From NCBI GenBank assembly GCA_021325385.1, contig JAJPHH010000172.1, positions 1 through 48,496 of the forward strand: DNA of 48,496 nt, written 5' to 3'. Position numbers and translations under genes: made by a program. The notes under the pieces were generated by a model. That model searched no databases and was not told the origin of the DNA. It was given only the letters and a program-made list of their open reading frames with translations. This document shows positions 1 through 48,496 of this stretch, in pieces. Every line of letters starts with the position of its first letter. The stretch's first letter is position 1. The stretch is from Alphaproteobacteria bacterium. GTDB lineage: Bacteria > Pseudomonadota > Alphaproteobacteria > Rhizobiales > Beijerinckiaceae.

Positions 1-1
1 C

Positions 2-472
2 CATCACGACCGGCCGGCGACGAGCTGGGAGGGCCATCCGCACAGCGAAGTGCCGGACGGCCATTATCGCGTGCCGCTCGGCAAGGCCAAGATCGCGCGG
101 CCGGGAAGCGCCGTCACCGTGCTCGCCTATGGCACGATGGTGCATGTCGCGATCGCCGCGGCGCAGGATTCAGGCGTCGACGCCGAGGTGATCGATCTGC
201 GCACGCTGATTCCGCTCGATCTCGACACGATCGTCGCCTCGGTCAAGAAGACCGGCCGCTGCGTCGTCGTGCACGAGGCGACGCTGACCTGCGGCTACGG
301 AGCGGAGCTTGTCGCGCTCGTGCAGCAGCATTGCTTCTACTGGCTCGAGGCGCCGATCGAGCGCGTCGCCGGCTGGGACACGCCGTACCCTTACGCGTTC
401 GAGTGGGACTACTTCCCCGGCCCGAAACGCGTCGGCGCGGCGCTCGTCAAAGCCGCGGAAGCCAAGCCATGA
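2..472 (+). CDS. bkdA2: 2-oxoisovalerate (branched-chain 2-oxoacid) dehydrogenase E1 beta subunit, 5' truncated
   Basis: This is the C-terminal ~156 residues of a transketolase-like E1 beta subunit; the reading frame is open to the left window edge. The protein starts within ...HHDRPATSWEGHPHSEVPDGHY and continues into VPLGKAKIARPGSAVTVLAYG. The 'GHHDRP.T.W..HP...VPDGHY' stretch is typical of branched-chain rather than pyruvate dehydrogenase E1 beta. E1 decarboxylates branched-chain 2-oxoacids with thiamine diphosphate and reductively acylates the E2 lipoyl group. An internal GTG at 50 would give a short product but lies inside conserved sequence, so it is not the start. The stop codon overlaps the E2 start (ATGA), which indicates translational coupling in one operon. 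The thiamine-diphosphate part lies outside the window. Confidence 0.88.
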   Translation, partial: HHDRPATSWEGHPHSEVPDGHYRVPLGKAKIARPGSAVTVLAYGTMVHVAIAAAQDSGVDAEVIDLRTLIPLDLDTIVASVKKTGRCVVVHEATLTCGYGAELVALVQQHCFYWLEAPIERVAGWDTPYPYAFEWDYFPGPKRVGAALVKAAEAKP

Positions 473-1737
473 AATATGTTTTCAAGCTGCCCGATCTCGG
501 CGAAGGCACGACCAAGGCAGAGATCGTCAAATGGCATGTCGCGGCCGGCGACATCGTGCGCGAGGATCAGCCGCTGGTCGACGTGATGACCGACAAGGCG
601 ACGATGGAGATCCCGGCGCCGGTCAGCGGCACGATCGTCGAACTGCATGGCGAGCCGGGCGACGTTCGTCCGGTGGGCGCGGAGCTGGCGATTTTCGACG
701 TCGCCAGCGCGCCGCATCAGCGGGCCGCGGCGCCGGCCGCCCCTGCGGCTCAGCCGAAAATCGACGGGGCCGAGCAAGCCAAGCCCGCCCTGGCGCCCTC
801 ATCCGCGCCGGCGGAGAGCGCCCTGCTTGTCCGCGCCGAGCCGCCGGCGAAGCCGATCGCTTCGCCAGCAGTGCGCCGCCGCGCCGCCGAGCTGGGCGTC
901 TCGCTCGCCGACGTGCCGGCGAGCGGGCCTGACGGCCGCGTGCTGCGGGACGATCTCGAAGCCTTCGTCGCCGGCCGGCGGCCGGAAGCGGCGCGCGCCG
1001 AACGCCGGGAGGAGGACGGCGTCGAGGAGATCAAGATCATCGGCCTGCGCCGGGCGATCGCCGAGCGGATGCAGGACGCCAAGCGCCGCATCCCGCACAT
1101 CGCTTATGTCGAGGAAGTGGACGTCACCGCGCTCGAAGACTTGCGCGAGCATTTGAACCGCGAGCGGGCGGCCGAAGGGGTCAAGCTGACGATGCTGCCA
1201 TTCCTTGTCCGCGCCCTGGTCAAGGCGGTCGGCCGCTATCCGCAATGCAACGCGCTCTACGACGATGCGGCCGGGATCCTGCGCCGCCACCGCGCGGTTC
1301 ATGTCGGGATCGCGACGCAAACCCCTGCAGGTCTCATGGTTCCGGTGCTGCGTCACGCCGAGGCGCGCGACCTCTGGGAGAACGCCGGCGAGATCGCCCG
1401 GCTGGCGGGGCGGGCCCGCGACGGCAAGGCGGCGCGCGACGAACTGATCGGCTCGACGATCACCGTTTCGAGCCTCGGTCCGCTCGGCGGGATCGTCTCG
1501 ACCCCGGTGATCAATCCGCCGGAAGTCGCGATCGTCGGCGTCAACAAGATCGTCGAAAGGCCGGTGGTCCGCGCCGGTCAGATCGCCATACGCAAGATGA
1601 TGAACCTCTCCTCGTCCTTCGACCATCGCATCATCGACGGCTGGGACGCGGCCTCTTTCATTCAGGCGATCAAGGCCTCTCTCGAGCAGCCCGCGACGCT
1701 GTTCATGGCAGCGCCTCGCGGACGAACGGGCTCGTAG
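469..1737 (+). CDS. bkdB: Branched-chain 2-oxoacid dehydrogenase E2 (dihydrolipoyl acyltransferase)
   Basis: A 422-residue E2 core subunit. It has an N-terminal lipoyl domain (residues ~1-80) with the lipoylation motif TDKATMEI (K43). An Ala/Pro-rich linker follows, then a peripheral subunit-binding domain (~140-175, ASPAVRRRAAELGVSL...GPDGRVLRDDL). The C-terminal acyltransferase domain carries the catalytic SSSFDHRIIDGWDAASF (H386, D390). The segment GLRRAIAERMQDAKRRIPH..YVEEVDVTALE matches the branched-chain E2 type. The ATG at 469 overlaps the E1 beta stop by four bases. No E3 (lipoamide dehydrogenase) gene follows; the next gene is convergent and the two 3' ends overlap by 35 bases. The C-terminal tail APRGRTGS is encoded within that overlap. 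Confidence 0.9.
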   Translation: MKYVFKLPDLGEGTTKAEIVKWHVAAGDIVREDQPLVDVMTDKATMEIPAPVSGTIVELHGEPGDVRPVGAELAIFDVASAPHQRAAAPAAPAAQPKIDGAEQAKPALAPSSAPAESALLVRAEPPAKPIASPAVRRRAAELGVSLADVPASGPDGRVLRDDLEAFVAGRRPEAARAERREEDGVEEIKIIGLRRAIAERMQDAKRRIPHIAYVEEVDVTALEDLREHLNRERAAEGVKLTMLPFLVRALVKAVGRYPQCNALYDDAAGILRRHRAVHVGIATQTPAGLMVPVLRHAEARDLWENAGEIARLAGRARDGKAARDELIGSTITVSSLGPLGGIVSTPVINPPEVAIVGVNKIVERPVVRAGQIAIRKMMNLSSSFDHRIIDGWDAASFIQAIKASLEQPATLFMAAPRGRTGS

Positions 1738-3610
1738 ACGCGCCCGCATCGATCTTCGCGAGAAGCGGCAGCACTTCCTTCGCCGGAACGGGCATGCTGA
1801 AGAGCCGGCCCTGAACCTCCTTGCAGCCTTCCGCGCTCAGCCACTGCAATTGCTCCTCCGTCTCGACGCCTTCGGCGGTGGTGCGCATGCCGAAATGGAC
1901 GCCGAGTCCGGTGATCGCGCTGACGATCGTCCGGCTGCGATGGTCTTGCGACAGGTCGCGGACAAAGGACCGGTCGACCTTGATCTTGTCGAAAGGGTAG
2001 GTGCGCAAATAGCTCAAGCTCGAAAAGCCGGTGCCGAAATCGTCCATCGAGATGCGCACGCCGAGTTCGCGCAAGCGGGCGAGGGTCGTCACGCTCTTCG
2101 TCGTCTTCTCCAGAAGGACGGTTTCGGTGATCTCGATCTCCAGCCGTTCCGGCGGCAGGCCCGATGCGGCGAAGGCGTCGCGTACCGCCCTCACCACGTC
2201 GCCGCGCTGAAACTCGACCGGCGAAACATTGACCGCGACGGTGATGTGCGGCGGCCACGCCATCGCCGCGGCGCAGGCCTGGCGCAGGACCCACTCGCCG
2301 AGTTGCAGGATGAGCCCCGTATCCTCGGCGACCGGAATGAACTCGGACGGTTCGATTGGCCCGCGCGTCGGATGGGTCCAGCGCGCCAGCGCCTCGAAGC
2401 TGCTGACGCGGCGCGTCTCGACCTCGATCAACGGTTGATAATAGACCTCGAACTCGCCGCGCGCGATCGCGCTGCGCAGATCGATTTCGAGCTGCCGGCG
2501 CGCTTGCGCCGTCGCGTCCATTTCCGGATCGAACAATTTGAAGGCGCCGCGCCCCTCGGCTTTGGCCCGGTACATGGCGAGGTCGGCGCTCTTGAGCAGA
2601 TATTCCGGATTTTCGAGGCCGCGTTCGCTGACGGCGACGCCGACGCTGGCGCTGATCTGGATGATGTGCCCGTCGACGTGACAAGGCGCGCTCAAGAGTT
2701 CGACGATCTGGCCGGCGAGCGCGAGCGCCGCTTTCGGCTGCTCGCCGGTCGTCTGCAGAACGGCGAATTCATCACCGCCCAGCCTCGCGATCCGGGCGCT
2801 CGCGGTGAGCGCGTCTCGGAGCCGTCCGCCGAGGGTTTTCAGCAGCGCGTCGCCGACCGAATGGCCCAACGTGTCGTTGACGCCCTTAAAGCCGTCGAGA
2901 TCGATGAACAAAGCCGCCAGCGGCGCGCGGCGAATGCGGGCATCGACCAGCGCGCGCTCCAGGTCTTCGCGGAACAGGATGCGATTGGCGAGGCCGGTCA
3001 GGGCGTCGTGATAGGCGAGAAAATGCGAGCGCTCCTCCGAGCGCTGACGCTGCTCGATCTCCTCCTGAAGCTTCTGATTGGCCGCGCTGAGGCTCTGGGT
3101 GCGCTCGACGATGCGGCCCTCCAGGCTGCGATTGGCGTTTTGCAGCTCCGCATTCAGCGTTTCGAGCGCTTCGCTGGCGCGTTTGCGATCGATCTGCGTG
3201 TTGACGCGAGCCAACGCCACCGCGAAATCGACAGGCTTGGTGACGTAATCATTGGCGCCGATCTCCAGCGCTTCGACAATATCCTCGCTGCGGCTGTTCG
3301 CGGTGACCATGATGACAGGCAGTTGCGACTGCGAATATTTCTGCCGGATTCTGCGCAGGACTTCGACGCCGGTTATGTCGGGCATCATGATGTCGAGCAA
3401 CACCAGATCGAAGACGCCGCGCTCGATCATGTCCAACGCGCTCCGGCCGCCGTCAGCTTCGGCGATGTCGAAATTGCGGCGCTGGAAGCGCCGAGCGAGA
3501 ACGTTGCGATTGTCGGCGACGTCGTCGACGATCAACAGACGCGGCCGCGGCTGCGGCGCGTCTTCATCGGCGTCGTTCTGAAACAAGGCGGCGACGGCGG
3601 AGGACGACAT
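1703..3610 (-). CDS. Response regulator with GGDEF and EAL domains (c-di-GMP turnover)
   Basis: A 635-residue cytoplasmic protein. It has an N-terminal receiver domain (~23-140) with acidic D29/D30, phospho-acceptor D73 in LLDIMMP and K125. A coiled-coil helix follows (~140-195). The diguanylate cyclase domain (~195-360) has an intact GGDEF at 278-282. The phosphodiesterase domain (~370-620) has intact EAL (406-408), DDFGTG (523-528), KIKVD and AEGVET. Both catalytic motifs look functional; no RxxD inhibitory site is visible just before GGDEF. It probably couples phosphorylation to cyclic-di-GMP synthesis or breakdown. It lies 10 bases downstream of a histidine kinase on the same strand (3621-5042), an obvious candidate partner. 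Its 3' end overlaps the convergent E2 gene. Confidence 0.92.
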   Translation of the reverse strand: MSSSAVAALFQNDADEDAPQPRPRLLIVDDVADNRNVLARRFQRRNFDIAEADGGRSALDMIERGVFDLVLLDIMMPDITGVEVLRRIRQKYSQSQLPVIMVTANSRSEDIVEALEIGANDYVTKPVDFAVALARVNTQIDRKRASEALETLNAELQNANRSLEGRIVERTQSLSAANQKLQEEIEQRQRSEERSHFLAYHDALTGLANRILFREDLERALVDARIRRAPLAALFIDLDGFKGVNDTLGHSVGDALLKTLGGRLRDALTASARIARLGGDEFAVLQTTGEQPKAALALAGQIVELLSAPCHVDGHIIQISASVGVAVSERGLENPEYLLKSADLAMYRAKAEGRGAFKLFDPEMDATAQARRQLEIDLRSAIARGEFEVYYQPLIEVETRRVSSFEALARWTHPTRGPIEPSEFIPVAEDTGLILQLGEWVLRQACAAAMAWPPHITVAVNVSPVEFQRGDVVRAVRDAFAASGLPPERLEIEITETVLLEKTTKSVTTLARLRELGVRISMDDFGTGFSSLSYLRTYPFDKIKVDRSFVRDLSQDHRSRTIVSAITGLGVHFGMRTTAEGVETEEQLQWLSAEGCKEVQGRLFSMPVPAKEVLPLLAKIDAGASTSPFVREALP

Positions 3611-3620
3611 GGATGGCCTA

Positions 3621-5042
3621 TCAGGCGAGAGCGGGGATCAAGGCTGAACGTTCTTCGTTCGGCGCGGCTTTGGCGGTAGGCTCGGCGCAATCGGCGCGAA
3701 CCCGGACGCTGAAGCAGGAGCCGCGGCCGACCTCGCTCGTCACCGAAACGTCGCCGCCCATCAGCTCGCAGTAACGGCGGCTGATGGCGAGGCCGAGGCC
3801 GGTCCCGCCATATTTCTTGGCGGTCTCGGGCGTCGCTTGGCCGAAATCCTGGAAGAGCCGCTCCATATCGGCTTTGGAGATGCCGATGCCGGTGTCCCGG
3901 ACGTGAAACTCGATCCAGTCGCCGATCAGGTCGCGTCGACGCGCGGCGGTCAGGGCGATGGCGCCTTTGCTGGTGAACTTCGCGGCGTTGCTCAACAGAT
4001 TGAGAAGAACTTGCCGCAGCTTGGTCGGATCGGCGGACACCTTGCCGAGATCGGGCGGCGCGTTCAGTTCGAAGGAATTGCCGTTGGCGGCGATCAGCGG
4101 CTTGCTGGTCGAGACGATGTCGTTCAGCAGAAGGTTGAGGTCGAACGTCTCGACGTTGAGATCGATCCGATCCGACTCGATCTTCGAAATGTCGAGCACT
4201 TCCGTCACCAGCGAGAGCAGATGCTTGCCGGCGCTGTTGATGCGCTTCAAGTCGAGAAGCCTCTGCTCGCCCGCCGCCGCGGCCTCGGCGTCTTCGAGAA
4301 GGATCTCGCTATAGCCGATCACCGCGTTGAGCGGCGTTCGGAATTCGTGACTCATCTTGGCGAGAAAAATCGACTTCGCCCGGTTGGCCGCGTCCGCGGC
4401 CTCTTTGGCCTGACGCAATCTGATCGACGTCGCGTGGTGGCGCTCGCTCTCCCGCTCCAGATCGGATCGCATGGTCATGATGTTGGCGTAGAAGATCGCC
4501 ATCCATGACATATACGCCGTGGCGGAGAGGATCGACAGCCAGCCGACCGTGGAGAGCTGCGCGAGCGGGACGAGCTCGGGAAAGCCGAAGCGGAGGTAGC
4601 AGGCGATGAACGCGGCGATATGCGTCGAGAACAGCGCGATGATCAGCGCCGGCCGGTGCGAAAGGTAGAAGAAGGCCAAGAGAAGGCTGACGATCATCCA
4701 GGGCAGGAGAGGGGAGCTCACCCCGCCATAATTGTATGCGCCGAACAGGGATACGAAAAGCAGAAGCTGCACCGAAGCTGTCGCGGCGAGATCCAGGCTC
4801 CGCGTCCATTTGAAGACCAGCGGGAGCAGCCAAAACGCCCAGACGCACAGGATGATCGTCCAGCAGGCGGCGCTGTGGTTCTTGTCGACCAGATACAGAT
4901 AGAGCGGAACGGGCTGCGACATGAGCGGCCCGACGAAATGAGTGAAGACGAAATTTCTGGCGACCGCGCGCTCGGAACGTTCGAGCGCCGCGGCGTTGGG
5001 TATGAACCAGTCCAGCGCTTCCAAGAACCAATTCCAGCTCAT
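3621..5042 (-). CDS. Membrane hybrid-less sensor histidine kinase (paralogue A)
   Basis: A 473-residue kinase starting at the ATG at 5042, preceded by GGAA; a TTG eight codons upstream is less likely. The N-terminal ~185 residues hold about five or six hydrophobic segments and the motif [11 protein letters not shown] (105-115). A short helical linker follows, then HisKA with H232 in [17 protein letters not shown], and HATPase_c with N box [13 protein letters not shown]1 DTGIGIS and G2 GGTGLGLAI. All catalytic boxes are intact. There is no receiver domain. The sensor is homologous over its whole length to that of the divergent kinase at 5322, so the two are diverged duplicates. It likely forms an operon with the REC-GGDEF-EAL gene 10 bases downstream. 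Its ligand is unknown. Confidence 0.9.
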
Positions 5043-5196
5043 TGATTTCCGCCCCGCCCCGCGCAAAATCTCGAAATTGCCGCGCCACGCTACTCAGCCG
5101 CCGTTTAAGATTCCGTTTCCCCCGATCTCGCAATGGTCGTCAAAGGCAGGCGAATCCTAGCAAATGTTCGAAATCCTGCGAGCGCCGTCGAGCAAC

Positions 5197-5211
5197 TTAA
5201 CCGGCTATTAA
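5197..5211. promoter_or_regulatory. CtrA-type box TTAA-N7-TTAA
   Basis: The sequence TTAACCGGCTATTAA fits the consensus of the alphaproteobacterial cell-cycle regulator CtrA (TTAA, seven bases, TTAA) exactly. It sits in the 279-base region between the two divergent histidine kinase genes, about 111 bases upstream of the plus-strand ATG and 155 bases upstream of the minus-strand ATG. In a GC-rich genome this match is unlikely by chance. Binding by CtrA is inferred, not shown. Confidence 0.6.
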
Positions 5212-5231
5212 GCGCGCGATGAAACTCTACG

Positions 5232-5246
5232 TACCTTGCGAAGGTA
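5232..5246. repeat. Inverted repeat TACCTT-gcg-AAGGTA
   Basis: A perfect 6-bp inverted repeat with a 3-base centre, in the intergenic region between the divergent kinase genes and 21 bases from the CtrA-type box. It may be an operator for a dimeric regulator. Confidence 0.5.
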
Positions 5247-5277
5247 GATGTCTTCCACGCGGCGACGCGCTTCCAAC

Positions 5278-5306
5278 GCAAAGCGAAGATCGCGTAAACG
5301 CTTTGC
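5278..5306. repeat. Inverted repeat GCAAAGCG-N13-CGCTTTGC
   Basis: Perfect 8-bp arms separated by 13 bases, ending 15 bases before the ATG at 5322. It could be an operator, or a hairpin in the leader of the plus-strand kinase mRNA that affects ribosome access; that start codon has no strong Shine-Dalgarno sequence. Confidence 0.5.
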
Positions 5307-5321
5307 TTAGGTTAACAAAAC

Positions 5322-6866
5322 ATGTCCACGAGCTCGACCGTCGAGAGACTGAACAACTTTGTCGACTGGTTCATTCCGGCGGACGTCGTCAGCGACGTCG
5401 AGATGCGCAAGCAGGCGCGCATCTTTCTCTACAGCCACATTTTCGGTCCGTTCATCGGCAACACGGTGCCTCTGGCGCTTTACCTTTTCGATCCCAAGCC
5501 AGGTTTCCAGATAACAATATTGGCTGCCGCGATCACCGGCTTCTGGATTTTTCCGTTCGTTCTGCGCGCCTTCGGCCACTACTATTTGCTCGCGACGATC
5601 TCGATCCAGAACCTGATCTTCTGCATCCTCTGGAGCTGCTACTTTTATGGCGGCGTCACATCGCCGACTCTGCCCTGGGTTCTGACCATACCTTTGCTGG
5701 CGCTGTTCTATGTCGGCTCCTCGCCGAGGATGCGGTTGGTCGTCTTGTCGCTTTTTGCGGTCAATTTGGCGGCGTTCCTATTTCTCTACAACGTCGTCGG
5801 CCACCCGGCGAGCACGATGCCGGTCAGCGCGATGCAAAGCCTCGGACTGGTGTCGACGATCGCGACGTCGATCTATGTGGCGATGATGGCCCTGTTCTAC
5901 GCGAACGCTCTCGCCGCTCAGGTCGAATTGGGCGCGGAGATGCGCGCGCACATGGCGAAAGCGGCTGATCTGCGCAGCGCGGTCGCGGAAGCCGAGCGCG
6001 CCGGCGCCGCCAAAAGCGATTTTCTCGCCAAGATCAGTCACGAGTTGCGCACCCCGCTCAACGCCGTGATCGGCTACAGCGAAATGCTGATGGAGGATAT
6101 GAGCGCGGCGGAGGAGACGGAGGCCATCGCCGACGTCAAGAAAATTCACGGCGCCGGTCATTTCCTGCTCAAGCTGGTCAACGAAGTTCTCGATCTCTCC
6201 AAGATCGAAGCCGGGAAAATGGAGGTTAATGTCGAGCCCGTCGATCTCCAGGCCTTGCTCGAGAGGGTTGGCGAGCGCCATCGGCCCCTGGCGCGGCAAA
6301 ACAATCTTGATCTCGTCGTTTCTTGCGACCCGGCGCTCGGCGTGATCGCCACCGACTCGGCGAAATTGGAGAATGCGCTCGGCGAATTGATCGACAATGC
6401 AATCAAGTTCACCCGCGAGGGCGGCGTCACCCTGGTTGGCGAGCGCGTCCGAGGGGCGAAAGGCGATGAAGTCGCGATCAGCGTGCGCGACACCGGCGTC
6501 GGCATCGCGCCGGAGAGGTTCGGGTCCTTGTTCGAGCAATTCAACCTCGCCGGCGACACTTCGGCGAGCAAATATGGCGGGACCGGGCTCGGACTGGCGC
6601 TCGGTCAAAAGATCAGCCGCCTCCTCGGCGGCGACCTCGCCGTGGAGAGCCAACTCAATGTCGGCAGTTGCTTCACCATTCGGATCCCGGCCAAGCCTGT
6701 CGAAACATCGGCGAAACCCGCGGCCGAAGATCGCGACGTCGCCGCGGCGCTGAGCGCGGCCGAGACGTTTCACCGGCAATTGCGGCCGCTGATCGCACAA
6801 GCCGGACGGGAGGCCGAACCGGCTTCGGGTCAAGGTCAGGAGGTCAAAGCGGCGGTCAATGCCTAA
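5322..6866 (+). CDS. Membrane sensor histidine kinase (paralogue B)
   Basis: A 514-residue kinase paralogous to the divergent one at 3621-5042. The N-terminal membrane domain (~1-200) has the matching motif YGGVTSPTLPW (109-119) and several hydrophobic helices. HisKA has H240 in [19 protein letters not shown]; HATPase_c follows with N box ELIDNAIKFT, G1 DTGVGIA and G2 GGTGLGLAL. About 70 C-terminal residues (AKPAAEDRDVAAALSAAETF...) extend beyond the ATPase domain and resemble no domain I recognise; they are Ala/Glu-rich and helical. The gene overlaps the next response regulator gene by 8 bases, so the two are almost certainly cognate. A CtrA-type box and two inverted repeats lie upstream. 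Confidence 0.9.
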   Translation: MSTSSTVERLNNFVDWFIPADVVSDVEMRKQARIFLYSHIFGPFIGNTVPLALYLFDPKPGFQITILAAAITGFWIFPFVLRAFGHYYLLATISIQNLIFCILWSCYFYGGVTSPTLPWVLTIPLLALFYVGSSPRMRLVVLSLFAVNLAAFLFLYNVVGHPASTMPVSAMQSLGLVSTIATSIYVAMMALFYANALAAQVELGAEMRAHMAKAADLRSAVAEAERAGAAKSDFLAKISHELRTPLNAVIGYSEMLMEDMSAAEETEAIADVKKIHGAGHFLLKLVNEVLDLSKIEAGKMEVNVEPVDLQALLERVGERHRPLARQNNLDLVVSCDPALGVIATDSAKLENALGELIDNAIKFTREGGVTLVGERVRGAKGDEVAISVRDTGVGIAPERFGSLFEQFNLAGDTSASKYGGTGLGLALGQKISRLLGGDLAVESQLNVGSCFTIRIPAKPVETSAKPAAEDRDVAAALSAAETFHRQLRPLIAQAGREAEPASGQGQEVKAAVNA

Positions 6867-7227
6867 AATCCTGCTTGTCGAGGACAACGAGATCAATCGA
6901 GACATGTTGACGCGGCGGCTCGCCCGCAGCGGCTTCGACGTATGCTGCGCGATCGACGGCCCGGCCGGCGTGGCGATGGCCGCGAGCGAGCGGCCGGATC
7001 TGATCTTGATGGACGTCGCGCTCGGCGCCATGGATGGATGGGAGGCGACGGAGCTGATCAAGCGGTCGCCTGACACCGCGGACATCCCGGTCATCGCGCT
7101 CACCGCCCATGCGCTTGCGAGCGACCGCGAGAAGAGCGTCAGCGTCGGCTGCGCGGATTTCGACACCAAGCCTGTCGACTTGCCCCGGCTGCTGGGCAAG
7201 ATCAACGCCTGCCTGTCAGCTCATTGA
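6859..7227 (+). CDS. Single-domain response regulator (CheY/DivK-like)
   Basis: 122 residues consisting only of a receiver domain: acidic pocket E8/D9, phospho-acceptor D52 in LILMDVALG, conserved T82 in ALTAH and K104 in DTKPVD. No output domain is present, so it acts through protein-protein contact or as a phosphorelay shuttle. The ATG lies inside the end of the preceding kinase gene (ATGCCTAA), which implies translational coupling. The arrangement of a membrane kinase plus a lone receiver under a CtrA-type box recalls DivJ/DivK-type cell-cycle signalling, but the sequence is not close enough for me to call it DivK. Confidence 0.9.
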   Translation: MPKILLVEDNEINRDMLTRRLARSGFDVCCAIDGPAGVAMAASERPDLILMDVALGAMDGWEATELIKRSPDTADIPVIALTAHALASDREKSVSVGCADFDTKPVDLPRLLGKINACLSAH

Positions 7228-7455
7228 AAGCGCGAGGCGGCGGGCGGCTCGCCAGGTCCTGCCTCTAGCCGTATCGGCGCGACGGGGCCAATGCTTAGCA
7301 AGAAATTTACGCGGCGCTGCATAGCGGCTGATCGGCGTTGACGCCAAACTAACCGCATGTCCAAGAACAACAGCGACGCCAAGTCGGCTCGCCCGCCTCG
7401 GCGCACGAGGCAAGTTTTCCTTAATCGCCACGGCGCACGCTGATTAAACGTATCA

Positions 7456-8805
7456 ATGGAGCGTACCGTGGCGAGCTATGATTACGCCTCAACTCCGATG
7501 GCGGCGCTGGGCGGCAGCATGAGAGATTTCCGCGTGCCCAGCGGCGCCGATCTCCTTGGCCGCATCGAAGGGTTCTACCGATGGCAGGACGCGCGCCGGC
7601 AGGGCGGCCTGTGGCCCTTCTCGCGATCGACGCAAACCGGGCCCGGCGCCACCGTCTCGGCGAGCGACGACAGCGGCCGCAGCATGGATGGCGTCAATTT
7701 CGCCTCCCAGGATTATCTCAGCCTCGCCTCCCATCCCGCCATCAAAGAGACGGCGCAGGAGGCGATCGCGCGCTATGGCGTGCACAGCGCCGGCTCGCCG
7801 GCCTTGGTCGGCAACACGACCCATTCGATTGCGCTGGAGCGGAAGATCGCCGAATTCCTCGGCATGGAGGAGGCGGTTCTGTTCCCGACGGGATGGGCCG
7901 CCGGCTATGGCGTGATCCGCGGCCTCGTGCGCTCGGCCGATCATATCGTGATGGATCAGCTCGCCCATGCCTGCTTGCAGGAGGGCGCCAACGCGGCGAC
8001 GCGCAACATCTATCAATTCCGTCATCTCGACACGGACCATTGCCGGCGCTGGCTCAGCGAAATTCGCGCCAAGGACGCGGAAAACGGCGTGATGGTGGTG
8101 ACCGAGGGCCTGTTCTCGATGGACTCGGATACGCCCAACCTGGTCGCGTTGCAGGACCTTTGTCATGAATACAATGCGACGCTCGTCGTCGACGTCGCGC
8201 ATGACCTCGGCGCGCTCGGCGAAGACGGGCGCGGCCATATCGGCTTGCAAGGCATGATCGGCAAGATCGACCTGGTCATGGGGAGTTTCTCCAAGACATT
8301 CGCCTCCAATGGCGGGTTCGTCGCCTGCAAAAATCGCGCGGTCAAAGAATATCTGCGCTTCTATGCGCCTTCGACCACCTTCTCGAACGCGCTGTCTCAG
8401 GCCCAGGCGGCCGTGGCGTTGAAAGCGTTCGAAATCGTCGAGTCGCAGGAGGGCGTCTGGCGGCGCGCGGCCTTGATGCGCAACGTCCTCGATCTCCGCG
8501 CCGCTTTGCGCAGAAGCGGGCTCGACTATTACGGCGAGCCGTCGGCGATCGTCGCGGTGAAAATGGGCGGCGAGGCGCTGGCGCGGTTGGTCAGCCGGCA
8601 ATTGCCGCGGCTCGGTTTGCTCGCCAATCTGGTCGAGTACCCGGCGGTGGGCAAAGGCGCGGCGCGGTTCCGCATGCAGGTCATGGCCGGACACACGGCG
8701 CAGAACATCGCCGATGCGGTCGAGCGATTGGCGGCTTCCGTCGCCATCGCGACGCAGGAATACGAGATGTCGAAAAAGCCGGCGCAGAGCGCGGCCGCGG
8801 CGTGA
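7456..8805 (+). CDS. Alpha-oxoamine synthase family PLP enzyme (AONS/KBL/SPT-like)
   Basis: 449 residues of the fold-type I PLP family that condenses an amino acid with an acyl-CoA or acyl-ACP thioester. PLP lysine K280 is in GSFSKTFASNGGF. H171 in QLAHACLQEG is the ring-stacking histidine. D246 and H249 in VVDVAHDLGALGEDGRG are the cofactor-binding pair. HSAGSPALVGNT matches the family's substrate-binding segment. It has an N-terminal extension of ~75 residues and a C-terminal Ala-rich tail, against ~390 for typical 8-amino-7-oxononanoate synthase. No biotin, threonine-degradation or sphingolipid gene is adjacent, so the substrate is open. GTG at 7468, preceded by GGAG, is an alternative start. 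Confidence 0.82.
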   Translation: MERTVASYDYASTPMAALGGSMRDFRVPSGADLLGRIEGFYRWQDARRQGGLWPFSRSTQTGPGATVSASDDSGRSMDGVNFASQDYLSLASHPAIKETAQEAIARYGVHSAGSPALVGNTTHSIALERKIAEFLGMEEAVLFPTGWAAGYGVIRGLVRSADHIVMDQLAHACLQEGANAATRNIYQFRHLDTDHCRRWLSEIRAKDAENGVMVVTEGLFSMDSDTPNLVALQDLCHEYNATLVVDVAHDLGALGEDGRGHIGLQGMIGKIDLVMGSFSKTFASNGGFVACKNRAVKEYLRFYAPSTTFSNALSQAQAAVALKAFEIVESQEGVWRRAALMRNVLDLRAALRRSGLDYYGEPSAIVAVKMGGEALARLVSRQLPRLGLLANLVEYPAVGKGAARFRMQVMAGHTAQNIADAVERLAASVAIATQEYEMSKKPAQSAAAA

Positions 8806-8824
8806 GCTTCTATCGCGCGCCCGG

Positions 8825-8841
8825 CGTCCCGTAGCGGGACG
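8825..8841 (+). terminator. Hairpin CGTCCCG-TAG-CGGGACG
   Basis: A perfect 7-bp stem with a 3-base loop begins 20 bases after the stop of the PLP enzyme gene. No clear T tract follows, so it is only a possible terminator or mRNA-stabilising hairpin. The rest of 8806-9003 shows no credible gene. Confidence 0.4.
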
Positions 8842-9003
8842 ATGTCAATTCGGGCGTAGACGAAAAACGACGGCCTGAAGCTTGGACGCTCCGCTGCGCA
8901 TCTTTCGCCCGGCCGGCGGACGCAAAATGCAAGCGTGGGCTGCGCGCGTTCGGGCCGGCGGCCTTGCCGTCCGATGCGCCATCGCCTACGAGTAATTCCG
9001 GCG

Positions 9004-10023
9004 ATGACGCTTCTCGAGCCTTCAGCGCGGCGGATCGCGGTCGCCCAGCCCTTGTCGGGCGTCGGCGACATGATCTGGCATCTGCCGCATATTCGCGTGC
9101 TGGCCCGTCATTTCGGCCGGCCGGTGACGCTGATCGCCAGTTTCCGCTCCGCCGCCGACCAGGTTTTCAAAGCCGACGGCGCCGTCGAGGACGTGCTCTT
9201 CATCGAGCGCCGGCCGAAGGGACGGACCGGCCGCCATGACGGCCTTTTCGGCATGGCTCGGCTTGTCGGGGCGTTCCGAGCTCGGAAATTCGACGCCCTC
9301 GTTTTGCTCCATCATGGCCGCACGCTCGCTTTTGCGGCGCTCGCCGCCGGCGTGCCGCAGCGCCTCGGCTATGGCGTCGGGGCGCAGCGCCTTTTCCTCA
9401 ATCGCGGTCCGTACCTTTCCGGCGAAAGCATGCGGCTGCATCCTTTCGAGCGCGCCTCAGCCTGGCTTCGCGCCGCCGGCGTCGAGCTTGGCGAGGCCGA
9501 GCCGCGCCTGGCGATTTCGCCCGACAGCGCCGCGAAGGCGCGGCTTTTCCTCGGAGCCGGCGCCAAGCCGGTCGCGCTCGGCATCGGCGCTTCAGAAGCT
9601 TTCAAGCAATGGGGGGCGGAGCGTTTCGCGGAACTCGCCGCACGCCTCCTCGATCTGGGTTGGGAGCGTCTCGTGCTGATCGGCGGCAAACAGGAGGCGC
9701 CGCTCGCCGAGGACATCCGCGGCCGCCTCGGCGCGAAAGCAGGCCGCGTCCTCCTCTCGATCGGTTGGGACATAGCCGATGTCGCCGCGTTGTTGAGCCT
9801 ATCGGCTTTCTATGTCGGCAACGACACGGGCTTCATGAACATGGCCGCGGCGGCCGGTTTACGCAGCTTCTGCCTGTTTGGCGGCACGCCGCCTTTCGGC
9901 CATAGCCGCAACATCGTCGCCATCCTGCCGCCGGACGGAAAACCGGACAAGAACGGCGGCATGGCGCGGATCACGCCGGCGGCCGCGCTCGCTGCGCTCG
10001 GCGCCAGCGGTCTCGCGCCCTGA
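9004..10023 (+). CDS. Glycosyltransferase family 9 (heptosyltransferase-like)
   Basis: 339 residues in the two-Rossmann-fold layout of GT9 enzymes. The N-terminal half begins RRIAVAQPLSGVGDMIWHLPHIRVLARHF, the 'GD.....P....L' pattern of ADP-heptose:LPS heptosyltransferases. The C-terminal half carries KQWGAERFAELAARL and the donor-binding signature VGNDTGFMNMAAAAG. It probably adds a sugar to a lipopolysaccharide core or another cell-surface glycan on the cytoplasmic side of the inner membrane. Start chosen at the ATG at 9004 because homology begins directly after it. The DUF6165 gene is convergent 3' of it. Donor and acceptor cannot be inferred. Confidence 0.82.
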   Translation: MTLLEPSARRIAVAQPLSGVGDMIWHLPHIRVLARHFGRPVTLIASFRSAADQVFKADGAVEDVLFIERRPKGRTGRHDGLFGMARLVGAFRARKFDALVLLHHGRTLAFAALAAGVPQRLGYGVGAQRLFLNRGPYLSGESMRLHPFERASAWLRAAGVELGEAEPRLAISPDSAAKARLFLGAGAKPVALGIGASEAFKQWGAERFAELAARLLDLGWERLVLIGGKQEAPLAEDIRGRLGAKAGRVLLSIGWDIADVAALLSLSAFYVGNDTGFMNMAAAAGLRSFCLFGGTPPFGHSRNIVAILPPDGKPDKNGGMARITPAAALAALGASGLAP

Positions 10024-10057
10024 GCGAGAAGCTGCGCTTGAGGATATTTTTTCCGGC

Positions 10058-10134
10058 GGGCGAAGCGCAACGATCCATTTGCGCCTCAAGCGGCATCAAT
10101 GGCTGCTTCGCCGCTTCGCGCGCTGCAATGACGG
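10058..10134. repeat. Dispersed palindromic repeat, degenerate copy A
   Basis: An imperfect inverted repeat: left arm GGCGAAGCGCAACGATCCATT and right arm AATGGCTGCTTCGCCGCTTCGC followed by GCAATGACGG. It resembles the better preserved copies at 16472-16555 and 41754-41844. It occupies the gap between two convergent genes. Confidence 0.5.
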
Positions 10135-10139
10135 AGCGC

Positions 10140-10598
10140 CTACCATTCTTCGTACGACTTCTCCTCGAGCAGCGACGAGCCGACGAGTTCGTTCAGCTCT
10201 CGCTTGACGGCGGCGCGGCGGTCGTTGGTCTTGTAAATCCCGCGCGCGAACTCGATGAAGGCGGCGCCGAAATTCTGCTCCCTTTCGCATTTGCGAATTT
10301 CGTCCTCCAGATCCCATAGCGCCTCGTTGATCCGGCGAAGCTCGGCTTTGAGGGCCGAGAAGGCGCTCGGCAGCGACGCGAAGCCGGCGAGCGCGGCGTT
10401 GAGAACGTCGAGCTCGCGGCGGACATTGGCGTTCTTCTTCGGATCGGCGATTCGATCGCGCTTGATCTCGAGGATGGAAATCTTGTCGACCAGCTCGCCG
10501 AAGGCGACCGGCGCCAGCGCGGTCCCCGGCGGCAAAGCGCTTGTCGGCGCATCGGCGCCGCCGGTCGGCTTGCTCGATTTCGTCGTTCGAGATTCCAC
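10140..10598 (-). CDS. DUF6165 family protein
   Basis: 152 residues, mostly helical and charged. The family hallmark is at the N-terminus (APVAFGELVDKISILEIKRDRI), followed by NANVRRELDVL and a C-terminal FGAAFIEFARGIYKTNDRRAAVKRELNEL. Molecular function is unknown. I chose GTG at 10598 because GAAGG lies just upstream and family similarity starts ~30 residues later; a longer frame running to 10889 would overlap the divergent ABC gene. The gene is convergent with the family-9 glycosyltransferase, so a role in cell-surface sugar assembly is conceivable but is inference only. Confidence 0.75.
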   Translation of the reverse strand: MESRTTKSSKPTGGADAPTSALPPGTALAPVAFGELVDKISILEIKRDRIADPKKNANVRRELDVLNAALAGFASLPSAFSALKAELRRINEALWDLEDEIRKCEREQNFGAAFIEFARGIYKTNDRRAAVKRELNELVGSSLLEEKSYEEW

Positions 10599-10845
10599 CC
10601 TTCGATCCCCGTCTTGTTCGGAGCGCAATCTTCCGCCAGGACGCGGCTTGATCGGCCGAAGGCCAGTCTGCGTCAAGCTTAAACAGCGGCGCGTCCAGTC
10701 GGCCGCGGGTCGGGCGGCCGATCGGAGCCGGCCGTTTCGCGTTGACGCTGCGGCCTGGCAAGATACTCTGGCGGGGCGATCGGCAGCGGCGAACCGGAGG
10801 ACCGGAGCGCTCGATCCGTCGCCTGAAAGGGAGGAGGACAGCAGG

Positions 10846-12363
10846 GTGGCGCCCGCGACGCTCGCTCTGGAAATGATCGAGATCAGCAAGAGCTTTCCCG
10901 GCGTGCGGGCGCTCGATGGGGTAAGCTTCGACTGCGCGCGCGGCGAGGTTCACGCCCTTTGCGGCGAAAACGGCGCCGGCAAATCGACCCTCATCAAAAT
11001 CCTCGGCGGCGTCTATCGTCCTGACGCAGGACGCATGCGGCTCGACGGACGAGAGGTCGCCTTTTCTCATCCGGTCGCCGCCCGTCGCGCCGGCGTCAGC
11101 ATCATTCACCAAGAGCTCAGCTTATTGCCCGAGCGATCGGTCGCCGAGAACATTTATCTCGGCGTCGAGCCGACGCGCTTCGGCGCCTTGGACCGAGCGA
11201 AAATGCGAAACGGCGCCGCCGGTCTGTTGCGACGCCTCGGTTCAACGATCGCGCCGGACATTAGGGCCGGCGACCTTTCCATCGCGCAGCAGCAGATCGT
11301 GGAAATCGCCAAAGCCTTGGCGGTCGAGGCCCGCATTCTCGTCATGGACGAGCCGACCGCGGCTCTCGACGACGTCGACGCCTCGCGCCTCCTCGAGCTG
11401 GTGCGCCGCCTCAGCGGCGAGGGCGTCTCGATCATTTACGTTTCGCATCGCATGCCGGAAATTCAAGCCGTCTCGCATCGGGTGACGGTGCTCAAAGACG
11501 GCCGGTCGGCGCTGACCGCGGCGATCGGCGATGCGCCTGTCGGTCGGCTGGTTCGGGCCATGGTCGGCCGCGACCTCGCCGACTTTTATCCGGCGCGCGC
11601 CGCCGCGCCCGCCGGGCCGGCCGTGCTGAACATCCGCGATGCTTCGAATTCGCGGCTGCGCGGCGTCAATCTTGCGCTTTGCGCCGGCGAGATCCTCGGC
11701 GTCGCCGGGTTGGAAGGGTCCGGCAAGAGATCGCTGGCCCAGGCGATTTTTGGCGACGAGCCGTTCGAGAGCGGGGCCATCGAGATCCTCGGCGAAAGAC
11801 GCGCGCCGCCCAGCCCGCGCGCGGCGATCGAGCTTGGAATCGGATGCCTGTCCGACGACCGGAAACGTGAAGGGCTGCTTCTCCAACAGTCGGTCCGCGA
11901 CAACGCCATGCTGACGCAAAGAGCGTTCGCCAATCCGCTTCGCCCGCCCAACGCATCGCCGATGTCGCTCGACGAGACCGACGCGCTGCTTCGCAAATTG
12001 GACGTGCGCGCCGCCAGTTTCGATCAGGAGATTCGGTTGCTGTCCGGCGGCAATCAGCAAAAGGCGATCATCGCGCGTTGGCTGGCGCGGGCGCCTGAAA
12101 TCCTGATTTTCTGCGAGCCGACGCGCGGCGTCGACGTCGCGACCAAGGCGGCGATCTACAAGATCATGCGCGACCTGGCGGCGAGCGGAAGGGCGATCTT
12201 GATGATCTCCTCGGACTTGCCCGAAGTGATCGGCGTCAGCGACCGCATCCTGGTGATGCGCGAAGGCGCGATCGCCGGCGAGCTGCCGGGCGGGGCGAGC
12301 GAAGAGGACGTGATGGCGATCGCTGTGGGCCATGCAGCCGAAACGCCCGCGCTCGTCTCGTGA
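10846..12363 (+). CDS. Ribose/xylose-type sugar ABC transporter, tandem ATP-binding protein
   Basis: 505 residues with two ABC domains, as in RbsA/XylG/MglA. Domain 1 has Walker A GENGAGKST, signature LSIAQQQIVEIAKAL and Walker B ILVMDEPTAALD. Domain 2 has GLEGSGKRS as Walker A (lysine kept), signature LLSGGNQQKAIIARWL and ILIFCEPTRGVDV. It energises the permease pair encoded next. The GTG at 10846 is supported by GGGAGGAGG 8 bases upstream; the open frame further left has no similarity and overlaps the divergent DUF6165 gene. A possible TTGACG promoter element lies at 10742-10747. It overlaps the next gene by four bases (GTGA). Confidence 0.9.
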   Translation: MAPATLALEMIEISKSFPGVRALDGVSFDCARGEVHALCGENGAGKSTLIKILGGVYRPDAGRMRLDGREVAFSHPVAARRAGVSIIHQELSLLPERSVAENIYLGVEPTRFGALDRAKMRNGAAGLLRRLGSTIAPDIRAGDLSIAQQQIVEIAKALAVEARILVMDEPTAALDDVDASRLLELVRRLSGEGVSIIYVSHRMPEIQAVSHRVTVLKDGRSALTAAIGDAPVGRLVRAMVGRDLADFYPARAAAPAGPAVLNIRDASNSRLRGVNLALCAGEILGVAGLEGSGKRSLAQAIFGDEPFESGAIEILGERRAPPSPRAAIELGIGCLSDDRKREGLLLQQSVRDNAMLTQRAFANPLRPPNASPMSLDETDALLRKLDVRAASFDQEIRLLSGGNQQKAIIARWLARAPEILIFCEPTRGVDVATKAAIYKIMRDLAASGRAILMISSDLPEVIGVSDRILVMREGAIAGELPGGASEEDVMAIAVGHAAETPALVS

Positions 12364-13343
12364 GCGCAACGCATCTGCAATCGTCGCCCTTCACGGTCAG
12401 ACGCGGCTCGCTCGCGCCCGTCCTGCTGCTCGCCGGCTCGGTCGTCCTTTACGTCGGCGCGGCGCTGTGGACGGGCGAGACCAAAATGCTCGACGCCGAG
12501 GGCGTGGTCGGGCTGCTGCAGCGCATGGTCGCGCTGGGCGTCGTCGCGTTGGGGCAGACCTTCGTGATCCTCGCCGGTTCGATCGACTTGTCGGTCGCCA
12601 ATATGATCAGCGTCGCGGCCGTGCTGGCCTCCTATATCATGCAGGGGCGGCCGGACATGGTGCCGCCGGCCGTCGCCGCCGTGCTCGCCATTTCGGCTTT
12701 GGTCGGGCTCGTCAACGGCGCGCTGATCGCGCGGCTCCAGGTCAATTCCCTGATCGCGACTCTCGGCGTCGGCTTGATCTTGCAAGGCCTGCTGTCGGCA
12801 AGCTTCACCAATTTCGCCGGCTCGGTGCCGCCGGAATTCCAGCTTGTCGCCTACAGCGCCTTTGGCGGCGTGCCTTATTCCGTCGCCGGCCTCTTCGCGC
12901 TCGCCGCGCTTTGCGCCTGGCTGCTGCGCGCGACGCGTTTCGGCGCGCATCTCTACGCGGTCGGCGGCAATGCCGAAGGCGCACGCCTCGCCGGCATCCG
13001 GACCGACCTGATCTTGATCGGCGCCCATGTCATCTGCGCCGTCTCGGCCGGGCTGACGGGCCTCTATCTTGCCAGCCGATTGCGGTCCGGCGCGCCCTGG
13101 GTCGGGCGCGACGGCGTCTACGATCTTGAATCGATCGCGGTCGTGGTCATTGGCGGCACATTGCTGGCCGGCGGCCGCGGCGGCGTCGCGGGCACATTGG
13201 CGGGCGTGCTGCTGTTCGCGACGCTCGACGCCGTCTTCAACATGCTCGGCGTCTCGGCCTATCCGCAACTCGTGCTGCGCGGCGCGATCGTCGTTCTGGC
13301 AGTGGCGGCCTATACGTTCCGCGCGAAGGGGCATGTCGCATGA
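12360..13343 (+). CDS. Ribose-type sugar ABC transporter permease 1
   Basis: 327 residues, strongly hydrophobic, RbsC/BPD_transp_2 family. The family motif near TM2-TM3 (LGVVALGQTFVILAGSIDLSV) and the cytoplasmic loop VGGNAEGARLAGI are clear, as is the late GGTLLAGGRGGVAGTLAG. It starts with GTG overlapping the ATPase stop and ends in an ATGA overlap with permease 2, so ATPase, permease 1 and permease 2 are translationally coupled. Confidence 0.9.
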   Translation: MSATHLQSSPFTVRRGSLAPVLLLAGSVVLYVGAALWTGETKMLDAEGVVGLLQRMVALGVVALGQTFVILAGSIDLSVANMISVAAVLASYIMQGRPDMVPPAVAAVLAISALVGLVNGALIARLQVNSLIATLGVGLILQGLLSASFTNFAGSVPPEFQLVAYSAFGGVPYSVAGLFALAALCAWLLRATRFGAHLYAVGGNAEGARLAGIRTDLILIGAHVICAVSAGLTGLYLASRLRSGAPWVGRDGVYDLESIAVVVIGGTLLAGGRGGVAGTLAGVLLFATLDAVFNMLGVSAYPQLVLRGAIVVLAVAAYTFRAKGHVA

Positions 13344-14329
13344 CCCTCGTGCTCGACCAGCGCCGCCCGGCCTCGCGCGCCCTGGCGCTGGCCCGCAAGG
13401 TCAATGTCGCGGTGATCGTCTTTCTGGTCCTCTACCTGGCGATCGGCCTGCTTCAGCCGACCTATTTCGAGCCCGCCGGGCTGATGAATTTTCTCCGCCG
13501 CGCCGCGCCGCTCGCCATTCTTTCCGCCGGCCAGTTGTTCGTGCTGGCGAGCGGCGGCTTCGACCTTTCGGTCGGCTCGCTGATCACTCTGACGGTGATC
13601 GGCGGGTCGATGCTCACCGCCAACGATCCGAGCCGGACCTGGTGGGCGATCGCGGCGCTCTATGGCGTGGGTCTGGCAGTGGGACTGATCAATGGCGCGG
13701 TCGTCGCGTTTCTCAAGACGCCGTCGATCATCGCCACGCTCGGCACGCTCCTTTCGGTCAACGGCGCGGCGATGATGTGGTCCGGCGGCGCGCCGCGCGG
13801 CTATCTGCCGGATAATTTTCGCATGTTCGGACGCCTTGTCCTTCACGACGTCCCGATCGTCAAAATCTTCCCGATCGCCATCGCCGTCCTCGCGGTCTGC
13901 GGCGCGCTCGCCTATTGGGGATTTCACGGCGCCGTGTTCGGTCGTCGCATTCTTGCGGTCGGCGACAATCCGCGCGCGGCCGAGCTTTCAGGCGTTCGGG
14001 TCCGATCGGTTCGCATCGGCGTCTTCGTCATCTCGGCGCTCGCCGCAGTGACCGCCGGGATCATGCTTGGCGGCTTCGGCGGCGTCTCCGTCGATGTCGG
14101 GCTCGGTCTGGAGCTCCAATCCATCGCCGCCTGCGTCGTCGGCGGCGTGCAATTGATGGGCGGAAGAGGCAGCGTGACCGGCGCGATCGCGGGCGCGCTT
14201 ACTCTCTTTGCGCTGTTCACGCTGCTGACTTTGCTCGGGTTGCCGCAGCCGCTCAAGGAGACGGCGCAAGGTCTTATTCTGATTGCGGCGGTGGCGCTCG
14301 GCGCTTGGCGTCGCCGCCGCGCGGTTTAG
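13340..14329 (+). CDS. Ribose-type sugar ABC transporter permease 2
   Basis: 329 residues, same family as permease 1 but clearly diverged. It has the SAGQLFVLASGGFDLSVGS motif, the VGDNPRAAELSGVRV loop and VVGGVQLMGGRGSVTGA. Two different permeases in one operon suggest a heterodimeric membrane channel, unlike the single-permease transporter at 40675. It is followed after 50 bases by the binding-protein gene. Confidence 0.9.
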   Translation: MTLVLDQRRPASRALALARKVNVAVIVFLVLYLAIGLLQPTYFEPAGLMNFLRRAAPLAILSAGQLFVLASGGFDLSVGSLITLTVIGGSMLTANDPSRTWWAIAALYGVGLAVGLINGAVVAFLKTPSIIATLGTLLSVNGAAMMWSGGAPRGYLPDNFRMFGRLVLHDVPIVKIFPIAIAVLAVCGALAYWGFHGAVFGRRILAVGDNPRAAELSGVRVRSVRIGVFVISALAAVTAGIMLGGFGGVSVDVGLGLELQSIAACVVGGVQLMGGRGSVTGAIAGALTLFALFTLLTLLGLPQPLKETAQGLILIAAVALGAWRRRRAV

Positions 14330-14379
14330 GGGCGTTCGGCCCGCCGACGCGGCGGGTCGGCAAAAGGGAGGAAGACGGA

Positions 14380-15513
14380 ATGCGTAAGATGATCATGCGC
14401 TTGGCGGTCGGCGCGGCGTTGGCGAGTTTCGCCGGCGCGGCGCTCGCCCAGAACTTCGACGATCCCAAGGAGTTTCAGGCCGCCAAGGACCTGCTCGCGA
14501 TGCAGCCGCAAGGTCCGGCCGACAAGCCGTGGGAGCAGAATCTCGGCGGCAAGGAAGTCGACACGTCGAAATACAAAAAGTCGGGCCCGTACCGCGTTTG
14601 CTTCTCGAACGCCGGCGTCGACAATCCCTGGCGCGTCGTCGGTTGGACGAACATGCAGGCTCAGGTCGAGGTGCTGAAATCCGACATCAAGTCGTTCACC
14701 GTCGCCGACGCGGAAGGAAAGGACGACAAGCAGATTTCGGATATCAATTCCTTCGTCTCGAGCGGCAATTGCGACATACTCATCGTGTCGCCGAATACGA
14801 CCGCCGCGTTGACCCCGGCGGTCGAGGCCGCCTGCCAGAAGCTGCCGGTCGTCGTCTTCGACCGCGGCGTGCTGACGCAATGCCCGGTCACCTTCATCAA
14901 TCCGATCGGCGGGTATGGCTGGGGCATCCAGACCGCGAATTTCATCGTGTCGAAACTGCCGAAAGGCGGCAAGGTTCTGGCGCTTCGCATCCTGCCGGGC
15001 GTCGACGTGCTCGAGACGCGCTGGTCGGCGGCGAACCGCATCTTCAAGGAGAATGGCGTTCAAGTCGTCGGGGCCGAGTTCACCAACGGCGACAACGCCA
15101 AGACGAAGTCGATCGTCGAGGATTACATCAATCGCTTCGGCAAGATCGACGCCGTCTGGATGGACGCCGGCGCGACCGCGGTGGCGGCGCTGGAGGCGTT
15201 CGAGGACGCCGGCCAGCCTTATCCGATCATCACTGGCGAGGATCAGGAAGACTTCCTGATGAAATGGAAGGCGAAAAACCTCACTGCGATGGCGCCGACC
15301 TATCCGACCTATCAATGGCGCACGCCGATCATCGCGGCGGTCAAGATTTTGAAGGGCGAGCCGGTCATCGGACCGACCTGGAAGCTGCCGCAGCCGGTGA
15401 TCATGCAGACGGACCTCGACAAGTATGTCGACGACAAGATGCCGCCGCTGCATTACGCGATGTGCGGCTGCAAGGACCTGCCGGGCTATCCGCAGCGCTG
15501 GGGCGGGAAGTAA
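14380..15513 (+). CDS. Periplasmic sugar-binding protein (Peripla_BP_4, RbsB-like), long form
   Basis: 377 residues. The signal peptide (MRKMIMRLAVGAALASFAGAALA) is cleaved before QNFDD. The mature protein carries ~50 extra residues before the canonical first strand (GPYRVCFSNAGVDNPWR), then the type I binding fold (DILIVSPNTTAALTPAVEAAC, VVVFDRG, ITGEDQEDFLMKW). It has several cysteines, including a C-terminal MCGCKDLPGY, which is unusual for this family and could form disulfides in the periplasm. The Shine-Dalgarno sequence GGGAGGAAG precedes the ATG. Ligand unknown; a sugar or polyol is likely from the family. Confidence 0.87.
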   Translation: MRKMIMRLAVGAALASFAGAALAQNFDDPKEFQAAKDLLAMQPQGPADKPWEQNLGGKEVDTSKYKKSGPYRVCFSNAGVDNPWRVVGWTNMQAQVEVLKSDIKSFTVADAEGKDDKQISDINSFVSSGNCDILIVSPNTTAALTPAVEAACQKLPVVVFDRGVLTQCPVTFINPIGGYGWGIQTANFIVSKLPKGGKVLALRILPGVDVLETRWSAANRIFKENGVQVVGAEFTNGDNAKTKSIVEDYINRFGKIDAVWMDAGATAVAALEAFEDAGQPYPIITGEDQEDFLMKWKAKNLTAMAPTYPTYQWRTPIIAAVKILKGEPVIGPTWKLPQPVIMQTDLDKYVDDKMPPLHYAMCGCKDLPGYPQRWGGK

Positions 15514-15530
15514 GGCTTTGCGAGCGGCGT

Positions 15531-15553
15531 CGGAGGGACCTCGCGTCCCTCCG
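15531..15553. terminator. Strong hairpin between convergent genes
   Basis: CGGAGGGAC pairs perfectly with GTCCCTCCG around a 5-base loop, 18 bases after the binding-protein stop and 25 bases from the 3' end of the convergent isomerase gene. There is no T tract on either side, so it may be a bidirectional stabilising or attenuating hairpin rather than a classical terminator. Confidence 0.5.
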
Positions 15554-15577
15554 GATCGCCCGCTCCGGCCGCCGCCG

Positions 15578-16426
15578 CTACTGCGAGAAGACGCGGCGCA
15601 AATGCCTTAAGCCGTTCCGCGCCAGATCGTCTTGCGAAGCGGCGAGGGGACGCCAGATCGAGACCGCCTTGGCGATCTCGCGGATTTCCGGGGTGAAGGC
15701 TTCGATCACGATCGGCCCGTCATAGCGCGCCTCTTTGAGCGCGCCGGCGATTTGCGGCCAGGGAAGATGGTCGTCGCCGGGCGCGCCGCGATCGTTGGCG
15801 CAAGCGTGGAATTCGACGATATGGCCCGACGCGCGGCGGATCGCCGCCGGGATGTCCTTCTCTTCGATGTTCATGTGGAATGTATCGAGGAGCAGACCGA
15901 CATTCGGCGCTCCGACGTCGGCGATCAATTGCAGGCCCTGGTCGACCGTGTTGACGAGATCGGTCTCGAATCGGTTGAGCGGTTCGACCGCGAGCTTGAC
16001 GCCGCGTTTGGACGCGGAGTCGGCAGCCTCGCTGACGCTGGCGACGGCTCGGCGCCATTGCTGCGCGCGCGCCGGTGGATCGAGCAATTGCGCGGCGCCG
16101 ACGCCGGCGTACATCGGACCTGAGACGAACGGGCTGCCGAGATCGGCGGCAAAGTCGATGCAGCGCTCAAGATAAACGAGCGCGGCGCGCCTTATCGCCT
16201 CGTCGGGCGAGCTGAGATCACGGTTCGGGCCGAAGGCGCCGCAAACCGTCACCCCGATCTTGACCGAGGCGGCGCGGGCGCCGATCGCCGAGACGTCGAT
16301 CATCTCCGGCTCTTCGATGCAGATTTCAATGAGATCGAAGCCCATCGCGCCGGCCCGATCCATGATGTCGAGGGTTCGATTGGAAAAAGGCGACGCCCAA
16401 ATGAAACTGCTCGCGCCGTATTGCAT
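15578..16426 (-). CDS. Sugar epimerase/isomerase-like TIM-barrel protein (AP_endonuc_2 family)
   Basis: 282 residues of the xylose-isomerase-like TIM-barrel family, closest in pattern to D-psicose/D-tagatose 3-epimerases. The four metal-binding residues appear in order: Glu in VEPLNRFETD, Asp in LLDTFHMNIEE, His in EFHACANDRG and Glu in VIEAFTPE. RR..HIVEFHACANDRGAPGDDHLPW is typical of the group. It is convergent with the sugar transporter at 10846-15513, whose substrate it may process. Biochemically known D-apiose isomerase and 3-oxo-isoapionate decarboxylase belong, as I recall, to this superfamily, so a link to the apiose genes far downstream is possible but not supported by location. Confidence 0.82.
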   Translation of the reverse strand: MQYGASSFIWASPFSNRTLDIMDRAGAMGFDLIEICIEEPEMIDVSAIGARAASVKIGVTVCGAFGPNRDLSSPDEAIRRAALVYLERCIDFAADLGSPFVSGPMYAGVGAAQLLDPPARAQQWRRAVASVSEAADSASKRGVKLAVEPLNRFETDLVNTVDQGLQLIADVGAPNVGLLLDTFHMNIEEKDIPAAIRRASGHIVEFHACANDRGAPGDDHLPWPQIAGALKEARYDGPIVIEAFTPEIREIAKAVSIWRPLAASQDDLARNGLRHLRRVFSQ

Positions 16427-16471
16427 CTCGGAATCCTATGGCGGGACAAAACAATTTCGAATCGTCCGTCA

Positions 16472-16555
16472 GTCATTGCGAGGAGCGAAGTGACGAAGCA
16501 ATCCATTCATTGGGCTGAGCTTACGAATGGATTGCTTCGCTTCGCTCGCAATGAC
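16472..16555. repeat. Dispersed palindromic repeat, copy B (best preserved)
   Basis: Left arm 16472-16508 starts GTCATTGCGAGGAGCGAAG and ends GAAGCAATCCATTC. Right arm 16525-16555 starts GAATGGATTGCTTCG and ends CGCTCGCAATGAC. The arms are largely reverse complements around a 16-base centre. It lies between the isomerase gene (5' side) and livF (3' end). The rest of 16427-16689 shows nothing coding. Confidence 0.75.
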
Positions 16556-16689
16556 GAGAGGGCTTGGTTCGACCTTAACATCACCGCGCTTTAGCTCCCC
16601 CTGTAACGGTCAACCGCCGTAATGCTCAAGACCAGGAGCTTTTAGCGCAGCGAGTACTTCGTCCGAAGGGCTCGTCGCGCCGCGGCGAG

Positions 16690-17391
16690 CTAAACCCCCA
16701 AATAGCGATGCAGCGCTTCGGGTCGTTCGCGCGCCGATAGCGCGGTCATTTCCTCGACGATATGGCCGTTATTGATGATGTAGACGCGGTCGGCGAGGCT
16801 CAGCGCCGCCGTGACGTTCTGCTCGACGATGACGATGGTCTGGCCGGCCTTGGCGAGCGCGCGGCAGGTCGCGAGCAGGTCGCGAACGATGCTCGGGGCC
16901 AAGCCTTCGAAGGGTTCGTCGAGCAGCACGATTTTCGGATTGCGCACCAGAGCGCGGGCGATCGCCAGCATCTGCTGTTCGCCGCCCGAAAGATCCGTGC
17001 CGCGGCTGCGGCGGCGCTCCTTGAGGCGCGGAAAAGTTTCCCAGACCTTTTCGAGCGGCCAACGCGATTCCGCCGTCAGCCCGGCGAGAACGAGGTTCTC
17101 CTCGACGTTGAGGCTGCCGAAAATGCGCCTCTCCTCCGGCACCAATTGAAGGCCGAGCGAGGCGATGGCGTGCGGCGGAAAGCCCTGGATCGCCGCGCCG
17201 TCAAAGACAATCCTCCCGGCGCGCGGCCGCACCACGCCCATAAGGCTCTTGAGCGTCGTGCTTTTACCGGCGCCGTTGCGGCCCAGCAGAGCCACGACTT
17301 CGTGCCGCTCGACCCTGAGCGACACGTCGAAGAGGATGTGGCTGTCGCCGTAATAGCTGTTGATGCGCTCGACTTCGAGCAGGGCGCTCAT
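16690..17391 (-). CDS. livF: Branched-chain amino-acid type ABC transporter ATP-binding protein LivF
   Basis: 233 residues, single ABC domain: Walker A GRNGAGKST, signature LSGGEQQMLAIARAL, Walker B IVLLDEPFEGLAP and H-loop region VIVEQNV. The short C-terminus and VPEERRIFGSLNVEENL are typical LivF. Its start overlaps the stop of the upstream livM-livG fusion by four bases. It is the last gene of the liv operon. Substrates of this family include branched-chain amino acids, amides, urea and aromatic acids; none can be chosen from sequence. Confidence 0.9.
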   Translation of the reverse strand: MSALLEVERINSYYGDSHILFDVSLRVERHEVVALLGRNGAGKSTTLKSLMGVVRPRAGRIVFDGAAIQGFPPHAIASLGLQLVPEERRIFGSLNVEENLVLAGLTAESRWPLEKVWETFPRLKERRRSRGTDLSGGEQQMLAIARALVRNPKIVLLDEPFEGLAPSIVRDLLATCRALAKAGQTIVIVEQNVTAALSLADRVYIINNGHIVEEMTALSARERPEALHRYLGV

Positions 17392-19232
17392 GCCGCAGCC
17401 ACCCCGCCGAGATAGGCTTCTTGAACCAGCCTGTTGCGTTGAATCTCCGCCGGCGCGCCTTCGGCGAGCACCGCGCCCTCATGAAGAACCGTGATGCGCT
17501 CGGCGAGCTCGAACAGCGCGTCCATGTCGTGTTCGACGATCACCAGGGTGCGTCCGTGGCGGATGTTCTTGAGCAGCTGGACCGTCTCGGCCCGTTCGCG
17601 CGGGCTCATCCCCGCCAAAGGCTCGTCGAGCAGGAGGAGCGAGGGCGAGGAGGCGAGCGCGAGGCCGATCTCGAGTCGGCGCTTCTCGCCATAGGCGAGT
17701 TCGGCGACCGGAACGTCGGCGCGCTCCGTCAGGCCGACCAGCGAGAGCGTGCTTTCCACCTGCGTGGCGAGGCCCGGCACGCGGTCCATGCGCCGCATCA
17801 GATCGAGGGCGAACATGCCGCGCCGCTCGGCGAGCGCAGCGATCACGATGTTCTGGCGCACGGTCAGTCGGGTGAAGAGCTGGTTGACCTGATAGCTCTT
17901 GGTCAGACCGAGCTGGCAGACCGCCGCGACGTCCATCCCGGTAATGTCGCGCCCGTGAAACAGGATGCGCCCGGCGCTCGGCGCCAACTCGCCGGTCAGC
18001 ATCTTGAAGAACGTGCTCTTGCCGGCGCCGTTCGGGCCGATCACGCCGCGCATCTCGCCGCGCTGCACTGAAAAATTGATGTCGCGATTGGCGGTCAAAC
18101 CGCCAAACGATTTGCTGAGGCCGCGCGTCTCGAGCACCGGGCCGGGGAAGGGCGCTTGCTCCCGTCCGCGCGACGCGCCGAGGCTGGCGAGGGACGGGGC
18201 CGACCGCCCCGGCGCCGCCGCTTCCTCTGAGACTGGCCCAGACGGGCGGGCGAAGCGGCGGATAAGGTCTTGCGCGCCGCCGATCAGGCCGCGCCGCAAG
18301 AAGCAGACCAGCAGGACGAAGACGAGGCCGAGGATCAACTTCCAGGCGCTGCCGAGCCCGAACGTCGCCTGCAGCAAATCGCGGAGGTAAAGCCACACGG
18401 CGGCGCCGACCAGCGGCCCGAACAGCGTGCCGACGCCGCCGATCGCCGTCTGCATCACCAATTGTCCGGACGTGTCGAAGGTGAAGGCGTCGGGCGGCAT
18501 GAAGCCCTGCAGCACGCCGAGCAGCCCGCCGGCGAAGCCGGCATAGGCGGCGGCGATGGTGAAGGCCGTCAGCTTGTAGCGCCAGACCGCATGGCCGACC
18601 GCCCGAGCCCTGAGCGGATTGTCCCTAATTGCGGTCAGGATCGCGCCGACTGGCGAGCGGACGATGCGAAGCGCGACGACGATTCCGATGAAATAGCAGG
18701 CCGCGAGAAAGCCGTACATGGACCAGCCGTTCTCGATCTGGTACGAGAAGCCGCCGATTTCCAATTTCGGCGCGGGCACGCCGGGCAGGCCGTTCTCGCC
18801 TCCGGTCCATGCCGCGAGCGGCGAGAATTCGATGAAGTAGAAGGTCTCGGCGATGGCGACCGTGATCATCGCAAAATAGATGCCGGTGCGTCTGAGCGCG
18901 ATCACGCCGACGAGAACGCCCGCCAGCGCGGCGCCGATCGTGCCGAGGACGAGCGCCGCCAAGACGCTCGACATGAGGTTGTTGGTCAACAGATAGGCGG
19001 CGATCATGCCGCCGGCGCCATAGAAGGCCGACTGTCCGAAAGACAAGAGGCCAGTATAGCCGAACAGGAGATCGAAGCCGATGCCGAACAGCCCCCAGAC
19101 AAGGATCTGGTTTACGGTTCCGGGCGCAAAACCGAGATGAGGCAAAACGAAAGGCGCCAAGGCGAGACCCAGCGCGGTCATACCCTCGATCGGCCAGGCG
19201 CGGCTGCGGAACATGCGACGGACCGCGCTCAT
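17388..19232 (-). CDS. livM-livG: LivM-LivG fusion: permease and ATP-binding protein in one chain
   Basis: A 614-residue fusion. Residues ~15-320 form a LivM permease (multiple hydrophobic helices; GYTGLLSFGQSAFYGAGG near 58-75; family loop RDNPLRARAVG near 203). A ~45-residue Pro/Ala/Ser linker follows (~325-365). Residues ~366-614 form a LivG ATPase with Walker A GPNGAGKST (399-407), signature LAYGEKRRLEIGLAL, Walker B LLLLDEPLAGMSP and EHDMDALFELA. The frame is continuous, so the fusion is real in this assembly. ATGA overlap with livH upstream and a four-base overlap with livF downstream. Confidence 0.9.
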   Translation of the reverse strand: MSAVRRMFRSRAWPIEGMTALGLALAPFVLPHLGFAPGTVNQILVWGLFGIGFDLLFGYTGLLSFGQSAFYGAGGMIAAYLLTNNLMSSVLAALVLGTIGAALAGVLVGVIALRRTGIYFAMITVAIAETFYFIEFSPLAAWTGGENGLPGVPAPKLEIGGFSYQIENGWSMYGFLAACYFIGIVVALRIVRSPVGAILTAIRDNPLRARAVGHAVWRYKLTAFTIAAAYAGFAGGLLGVLQGFMPPDAFTFDTSGQLVMQTAIGGVGTLFGPLVGAAVWLYLRDLLQATFGLGSAWKLILGLVFVLLVCFLRRGLIGGAQDLIRRFARPSGPVSEEAAAPGRSAPSLASLGASRGREQAPFPGPVLETRGLSKSFGGLTANRDINFSVQRGEMRGVIGPNGAGKSTFFKMLTGELAPSAGRILFHGRDITGMDVAAVCQLGLTKSYQVNQLFTRLTVRQNIVIAALAERRGMFALDLMRRMDRVPGLATQVESTLSLVGLTERADVPVAELAYGEKRRLEIGLALASSPSLLLLDEPLAGMSPRERAETVQLLKNIRHGRTLVIVEHDMDALFELAERITVLHEGAVLAEGAPAEIQRNRLVQEAYLGGVAAA

Positions 19233-20103
19233 TCGCGGCTCTGGAGGCCGAGCAGCCCCTGCGGCCGCAGCAGCAGAACCAGGGTCATGACGGCGAACAG
19301 CATGACTTGCGAATAGGCCGGGTCGATCATCGAGGTGAGGCTGAGGATTTCCCCGGCGATCAGCCCGCCGAGAATGGCCCCCGGAAACGAGCCGACCCCG
19401 CCGATCACGACGACGACGAAGGTTTGCACCAGGATCGATTCGCCGACGTCAGGGGTCAGCGACACGACCGGCGCATTGATGATTCCAGCGAAACCGGCCG
19501 CCATCGCGCCAATGCCGAACACGGTCATGAACACCCGGTCGACATTGATCCCGAGCATGCCGACCATGGTCGAGTCCTCGATCCCGGCCCTGACGATCGT
19601 GCCGAGCCGGGTGCGATAGAGCACGACATAGAGGAGAGCAAGCGCGATTGCGGCGATGCCGAGGACGAGCAGCCGATAGGTCGGATAGATCATGAAGCCC
19701 ATCGGCGTGACGCCGGCGGCGAAGGCCGGCGGCGGCACGGAGAGGGAGAGCTGCCGAAAGCGAGGCGCACCAGCTCGACGATGACAATCCCGATGCCGAA
19801 CGTGACCAGAAGCTGATCCTCGGGCGGGCGCGCATAGAAGTGACGGATGATCGTCCGTTCGAGCGCGCCGCCCACCAGAACGAGAGACAGCGCGCCTGCG
19901 AGCACGGCGGCGGCGAAGGATCCGGTCGCCTGGTACGCGACATAGCCGGCGTAGCCGCCCAGCATGAACATCGCGCCATGGGCGAGATTGAGCACGCCGA
20001 GAGCGCCATAGATGATCGTCAACCCGGAGCTGATCAGGGCCAACAGCGCGCCGGAGGCGAGCCCGTTGAACAATTGCGAGAGGAAGTTCGCCCAAGTGAC
20101 CAT
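19229..20103 (-). pseudogene. livH: LivH-type ABC permease with a single frameshift
   Basis: Two adjoining frames together give one complete LivH. The N-terminal part (MVTWANFLSQLFNGLASGALLALIS... to ELVRLAFGS) is in the frame starting at 20103. The C-terminal part (LSLSVPPPAFAAGVTPMG... to GLLGLQSRE) is in another frame ending at 19229. The break is at about 19751, where GGCAG-CTCTCC would become GGCAGCCTCTCC by adding one C. That restores FGSLSLSVPPP, a normal LivH sequence. Loss of this permease should inactivate the transporter, yet every other gene of the operon is intact, so a sequencing or assembly error in this GC-rich stretch is as likely as a real mutation. Confidence 0.8.
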
Positions 20104-20209
20104 TCGCTAGTCCGGAGCTTGGCGATGCTGAGCGTCGAGCGGCCTCTGGCGCCGGCGGCTCACGCCGACCGGCGCTGTCGCGCAAACGCCGGTCGCCATC
20201 CCGACGGGC

Positions 20210-21544
20210 TCAAGTATAGGGGCCGAGCTGGCAGCCGAAGGCGTCGGGCGCCTGCATCAGACCTTCGCCTGGAACGATTTCGGTCACCTCCCAGAAGTCC
20301 TCGGGGTTTTTCATGTCGCCGGGCTTCTTGCCGCGGACGATGATGACCGGCCGCACCAGCTGGTGGTCTGCCGCGCGCCAATAGACCTCGCCGACAAAGG
20401 ACTGGAGCTTTCGGCCGGCTTCGTACGATTTGATCACGTCCGGCGGGTAGAAAGTGCCGGCGTTCTCGACCGCGTCGGCCCAGAGCGCGAACTGCATGTA
20501 GGCGTTCTCTGCGCCCCATTCCGGACGATAATTGTATTTCTTCTGGAATTCCTCGACGAACATTTTCGCCAGCGGGAACTTGTCTTCGAGCGTCCACCAG
20601 AAGTCGGTGGCGGCGTAGACGCCTTCGGTCGTCTCGGGGCCGACCTCCTTGGCCAGGAAGGGCGTCTGGTAGGGGATGACCAGCGTCATCTTGGGCAAGA
20701 TGCCGAATTGCTTGGCCTGCTGAGTCGACAGCACGGCGTCGTGGCCCCAATTCACGTTGATCAGGAATTCGGCGCCGGAATTGGCGATATTGGTCAGGTA
20801 CGAGCTGTAATCCGGCGCGCCGAGCGGCGAGACCTGGTTCGTCACCATCGTCCAACCGCCGTTCTTGGTGAGATAGTCGTTCACCGACTTGGTGACCGTG
20901 TGGCCGTAAGTGTAGTCCGGCGTCATGAACGCCGCCTTGCGGTTCTTGCCGAAGGTCTTGAGCAGGACCGGGCCGATGGCCGCGGCCGCCGTCTGGCCAT
21001 AGAAGTCCTGGCGGAAGCTGTAGCGGACGCAGTCCTTGCCGGTCGTGTCGTTCGAGCCGGTAATGCCTGGCACGTAAAGAACCTTCTCGCGCTGCGCCAG
21101 GTGATTGAGCGCCACCGCGACCGCGCTCGACGTGGAGCCGGTCATCAGGATGGCCTTGTTCTCGCTGATGAAGCGCTGCTGCTCTTCGACCGCCGTGTTC
21201 GGCTTGGCGGCCGAATCGGCGACCCCGTACTTCACCTCCTTTCCAAGCACGCCTTTGGTCGTCTTGGGCGAAATCTGCTTGATCAGCGGCGCGCCGCTGT
21301 TGATATGCTCGACGGCGAGCATGTAGCCCTTGAGCTCGTCTTCGCCCTGCGCCGCATAGGTTCCGGTGCGCGGTACGGTGATGCCGATGAAAACCGAAGA
21401 GCCGGACGAGCCGTCCGGCCAGGTGCCGAGCGGGGGGCGATCTTCGGCTCGGACGAAGCGCGGCAGCGCGGCAGCCGCCGCAAGCGCGCCTCCGGTCCTG
21501 AGCATCGCGCGCCGCGTCGGCGTGGCCAAATTGTGCGAAGTCAT
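20210..21544 (-). CDS. Branched-chain amino-acid type ABC transporter substrate-binding protein (Tat-exported)
   Basis: 444 residues, Peripla_BP_6 family. The N-terminus contains TRRAMLRTGGALAAAAALPRF, a twin-arginine signal, so the protein is probably folded before export. The mature part has the typical VFIGITVPRTGTYAAQG and ISENKAILMTGSTSSAVAVALN, with binding-cleft segments such as YGHTVTKSVNDYL. The ATG at 21544 is preceded by AAAGGAAGGG; a longer frame upstream lacks similarity. It is the first gene of the liv operon, 106 bases before livH. The ligand may be a non-standard compound, as Tat-exported members often bind urea, amides or aromatics (inference). Confidence 0.87.
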   Translation of the reverse strand: MTSHNLATPTRRAMLRTGGALAAAAALPRFVRAEDRPPLGTWPDGSSGSSVFIGITVPRTGTYAAQGEDELKGYMLAVEHINSGAPLIKQISPKTTKGVLGKEVKYGVADSAAKPNTAVEEQQRFISENKAILMTGSTSSAVAVALNHLAQREKVLYVPGITGSNDTTGKDCVRYSFRQDFYGQTAAAAIGPVLLKTFGKNRKAAFMTPDYTYGHTVTKSVNDYLTKNGGWTMVTNQVSPLGAPDYSSYLTNIANSGAEFLINVNWGHDAVLSTQQAKQFGILPKMTLVIPYQTPFLAKEVGPETTEGVYAATDFWWTLEDKFPLAKMFVEEFQKKYNYRPEWGAENAYMQFALWADAVENAGTFYPPDVIKSYEAGRKLQSFVGEVYWRAADHQLVRPVIIVRGKKPGDMKNPEDFWEVTEIVPGEGLMQAPDAFGCQLGPYT

Positions 21545-22183
21545 GAACCCTTCCTTTCTGGCGAAGCGCGGAGGAGGGCTTCCATGGCCCTCGCTTTCCG
21601 ATCCCGCCGACGTCCTCCCGAATCGCGCCGCATCGCCGAGGCGATCTCGCAACGGATCAGTTGTAAATACTATTGGGCCCGGTTTGCCGGGGTATTAGAC
21701 TTTCGTCGGCACCGCTGGAAGCCATTCGCGTCATATCGTCGCGGTATGGAACAAAGGCGGCGTTCGACTTGCAAGGCTCGGAGCCCGGCCGCGAGCCGCG
21801 CGAGCAAGCGCCCGATTCGCTGCATGAGCTCCCCGCGCCGCCCTACCGGGCGCGGCGAAACGCCTCGCGCTCGTACCGGTCGCCTTGATACGGTTCGTAA
21901 CGGAGCGAACGCCGAAGGCCAGCGCTTCGATGGCGGCTCGCTCGACGAAAGTCAGGCTGCCCTCGGGCGTCGCCGCGCGGCCGGCCGCCAATTCTCGCCT
22001 ATGGCGGTCCCGGCTAAAATCGGCGGCGCGGCCTTGCTGGGCCCTACAGGCCGCGGCCCGTGCTATACTCAATCGAATTTGGCCTCTTTTCCCCGCGAGC
22101 GGCGATCGCAAGGAACGCCCGTCGCGGGTAGAGGCAGGCGGCGGGCTCAGTTGCGGCGGAGGCCGGCCAGAAAGAACGGTGAC
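21545..22183. other. Intergenic region without a credible gene
   Basis: 639 bases between the divergent liv operon and the RND efflux genes. Open frames here are GC-driven and lack similarity or ribosome-binding sites. A TATACT -10-like hexamer occurs at 22064-22069, 115 bases before the adaptor start, but I see no good -35 partner. No regulator gene of the TetR or MarR type, common beside efflux operons, is present. Confidence 0.5.
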
Positions 22184-23386
22184 GTGATCCAGCGTTTTGG
22201 CCAAATTCTGCTTGCCGCCGCCCTCTGCGCCGCATCTGGATCCGCCTCCGCTCAGCAATCGCCAGCGAGGCCGCCTGCGGTCGGCGTCGTCTCGGTCGCG
22301 CTCAAGCCGGTCACGCCTTCGAACGACTATGTCGGCCGCATTCAGGCGATTGACCGGGTCAACGTTGTCGCTCGAGTCTCGGCCTTTCTCGAAGAGCGGT
22401 TTTTCACCGAAGGCGCCGAGGTCAAGAAAGGCGACTTGCTTTACCGTCTCGAACAAGGCCCGTTCAAAGCCGATGTCGAGGCGAAGCAGGCCGTCGTCGC
22501 CCAGTATAAGGCGCAGCTTCAGAACGCCGACCTGACTTTGTCCCGCGCCAGGGCTTTGCTCGCCACAGCGGCCGGCCAGCAATCGACCGTCGACGCGGCG
22601 CTCGCCAACCAGCTCTCGCTCCAAGCCCAGATGCAGGGGGCCGAGGCGCAGCTCGAACAATCCCAGATCAATCTCGGCTATACGGAAATCCGCGCGCCGA
22701 TCGACGGCAAGATCGGCCGCACCTCGGTGACGGCCGGCAATTACGTCACGCCGAATTCCGGCGTTCTGGCGACGATCGTCAGCCAGGACCCGATATACGT
22801 CGTCTTTCCGGTCCCGACGCGCCAGGCGGTGGCCTTGATGGAGCGGGTCGCCGAAAAAGGCGGATTCCATTCGCTCGTCGTCAAGGTCCGGCTGCCGGAC
22901 GGCTCGCTTTACGACCAGACCGGGGCTTTGGACTTCCTCGACAACACCGTTTCGGCCAATACCGATACGATCGCGTTGCGCGCGGCTCTGGCCAATCCGG
23001 CGCTGCCCAGCGCCAAGGGCGACTTGACGGCCCGCCGGTTGGTCGACGGCGAATTCGTAACGGTGATTCTCGAAGACGCTCACCCGGTCGAAGCGCTCAC
23101 CGTCCCGCGGGCGGCGGTGCTTACCGATCAGGGCGGCGATTACGTCTATGTCGTCGACGAGGACAACAAGGCGCAACAGCGGCGGGTGGAGCTCGGCGCC
23201 TCTTCGCCTTCGCCGACCCTGGCGGTGGTGGCGAGCGGCCTGAATGAAGGCGAATCCGTCGTGCTCGACGGCGTCCAGCGCATTCGCCCGGGCGAGACGG
23301 TCTCGCCTGCGCCGGTCGCGCGCCCTCCCAGCGACGAGGGCGCCGACGCCAGCGCGCCGTCGGCCGCGCCTACGGCGCGGCCATGA
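22184..23386 (+). CDS. RND efflux periplasmic adaptor (membrane fusion protein)
   Basis: 400 residues. A signal peptide ([23 protein letters not shown]) precedes [15 protein letters not shown]. Then come a barrel-sandwich/lipoyl half ([24 protein letters not shown]), a long alpha-helical hairpin (~95-165, [28 protein letters not shown]...), the second lipoyl half ([27 protein letters not shown]) and the beta-barrel and membrane-proximal domains. A Pro/Ala-rich tail ends the chain. It links the inner-membrane pump to an outer-membrane channel. The GTG at 22184 is chosen because a signal peptide begins there; the frame stays open far upstream without similarity. Its stop overlaps the pump start (ATGA). 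No TolC-type gene follows. Confidence 0.9.
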
Positions 23387-26300
23387 TCTCCGACGTCTTC
23401 ATCCGTCGGCCGCGACTGGCCGTCGTCGTCGCCATCGTCATCACGATCGCCGGAATCATCGCGCTTACGCGCATTCCCGTCGCCCAGTTTCCGGACATTG
23501 TCCCGCCGCGCGTCCAGGTGACGGCGAACTATCCGGGCGCCTCCGCCGCGGTCGTCGAAGCCTCGGTCGCTCAGCCGCTCGAAGCCCAGATCGTCGGCGT
23601 CGACAAGATGATCTACATGAAGTCGACCAGCGGCAACGACGGCAGCTACAATCTCACGGTCAGCTTCCAGCCGGGCACCAATCCCGACGTCGACACCGTC
23701 AATGTCAACAACCGGGTCCAAAGCGCGCTGGCGCAACTGCCGCAAGAGGTGCAGCTGCAAGGCCTGACCGTGTTGAAGCGTTCGGCGGCCGTGCTGCGCT
23801 TCATGGCGCTTTACAGCGACGATCCGAAGCTCACGCCGGTTTTCATCACCAGCTACGCGACCATCAACATTCTCGACGAGCTGTCGCGGACGCCCGGCGT
23901 CGGCCAAGCGCTGCTGTTCGGCAAGCTCAACTACTCGATGCGGATCTGGTTCGACACCCAGCGCCTCACAAGCCTCAACCTGTCGCCCTCCGACGTCGTC
24001 AACGCGATCCGAGCGCAGAACGTGCAAGCGCCGGTCGGGCGCATTGGCGCGCGCCCGGTGAGCAACGACCAGCAGTTCCAGATGAACGTGCAAACTCAGG
24101 GTCGCCTCACCACGCCGCAGCAATTCGGCGACATCGTGCTGAGGGCGAATCCGGACGGCTCGGTGGTCCGCGTGCGCGACGTGGCGCGCGTCCAGATGGG
24201 CGCGCAGAACGACGACGTCGTCACCCGCATCAATGGCCGCGCCGCGGTCGGCATCGCGCTCTATCTGACGCCTGACGCCAACGCCGTCCGCACCGCGACG
24301 CTGGTGGACCAGGCGCTGACGCGGCTCGGCGCGCGTTTCCCGCCCGGATTGAAGGCGCACACGGTCTACGATTCCACGGTCTTCGTGCGCGACACGATCG
24401 AGGAAGTCCTCAAGACGCTGGCCGAGGCTTTCGCGTTGGTCGTCGTCGTGGTGTTCCTGTTTTTGGGCAATCTGCGCGCCACGATCATTCCGGCGGTGGC
24501 GGTTCCGGTCAGCCTGGTCGGCGCTTTCGCCGTGCTCTTGGCGATGGGCTATTCCGCCAACACGGTGTCGCTCCTCGCCATGGTGCTGGCGATCGGCATC
24601 GTCGTCGACGACGCCATCGTCGTGGTCGAGAATGTCGAGCGGGTGCTCGAAGAGGAGCCCGGGCTGACGCCGGTCGAGGCGACGATGAAGGCGATGCGCC
24701 AGATCACCGGCCCGATCATCGCCATCACCTTGGTGTTGCTGTCGGTCTTCGTGCCGGTCGCGTTCATCCCCGGCATTTCCGGGCAGCTCTTTCGCCAGTT
24801 CGCGGTCACGATCAGCGTCGCCATGCTGATCTCCGCGCTCAACGCGCTGAGCCTGTCGCCGGCGCTTTGCGCGCTGGTGCTACGCCACGAGCCGCGGCGG
24901 GGCGTGATGGCGCGCGTCCTCCGCGGCATCGATTTCGTCCGCGACGGCTACGCCGCCGCCGTCAGCCGGCTGGTGCGGGTCGCCTTTCTCTCGGTCGCGC
25001 TCGTCGCGGTCTTCGCCTGCGGCGTCTATGGCGTTTCGCGGATCACGCCGACAAGCTTCCTTCCGGAGGAGGACCAAGGCGCTTTCTTCCTCAATGTGCA
25101 ACTGCCCGACGGCGCCTCGGTCGCGCGCACCAGCGAGGTCGCGCGCCGGATCGAGGAAATCCTCCATACGCTGCCTCAAGTACAGGACACGTTCGCGGTG
25201 ATCGGCTTTTCCCTGCTCGACACGGCCAACGAGTCGAACGCGGCCTTTCTGGTCGCCAAGCTCAAGCCGTTCGAGGATCGGCCTGGCCTCGCCAATTCGG
25301 CCCAGGCGCTGATCCGCCGCATGTTCGGGGAGGCTCAGCAGATCCGCGCGGCCGCCGTGGTGCCGTTCAATCTGCCGCCGATCATCGGCCTATCGACCAG
25401 CGGCGGCTTCGAATACCAGCTCGAAGCGTTGCAGGGGCAGGATCCAGTCAAGCTCGGCGGAGTGATGCAGGGCGTCGTCGCCGCCGCCAATCAGGACCCG
25501 CGTTTGGCGCGCGTCTTCTCCACCTTCACCGCGACCGCGCCTTCGATCTATCTCGACATCGATCGCGACAAGGCTCAAGCCTTGGGCCTCAACATCGACG
25601 ACGTCTTCACTGCGCTGCAATCGACGCTTGGCGGGTTCTTCGTCAACAACTTCAACCTCTACGGACGCACCTGGCAGGTCAACGTCGAGGGCGAGTCGGC
25701 GGACCGCCGCAACATCTCGGATATTTGGCGGATATATGTGCGCAACAAGGCCGGCGACATGGTGCCGATGCGGTCGATCGCGGACCTGCGCTACGTTACC
25801 GGGCCGCAGGTGATCACGAGGTACAACAATTACCGGTCGGTGACGATCAACGGCAGCCCGGCGCCGGGCGGTTCGTCGGGCGCGGCGCTCGCCGCCATGC
25901 AGCAGGTGTCGGAAAAGACCTTGCCGTCCGGTTACGATTTCGAATGGACCGGCACCGCCTACCAGGAGCATGAGGCGAGCGGACAGACCGGACCGATCCT
26001 CGCGACGGCGGTGATTTTCGCCTATCTGTTCCTGGTCGGCCTCTATGAGAGCTGGATGATTCCGATCCCGGTTCTTCTCTCGGTCGTTGTCGGCGTTCTC
26101 GGCGCCTATCTGGGCATTCTCGTCGCGGGCCTGACGCTCGATCTCTACGCCCAGATCGGTCTCGTCGTGCTGATCGCGCTCGCCGCCAAAAACGGCATTC
26201 TGATCGTCGAATTCGCCAAGGAGCAGCGCGAGGCGGGCATGGCGATCGGCGACGCGGCGGCGCTCGGCGCGCGGATGCGGTTCCGCGCCGTGATGATGAC

Positions 26301-26529
26301 GTCCTTCGCTTTCGTGCTCGGCCTGGTGCCGTTGGTGATTGCGGAGGGCGCGGCGCGGATCAGCCGCCGCGACGTCGGCACTTCGGTCTTCGCCGGCATG
26401 CTGACGGCGAGTTCGATCGGCGTCTTCTTGATTCCGATGCTCTATGTCGTGTTCCAGCGTCTGCGCGAATGGGGCCATCGCCGTCTTGGCCGCGGCGCGC
26501 ATCGCCGCCGACTGGCCGCGGGCGAGTAG
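23383..26529 (+). CDS. RND multidrug efflux pump, inner-membrane subunit (HAE1/AcrB-like)
   Basis: 1048 residues, the usual length for AcrB/MexB. The start [39 protein letters not shown] is characteristic. TM4 carries the proton-relay aspartate pair in [20 protein letters not shown]10 carries the conserved lysine in [35 protein letters not shown] and the duplicated large periplasmic loops are present. It exports drugs or other amphiphiles using the proton gradient, as a trimer with the preceding adaptor. An outer-membrane partner must be encoded elsewhere. Substrate range is not predictable. Confidence 0.92.
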
Positions 26530-26573
26530 CGGAGGCGCGCGAGTGGGCCCGGGGACGTCGGTCGCCCGTCCGG

Positions 26574-28091
26574 CTAGCCTCTCCTTCGCACGCGCACAGC
26601 TTGGTACGGCTTGCCGGGGAGGTGAATTCCGAAAGCCGCCTCCGGCTTGCCGCCGCGGATGGCGCCGCCGCGTTGGCGCAAAGCCGGCGAAACCGGCAGC
26701 GGCTTTTTCGCGAGCGGCGTGATCGTCATTTCCCAGGTGTCGATGAGGTCGATCTCGTAGTCGCCGTCCTCCATCGGCAAACCAACCGCCCATTGCAGCG
26801 GCTGGTGCTCGCCGAAATAAAGAAACCGGACGTCGCCGTCGACCGCGCCCGAAACGCGGGCGAACTCCCAGCGCTCCTCTACGGGTATGGGCGTCAGACC
26901 GTTCTTGACGTCCTGTTCGAGCAGGTCGCGGAGGAAGCCGATCCGCTTCCAGCTCTCGCCGCGCAATTCGCCGCCTTTGGACCACCATAGCAGGTCCTCC
27001 GGATGCATGTAGGTCTCGCCATGCCCGGCATAGCCGCCGCGCATGACTGTGATCCAGAACCGATGAACGAGCTCGCGCGGCGAGATATTGCCCCAGGGCC
27101 GCGGAATATTCCCTTCATATTCGGGCTCGTCGTTGACGATCGGCTTTCCCCATTCGGCCCGCCATTCCGCCGTTCGCTTGACGTCCCAATTCTGAATGCA
27201 GACGTGATCCACCCATGGCTTGCGATGGTCGAAATTCATCGAAGCTTCGCCGTTATGGATCGATTTGAGGTGGCGATAGGGATCGCACTCTTCGAGGATA
27301 TGGAAATACCGGTCCCATTGCGCGATCGGCTTGCAGTCGAGCAGGAAGTCGTATTCGTTGCCGAGCGACCACCAGACGTTGGAATAGGCCGCCAGCCGCG
27401 CCGCGAGATAGCGGACATAGCGAAAGTCTCGCTCAGCGCCCATGTCGCAATAGCCCCAGCGGTCGTAGGGGTGAAAGATGATGATGTCGGCTTCGATCCC
27501 GAGTTCGCCAAGCGCGCCGACTTGCCTTTCGAAATGGCGGAACATCGCCGGATTGGGCCGGTCGAAATCTTCTTTTCCGTCGTCGCCGACAACGAAGGCG
27601 CGATGGAGAGGCTCGTTGGAATTGTAGATATAGTCTTTTGGAAAGACGCCCATGCGGACCTTGTTGAATCGCGTCTTTGCGAGCGTCTGTAATGTCTGCG
27701 CCTGCATGTCCGCCGGCTGGTGCGTCCAGGCGTAGCAGGTCGTGCCGAACGGGAAAAAGGGCGCGCCGTCCTCGTAGGCGAAGTGGAAACGGTTTCTGAC
27801 CCGCACCGGGCCGCGCCGGCCCGGACGGGGAGGGACGCAAGCGAAGCCGCCGCTTTTTCCGTCAAGATCTCGCGCATTGGAGGAGGTGGCGAACGTCCAA
27901 GCGCCCTCCGTATCCGGCATGAAGCGCACGCGATAGACGCCTTCGTCGTCGTAGAAGCCGGGGACTTTCACTTGGCGCGAGCCGGACGAAAACGTCGCCT
28001 CGAGCGTCACGTCCACGTAAGGATTTCCCTCCGCCGGTCCTTCGAACGAGGCCTCGAAGATGTCCCATTTGGCGACTTGCGGCAGGGTCAT
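26574..28091 (-). CDS. DUF5060/DUF4038 (apiosidase-like) glycoside hydrolase, cytoplasmic
   Basis: 505 residues. An N-terminal beta domain (~5-100, DUF5060-like) precedes a TIM barrel (~105-400) of the DUF4038 apiosidase-like family (FHFAYEDGAPFFPFGTTCYAWTHQ, FNKVRMGVFPKDY), and a DUF5605-like C-terminal beta domain. Likely acid/base E246 is in WWSLGNEYDF and the nucleophile is E322 in VNDEPEYEG. There is no signal peptide, so it probably acts inside the cell on imported glycosides. DUF4038 contains the GH140 apiosidases. It is the last gene of a minus-strand cluster with a MalEFG-type importer, and the neighbouring operons look like D-apiose catabolism, so release of D-apiose from plant apiosides is the favoured role. 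Other uronic or pentose linkages remain possible. Confidence 0.72.
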   Translation of the reverse strand: MTLPQVAKWDIFEASFEGPAEGNPYVDVTLEATFSSGSRQVKVPGFYDDEGVYRVRFMPDTEGAWTFATSSNARDLDGKSGGFACVPPRPGRRGPVRVRNRFHFAYEDGAPFFPFGTTCYAWTHQPADMQAQTLQTLAKTRFNKVRMGVFPKDYIYNSNEPLHRAFVVGDDGKEDFDRPNPAMFRHFERQVGALGELGIEADIIIFHPYDRWGYCDMGAERDFRYVRYLAARLAAYSNVWWSLGNEYDFLLDCKPIAQWDRYFHILEECDPYRHLKSIHNGEASMNFDHRKPWVDHVCIQNWDVKRTAEWRAEWGKPIVNDEPEYEGNIPRPWGNISPRELVHRFWITVMRGGYAGHGETYMHPEDLLWWSKGGELRGESWKRIGFLRDLLEQDVKNGLTPIPVEERWEFARVSGAVDGDVRFLYFGEHQPLQWAVGLPMEDGDYEIDLIDTWEMTITPLAKKPLPVSPALRQRGGAIRGGKPEAAFGIHLPGKPYQAVRVRRRG

Positions 28092-28122
28092 TCTTTCCTC
28101 TTTTCGCGTCGAGGCCGCAGCC

Positions 28123-28989
28123 TTATTCCTTGACCGCGCCGGCGGTAAGGCCGCTGACGAAATAGCGTTGGAAGATCATATAGACGATCGTCGCCGGCAG
28201 GACGGTCATGACGATCGCGGCGTTGAGTTGGCCGTAGTCGCGGGAGAACTGGCTTTGGAACGACATCAGGCCAAGCGGCAGCGTCCAGGTGCTGTTGTCC
28301 TGTAGGATCACCAAGGCCATGGCGAATTCGTTCCAGGTTGCGACGAAGTCGAGGATCAGGAGCGCCGCCAAGGGGGGAAGCGACAGCGGCAGGAAGATTC
28401 GCCAGAAGATCGAGAAATGCGAGGCGCCGTCGATCAACGCCGCCTCGCTGAGTTCTCGCGGCAACTCCTTGAAGAAGCCGTGCAGAACGAAAACCTGATA
28501 AGGAATGCCGAAGGCGAGATAGGGCAGGATCACGCCGAGCTTGGTGTTGATCAGCCCAAAGCCGTTGACCAGCGTGAAAAGCGGGGCGAGCAGAACCTGG
28601 AAGGGAATCATCGTGCCGAAGACGATGAGCAGGAAAATCGCCCGCGCGCCGCGAAATTCGATCCGGCTGAGGACGTAAGCCGCCATCGCCGAGATCGCCA
28701 GGCCGAGCGGCACTTTGACGACGGTGATGACGGCGCTGTTGAAGACGGTGGTCGAGAATTTCCCGCGCGTCCAGGCGGCGGCGTAGTTGGTCCAATCGGG
28801 GTTCGTCGGCGGCGCGAAGGCGCTGGCGCCCATCACCGTCGAATTGGTCTTCAGCGAAGTGAAGATGATGAAGAGGAACGGCGCGATCCACAGAGCCGCA
28901 ACAACGATCAAGACCAGCCACAGCGCGACGAGAACCGGATCGATTCTGTCGGAGCCGGCCGGGCGAAAGGGATTTGCGAGCGCGGTCAC
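28123..28989 (-). CDS. Carbohydrate ABC transporter permease, MalG type
   Basis: 288 residues with six hydrophobic segments. The EAA loop is LSEAALIDGASHFSIFWRIFLPLSLPPLAAL, typical of CUT1 permeases. GTG at 28989 overlaps the stop of the MalF-type gene (GTGA), so they are translationally coupled. The glycoside hydrolase gene follows 31 bases downstream. No ATPase gene is present in this cluster; a shared MsmK/UgpC-type ATPase elsewhere would be required. Confidence 0.9.
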   Translation of the reverse strand: MTALANPFRPAGSDRIDPVLVALWLVLIVVAALWIAPFLFIIFTSLKTNSTVMGASAFAPPTNPDWTNYAAAWTRGKFSTTVFNSAVITVVKVPLGLAISAMAAYVLSRIEFRGARAIFLLIVFGTMIPFQVLLAPLFTLVNGFGLINTKLGVILPYLAFGIPYQVFVLHGFFKELPRELSEAALIDGASHFSIFWRIFLPLSLPPLAALLILDFVATWNEFAMALVILQDNSTWTLPLGLMSFQSQFSRDYGQLNAAIVMTVLPATIVYMIFQRYFVSGLTAGAVKE

Positions 28990-29876
28990 CGAACGCGCTC
29001 CTCGCGCCGCAAAGCCCATTGCAAGTAGGGGATCACGATCGCCAGCGTTATGAGCAGCAGGACGACCGAGATGGCGCTGCCGCGGCCGAAGTCGCCGAGT
29101 TGCATCGATTGCGTGAAAGCCCAGAGCGCCAGCATCTGCGTCGCTTGCGCCGGCCCGCCGCCGGTCATGCCATAGACGATGTCGAAGGCCTTGAGCGAAT
29201 TGATCGTCGAGAGGATCAGGACGATCGTGATGGTGGGTCGGAGCGCCGGGGTTCTCACATGCCAGAAGGTCTGCCAGGCGTTGGCGCCGTCGATACGCGA
29301 GGCCTCGACGAGCGCCTTCGACACGCTCTGCAGTCCGGCGAGAAACAGGACCATCGAGAATCCCGCGGTCTGCCAAACCGAAGCGACGAAGACCGAATAA
29401 AGCGCGACAGCGCCATCGCCGAGCCAATCCTGAATGACGCCCTGCAGGCCAAGGCTGGTCAGGACCGCATTGAAGAGCCCGAAAAAGGGGTCGTACATCC
29501 ACCGCCACATCGTGGCGACGGCGATGGGCGCGATGATCACCGGCATGTAGAAGAGCGCGCGCAGCGGCGTGCGCCACGGAATTTTCTGATCGAGACCGAG
29601 CGCCAGGGCAAAGCCGACGAGCGGCGGGAACACGATCGACAACACGGTCCAGATCGCCGTGTTGCGAAAAGCGGTCCAGAAGACCGGATCGAGCGCGAGA
29701 ATGCCGGCATAGTTGGAAAGCCCGACAAAAACTTTGTCGGCGGTGAGACCGTTCCAGCGCATGAAGCTGAGAACGACGACGTTGAGCATGGGATAGAGGG
29801 CGAAAACGCCGTAGACGATCAGCGCCGGCGCCAGCAGAAGGAGCCCCTGGGGCTGCGCCGATCTCCAGAACTTCAT
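28986..29876 (-). CDS. Carbohydrate ABC transporter permease, MalF/UgpA type
   Basis: 296 residues. Starting at the ATG at 29876, the chain reads MKFWRSAQPQGLLLLAPALIVYGVFALYP, a normal CUT1 permease start, with SD-like CAGGG directly upstream. The EAA loop is LVEASRIDGANAWQTFWHVRTPALRPT and MTGGGPAQATQMLALWAF is family-typical. It forms the membrane channel with the MalG-type protein. The longer frame upstream is a shadow of the binding-protein gene. Confidence 0.9.
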   Translation of the reverse strand: MKFWRSAQPQGLLLLAPALIVYGVFALYPMLNVVVLSFMRWNGLTADKVFVGLSNYAGILALDPVFWTAFRNTAIWTVLSIVFPPLVGFALALGLDQKIPWRTPLRALFYMPVIIAPIAVATMWRWMYDPFFGLFNAVLTSLGLQGVIQDWLGDGAVALYSVFVASVWQTAGFSMVLFLAGLQSVSKALVEASRIDGANAWQTFWHVRTPALRPTITIVLILSTINSLKAFDIVYGMTGGGPAQATQMLALWAFTQSMQLGDFGRGSAISVVLLLITLAIVIPYLQWALRREERVR

Positions 29877-29971
29877 CCCTGACGACCCCTTAAGCCCGGC
29901 CAGTTCAGCCCGCCGAGCGCAAAGACGAGGCCGGCCGTCAGCGGCGGCCGGCCTCGAAAGCGGCAAGAATT

Positions 29972-31210
29972 CTATTTGCGGGCCGCGATGAACTTTTGCA
30001 ATTCGCCGGCGGCCGCTTTGGGATCGAGGCGATCGCTGGCGACTTCGTTGATGACGCGGAAATACTCGGTCGTCACATCGAGCGGAAAGGCCTGATCGCC
30101 GTTGACGAAAACGTCGTTGAATTGACCGAAGATTTTCGTCCAGGCGAGATCGAGCGGCTCCGTGCTCGTCGACTTGACGTTCTTGTTCACGTTTGCGGGG
30201 CCGCCGAAGAGATCGACATTGGCCTGCTGAACGGGAGTGGATTCGAGATAGTCGAGGAATTTCGCGGCGATATCCGGATTCTTGCTCTTGGTGCTGATAT
30301 AGTTGTACTCGCCAAATCCGTAGAGCCGACTCGCTCCCGGGAAGGGGAAGAGGCCATAATCGGCGAGCTTGTTGGCGTTGCGAAGCTGGCCGACCAACCA
30401 ATTGCCTTCGAGCATCATGGCGGCGCGGCCCGCCAGGAACAGATTGAACGCCTGATTGTTATCGATGCCCATGAACGGCTTCAGAAAGTATTTCGAGGTC
30501 CATTTGTGCATCTCCTCGAAGGATTTGGTCGCGCAGGGCTCGTCCGCCCAGTTGACCTTCATCGCCATCAGGGCGTCGTGCTTTTCGGGGCCGCACTGAA
30601 CTTCGAGAATTTCATCCATCAACCGCATGACGTGCCAGTTGACGGTCCCGCCGAAAGTAAAGGCCGGGACGCCGGCCTTGGCCAGCTTTTCCGCCGCGGC
30701 GACGAAATCATCATAGCTGGTCGGCGGCGCGCTAATCCCGGCCTTCTCGAACAGCGCCTTGTTGTAATAAACCGCCTCGCCGCGGAACGTGAAGGGCAGC
30801 CCGTAGCGGCCCCCTGAATATTGTTTCGAGAATGACAAAGCCGGCGCAATGAACTCGTCGTCCCATTTGTACTGGGCGTAATATTTGTCCATGGGCAAGG
30901 CCAAGCCGGACTTGATGAATTCCCCGCCAAGTCCGAGGCCCGCCCACATGAAATAGATGTCGGGGGCCTGATCGGAGCCGCCCGCGACGCGCAGCGCCGA
31001 TTTATGTTCATCAGTGCCGCGGTTTTCGAGCTGGACGGTAACGCCAGGGTTCTTGGCTTCGAAATCATGAATGATGGTTTCGAAGGCTTTCGCCATCTTC
31101 GGATTGTCGAAGGATAGCGTCCAGAACTTGATTTCCTGCGCCTGCGCCGTGGCGGGGGCGCTGACGATCGCGACGGACGCGGCAAGGCGCCTGAGCCATT
31201 TTCCCGACAT
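29972..31210 (-). CDS. Carbohydrate ABC transporter substrate-binding protein (MalE/UgpB type, SBP_bac_1)
   Basis: 412 residues. The signal peptide MSGKWLRRLAASVAIVSAPATAQA precedes QEIKFWTL. The mature chain has the family features FEAKNPGVTVQLENRGTDEHKSALRVA, PDIYFMWAG, YGLPFTFRGEAVYYNKALFEKAG and LFLAGRAAMMLEGNWLVGQL. The ATG at 31210 has an excellent Shine-Dalgarno GGGAGGAG. CUT1 binding proteins usually take di- or oligosaccharides, which fits a cluster that ends with an intracellular glycoside hydrolase. The regulator gene lies 222 bases upstream on the same strand. Confidence 0.9.
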   Translation of the reverse strand: MSGKWLRRLAASVAIVSAPATAQAQEIKFWTLSFDNPKMAKAFETIIHDFEAKNPGVTVQLENRGTDEHKSALRVAGGSDQAPDIYFMWAGLGLGGEFIKSGLALPMDKYYAQYKWDDEFIAPALSFSKQYSGGRYGLPFTFRGEAVYYNKALFEKAGISAPPTSYDDFVAAAEKLAKAGVPAFTFGGTVNWHVMRLMDEILEVQCGPEKHDALMAMKVNWADEPCATKSFEEMHKWTSKYFLKPFMGIDNNQAFNLFLAGRAAMMLEGNWLVGQLRNANKLADYGLFPFPGASRLYGFGEYNYISTKSKNPDIAAKFLDYLESTPVQQANVDLFGGPANVNKNVKSTSTEPLDLAWTKIFGQFNDVFVNGDQAFPLDVTTEYFRVINEVASDRLDPKAAAGELQKFIAARK

Positions 31211-31432
31211 ATGCTCCTCCCTTTCGTTTGCTGACGATGCAGTTTCGACTTTCTTTGTTTTCTCTCGATTGGTGGCACTTCGCGGCCCAAAAGTCAAACG
31301 CCAAGGCGGAGCGGAGCCGTGCGCGCTCGGCGCGCTCCGCCGGCGCGCCGCAGCTCGCGGCGAACGGTCCCAAGCCGTCACCGCACGAGGCAGAAAGCAG
31401 ATGTCGGGCGAAACGCGCGCCGCCGCCTTGGC

Positions 31433-32296
31433 TTACGACGCAATGATGATCCTGACGCCGGCGCGCTCGAAAGCCTGCGCGTCGGCGTCGGCGAGCCCGT
31501 CGTCGGTGATGAAGGCGTGGATCAGGCCGAGCCCGCCGAGCCGGGTGAACGAATTTCGATTGACCTTGGTCGAATCGGCGACGAGATAGACTTCGCTGGC
31601 CGCTTTGATCATCGCTTGTTTGATCGGCAGATCGGCGAAGCTCGGATAAGTCAGGCCGGCCTCCGTCGAAACGCCGGCGGTCGCCAGGAAGAGTTTTTCG
31701 GCGAAAATATTCTGCAAATATTCAGCCGATTTTTCGCCGCTCAGCGAGAGCGTCGGCGCCTTGAACTGGCCTCCCGGCATGTGGACGGAGAACGAGGGAA
31801 TTGCGCCGAGCGTCAGCGCGATGTTGAGCGCGTTGGTGATGACCGTCAGCCCCTCGCGCCCTGTCAAATGATTGGCGACCTCGGTGGTCGTCGAGCCGGC
31901 GTCGAGAATAATCGTCTCGTGATCGCGCACCAGGCCGGCGGCCACTTTGCCGATCTTGCGCTTGCGATCCATATTGGCGAGGTGCTGAAGGGATAAAGTC
32001 TGCACCTGCTGCGGCAGCGACTTGAGATAAGCGCCGCCATGGTCGCGGGTGACGAAGCCGTCTTGCTCCAGGCGCTCGAGGTCCTGTCTCACCGTCACTT
32101 CGGAGACGCCGAAGGCGGCGCTGAGGTCGCGCACCCGCGCGCTGCCTTCTTCCTGCAGCCATTCCAGAATCTTCATCCGTCGCGGCTCGGCGAGCAGCAC
32201 GCCGCGCGTTTCGGCCGGCGCGTTGCGGGAGGCAGCGGCGCGCCGCGCCTTTGGCGAAGCCTCTTTGTTCACAGCCAGTTTGATCCTACCGGCCAT
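31433..32296 (-). CDS. DeoR-family transcriptional regulator
   Basis: 287 residues. An unusually long basic N-terminus (~36 residues: MAGRIKLAVNKEASPKARRAAASRN...) precedes the DeoR winged helix (RRMKILEWLQEEGSARVRDLSAAFGVSEVTVRQDLERLE). The DeoRC effector domain has ILDAGSTTTEVANHL, VITNALNIA, FLATAGVS and VADSTKVNRNSF. Such regulators usually repress sugar operons and are released by a phosphorylated sugar. The ATG at 32296 has GAGGAA 7 bases upstream. It is divergent from the isomerase-transketolase-kinase operon and upstream of the MalEFG/hydrolase genes, so it may control both sides. Confidence 0.88.
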   Translation of the reverse strand: MAGRIKLAVNKEASPKARRAAASRNAPAETRGVLLAEPRRMKILEWLQEEGSARVRDLSAAFGVSEVTVRQDLERLEQDGFVTRDHGGAYLKSLPQQVQTLSLQHLANMDRKRKIGKVAAGLVRDHETIILDAGSTTTEVANHLTGREGLTVITNALNIALTLGAIPSFSVHMPGGQFKAPTLSLSGEKSAEYLQNIFAEKLFLATAGVSTEAGLTYPSFADLPIKQAMIKAASEVYLVADSTKVNRNSFTRLGGLGLIHAFITDDGLADADAQAFERAGVRIIIAS

Positions 32297-32483
32297 CGCC
32301 GTTCCTCGCGAAGAAGGCCTAGCGGCGCCCGCCGCCTCCCTCATCCGAACCGGAGCGGCGCCAGAGATAGACGCGCGTGGCTCGGGATTGATTCGTTGGC
32401 TGCGAAGCCTCTCAACAGATAGCTTGGAAGCCGCCCGCGGCCAAGCGCCGTCGATAAGATAAAGAGACAAAATCGCAAGAAAT

Positions 32484-32539
32484 CGAAAGTTCATATTGAC
32501 GAAATGTAACAGTTCGTGCTTTTTCCTTGGAATACGAAA
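32484..32539. promoter_or_regulatory. Repeated CGAAA/TTCG motifs and a TTGACG element (candidate DeoR operator and promoter)
   Basis: In the 285-base divergent region the motif CGAAA occurs at 32484-32488, 32500-32504 and 32535-32539, with TTCG at 32513-32516. The region also contains the -35-like TTGACG (32496-32501), 81 bases before the isomerase ATG. Repeated CGAAA/TTTCG-type elements are common in DeoR-family operators. The -10 element is not clear. The rest of 32297-32581 shows nothing else I can support. Confidence 0.4.
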
Positions 32540-32581
32540 TTCAGAAACGGCCTGGTCGCGGCGGCGCAGGGAGGAAACCTG

Positions 32582-34039
32582 ATGCGAGCTTTCAAGAAGC
32601 CGATCACGCTGGGGCTGATCGTCGGCAGCCGGCTCTTCTTCAATGGCGCGCCCGCTCTCGCCGCGCGCGAGCAGGCGATCGCTCAGTTCGACAATCTCGG
32701 CGTCGCCGTCAAAACCTTGCCGGCCGAGGCGACCGAGAACGGCGCTGTTCAATCGCGCAAGGACGCGGCGCTCTATGGCGATTTCCTCCGCGCTCACCGC
32801 GACGAAATCGACGGCTTGGTAATTTCGCTGCCGAATTTCGGCGACGAAGTGGCGATCGCCGAATGCGTGACGCGCGCGGCGCTCAATGTCCCGGTTCTGC
32901 TTCAGGCGAGCAACGACGAAGTCGATCAGGTCGATGTTCACCGCCGCCGCGACGCATTCTGCGGCAAGATCTCGGTGACCAACAATTTTTACCAATATGG
33001 GATCCGCTTTACCGACACCTCTTCCCATACGCTCGACGTCGACGGGGCCGCCTTCCGCGACGATCTCAGACGGTTCAGCGCAATCTGCCGGACGGTGCGC
33101 GGCCTGAAGAACGCCCGGATCGGGGCGATCGGCGCGCGTACGCCGCCGTTCCATACGATGCGCTACAGCGAGAAGCTGCTGCAGGCGGCGGGGATCACGG
33201 TCGTCACCGTCGATCTCTCCGAGATCATCGCGACAGCCGCCGCTCTGTCCGAGGACGAGCCGCAGGTCAGAGCGAAGCTGGACGAGATTTTCGCCTATGG
33301 CTCGATTCCGAAGACGATCAAGCGCGAGAACATCGTCAAGCAGGCGCGCTTCTCGATCGCGGTCGATCGCTGGATCGAGGAGAACGAGTGCGACGCGTCG
33401 TCGATCCAATGCTGGCGCAGCATTCAGGACAATTTCGGCTGCGCCGCCTGTCTATCGATGAGCATGATGGGCGAGAAGCTCACGCCGAGCGCCTGCGAGG
33501 TCGACGTCATGGGCGCGGTCTCGATGTACGCCTTGGCGCTCGCGTCCGGCGCGCCGCCCGCAATTCTCGATTGGAACAACAATTACGGCTACGAAGCCGA
33601 TAAATGCGTCTGCACGCATTGCGGCAACTTCCCCAAGAGCTTTATCGGCGAGGCGCTGGAAATCTCGAATTTGGATGTCCTCGGCGAGGTGATCGGCCGC
33701 GAAAAATGCTTCGGCGCCGTCAAGGGCAAGGTGAAAGCCGGGCCGATGACCTTCTTCCGCCTCTCGACCGACGATCGGCATGGCGCGATCAAGGCCTATA
33801 TCGGGGAGGGCGCTTTCACCGACGATCCTTTCCCCATGGATGGCGGCATTGCGGTGACGAGCGTGCCGAACCTTCGCGCTCTGCTGAGCTTCATTTCGCG
33901 CAACGGTTTCGAGCATCACGTCGCGATGGTGCGCGGCCGCCACGCGGCGATCGTCGAGGAGGCGGTCGTCAACTATCTCGATTGGCCGCTCTATCGCCAT
34001 GAGCGGCCGGAGCCGGCGACGCCGATTCTGCTCCGCTAA
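32582..34039 (+). CDS. L-fucose/L-arabinose isomerase family protein (candidate D-apiose isomerase)
   Basis: 485 residues. Starting at the ATG at 32582 (GGGAGGAAACC upstream) the protein begins MRAFKKPITLGLIVGSRLFF, with family features LVISLPNFGDEVAIAECV, GKISVTNNFYQYGI, DRWIEENECDASSIQCWRSI and the Cys-rich KCVCTHCGNFP, as in COG2407 proteins. Family enzymes interconvert aldoses and ketoses with a divalent metal. It is the first gene of an operon with a split transketolase and an FGGY kinase, so it should supply the kinase with a ketose. By context this is D-apiose to D-apulose; D-arabinose to D-ribulose is the main alternative. The apiose isomerase I know of is a TIM-barrel protein, so this would be a non-homologous replacement. 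Confidence 0.7.
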   Translation: MRAFKKPITLGLIVGSRLFFNGAPALAAREQAIAQFDNLGVAVKTLPAEATENGAVQSRKDAALYGDFLRAHRDEIDGLVISLPNFGDEVAIAECVTRAALNVPVLLQASNDEVDQVDVHRRRDAFCGKISVTNNFYQYGIRFTDTSSHTLDVDGAAFRDDLRRFSAICRTVRGLKNARIGAIGARTPPFHTMRYSEKLLQAAGITVVTVDLSEIIATAAALSEDEPQVRAKLDEIFAYGSIPKTIKRENIVKQARFSIAVDRWIEENECDASSIQCWRSIQDNFGCAACLSMSMMGEKLTPSACEVDVMGAVSMYALALASGAPPAILDWNNNYGYEADKCVCTHCGNFPKSFIGEALEISNLDVLGEVIGREKCFGAVKGKVKAGPMTFFRLSTDDRHGAIKAYIGEGAFTDDPFPMDGGIAVTSVPNLRALLSFISRNGFEHHVAMVRGRHAAIVEEAVVNYLDWPLYRHERPEPATPILLR

Positions 34040-34070
34040 CGCTCAAAGCAGTTCTCCGGAGATATCAGGC

Positions 34071-34895
34071 GTGTCGACTTCTCATCCGCTTGCGGAATTG
34101 ACCCGGGCCAAGGCCCGCCAGATCCGGCGCCGCGCGCTCGGCATGGTCTATCGCGCCAAACAGGGCCATCCCGGCGGCGACATGTCGGTCGCCGACATTC
34201 TGGCGACGCTCTATTTCGGCGCGCTGCGCGTCGATCCCGCCAATCCGAACGATCCCAAACGCGATCGTTTCATTCTCAGCAAGGGCCATTGCACGGGCGC
34301 GCTCTATGCGACGCTGGCGGAGCGGGGCTTCATCCCGATCGAGTCGCTCGATACGTATATGCAGCCGCTGTCGTTGCTGAACGGGCACCCCAATCGCAAT
34401 TATACGCCCGGCGTCGAGACCAATACCGGTCCGCTCGGCCATGGCGTGCCGGTCGCGATCGGCGTCGCGATCGCCGGCCAGATCGACCGCGCCGACTATC
34501 GCGTCTTCGTCGTGGTCGGCGACGGCGAGTTGCAGGAAGGCAGCAATTGGGAGGCGGCGTTGACCGCCGGCCACCGCGGGCTCGCCAATCTGACCCTGAT
34601 CATCGACCGTAACGGCCTGCAGCAGGGCGCGCGCACGGAGGACACGGCGAAGCTGGAGCCCCTCGCCGATAAATGGCGCGCCTTCGGCTGGGACGTGGTC
34701 GAAGTCGACGGGCACGACCATGACGCCTTGCTGGCGATTTTCACCGCGCCGGCCGGCGGTCGGTCCAAGCCTCTCTGCGTCATCGCCCATACCCATAAAG
34801 GGCAGGGCGTCTCGTTCATGCGCGACCAGGTCTTTTGGCATCACGGCGCGCTCAGTCAATCGCAGTACGAACTCGCCTTGCAGGAGATCGGCTGA
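34071..34895 (+). CDS. aptA: Transketolase, N-terminal (TPP-binding) subunit; candidate apulose-4-phosphate transketolase A
   Basis: 274 residues, the N-terminal half of transketolase as a separate subunit. Motifs: GHPGGDMSVADILATLYF, SKGHCTGALYATLAERGF, TGPLGHGVPVAIGVAIA and the thiamine-diphosphate motif GDGELQEGSNWEAALTAGHRGLANLTLIIDRN. GTG at 34071 is used because homology starts ~8 residues later and the upstream frame overlaps the isomerase gene. TGATG overlap with subunit B. Split transketolases with an FGGY kinase occur in the D-apiose pathway, where they convert apulose 4-phosphate plus glyceraldehyde 3-phosphate to dihydroxyacetone and xylulose 5-phosphate. A general pentose role cannot be excluded. 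Confidence 0.8.
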   Translation: MSTSHPLAELTRAKARQIRRRALGMVYRAKQGHPGGDMSVADILATLYFGALRVDPANPNDPKRDRFILSKGHCTGALYATLAERGFIPIESLDTYMQPLSLLNGHPNRNYTPGVETNTGPLGHGVPVAIGVAIAGQIDRADYRVFVVVGDGELQEGSNWEAALTAGHRGLANLTLIIDRNGLQQGARTEDTAKLEPLADKWRAFGWDVVEVDGHDHDALLAIFTAPAGGRSKPLCVIAHTHKGQGVSFMRDQVFWHHGALSQSQYELALQEIG

Positions 34896-35853
34896 TGAGC
34901 GCCGAAACCGCGATCTGCGGCCGGTACGATTGCCGGGAGACTTTCGCCAAAACGCTTGAAGCGCTGGCCGAGACGGACGAGCGCATCGTCGCCGTCGTCA
35001 ATGACAGCGTCGGCTCGAGCAAGCTGGTCGGCTTTCAGAAGCGCTTCCCCGATCGCCTGATCAATGTCGGGATCGCCGAACAGACCATGGTCGGCGTCGG
35101 CGCGGGCCTCGCCAATGGCGGCAAGACGCCGTTCGTTTCCGCCGCTGCTTGTTTCCTGACGGCGCGCGCGCTGGAGCAGATCAAGGCCGATGTCGCCTAT
35201 ACAAAGACGAACGTCAAGCTCTGCGGCATGTCGAGCGGCGTCGCCTATGGCGAACTGGGGCCGACCCATCATTCGATCGAAGATTTCGCTTGGCTGCGGC
35301 TTCTGCCCAACCTGACGATCATTGCGCCGTCCGACCGTTGGGAGACGGCGGAGGCGATCAAGGCGGCGGCCGCGACCGAGGGACCTTTCTTCCTGCGCCT
35401 CAGCCGCATGCCCGTTCCGGACCTGAAACGGCCGGCCGGCGCAACTTTCCGAGTCGGCGCCGCCGAGACGCTCAGAGACGGCCGCGACGCGGCGATCATC
35501 GCCAATGGCGTCATGGTCTCGCGGGCGCTTGAGGCGGCGGAGCAGCTGGCCGCGTCCGGCCTCAATGTTCGGGTCGTCAACATGGCCTCCATCGCGCCGC
35601 TCGACGTCGAGGCGATCGGCGCGGCGGCCGCGACCGGCGCGATCGTCACGGTCGAGGAGCATTCGGTGCGCGGCGGGCTCGGCGGCGCGGTCGCCGAAGT
35701 CATCGCGACATCCTGCCCCTGCCGTGTACGCATTCTCGGCTTTCCCGGCTTTCTCCCGACCGGCTCCCCGGAATTTCTGCTCGAGCGCTTCGGCCTGACC
35801 GCAACGGGAATCGCCGCGGCGGTGCGCGAAATCGTCGGAGCGAGGAAGGCCGC

Positions 35854-35857
<4 letters not shown>
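34895..35857 (+). CDS. aptB: Transketolase, C-terminal subunit; candidate apulose-4-phosphate transketolase B
   Basis: 320 residues: pyrimidine-binding domain with the catalytic glutamate in NVGIAEQTMVGVGAGLANGGK, then SGVAYGELGPTHHSIEDFAWLR and a C-terminal transketolase domain (LNVRVVNMASIAPLDVEAI, VEEHSVRGGLGGAVAEV). It needs the preceding subunit to form the active site. ATG at 34895 overlaps the stop of subunit A by one base, and its stop overlaps the kinase start (ATGA), so the three genes are tightly coupled. Confidence 0.82.
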
Positions 35858-38371
<2,514 letters not shown>

Positions 38372-38480
38372 CGAGGAGTCCTCGCCGCCTTCGACATTGT
38401 TCGAAGGCGGCGCGCCGGCCGGCGTCGCCAAGCGCCCCTCTCCCGCTTGCGACGCCGGTTTTCGCCGCGGAAAGAAATTG

Positions 38481-39134
38481 ATGGTTGTCGCCAGACGAAA
38501 CGCCCTGATCTTCTTCCTTGCGGCCGCGCTGAGCGGCTGCAAGATCGTCGACAACAAGGACTTGATGGCGGCGAGGGCGAAATCGGACAGCGAATTCGAC
38601 GCTGCGGCCTATGTCGACAAAATTTGGGCCTCGAAGGCGCTGCCGGAATTCAAGAGCAAGGCGGTCGATCTCGATACGCTCCTCGAGGCGGCGGCCGAGG
38701 ACCCGGACAAGGCGGGCAAGACCTATGGCCAGCGCGCCGGCGAGGGCAATCCTTGGACCTACGAAATCAAAGGGCAGGGCAAGGTCGTCGCCACGGACTT
38801 CGCCTCGCGCCACGGAATCGTCACGGTCGAGACGCAGACGAAGACCGGGGCGCGCAGGGTCGATTTGCAGGTTGGACCGGTCATATTCGGAACCGCCTTG
38901 CGCGACGCGCTGCCCTTCATCCATTTCGGCGATTTCGTCAATCAAATCCAATATGCGCAAGTCTCGCGCGCGCTCAATGACAGGGCGGTGAAAAACGTCA
39001 GAGAGTCCTTCGATTTGAAAGACGCCGTCGGCAAGACGATCGTCTTTTACGCCGCGGCTGTCTTGAGCGGAGGAGGCGATGCGATCACCGCGACGCCTGT
39101 CCTCGTCGAAGCGGCGAAAGGGGAGAAGACGTGA
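38481..39134 (+). CDS. DUF2291 family lipoprotein
   Basis: 217 residues. The N-terminus MVVARRNALIFFLAAALSGC is a lipoprotein signal with lipobox LSGC, so the mature protein is anchored through Cys20. The body matches DUF2291 (FDAAAYVDKIWASKALPEF, YEIKGQGKVVATD, RRVDLQVGPVIFGTALRDALPFI.FGDFVNQIQYA). The family is regularly found inside ribose-type ABC operons of alphaproteobacteria; its role is unknown. The ATG at 38481 has GGAAAG upstream. Its stop overlaps the following ATPase start (GTGA). Confidence 0.82.
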   Translation: MVVARRNALIFFLAAALSGCKIVDNKDLMAARAKSDSEFDAAAYVDKIWASKALPEFKSKAVDLDTLLEAAAEDPDKAGKTYGQRAGEGNPWTYEIKGQGKVVATDFASRHGIVTVETQTKTGARRVDLQVGPVIFGTALRDALPFIHFGDFVNQIQYAQVSRALNDRAVKNVRESFDLKDAVGKTIVFYAAAVLSGGGDAITATPVLVEAAKGEKT

Positions 39135-40678
39135 CCGCCGCGGCGAGGCTCGAGGACGAGGTCATCCTGAAGGCCGAAGGCGTCGGCAAGGTTTTTCCCG
39201 GCACGGTCGCGTTGCAGGAGGTCGATTTCGAAGTCCGGCGCGGCGCGGTCAATGTCCTGGTCGGCGAGAACGGCGCCGGCAAATCGACCTTGATGAAAAT
39301 CCTCGCCGGAGCGGTCGAGCCAAGCGCCGGCCGGCTGCTCTTGCGCGGCAAGCCCGTCCGGTTTCAGTCGGTGCGCGACGCCGCTCGCCACGGCATCGGC
39401 ATCATCTATCAGGAGCTCAACCTCTGCCCGAATTTGAGCGTCGCCGAAAATCTGAGCCTGGTCGACCCGCCGACGCGCTTCGGCTTCGACATCGACCGTT
39501 CTCGCCAAATTGAAAATGCGCGCGCGCTCCTGGCCCGGCTCGAGCACCCGATCGATCCCAATCAGCTCGTGGACGATCTGCGGATCGGTCAGCAGCAGAT
39601 CGTCGAAATCGCCAAGGCGCTCGCCGCCGACATGGACGTTCTGATCATGGACGAGCCGACCTCGGCGCTGAGCGCGGCCGAAGTCGAAATCCTGTTTCGG
39701 GTCGTCCGCGACCTGAAGGCGCATGGCGTCGCCATCATCTACATCTCTCACCGGCTCGAAGAGATCATGCGCATCGGCGATTACATCACCGTCTTGCGTG
39801 ACGGACGCCGCCAGGCCGATGCGCTGGTCAAGGATGTTTCGGTGGAGTGGATCATCGAGAAGATGGTCGGACCGAGCGGCCTCGCGCCGCAGGGCCAGGG
39901 CAAACGTTCCGGTCGACAGGTCCTGGCGGTCCGCAATCTCTCGCTGCCTCGCGCAGCGGGCGGCTTTTTCGTCGACCATGTCAGCCTCTCGGTCGAAGCC
40001 GGCGAAATTGTCTGTCTCTATGGCTTGCTCGGCGCCGGACGCTCCGAACTGTTCGAATGCCTGATGGGTCTGCAATTGCAAGCGCTCGGCGAAGTCGCGG
40101 TGCGCGGTCGCAATCTCGCCGGCGCGTCCATCGCCAGCCGGATCAGCCAGGGCCTCGTCCTCGTGCCGGAAGATAGGCAGCGCGACGGCTTGGTCCAAAC
40201 CCTCTCGGTGCGCGCCAATCTGACCTTGGCGAGTCTGCGCCGCTTCGCGCGTTTCTTCTCGCTCAACACGGCGCGCGAGGACGCGGAGGCCCGCGCCATG
40301 ATCCAGCGCATGACGATCAAAGTCTCCTCGCCCGAAATCGAAGTGACCGCCCTGAGCGGCGGCAATCAGCAGAAAGTCGTCATTGGCAAGAGCTTAATGA
40401 CGGGGCCTTCCGTCATCCTGCTCGACGAGCCGACTCGCGGCGTCGATGTCGGCGCCAAGGCGGAGATTTTCCGGGTCATGCGCCGGCTCGCGGACGAGGG
40501 ATTGGGGATCGTCTTTTCGACATCCGATCTCAAAGAGGCGCTGGGCTATGCCGACCGAATCCTCGTCATGTCGCGCGGCCAAATCACCGGCGAATTCTCC
40601 CGCGCCGAGGCGACCGAAGCGGCGTTGATCGAGGCCTCGACCGCGGCCCTTGCGAATGAAGAAAGACAGGCGCCATGA
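39131..40678 (+). CDS. Ribose-type sugar ABC transporter, tandem ATP-binding protein (RbsA-like)
   Basis: 515 residues with two ABC domains. Domain 1 has GENGAGKST, signature-region LRIGQQQIVEIAKAL and VLIMDEPTSALS. Domain 2 has GLLGAGRSE (degenerate Walker A lacking lysine, normal for this family), LSGGNQQKVVIGKSL and ILLDEPTRGVDVG. So only domain 1 has a full Walker A, unlike the paralogue at 10846, whose second domain keeps the lysine. GTGA overlap with the DUF2291 gene and ATGA overlap with the permease. Confidence 0.9.
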   Translation: MTAAARLEDEVILKAEGVGKVFPGTVALQEVDFEVRRGAVNVLVGENGAGKSTLMKILAGAVEPSAGRLLLRGKPVRFQSVRDAARHGIGIIYQELNLCPNLSVAENLSLVDPPTRFGFDIDRSRQIENARALLARLEHPIDPNQLVDDLRIGQQQIVEIAKALAADMDVLIMDEPTSALSAAEVEILFRVVRDLKAHGVAIIYISHRLEEIMRIGDYITVLRDGRRQADALVKDVSVEWIIEKMVGPSGLAPQGQGKRSGRQVLAVRNLSLPRAAGGFFVDHVSLSVEAGEIVCLYGLLGAGRSELFECLMGLQLQALGEVAVRGRNLAGASIASRISQGLVLVPEDRQRDGLVQTLSVRANLTLASLRRFARFFSLNTAREDAEARAMIQRMTIKVSSPEIEVTALSGGNQQKVVIGKSLMTGPSVILLDEPTRGVDVGAKAEIFRVMRRLADEGLGIVFSTSDLKEALGYADRILVMSRGQITGEFSRAEATEAALIEASTAALANEERQAP

Positions 40679-41745
40679 CGAGCGAAGTCCTGCCCGGGAC
40701 CAAAGCCAATCCGGCCAAGCGGCAGAAGCGGCCGCTGGCGCTTCTGCTGATGAGCTTTCGCACGTTCATCGCGTTGATCGTCGTCTTCGTTTTCTTCAGC
40801 GTCACGACGCCGAACTTTCTCGATGTCCCGACCCTGGTCATCGTCGCCAAGCATGTCGCGGTGAACGCCATCCTCGCGATCGGCATGACGTTCGTCATCC
40901 TGACCGCCGGCATTGACCTTTCCGTCGGCTCGATCGTCGGCGTCTCCGGCATGATCGCCGGCGCGCTGTTGACGCGCGGAATTCCGGTGAACATTTTCGA
41001 CATCACGATTTTTCCGAACGTCGTTGAGACGATCCTGATCACTCTGGCGGTCGGCGCCGGGATCGGCCTGGTCAACGGGCTGCTGATCACCCGGCTCAAC
41101 GTCGCCCCCTTCATCGCGACGCTCGGCACGCTTTACATTGCCCGCGGCGCGGCTTTGCTGATCTCCGACGGCGCGACCTTCTCGAACCTCGTCGGCGACC
41201 CGCGCTTCGACAATACCGGCTTTCCGTTCCTCGGCTCCGGCGCGTTGGCGGGAATCCCGGTGTCGATCGTCGCGCTCGCAATATTCGCCGCCGTCGCCGC
41301 CTATGTCGCGGCGCGGACGCCGTTCGGGCGGCATGTCTATGCGGTGGGCGGCAACGAGCGCGCGGCGGCGCTTTCCGGCGTGCGCGTCAATCTCGTCAAA
41401 GTCTGCGCCTACATGATTTCCGGCTTCTGCGCCGCTTTCGCCGGCCTCGTCATCGCCTCCGAACTGGTGGCGGCCCATCCGGCCTCGGGCGAGACGTTCG
41501 AGCTCAACGCCATCGCCGCCGCCGTTCTTGGCGGGACCTCGCTATCGGGCGGCCGCGGCACGATCGCCGGCACCTTGGTCGGCGCCTTCGTGATCGGCGT
41601 GCTCTCCGACGGTCTTGTCATGCTCGGCGTCAGTTCGTTTTGGCAGATGGTGATCAAAGGCCTGGTCATTATCGCCGCGGTCGTCCTCGACCAGATGCAG
41701 CGCCGCATGTACCGCCGCTTCGCGCTGCAGGCGCAGCTTGGCTGA
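40675..41745 (+). CDS. Ribose-type sugar ABC transporter permease (RbsC-like)
   Basis: 356 residues, hydrophobic, BPD_transp_2 family, with AILAIGMTFVILTAGIDLSVGSIVG, APFIATLGTLYIARG, VGGNERAAALSGVRV and LGGTSLSGGRGTIAGTLVG. It is the only permease here, so it would form a homodimer. It is the last gene of the eight-gene plus-strand operon starting at 32582 and converges on the apionate operon. Confidence 0.9.
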   Translation: MTSEVLPGTKANPAKRQKRPLALLLMSFRTFIALIVVFVFFSVTTPNFLDVPTLVIVAKHVAVNAILAIGMTFVILTAGIDLSVGSIVGVSGMIAGALLTRGIPVNIFDITIFPNVVETILITLAVGAGIGLVNGLLITRLNVAPFIATLGTLYIARGAALLISDGATFSNLVGDPRFDNTGFPFLGSGALAGIPVSIVALAIFAAVAAYVAARTPFGRHVYAVGGNERAAALSGVRVNLVKVCAYMISGFCAAFAGLVIASELVAAHPASGETFELNAIAAAVLGGTSLSGGRGTIAGTLVGAFVIGVLSDGLVMLGVSSFWQMVIKGLVIIAAVVLDQMQRRMYRRFALQAQLG

Positions 41746-41753
41746 CCGCATGC

Positions 41754-41844
41754 GTCATGGCGAGGAGCGAAGCGACGGAGCCCTTCGGCCGGAGGAGAGC
41801 GCGGCGCCCTGTGAGTGGATTGCTTCGCTTCGCTCGCAATGACG
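41754..41844. repeat. Dispersed palindromic repeat, copy C
   Basis: Left arm 41754-41781 (GTCATGGCGAGGAGCGAAGC...) and right arm 41814-41844 (AGTGGATTGCTTCGCTTCG...CTCGCAATGACG) match copy B; the centre is longer and unrelated. It lies between the convergent rbsC-like and apnO genes and could act as a bidirectional 3' hairpin. Confidence 0.7.
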
Positions 41845-41877
41845 CGGTCCTACAACCGTAAGCGCCGCGCGTCAGTT

Positions 41878-42726
41878 TTAGGCCGCAGGCGGATTGCAGA
41901 TCTCTTTGACCGACTTGAGCACGGATTCAGGGGAGAAGACCCGGTCGAGCCATCCGTCCTTGAAGATAACCGGCTTCGCCTGCGCGATCGCCTGCAGCGC
42001 GCCGTCGGAAAACCGCCCCTCCGGGAAAACGCCGAAGGCGATGGCGAGCTCGATGTTGAGATGGCCGATGATGAAATCGACCGCCGCCTGCTTGGGGACG
42101 CCGCGGCGCACCGCCTCGTCAGTCGCTTCGCGCAGCGCCAGCGCAAAAGTCGCGCCAACCGTCTCGGATAGCGCCGGCTCGAGGATCGCGAGCTGCTCCA
42201 CCGTGCAACGGTGCGCCCTCATCACCGGCTTGTAGATCTGGCGGGCGATCTCCTCGCATTCGGCGTAATGCGCTTCGGGCCCTTGCATGAGCGCGCAGAC
42301 AATGTGCTGCTTCGCATGGACGCCGCCGAAATAGTCCGCCTTCGCCTTGGGATCGACTTCGTCATTGAAGATGGGCGGGTGACAGGGATGGGTGACGAAA
42401 TAAGTGATGTCCGCGCGCTCCGGCAGCTCGCCGGCATGCGGCGCCGCGGCGTCGAGCATGATGACTTTCGCGCCCGGTCGCAAATCGGCGACAAAGGTCT
42501 TCAGAATTTTGCCGATCAGCCGATCGGGCACGGCCATGACGACCGCGTCGGCCGACGAGATCGCCTGGCCTTGCTCCATGCATTCGACGCCCATGGACTG
42601 TTTGAGGCGCGCCCGCGCCTCCTCCGAGACTTCGACGTGGTCCACGTCGAAACGCGAGCCCTTGAGATTGGCCGAGAGGCGCAGGCCCATCTTTCCGCCG
42701 GCGCCCATCAATGCGATCTTTGTCAC
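41878..42726 (-). CDS. apnO: D-apionate oxidoisomerase
   Basis: 282 residues. An N-terminal Rossmann domain (VTKIALMGAGGKMGLRLSANL) is followed by ADAVVMAVPDRLIGKIL, MLDAAAPHAGEL, FVTHPCHPPIFNDEVD and a helical C-terminal domain of the phosphogluconate-dehydrogenase-C-like type, as in ApnO. ApnO oxidises and rearranges D-apionate to 3-oxo-isoapionate with NAD. GTG at 42726 is favoured: GGAG lies six bases upstream and it makes the same four-base overlap with oiaK seen elsewhere in this operon. ATG at 42738 is the alternative. Fourth gene of the apnL operon. Confidence 0.78.
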   Translation of the reverse strand: MTKIALMGAGGKMGLRLSANLKGSRFDVDHVEVSEEARARLKQSMGVECMEQGQAISSADAVVMAVPDRLIGKILKTFVADLRPGAKVIMLDAAAPHAGELPERADITYFVTHPCHPPIFNDEVDPKAKADYFGGVHAKQHIVCALMQGPEAHYAECEEIARQIYKPVMRAHRCTVEQLAILEPALSETVGATFALALREATDEAVRRGVPKQAAVDFIIGHLNIELAIAFGVFPEGRFSDGALQAIAQAKPVIFKDGWLDRVFSPESVLKSVKEICNPPAA

Positions 42727-44129
42727 GTCGTTCTCCATTCATTGATCGCGCGGCCCGCGCGAACCGATCCAAAAAAATCCGGCGCGCCCATTTGGCCGCC
42801 CTTGAGCGCGATCTCGAAGCCGTCGAGTCCAGACTCGGCGGAGAAAACCCGGCATAGCGGCGATCCCGGCGCGAGCGGCGCAATCGCTTCGAGCGCATAG
42901 CCGCCCAGGGCGCCCATCGCGAAGCCGGATGTGTCGCCGCCCGAAATCGCGCCGCGCGTCAACCGCGCCTCGCGCGCGACCCGCCCGACGATTTCGCCGA
43001 GTCCGGAGCCAATTCTGGCGCTGATCGCCGCCGGTTCCAGCCGGGCCGATGACAATTTCTCGCGCAACGACGCAATTGTGGGATCGTGCGGCCCACGGGC
43101 GGTCGCAACGAGCGGCGATCGGCCGCGCGACAGCGCCGCGCGCGCGCCGTCGACGGCGGCCTCGACCGCAGCGCGCCAATCCCGTTCGTCGAAAGCTGCG
43201 ACCGCGTCGAGCGCGACCACCTCGAACCCATTGGCTTCCGCCCATTCGATCTGGGCGGCCGTCGCGGCGGAAGTCGAGCCGGACGCGACCACGACTTGCT
43301 TTATCTCACGCGTTTGTACGCGCGGAGCGAAAGCGGGGAGCGCGTCGGACGCGCGCCAATGCGCGATCAGCGCGTATTCGAGTCCTTGCGAGCCGATCGC
43401 GAAGAGCCCGGCGCCGCGGTTCTCCCAGATCAGCGCGCCGACCCAGCGCAGCGTCTCGTCGTCGACGACATCGAGCGAAATGGTCGACCTTCCCGCGCGG
43501 CATTCCTCTTCGAAACGCCGGCGCCCTGATCCGTCTTTCATCGCGGCGAAATCAATCAGGCCGATCGGCTGCGTCGTCTGTTCGGCGATGTGCAGCCTCA
43601 CGTCCGCCTCATGCATGGGCGTAACCGGGTGGCGCTGCATCGCCGGATGCCGGTCCAGGCGATAGACGGCGTCCGCATGCGCGGCGAACAAATTGCCGAA
43701 CGCCTGGTACCGGCCGATCGCCGGCGCGGCGACGACCAGCGGGCGCCATTGCGCCGCGCCGGGACGCGCGCCGAAAATCGGCGCGCCGATGTCGATGGCG
43801 CGGCCGATCGAGCCGATGGTGGGCGATGAATCGAGCGTCGAGCAGATTTTATAATGCGTCACCGGCGCGCCGAGCGCGGCGAGCGCCGCGAAAGCTTTTG
43901 GCAATTCGGCGTCCATCCAACTCGGCGGCTGCGCGCGCGCGACGCTGGCGACGCCGATGGCGCGATAGCCGGAGAATCGCTCGATCTGCTCGGCAGTGGG
44001 CGGCTTGACGAACATCACCGAGGGCAACCCGGCGAAGGTCATCACCTCCATCACGGCCGAAGAGCCGGTGAAGTCGTCGCCGTAAAAGGCCAGCAGCAGG
44101 CCGGCGGGCAGTTCGGACGCCTCGCTCAC
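42723..44129 (-). CDS. oiaK: 3-oxo-isoapionate kinase (four-carbon acid sugar kinase, DUF1537 family)
   Basis: 468 residues. The N-terminal domain begins LLLAFYGDDFTGSSAVMEVMTFAGLPSVMF, the hallmark of the DUF1537 kinases, with KICSTLDSSPTIGSIGRAID after it. The C-terminal nucleotide-binding domain has VVVASGSTSAATAAQIEWAE and RGAISGGDTSGFAMGALGGYAL. The family phosphorylates acid sugars; in an operon with ApnL, ApnO and a RuBisCO-like protein the substrate should be 3-oxo-isoapionate, giving the 4-phosphate. GTG at 44129 overlaps the stop of the RuBisCO-like gene (GTGA). Confidence 0.78.
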   Translation of the reverse strand: MSEASELPAGLLLAFYGDDFTGSSAVMEVMTFAGLPSVMFVKPPTAEQIERFSGYRAIGVASVARAQPPSWMDAELPKAFAALAALGAPVTHYKICSTLDSSPTIGSIGRAIDIGAPIFGARPGAAQWRPLVVAAPAIGRYQAFGNLFAAHADAVYRLDRHPAMQRHPVTPMHEADVRLHIAEQTTQPIGLIDFAAMKDGSGRRRFEEECRAGRSTISLDVVDDETLRWVGALIWENRGAGLFAIGSQGLEYALIAHWRASDALPAFAPRVQTREIKQVVVASGSTSAATAAQIEWAEANGFEVVALDAVAAFDERDWRAAVEAAVDGARAALSRGRSPLVATARGPHDPTIASLREKLSSARLEPAAISARIGSGLGEIVGRVAREARLTRGAISGGDTSGFAMGALGGYALEAIAPLAPGSPLCRVFSAESGLDGFEIALKGGQMGAPDFFGSVRAGRAINEWRTT

Positions 44130-45385
44130 GCCGAACGCATCCTCAGCGCGGCGGCGAGGGCCGGATGGCTCGCAGCGTAGCTTTCCGCAGGAATTCCCGC
44201 CATCGCCGCTTCCCAGGCTTCTCTGAGCGCGCGAACGCCTTCGCTGGGGCCGCCGGGATGGGCCATGATGCCGCCGCCTGCGGCGAAGATCAGGTCCGTC
44301 GATCCGAGCGCGGCGAACGTGCCGGCCGCCTGCTTCGCCGATTGGCCGGATGAGAAGACCGGCATGGTCAGGCAAGGCTTGTCGGCGAAGATCGGCGTCA
44401 GGCAGGCGCGGGCGGATTGGATGACGCTCTCGTCGGATTCGCTGAACTTATTGGCGAGGCCGTTGACATGCATATGGTCCGCGCCGGCGAGCCGCCAGAT
44501 CTTTTGCCAGGCCACATAGGACCAGCCGAGCGCCGGATGGCGAGACAAATAACCCCAGCCGTTGCGATGGGCGTGGATCGGCAGCCTCGAATGGCGTCCG
44601 AGCGCGATCATGCCGGCGACGCCGACCGAATTGAGGCTCGCCATCACGCAAGTCCCGCCAAGGCTTTCGACGAGATCATGGCGCCGCCGCATCTCGTCGA
44701 TCTCGCCGGTTATGTTGAAAGCGTACATCGCCTTGCGGCCGGTTCGGTCGGCGCGCCGGTTGATCACGCGCATCACCGCCGCTGCGCGCTGCGCGAGGGG
44801 ACAATCCGGCCCATCCGATTGCAGCTCGTCGTCCTTGATGAAATCGATGTCGGCTTGGCAAAGCCTGTCGACGAGATCCGCGGTCTGCTCCGGCGTGAGG
44901 CCGATCGAAGGTTTGATGATCGTGCCGATCAATGGCCGTCGCTCGACCCCGGCGAGCTTTCGGGTTCCGTCAATGGCGAATTTCGGTCCAGGATAGGCGG
45001 CGGCGAAAGCGTCGGGCAGACGAATATCGAGAATCCGCAGGCCGGAAAATTGCTTCAGCTCGAAGAGATTGCCGGCGACGGTCGCCATCAGATTGGGCAG
45101 CGACGGACCGATATTGGCGAGCGGCCAGGACAAAGTCGCGCGGGCCGTGACCCGCTTCGCGTCGACGGACGGCGCGCCGGATCCTGGTAGACTCGGCGAT
45201 TCCGCCGGGCCGAGAATTTCGAGCTTTTCGACCCGCGCGGCGGAGCGCGCCTTGAGCTCGGGCGTCTCGCCGGGGACTGGGACGAAGGTTCCCGACGATT
45301 GCTCGCCCGCCATCGCCTCGACGGCTTGGCGGGGATCGTACGCAGTTTCGATGAAATAATGGGCTTCGATGCGCTCGACGCTCAT
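44126..45385 (-). CDS. RuBisCO-like protein of the apionate pathway (OiaX decarboxylase or OiaT hydrolase)
   Basis: 419 residues, RuBisCO large-subunit fold. Active-site correspondence: K158 in GTIIKPSIGL (RuBisCO K175; the next RuBisCO lysine, K177, is Ser here). K184, D186 and E187 in DFIKDDELQ correspond to the carbamylated K201 and magnesium ligands D203/E204, all kept. HAHRNG at 271-276 replaces HRAMH. K313 in GLANKFSES sits at the loop-6 lysine position. AAGGGIMAHPGGP is the phosphate-binding segment. It should act on 3-oxo-isoapionate 4-phosphate, either decarboxylating it (OiaX) or splitting it to 3-phosphoglycerate and glycolate (OiaT); sequence inspection alone does not decide. It is not expected to fix CO2. 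ATGA overlap with apnL. Confidence 0.82.
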   Translation of the reverse strand: MSVERIEAHYFIETAYDPRQAVEAMAGEQSSGTFVPVPGETPELKARSAARVEKLEILGPAESPSLPGSGAPSVDAKRVTARATLSWPLANIGPSLPNLMATVAGNLFELKQFSGLRILDIRLPDAFAAAYPGPKFAIDGTRKLAGVERRPLIGTIIKPSIGLTPEQTADLVDRLCQADIDFIKDDELQSDGPDCPLAQRAAAVMRVINRRADRTGRKAMYAFNITGEIDEMRRRHDLVESLGGTCVMASLNSVGVAGMIALGRHSRLPIHAHRNGWGYLSRHPALGWSYVAWQKIWRLAGADHMHVNGLANKFSESDESVIQSARACLTPIFADKPCLTMPVFSSGQSAKQAAGTFAALGSTDLIFAAGGGIMAHPGGPSEGVRALREAWEAAMAGIPAESYAASHPALAAALRMRSA

Positions 45386-47313
45386 CTTGGGCCTCCTGCG
45401 AGCTCGGCGAAATCGAGAAATGCGACGGCGTAGGGCGGCAACGCGATCTTGGCTTGAACGGGGCGCAAGGCGCGCTCGACCCAATCCGGATCGCCGGCCG
45501 CCGCTTTGACCCGCGACGCGTCGAGCACGGCGCCGCGGCCGCCCAGCGGGCAGGCGATGGTCCTCGAGTCGGGCGTTCCGTTGGCGAGCAGGACGATCGC
45601 GCCAGTTCCGCGCTCGGCGGCGACCGCGTGAATGCGCTTGTCGCCGGTGATCGGATGGAGACGCGAGCGGCCTTGCATGTCCGCCAACCAAGCCAGAACA
45701 TGAAAGCTCGGGGCGAGGCGTCCGGCGTCGTCGAGCACCGCGGAAGGGCCGCCGGCGCTTGCGAGCGTCAGCAATTCGATTCCGGCGCGCTCGCTGGCGG
45801 CGGCGACGCCGACGAGCCAAGCCGCGCCGAACAGCGCTTGCGCCCGTGGATCTTGCGCGCTCATGGTGCGGCGGCGCCGCTCCAAATTCGGAGACAGCGC
45901 GGCGCCGTAGGGATTGCCGCGCATGGCGATCGAGACGAGGCCGAGCCGATACGATTTGCCCGGAGCGATCCTGGTCGCGCTGCGGAAAATGTCGGGCAGG
46001 GCCTCGAGCGTCTGAAACACCGATTCGTCGTCAGCCGCATGGACCGTGGCGCTCGAGCCATGCGTCAAATAGTCGATCTCGGACGCGTCCGGTCGGCAGC
46101 GGTTAAGCTCGGTGAAATTGGTCAGAACGCCGCCGCCGATCCGCGCCGATGGAAATGCGCTCCGAGCGACGCGGAACGCGTCGGCGGGAGCGGCGCCTTT
46201 TGGCCATGGCCCGCCGGGCTGGTAGCTCTTGAGATATGCCGCCGGCAGCGCGATCACATGGTCGGGGGCGACGCCGAGCCGAGCGAGCGCAGCGGCGGCC
46301 CCTTCCAATTGACGGGCGAGTTCGCCCCTTTCGTCGGCGACGATGAGTTCGAGATCGAAACGAGATCTTACCGATTCGAGGCGCCGCAAGGCGAACTTAT
46401 CGCGAAGGTCTAAGCGAAGGAGGCGGCAGAGCCCGTCCAACGGCCACGGCAATGGCCTTTCCGCCCAGTCCGAATCCATGGCGACGGCCAGTTCTGGGAC
46501 TTTCTCGGCGGTCGTCGAGCGCTCGAGGCGCAGCGCCGGGGCCGCCGCGGCCGAGGCGGCATTTGCAACCTCGCCAGAGAAGGCGAGCCGCAATTCCTGT
46601 TCGATGACGTCGCCCGACCTGACTGGAAAAGCGTCCGGGAATGTCGCGGTGCGAACGTACGACTTATAGGACGCGTCGGACCAGTTTCGCTGGTCCTCCA
46701 TTTCGAAAGCGGCGCCCATCATTTCGATGGCGACGGATGCGCCGCGAACAGCGTAGCTCATCGCCACGAAATCGGCGACGGGCTGCGACGGCGAAATATC
46801 GGCGGGAAATGTCGCGTTGAAGGTTTCTCCGCTTGGCCGTCGCAACGTCATAGGGCAGCCGGCCAGCTCGGAAATCGGATGAAGCAGCGTGAACCCGGCG
46901 CGGCAGAGCCGAGCATCACGCTTGACCTCGATGCGCAGCGAGAACGTCGCCCGACCGCCGGCTTCTATGCTCAGCTCGAAACGGCCGGCAAAGCTTGCGT
47001 CATGCGTTTCGAATTCGCGCGTCCATCGGACAGGGTCGGATTGCGGAAACCGCGCGCTGATCGTGCGCGTCGGCAGCGTGGCCCAGTTCTCGTCGCGGAT
47101 CGGATAGTCGATCGCCCGGACAAGCTCCACGCCTCGCCAGGCGAGCTCTCGGATCGCGGTCTCGCCGAGGCGAAACGAAAGCGGGCCGCAGGCATGCGCG
47201 AGAAGAGCCTCGGGAGGCTCCGACGTCCCAAAAAGTTCTTCGAGGTCGCTGTCCACTGCCGCTAAAACGCCTTCAAGCCCATACTGAGTATACCAGTTAG
47301 CGGAGGCGAGCAA
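45382..47313 (-). CDS. apnL: D-apionate lactonase
   Basis: 643 residues as drawn. The N-terminal beta domain (ACGPLSFRLGETAIRELAWRGVELVRAI, RDENWATLP) and the strongly conserved FEMEDQRNWSDASYKSY (203-219) match the ApnL family, which opens D-apionolactone to D-apionate. The remainder looks like a degenerate glycoside-hydrolase-type barrel (DHVIALPAAYLKSYQPGGPWP, GGVLTNFTELNR). The start is uncertain: the only standard codon is TTG at 47313 with GCAGGG directly before it. Upstream in frame the sequence continues plausibly (ISDPELQIATNAAG) with no ATG/GTG/TTG, and an ATT preceded by CAGGA lies there. First gene of the operon; a GntR-type site overlaps codons 5-11. Confidence 0.75.
   Translation of the reverse strand: MLASANWYTQYGLEGVLAAVDSDLEELFGTSEPPEALLAHACGPLSFRLGETAIRELAWRGVELVRAIDYPIRDENWATLPTRTISARFPQSDPVRWTREFETHDASFAGRFELSIEAGGRATFSLRIEVKRDARLCRAGFTLLHPISELAGCPMTLRRPSGETFNATFPADISPSQPVADFVAMSYAVRGASVAIEMMGAAFEMEDQRNWSDASYKSYVRTATFPDAFPVRSGDVIEQELRLAFSGEVANAASAAAAPALRLERSTTAEKVPELAVAMDSDWAERPLPWPLDGLCRLLRLDLRDKFALRRLESVRSRFDLELIVADERGELARQLEGAAAALARLGVAPDHVIALPAAYLKSYQPGGPWPKGAAPADAFRVARSAFPSARIGGGVLTNFTELNRCRPDASEIDYLTHGSSATVHAADDESVFQTLEALPDIFRSATRIAPGKSYRLGLVSIAMRGNPYGAALSPNLERRRRTMSAQDPRAQALFGAAWLVGVAAASERAGIELLTLASAGGPSAVLDDAGRLAPSFHVLAWLADMQGRSRLHPITGDKRIHAVAAERGTGAIVLLANGTPDSRTIACPLGGRGAVLDASRVKAAAGDPDWVERALRPVQAKIALPPYAVAFLDFAELAGGPR
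47281..47298. promoter_or_regulatory. Second GTATAC-type operator, inside the start of apnL
   Basis: On the minus strand this reads AACTGGTATACTCAGTAT. Its first 12 bases are identical to the site at 48182-48201, and GTAT recurs at the same spacing. It lies within codons 5-11 of apnL as drawn. A regulator bound here could block transcription or initiation of the apnL operon. Confidence 0.5.
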
Positions 47314-47341
47314 CCCTGCGGCGTTCGTCGCAATCTGAAGC

Positions 47342-48181
47342 TCAGGGTCTGAAATGGTCCTGATGGTAAAGCTTGTTGGCGCGGTTGAGATGATCAGCGG
47401 TCAGTCGCGCCGCCTCGGCCGGATCGCCGCGTTCGATCGCCTCGAGAATTTGCCGATGCTCGCTCAGCGTCAATTGCTCGAAGCCCGGCTTGCGGACAAG
47501 ATCGATATGAAATTGCGCCAGCCAGGCGAACAAAGCCTGGCTCAGATTGGCGAAGATCGGATTGCCGCTGACGACGGCGATGCGATGGTGAAAGCGGCCG
47601 TCGGCCTGAAGGAAAGCGTTGGAATCGAGCCGGGCGCGCTCCTGCTCGGCGAGGATCGCGCGGAGCTCGGCGAGATCGGCCGGCGTGCGTTTACGGGCGG
47701 CGATCTCCGACATGTTCTTCTCGAACGTGGCGCGAGCCTCCTTGAGATGGTCGAGCGTAGCCGGCGAATTCATCAGCACATGCCGCATCGTCTCGCTCAT
47801 GCTGCTCATCATCCGCTCGAATGACGGCGCAGCGACGCGCGGCCTTTCGCCGTGATTGATCTCGATCAGCCCCATGCGTTTGAGATTCTGCATGGCCTCG
47901 CGGATCGAGGGACGCCCCACCGCGTAGGTCTGCATCAGCTCCCGCTCGGAGGGCAGGGGATCTCCGGGGCGAAGATTTTCCGCCTGGATGATCGCCAACA
48001 GCCGGTTCTGCACGAGATCGGCGAGTTTCGGCCGGACGATCGGATTTTGATTGCTCAGAGACGAGCTCCTCGAATTGGCGCGCGACGGGCGTCCGGGCGC
48101 GAGATTTGGTCGCCGCGCCGGGCGGCCCGCCAGCTTTCCAATCCCAGCCGCGATTTTCAACCGGGCGCTTGCCAATTTCAT
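47342..48181 (-). CDS. FadR-type GntR transcriptional regulator
   Basis: 279 residues from the ATG at 48181. A basic, Pro/Ser-rich N-terminal stretch of ~45 residues precedes the GntR winged helix (KLADLVQNRLLAIIQAENLRPGDPLPSERELMQTYAVGRPSIREAMQNLKRMGLIEI). The C-terminal FCD effector domain has its metal-type ligands in FLQADGRFHHRI, LSEHRQIL and LTADHLNRAN. The ATG lacks a Shine-Dalgarno sequence and touches the operator, so the mRNA would be leaderless. A CTG at 48058 preceded by GAGGAG is an unusual but better-spaced alternative that would start just before the DNA-binding domain. It is divergent from the binding protein at 48260 and 28 bases upstream of apnL. Confidence 0.85.
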   Translation of the reverse strand: MKLASARLKIAAGIGKLAGRPARRPNLAPGRPSRANSRSSSLSNQNPIVRPKLADLVQNRLLAIIQAENLRPGDPLPSERELMQTYAVGRPSIREAMQNLKRMGLIEINHGERPRVAAPSFERMMSSMSETMRHVLMNSPATLDHLKEARATFEKNMSEIAARKRTPADLAELRAILAEQERARLDSNAFLQADGRFHHRIAVVSGNPIFANLSQALFAWLAQFHIDLVRKPGFEQLTLSEHRQILEAIERGDPAEAARLTADHLNRANKLYHQDHFRP

Positions 48182-48201
48182 AACTGGTATACTATGTATA
48201 C
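48182..48201. promoter_or_regulatory. GntR-type operator in the divergent promoter
   Basis: The sequence AACTGGTATACTATGTATAC contains two GTATAC palindromes nine bases apart. It directly abuts the GntR ATG and lies 58 bases before the binding-protein ATG. Matched by the site at 47281-47298. Probably bound by the GntR regulator itself. Confidence 0.55.
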
Positions 48202-48259
48202 ATCTCGCGTTCAAGCGGCCAAGCGCCTTGCCCAACGCGCAAACCCAAGGGAGGAGCCC

Positions 48260-48496
48260 GATGAAACCATCTGTCGCCTTGTTCGCCGCCGCGGCGCTAG
48301 TTGGCGCTGTCGCGTCCGCTCAAGCCAGTCCGCAGGCGCCCGTCGTCGCCTTGTCCAACGCCTATTACGGCAACACTTGGCGCCATCAGATGGTCGAGGC
48401 GTTCGAGGCCGCGGCCAAGCAAGCCAAGAGCGAAGGCAAGATCGCCGAGTACATCGTCATGAACGGCGACGGCTCGGTGGCGCAGCAGAACAGCCA
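48260..48496 (+). CDS. Periplasmic sugar-binding protein (RbsB-like), 3' truncated by window end
   Basis: The first 79 codons are visible. The signal peptide MKPSVALFAAAALVGAVASA is cleaved near AQA-SPQ. The mature N-terminus VVALSNAYYGNTWRHQMVEAFEAAAKQAK and the segment YIVMNGDGSVAQQNS match the Peripla_BP_4 family. Shine-Dalgarno GGGAGGAG at 48248-48255. It is controlled by the same short divergent region as the GntR regulator of the apionate operon, so apiose, apionate or a related lactone is the likely ligand (inference). Confidence 0.82.

Follow-up and report, generated by a model that had tools for sequence, protein, structure and literature searches.

Gene content and organization of the island

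The window analyzed here, i.e. the whole stretch of DNA under consideration, is the entire contig JAJPHH010000172.1 of an Alphaproteobacteria bacterium of the Beijerinckiaceae (Rhizobiales; assembly GCA_021325385.1), the contig itself being 48,496 bases long. From 26.6 kb to the contig end, Pfam, NCBIfam and BLAST comparisons combined with gene order delineate three gene units: a CUT1 importer with an apiosidase-like hydrolase; an isomerase, a split transketolase, an FGGY kinase and an RbsB-DUF2291-RbsA-RbsC importer, which together constitute a complete predicted non-oxidative set for D-apiose utilization; and a GntR-ApnL-RLP-OiaK-ApnO unit (RLP, RuBisCO-like protein). Within each operon, the coordinates show that neighboring genes overlap or almost abut. 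The families named for this region in a preliminary description were recovered gene by gene, in place, by Pfam, NCBIfam and BLAST against E. coli SE15. The Pfam domains comprise DUF5060, Apiosidase (PF13204) and DUF5605, DeoR, Fucose_iso_C, Transketolase_N, Transket_pyr/C, FGGY, PGDH_C, SBD_N/NBD_C and RuBisCO_large, along with the CUT1 permeases and binding protein, Peripla_BP_4, DUF2291 and GntR-FCD. Gene content, order, orthology and subclade membership are direct observations.

The first unit lies on the reverse strand and encodes a DUF5060-PF13204-DUF5605 glycoside hydrolase (26574..28091; 70% identical to its counterpart in an ApsD/ApnL-type locus of Rhizobium anhuiense), CUT1 permeases of the MalG (28123..28989; 71% to Rhizobium) and MalF (28986..29876; 73%) types and a CUT1 solute-binding protein (29972..31210; 61%). 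As a whole it is orthologous (61-73%) to a unit in the Rhizobium ApsD/ApnL-type locus, where the counterpart adjoins RbsBAC, Gfo/Idh and ApnL-type genes; this recurrence gives the earlier proposal of release from glycosides more support than it originally had. The hydrolase matches the Pfam Apiosidase model with 78.2 bits, and its sole PDB match at E 0.1 is 4n0r, an entry without assigned function; the characterized GH140 apiosidase is BT1012. The N-terminus reads MTLPQVAKW and no signal peptide was seen by eye, so the enzyme is probably intracellular.

The non-oxidative unit

The second unit begins with a DeoR-family regulator on the reverse strand (31433..32296), with 66-72% identity to DeoR proteins beside an equivalent gene set in five genomes (G574, G915, G931, G015, G084). 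The remaining genes lie on the forward strand: a predicted ApsI-like D-apiose isomerase of the Fucose_iso_C family (32582..34039), AptA-like (34071..34895; 46% to SE15 AptA) and AptB-like (34892..35857; 44% to SE15 AptB) transketolase subunits and an AplK-like FGGY kinase (35854..37407), these four being placed by trees in addition to the above matches; and the importer genes, namely a predicted RbsB-type D-apiose-binding protein (37427..38371), a DUF2291 lipoprotein recognized by Pfam and synteny (38481..39134; 31% to SE15), the RbsA ATPase (39131..40678; 49%) and the RbsC permease (40675..41745; 54%), the last two recognized solely through BLAST against E. coli SE15. The binding protein scores 464 bits against PDB 5ibq, a structure with bound D-apiose, and is 72% identical to a Microvirga RbsB and 52% to that of SE15.

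Each of the seven E. coli SE15 apiose-cluster proteins finds its best match, among the 22 window proteins compared, in this block, and the isomerase shows 47% identity to Sodalis, Rahnella and Klebsiella proteins situated between the transketolase and kinase genes in three enterobacterial clusters. These two observations give the non-oxidative half good support. A split transketolase, an FGGY kinase and an apiose importer occur together, and the locus they form is homologous to one that supports growth on apiose. Strains carrying the SE15-type cluster are reported to grow on apiose in PMC13001218, which is also the source of the names ApsI, AplK and AptAB.

Among RLP-bearing genomes, three of seven matches to the isomerase have no transketolase beside them, which suggests that the family of this isomerase may extend beyond apiose utilization. 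A sulfo-transketolase pathway was considered for the isomerase/transketolase set and rejected (SftI model NF048012: score 93.5 bits, cut-off 700). The kinase just passes the NCBIfam glycerol-kinase subfamily model (498.9 against a cut-off of 498), so the FGGY family name by itself is no proof of an apulose kinase, a prediction that instead draws on context and phylogeny. It is only slightly closer to SE15 AplK (44%) than to SE15 GlpK (40%); in a 12-row tree with SE15 GlpK as the single GlpK included, it groups with most cluster kinases apart from that protein, and we therefore rejected a plain GlpK. Two further clusters with isomerase and transketolase genes (L210, L211), however, have kinases that this tree places on the side of GlpK.

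The oxidative-type operon and the affinities of its RuBisCO-like protein

The third unit, on the reverse strand, encodes a predicted ApnO-like apionate oxidoisomerase (41878..42738), an OiaK-like 3-oxo-isoapionate kinase (42723..44129), the RLP (44126..45385), a divergent ApnL-like apionolactonase (45382..47313) and a GntR/FCD regulator (47342..48058; 87% to the regulator of its relative L094 and 53-61% in several relatives). Of the gene names used here, ApnL, OiaK and OiaX also occur in NCBIfam. The OiaK (NF042436, 528.6 bits, nearly full length, cut-off 700), OiaX (NF042437, 460.5 bits for the RLP, cut-off 700) and ApnL (NF049900, 357 bits over residues 27-589, nearly full length, cut-off 750) models all give strong matches below their curated equivalog cut-offs; among relatives, the ApnL model scores 312.8 bits in Shinella and 899 in Microvirga. 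At 0.001, Pfam gives no match for the ApnL-like protein. The putative ApnO is a PGDH_C oxidoreductase located within the OiaK/RLP operon and 72% identical to a Microvirga ApnO-type protein, with NCBIfam giving weak generic matches only. Upstream of the operon, GTATAC-TAT-GTATAC (48187..48201), the sole exact match in the window, is a candidate GntR operator with a mean of 0.05 occurrences in shuffled sequence at <=2 mismatches; GTATAC was not found in the stretches checked of 12 relatives, and it is kept only as a lead for that reason.

The predicted products of the RLP had been left open in the preliminary description. The protein is 61% identical to its counterpart in G448 (locus L194), taken as Xanthobacter Py2, the organism of the OiaT reference, versus 46% to an OiaX member; in the tree it is split from the OiaX clade with support of 100, and all 19 of 19 diagnostic columns, defined with the window sequence excluded, fall on the OiaT side. 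With two Xanthobacter proteins as the sole OiaT reference, it agrees with Xanthobacter in 36 of 61 columns, with OiaX in 10 and with neither in 15. By these sequence affinities, the window RLP belongs to the OiaT side and not to OiaX, and its predicted products are thus 3-phosphoglycerate and glycolate, presumably the product pair of OiaT-type RLPs. Of 74 full-flank loci that carry this type of RLP, counted without duplicates, 24 are devoid of ApnO at a 45% identity threshold, and some of these carry SDR genes, suggesting that the clade is wider than apiose utilization. The analysis also places a large group of RLPs that score below the OiaX cut-off with OiaT; for many genomes, this would alter the products predicted.

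Relationship to known and related loci

Like the window, the E. coli SE15/Pectobacterium cluster combines the split transketolase, FGGY kinase and RbsB-DUF2291-RbsA-RbsC; however, it has a sugar-binding regulator in place of DeoR, and in the window the set is linked with both a CUT1/hydrolase unit and the oxidative operon. The isomerase is absent in E. coli and is represented by ApsI in Pectobacterium; Sodalis, Rahnella and Klebsiella have clusters that include an isomerase like that of the window. Two loci share the import components: that of Rhizobium phaseoli/anhuiense has the CUT1 importer with the PF13204 hydrolase and RbsB-DUF2291-RbsA-RbsC and also carries Gfo/Idh, an ApnL-type gene and DhaKL, whereas the Microvirga ossetica plasmid locus (L037) has apiose-type RbsBAC, an RLP (76%), OiaK, ApnO and CUT1 but differs in its ApsD-type Gfo/Idh and in an ApnL that passes the model (899 bits). 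In neither is a fucose-isomerase-type gene or transketolase annotated (25 kb and 31 kb read, respectively). The Xanthobacter Py2 OiaT locus resembles the window in grouping ApnO-type, RLP and OiaK-type genes, but ApnL, ApsD and the non-oxidative queries are unmatched in the 19.9 kb read.

The closest parallel to the double arrangement comes from a hand-chosen sample of 80 RLP-bearing genomes: a full non-oxidative set was found in four of them, and both modules on one contig only in Hoeflea sp. YIM 152468 (L157, L240). There they lie within ~22 kb, with a DeoR 68% identical to that of the window and, as in the window, no ApsD-like gene in this stretch; the gene order is different, an SMP-30 type gene is present, and the CUT1/hydrolase unit is unmatched in the stretches read.

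A predicted two-route locus for plant-derived apiose

Apiose is a widespread plant sugar found in rhamnogalacturonan II and in flavonoid and other glycosides, and details of its bacterial pathways were reportedly given by Carter et al. in Nat Chem Biol in 2018. We consider it probable that the three units form a catabolic locus for apiose from plant glycosides, with substrates, reactions and regulation all being predicted from the above comparisons. The CUT1 importer would take up an apioside, from which the cytoplasmic PF13204 hydrolase would release D-apiose, and RbsB-DUF2291-RbsA-RbsC would offer a second entry for the free sugar. ApsI would convert apiose to apulose, which AplK would phosphorylate, and the two-part transketolase AptAB would split apulose 4-phosphate to feed central metabolism, the set being governed by the DeoR regulator. 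In the GntR-controlled operon, ApnL would hydrolyze apionolactone, ApnO would rearrange and oxidize apionate, OiaK would phosphorylate 3-oxo-isoapionate, and the OiaT-type RLP would cleave the product to 3-phosphoglycerate and glycolate. The pathway details derive in part from PMC6302742; in PMC11747546 a Rhodobacteraceae strain with an oxidative cluster is reported to grow on apiose, and PMC10103415 does no more than mention apiose.

Each route is already known, and the linked double arrangement is an unusual variant rather than a new kind of system. The literature searched, with most subscription papers outside its coverage, contained no recognizable description of a locus with both. Coupled to glycoside import, it gives a direct handle on why one cell keeps both routes, and lets one ask which substrate feeds the RLP arm.

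The missing ApsD and the substrate of the oxidative arm

The original claim that both D-apiose routes lie side by side holds for the non-oxidative half and for the oxidative half from ApnL onwards; for its first step, ApsD queries run against the genome gave no match on the window contig, in agreement with the absence noted earlier. Syntenic relatives (L080, L084) have a Gfo/Idh gene between ApnL and RLP, a place where the window has none. An ApsD-like gene does exist elsewhere in the assembly, as a single outstanding but unlinked candidate.

One explanation, which we entertain tentatively, is a division of labor in which the non-oxidative arm consumes apiose, and the GntR operon, served by a separate CUT2 binding protein, consumes imported D-apionate or apionolactone made extracellularly, rendering ApsD unneeded. 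Consistent with this, a separate binding protein and regulator flank the operon; the Hoeflea double locus likewise has no ApsD-like gene in the stretches read, its best genomic match reaching 205 bits versus 553-566 for the two best of G100; and Py2 has only a partial 72-bit match. Moreover, among 50 full-flank loci that have both RLP and ApnO, counted without duplicates, 34 have no ApsD nearby (37 of 54 if four duplicates are included), a prevalence that also weakens the idea that double loci are marked by a lack of ApsD. Against it, the operon retains an ApnL-like gene, which the product of ApsD would require, and the contig breaks just beyond. A slightly more doubtful extension is that the island is a two-substrate machine, its transketolase arm serving apiose and its OiaT arm, yielding 3-phosphoglycerate and glycolate, serving ready-made imported apionate or apionolactone. 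If true, free apionate would be a natural plant-derived nutrient pool, and the double loci of the window bacterium and Hoeflea would have been selected for use of both forms.

It is unlikely that the oxidative arm starts from apiose through the unlinked Gfo/Idh protein (G000:C34:11923-12930; ~45% identity). This protein scores 422 bits against the ApsD alignment (next best in the genome, 112.6) and groups with cluster ApsD-like proteins rather than with other Gfo/Idh proteins of the genome (joining fork 92/98); yet it forms a separate branch outside both ApsD subclades, and on its contig C34 (28.6 kb), the initial 20 kb show only generic CUT2 and SDR homologues, with no match to the isomerase, transketolase, kinase, ApnL, ApnO, OiaK, RLP or apiose-type RbsB queries.

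Slightly less likely still, ApsD sits in unassembled DNA to the right of the window. The contig stops inside a second CUT2 solute-binding protein gene on the forward strand, divergent from the GntR operon (48261..48496, start ATG 48261), whose 5' part is 79-81% identical over 54-57 aa to Microvirga L095/L103 and 51% over 47 aa to Hoeflea L157. Searching the assembly did not recover the rest of the gene (the Hoeflea relative had a best long match of 30-34%), and in Microvirga L095, L097 and L103 a Gfo/Idh gene adjoins a binding-protein gene of the same type. On the other hand, the assembly is 97.9% complete, and in the nearest relative L094, also a fragmentary assembly, no ApsD separates ApnL from RLP and the genome best is 93 bits. 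Contig C92 was rejected as the rightward continuation: the gene at its start looks like one for a LacI-type regulator, and the Gfo/Idh that it carries shows 31% identity.

Finally, the ApnO-less RLP loci, some with SDR genes, would suit a GntR operon that serves another branched or C5/C6 acid and whose position near the apiose genes is either accidental or due to a related plant acid, but this is improbable given that the operon keeps ApnL- and ApnO-type genes and that such an operon is paired with apiose genes in Hoeflea as well.

Organization of the locus

The source bacterium, which shares its order with Ancylobacter and Xanthobacter, is represented by an assembly of 5.35 Mb in 209 contigs, and the window is one complete contig of it (C128; 48,496 bases). 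Three gene units extend from 26,574 to the contig end. Unit 1, on the minus strand, encodes a DeoR regulator, a CUT1 binding protein, two CUT1 permeases and a hydrolase. Unit 2, on the plus strand and divergent from the DeoR gene, encodes an isomerase, the N and C parts of a split transketolase, an FGGY kinase, RbsB, DUF2291, RbsA and RbsC. Unit 3, again on the minus strand and convergent with unit 2, encodes a GntR regulator and ApnL-like, RuBisCO-like (RLP), OiaK-like and ApnO-like proteins; a binding-protein gene divergent from this operon is cut off by the contig end, and its remainder was not found in the same assembly (long matches, 30-34%). Judged by sequence, the locus appears to be a well-formed set of known pathways combined in an unusual way. 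The preliminary description had proposed both D-apiose routes side by side: the non-oxidative route (unit 2) and the apionate arm (unit 3) stand, but the enzyme for the initial oxidation is either absent or encoded elsewhere. A further CUT2 importer set (RbsA, two RbsC and a binding protein) with a PF01261 isomerase/epimerase lies at 10849-16426.

The predicted non-oxidative unit

Unit 2 is predicted to encode the non-oxidative apiose route. In a comparison of the E. coli SE15 cluster against 22 proteins of the window, all seven matched proteins scored best in the unit 2 block (RbsC 54%, RbsB 52%, RbsA 49%, AptA 46%, AplK 44%, AptB 44% and DUF2291 31% identity), while two SDR genes and the regulator of that cluster had no match at 1e-5 among the 22. 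Window RbsB closely matches PDB 5ibq and 4ry0 (464 bits), the former of which we take to contain alpha-D-apiose. Apiose serves as sole carbon source for growth of strains carrying the SE15-type cluster, according to PMC13001218. The isomerase present in unit 2 is lacking in E. coli; in Sodalis, Rahnella and Klebsiella a 47% identical isomerase sits between transketolase and kinase. In trees, the unit 2 proteins are closest to the same gene set in other Alphaproteobacteria (genomes G015, G574, G915, G931 and G084). The window kinase groups with most cluster kinases and separately from SE15 GlpK, though its pairwise identities differ little (44% to AplK versus 40% to GlpK) and two other isomerase/transketolase clusters have kinases placed on the side of GlpK.

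ApsI-like isomerases (46-69%) also occur at loci L235, L236 and L241, with no transketolase or kinase matches within the stretches read, and the family may be wider than apiose. In Bosea sp. WAO two split transketolases adjoin ApnO-RLP-OiaK (L160:1463-5100), and no ApsI-like isomerase was found in that genome at 1e-30.

The predicted apionate arm and its RuBisCO-like protein

Unit 3 is predicted to be the apionate arm. Its RLP scores 460.5 bits against the OiaX model, below the cut-off of 700, a value passed in 20 of 297 genomes of the order; it belongs to a second score band of about 360-490 bits in the same genomes. The sole strong candidate in Xanthobacter Py2 shares 61% identity with it (the second Py2 match has 148 bits), and OiaX members share 44-46%. 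A quick-method tree of 126 rows, with many weak inner forks, splits the 20 OiaX rows from the 106 others, including the window and Py2 proteins, with support 100. At 19 columns invariant in the 20 OiaX and in 16 hand-picked OiaT-side proteins, and differing between the two sets, the window protein has the OiaT-side residue at 19/19; with two Xanthobacter proteins as the only reference, it is OiaT-like at 36 of 61 columns, OiaX-like at 10 and neither at 15. Tree and columns place it on the OiaT side, apart from OiaX.

Presumably strain ATCC BAA-1158 is Py2, and we take the Agrobacterium K84 protein to be the decarboxylase and the BAA-1158 protein the transcarboxylase/hydrolase. According to PMC6302742, the proteins of these two strains act on 3-oxo-isoapionate 4-phosphate, the reactions being decarboxylation and transcarboxylation/hydrolysis. 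Because the window RLP groups with Py2 apart from OiaX, and given the BAA-1158 activity, it is predicted to catalyse the OiaT reaction. A second RLP of the same genome (C15:587-1699, locus L064) is 27% identical to it.

The first oxidative step

No ApsD-like Gfo/Idh gene is present within the window, as had been remarked before. In relatives such genes form mainly two subclades and a small Microvirga branch, one subclade typically accompanied by an apiose-type importer and the other often lying between ApnL and RLP. Loci L080 and L084 share the GntR/binding-protein layout of the window, but have an ApsD-like Gfo/Idh gene between ApnL and RLP. The only candidate standing out in the genome, C34:11923-12930, scores 422 bits against the ApsD alignment (next best, 112.6) and joins the ApsD-like group as a separate branch; besides it, only generic transporter and SDR queries match in the first 20 kb of C34. 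Best matches elsewhere are 72 bits (partial) in the Py2 genome, 205 in that of Hoeflea and 93 in that of L094, the nearest relative. Lack of ApsD near such operons is common: it is absent nearby in 34 of 50 non-duplicate full-flank loci with RLP and ApnO (thresholds, 45% identity and half the length).

Co-occurrence of the two arms

The ApsI-like isomerase is found in 4/385 genomes of the class at E 1e-30, own included, and the other three have no RLP of the window type. Among 80 chosen RLP-bearing genomes (30 genomes, 20 of them OiaX, plus 50 of 80 loci) it is present in seven (Fisher test, 7/80 versus 3/384: odds ratio 12, p 0.0003, both samples being non-random). Four of these (G015, G084, G931 and G915, which is Hoeflea sp. 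YIM 152468) also have the transketolase, kinase and importer; in the others (G959, G949 and G119) that set was not seen within the stretches read. Only Hoeflea among the 80 was seen to carry both arms on one contig (L157), where RLP and isomerase lie about 7 kb apart; G015, G084 and G931, all draft genomes, have them on separate contigs. The Hoeflea DeoR is 68% identical to that of the window, yet its gene order differs. Since it is kept despite rearrangement, the pairing of the two arms is suggested to be functional.

Proposed apioside import and hydrolysis

Unit 1 is read as serving apioside import and hydrolysis, the specificity of the hydrolase being a prediction. Rhizobium proteins share about 70% identity with this hydrolase, and in both records examined (of 100 with a match) the Rhizobium gene adjoins CUT1 genes downstream of RbsB-DUF2291-RbsA-RbsC-Gfo/Idh-'hypothetical'-DhaKL. 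In that Rhizobium locus the Gfo/Idh shares 67% identity with the ApsD-type protein of Microvirga, the 'hypothetical' 55% with Microvirga ApnL, and the CUT1 parts 61%, 73% and 71% with those of the window. At loci L077 and L096, too, an OiaT-side operon occurs together with CUT1 genes and a distantly related hydrolase (27%; PF13204 domain checked for L077 alone). The sole PDB relative found for the hydrolase is 4n0r, a 'putative glycoside hydrolase'.

In the Microvirga ossetica oxidative locus an annotated nucleoside-hydrolase gene (L037:21724-22623) lies beside CUT1 genes, and a gene at L077:13013-13969 resembles it by eye; these are perhaps another apioside hydrolase.

Related loci with other contexts

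ApnO is missing from 24/74 non-duplicate full-flank RLP loci. At around 10-18 kb in L106, L109, L113, L117, L122, L158, L169 and L040, OiaT-side RLP and OiaK share operons with SDR genes, and no match to ApnO was found; these operons may serve another acid. On Azospirillum and Bradyrhizobium plasmids, RLP and OiaK adjoin a TRAP transporter, an SDR-type dehydrogenase and pyruvate kinase (L038, 17.8-23.4 kb; L041, 17.7-23.0 kb).
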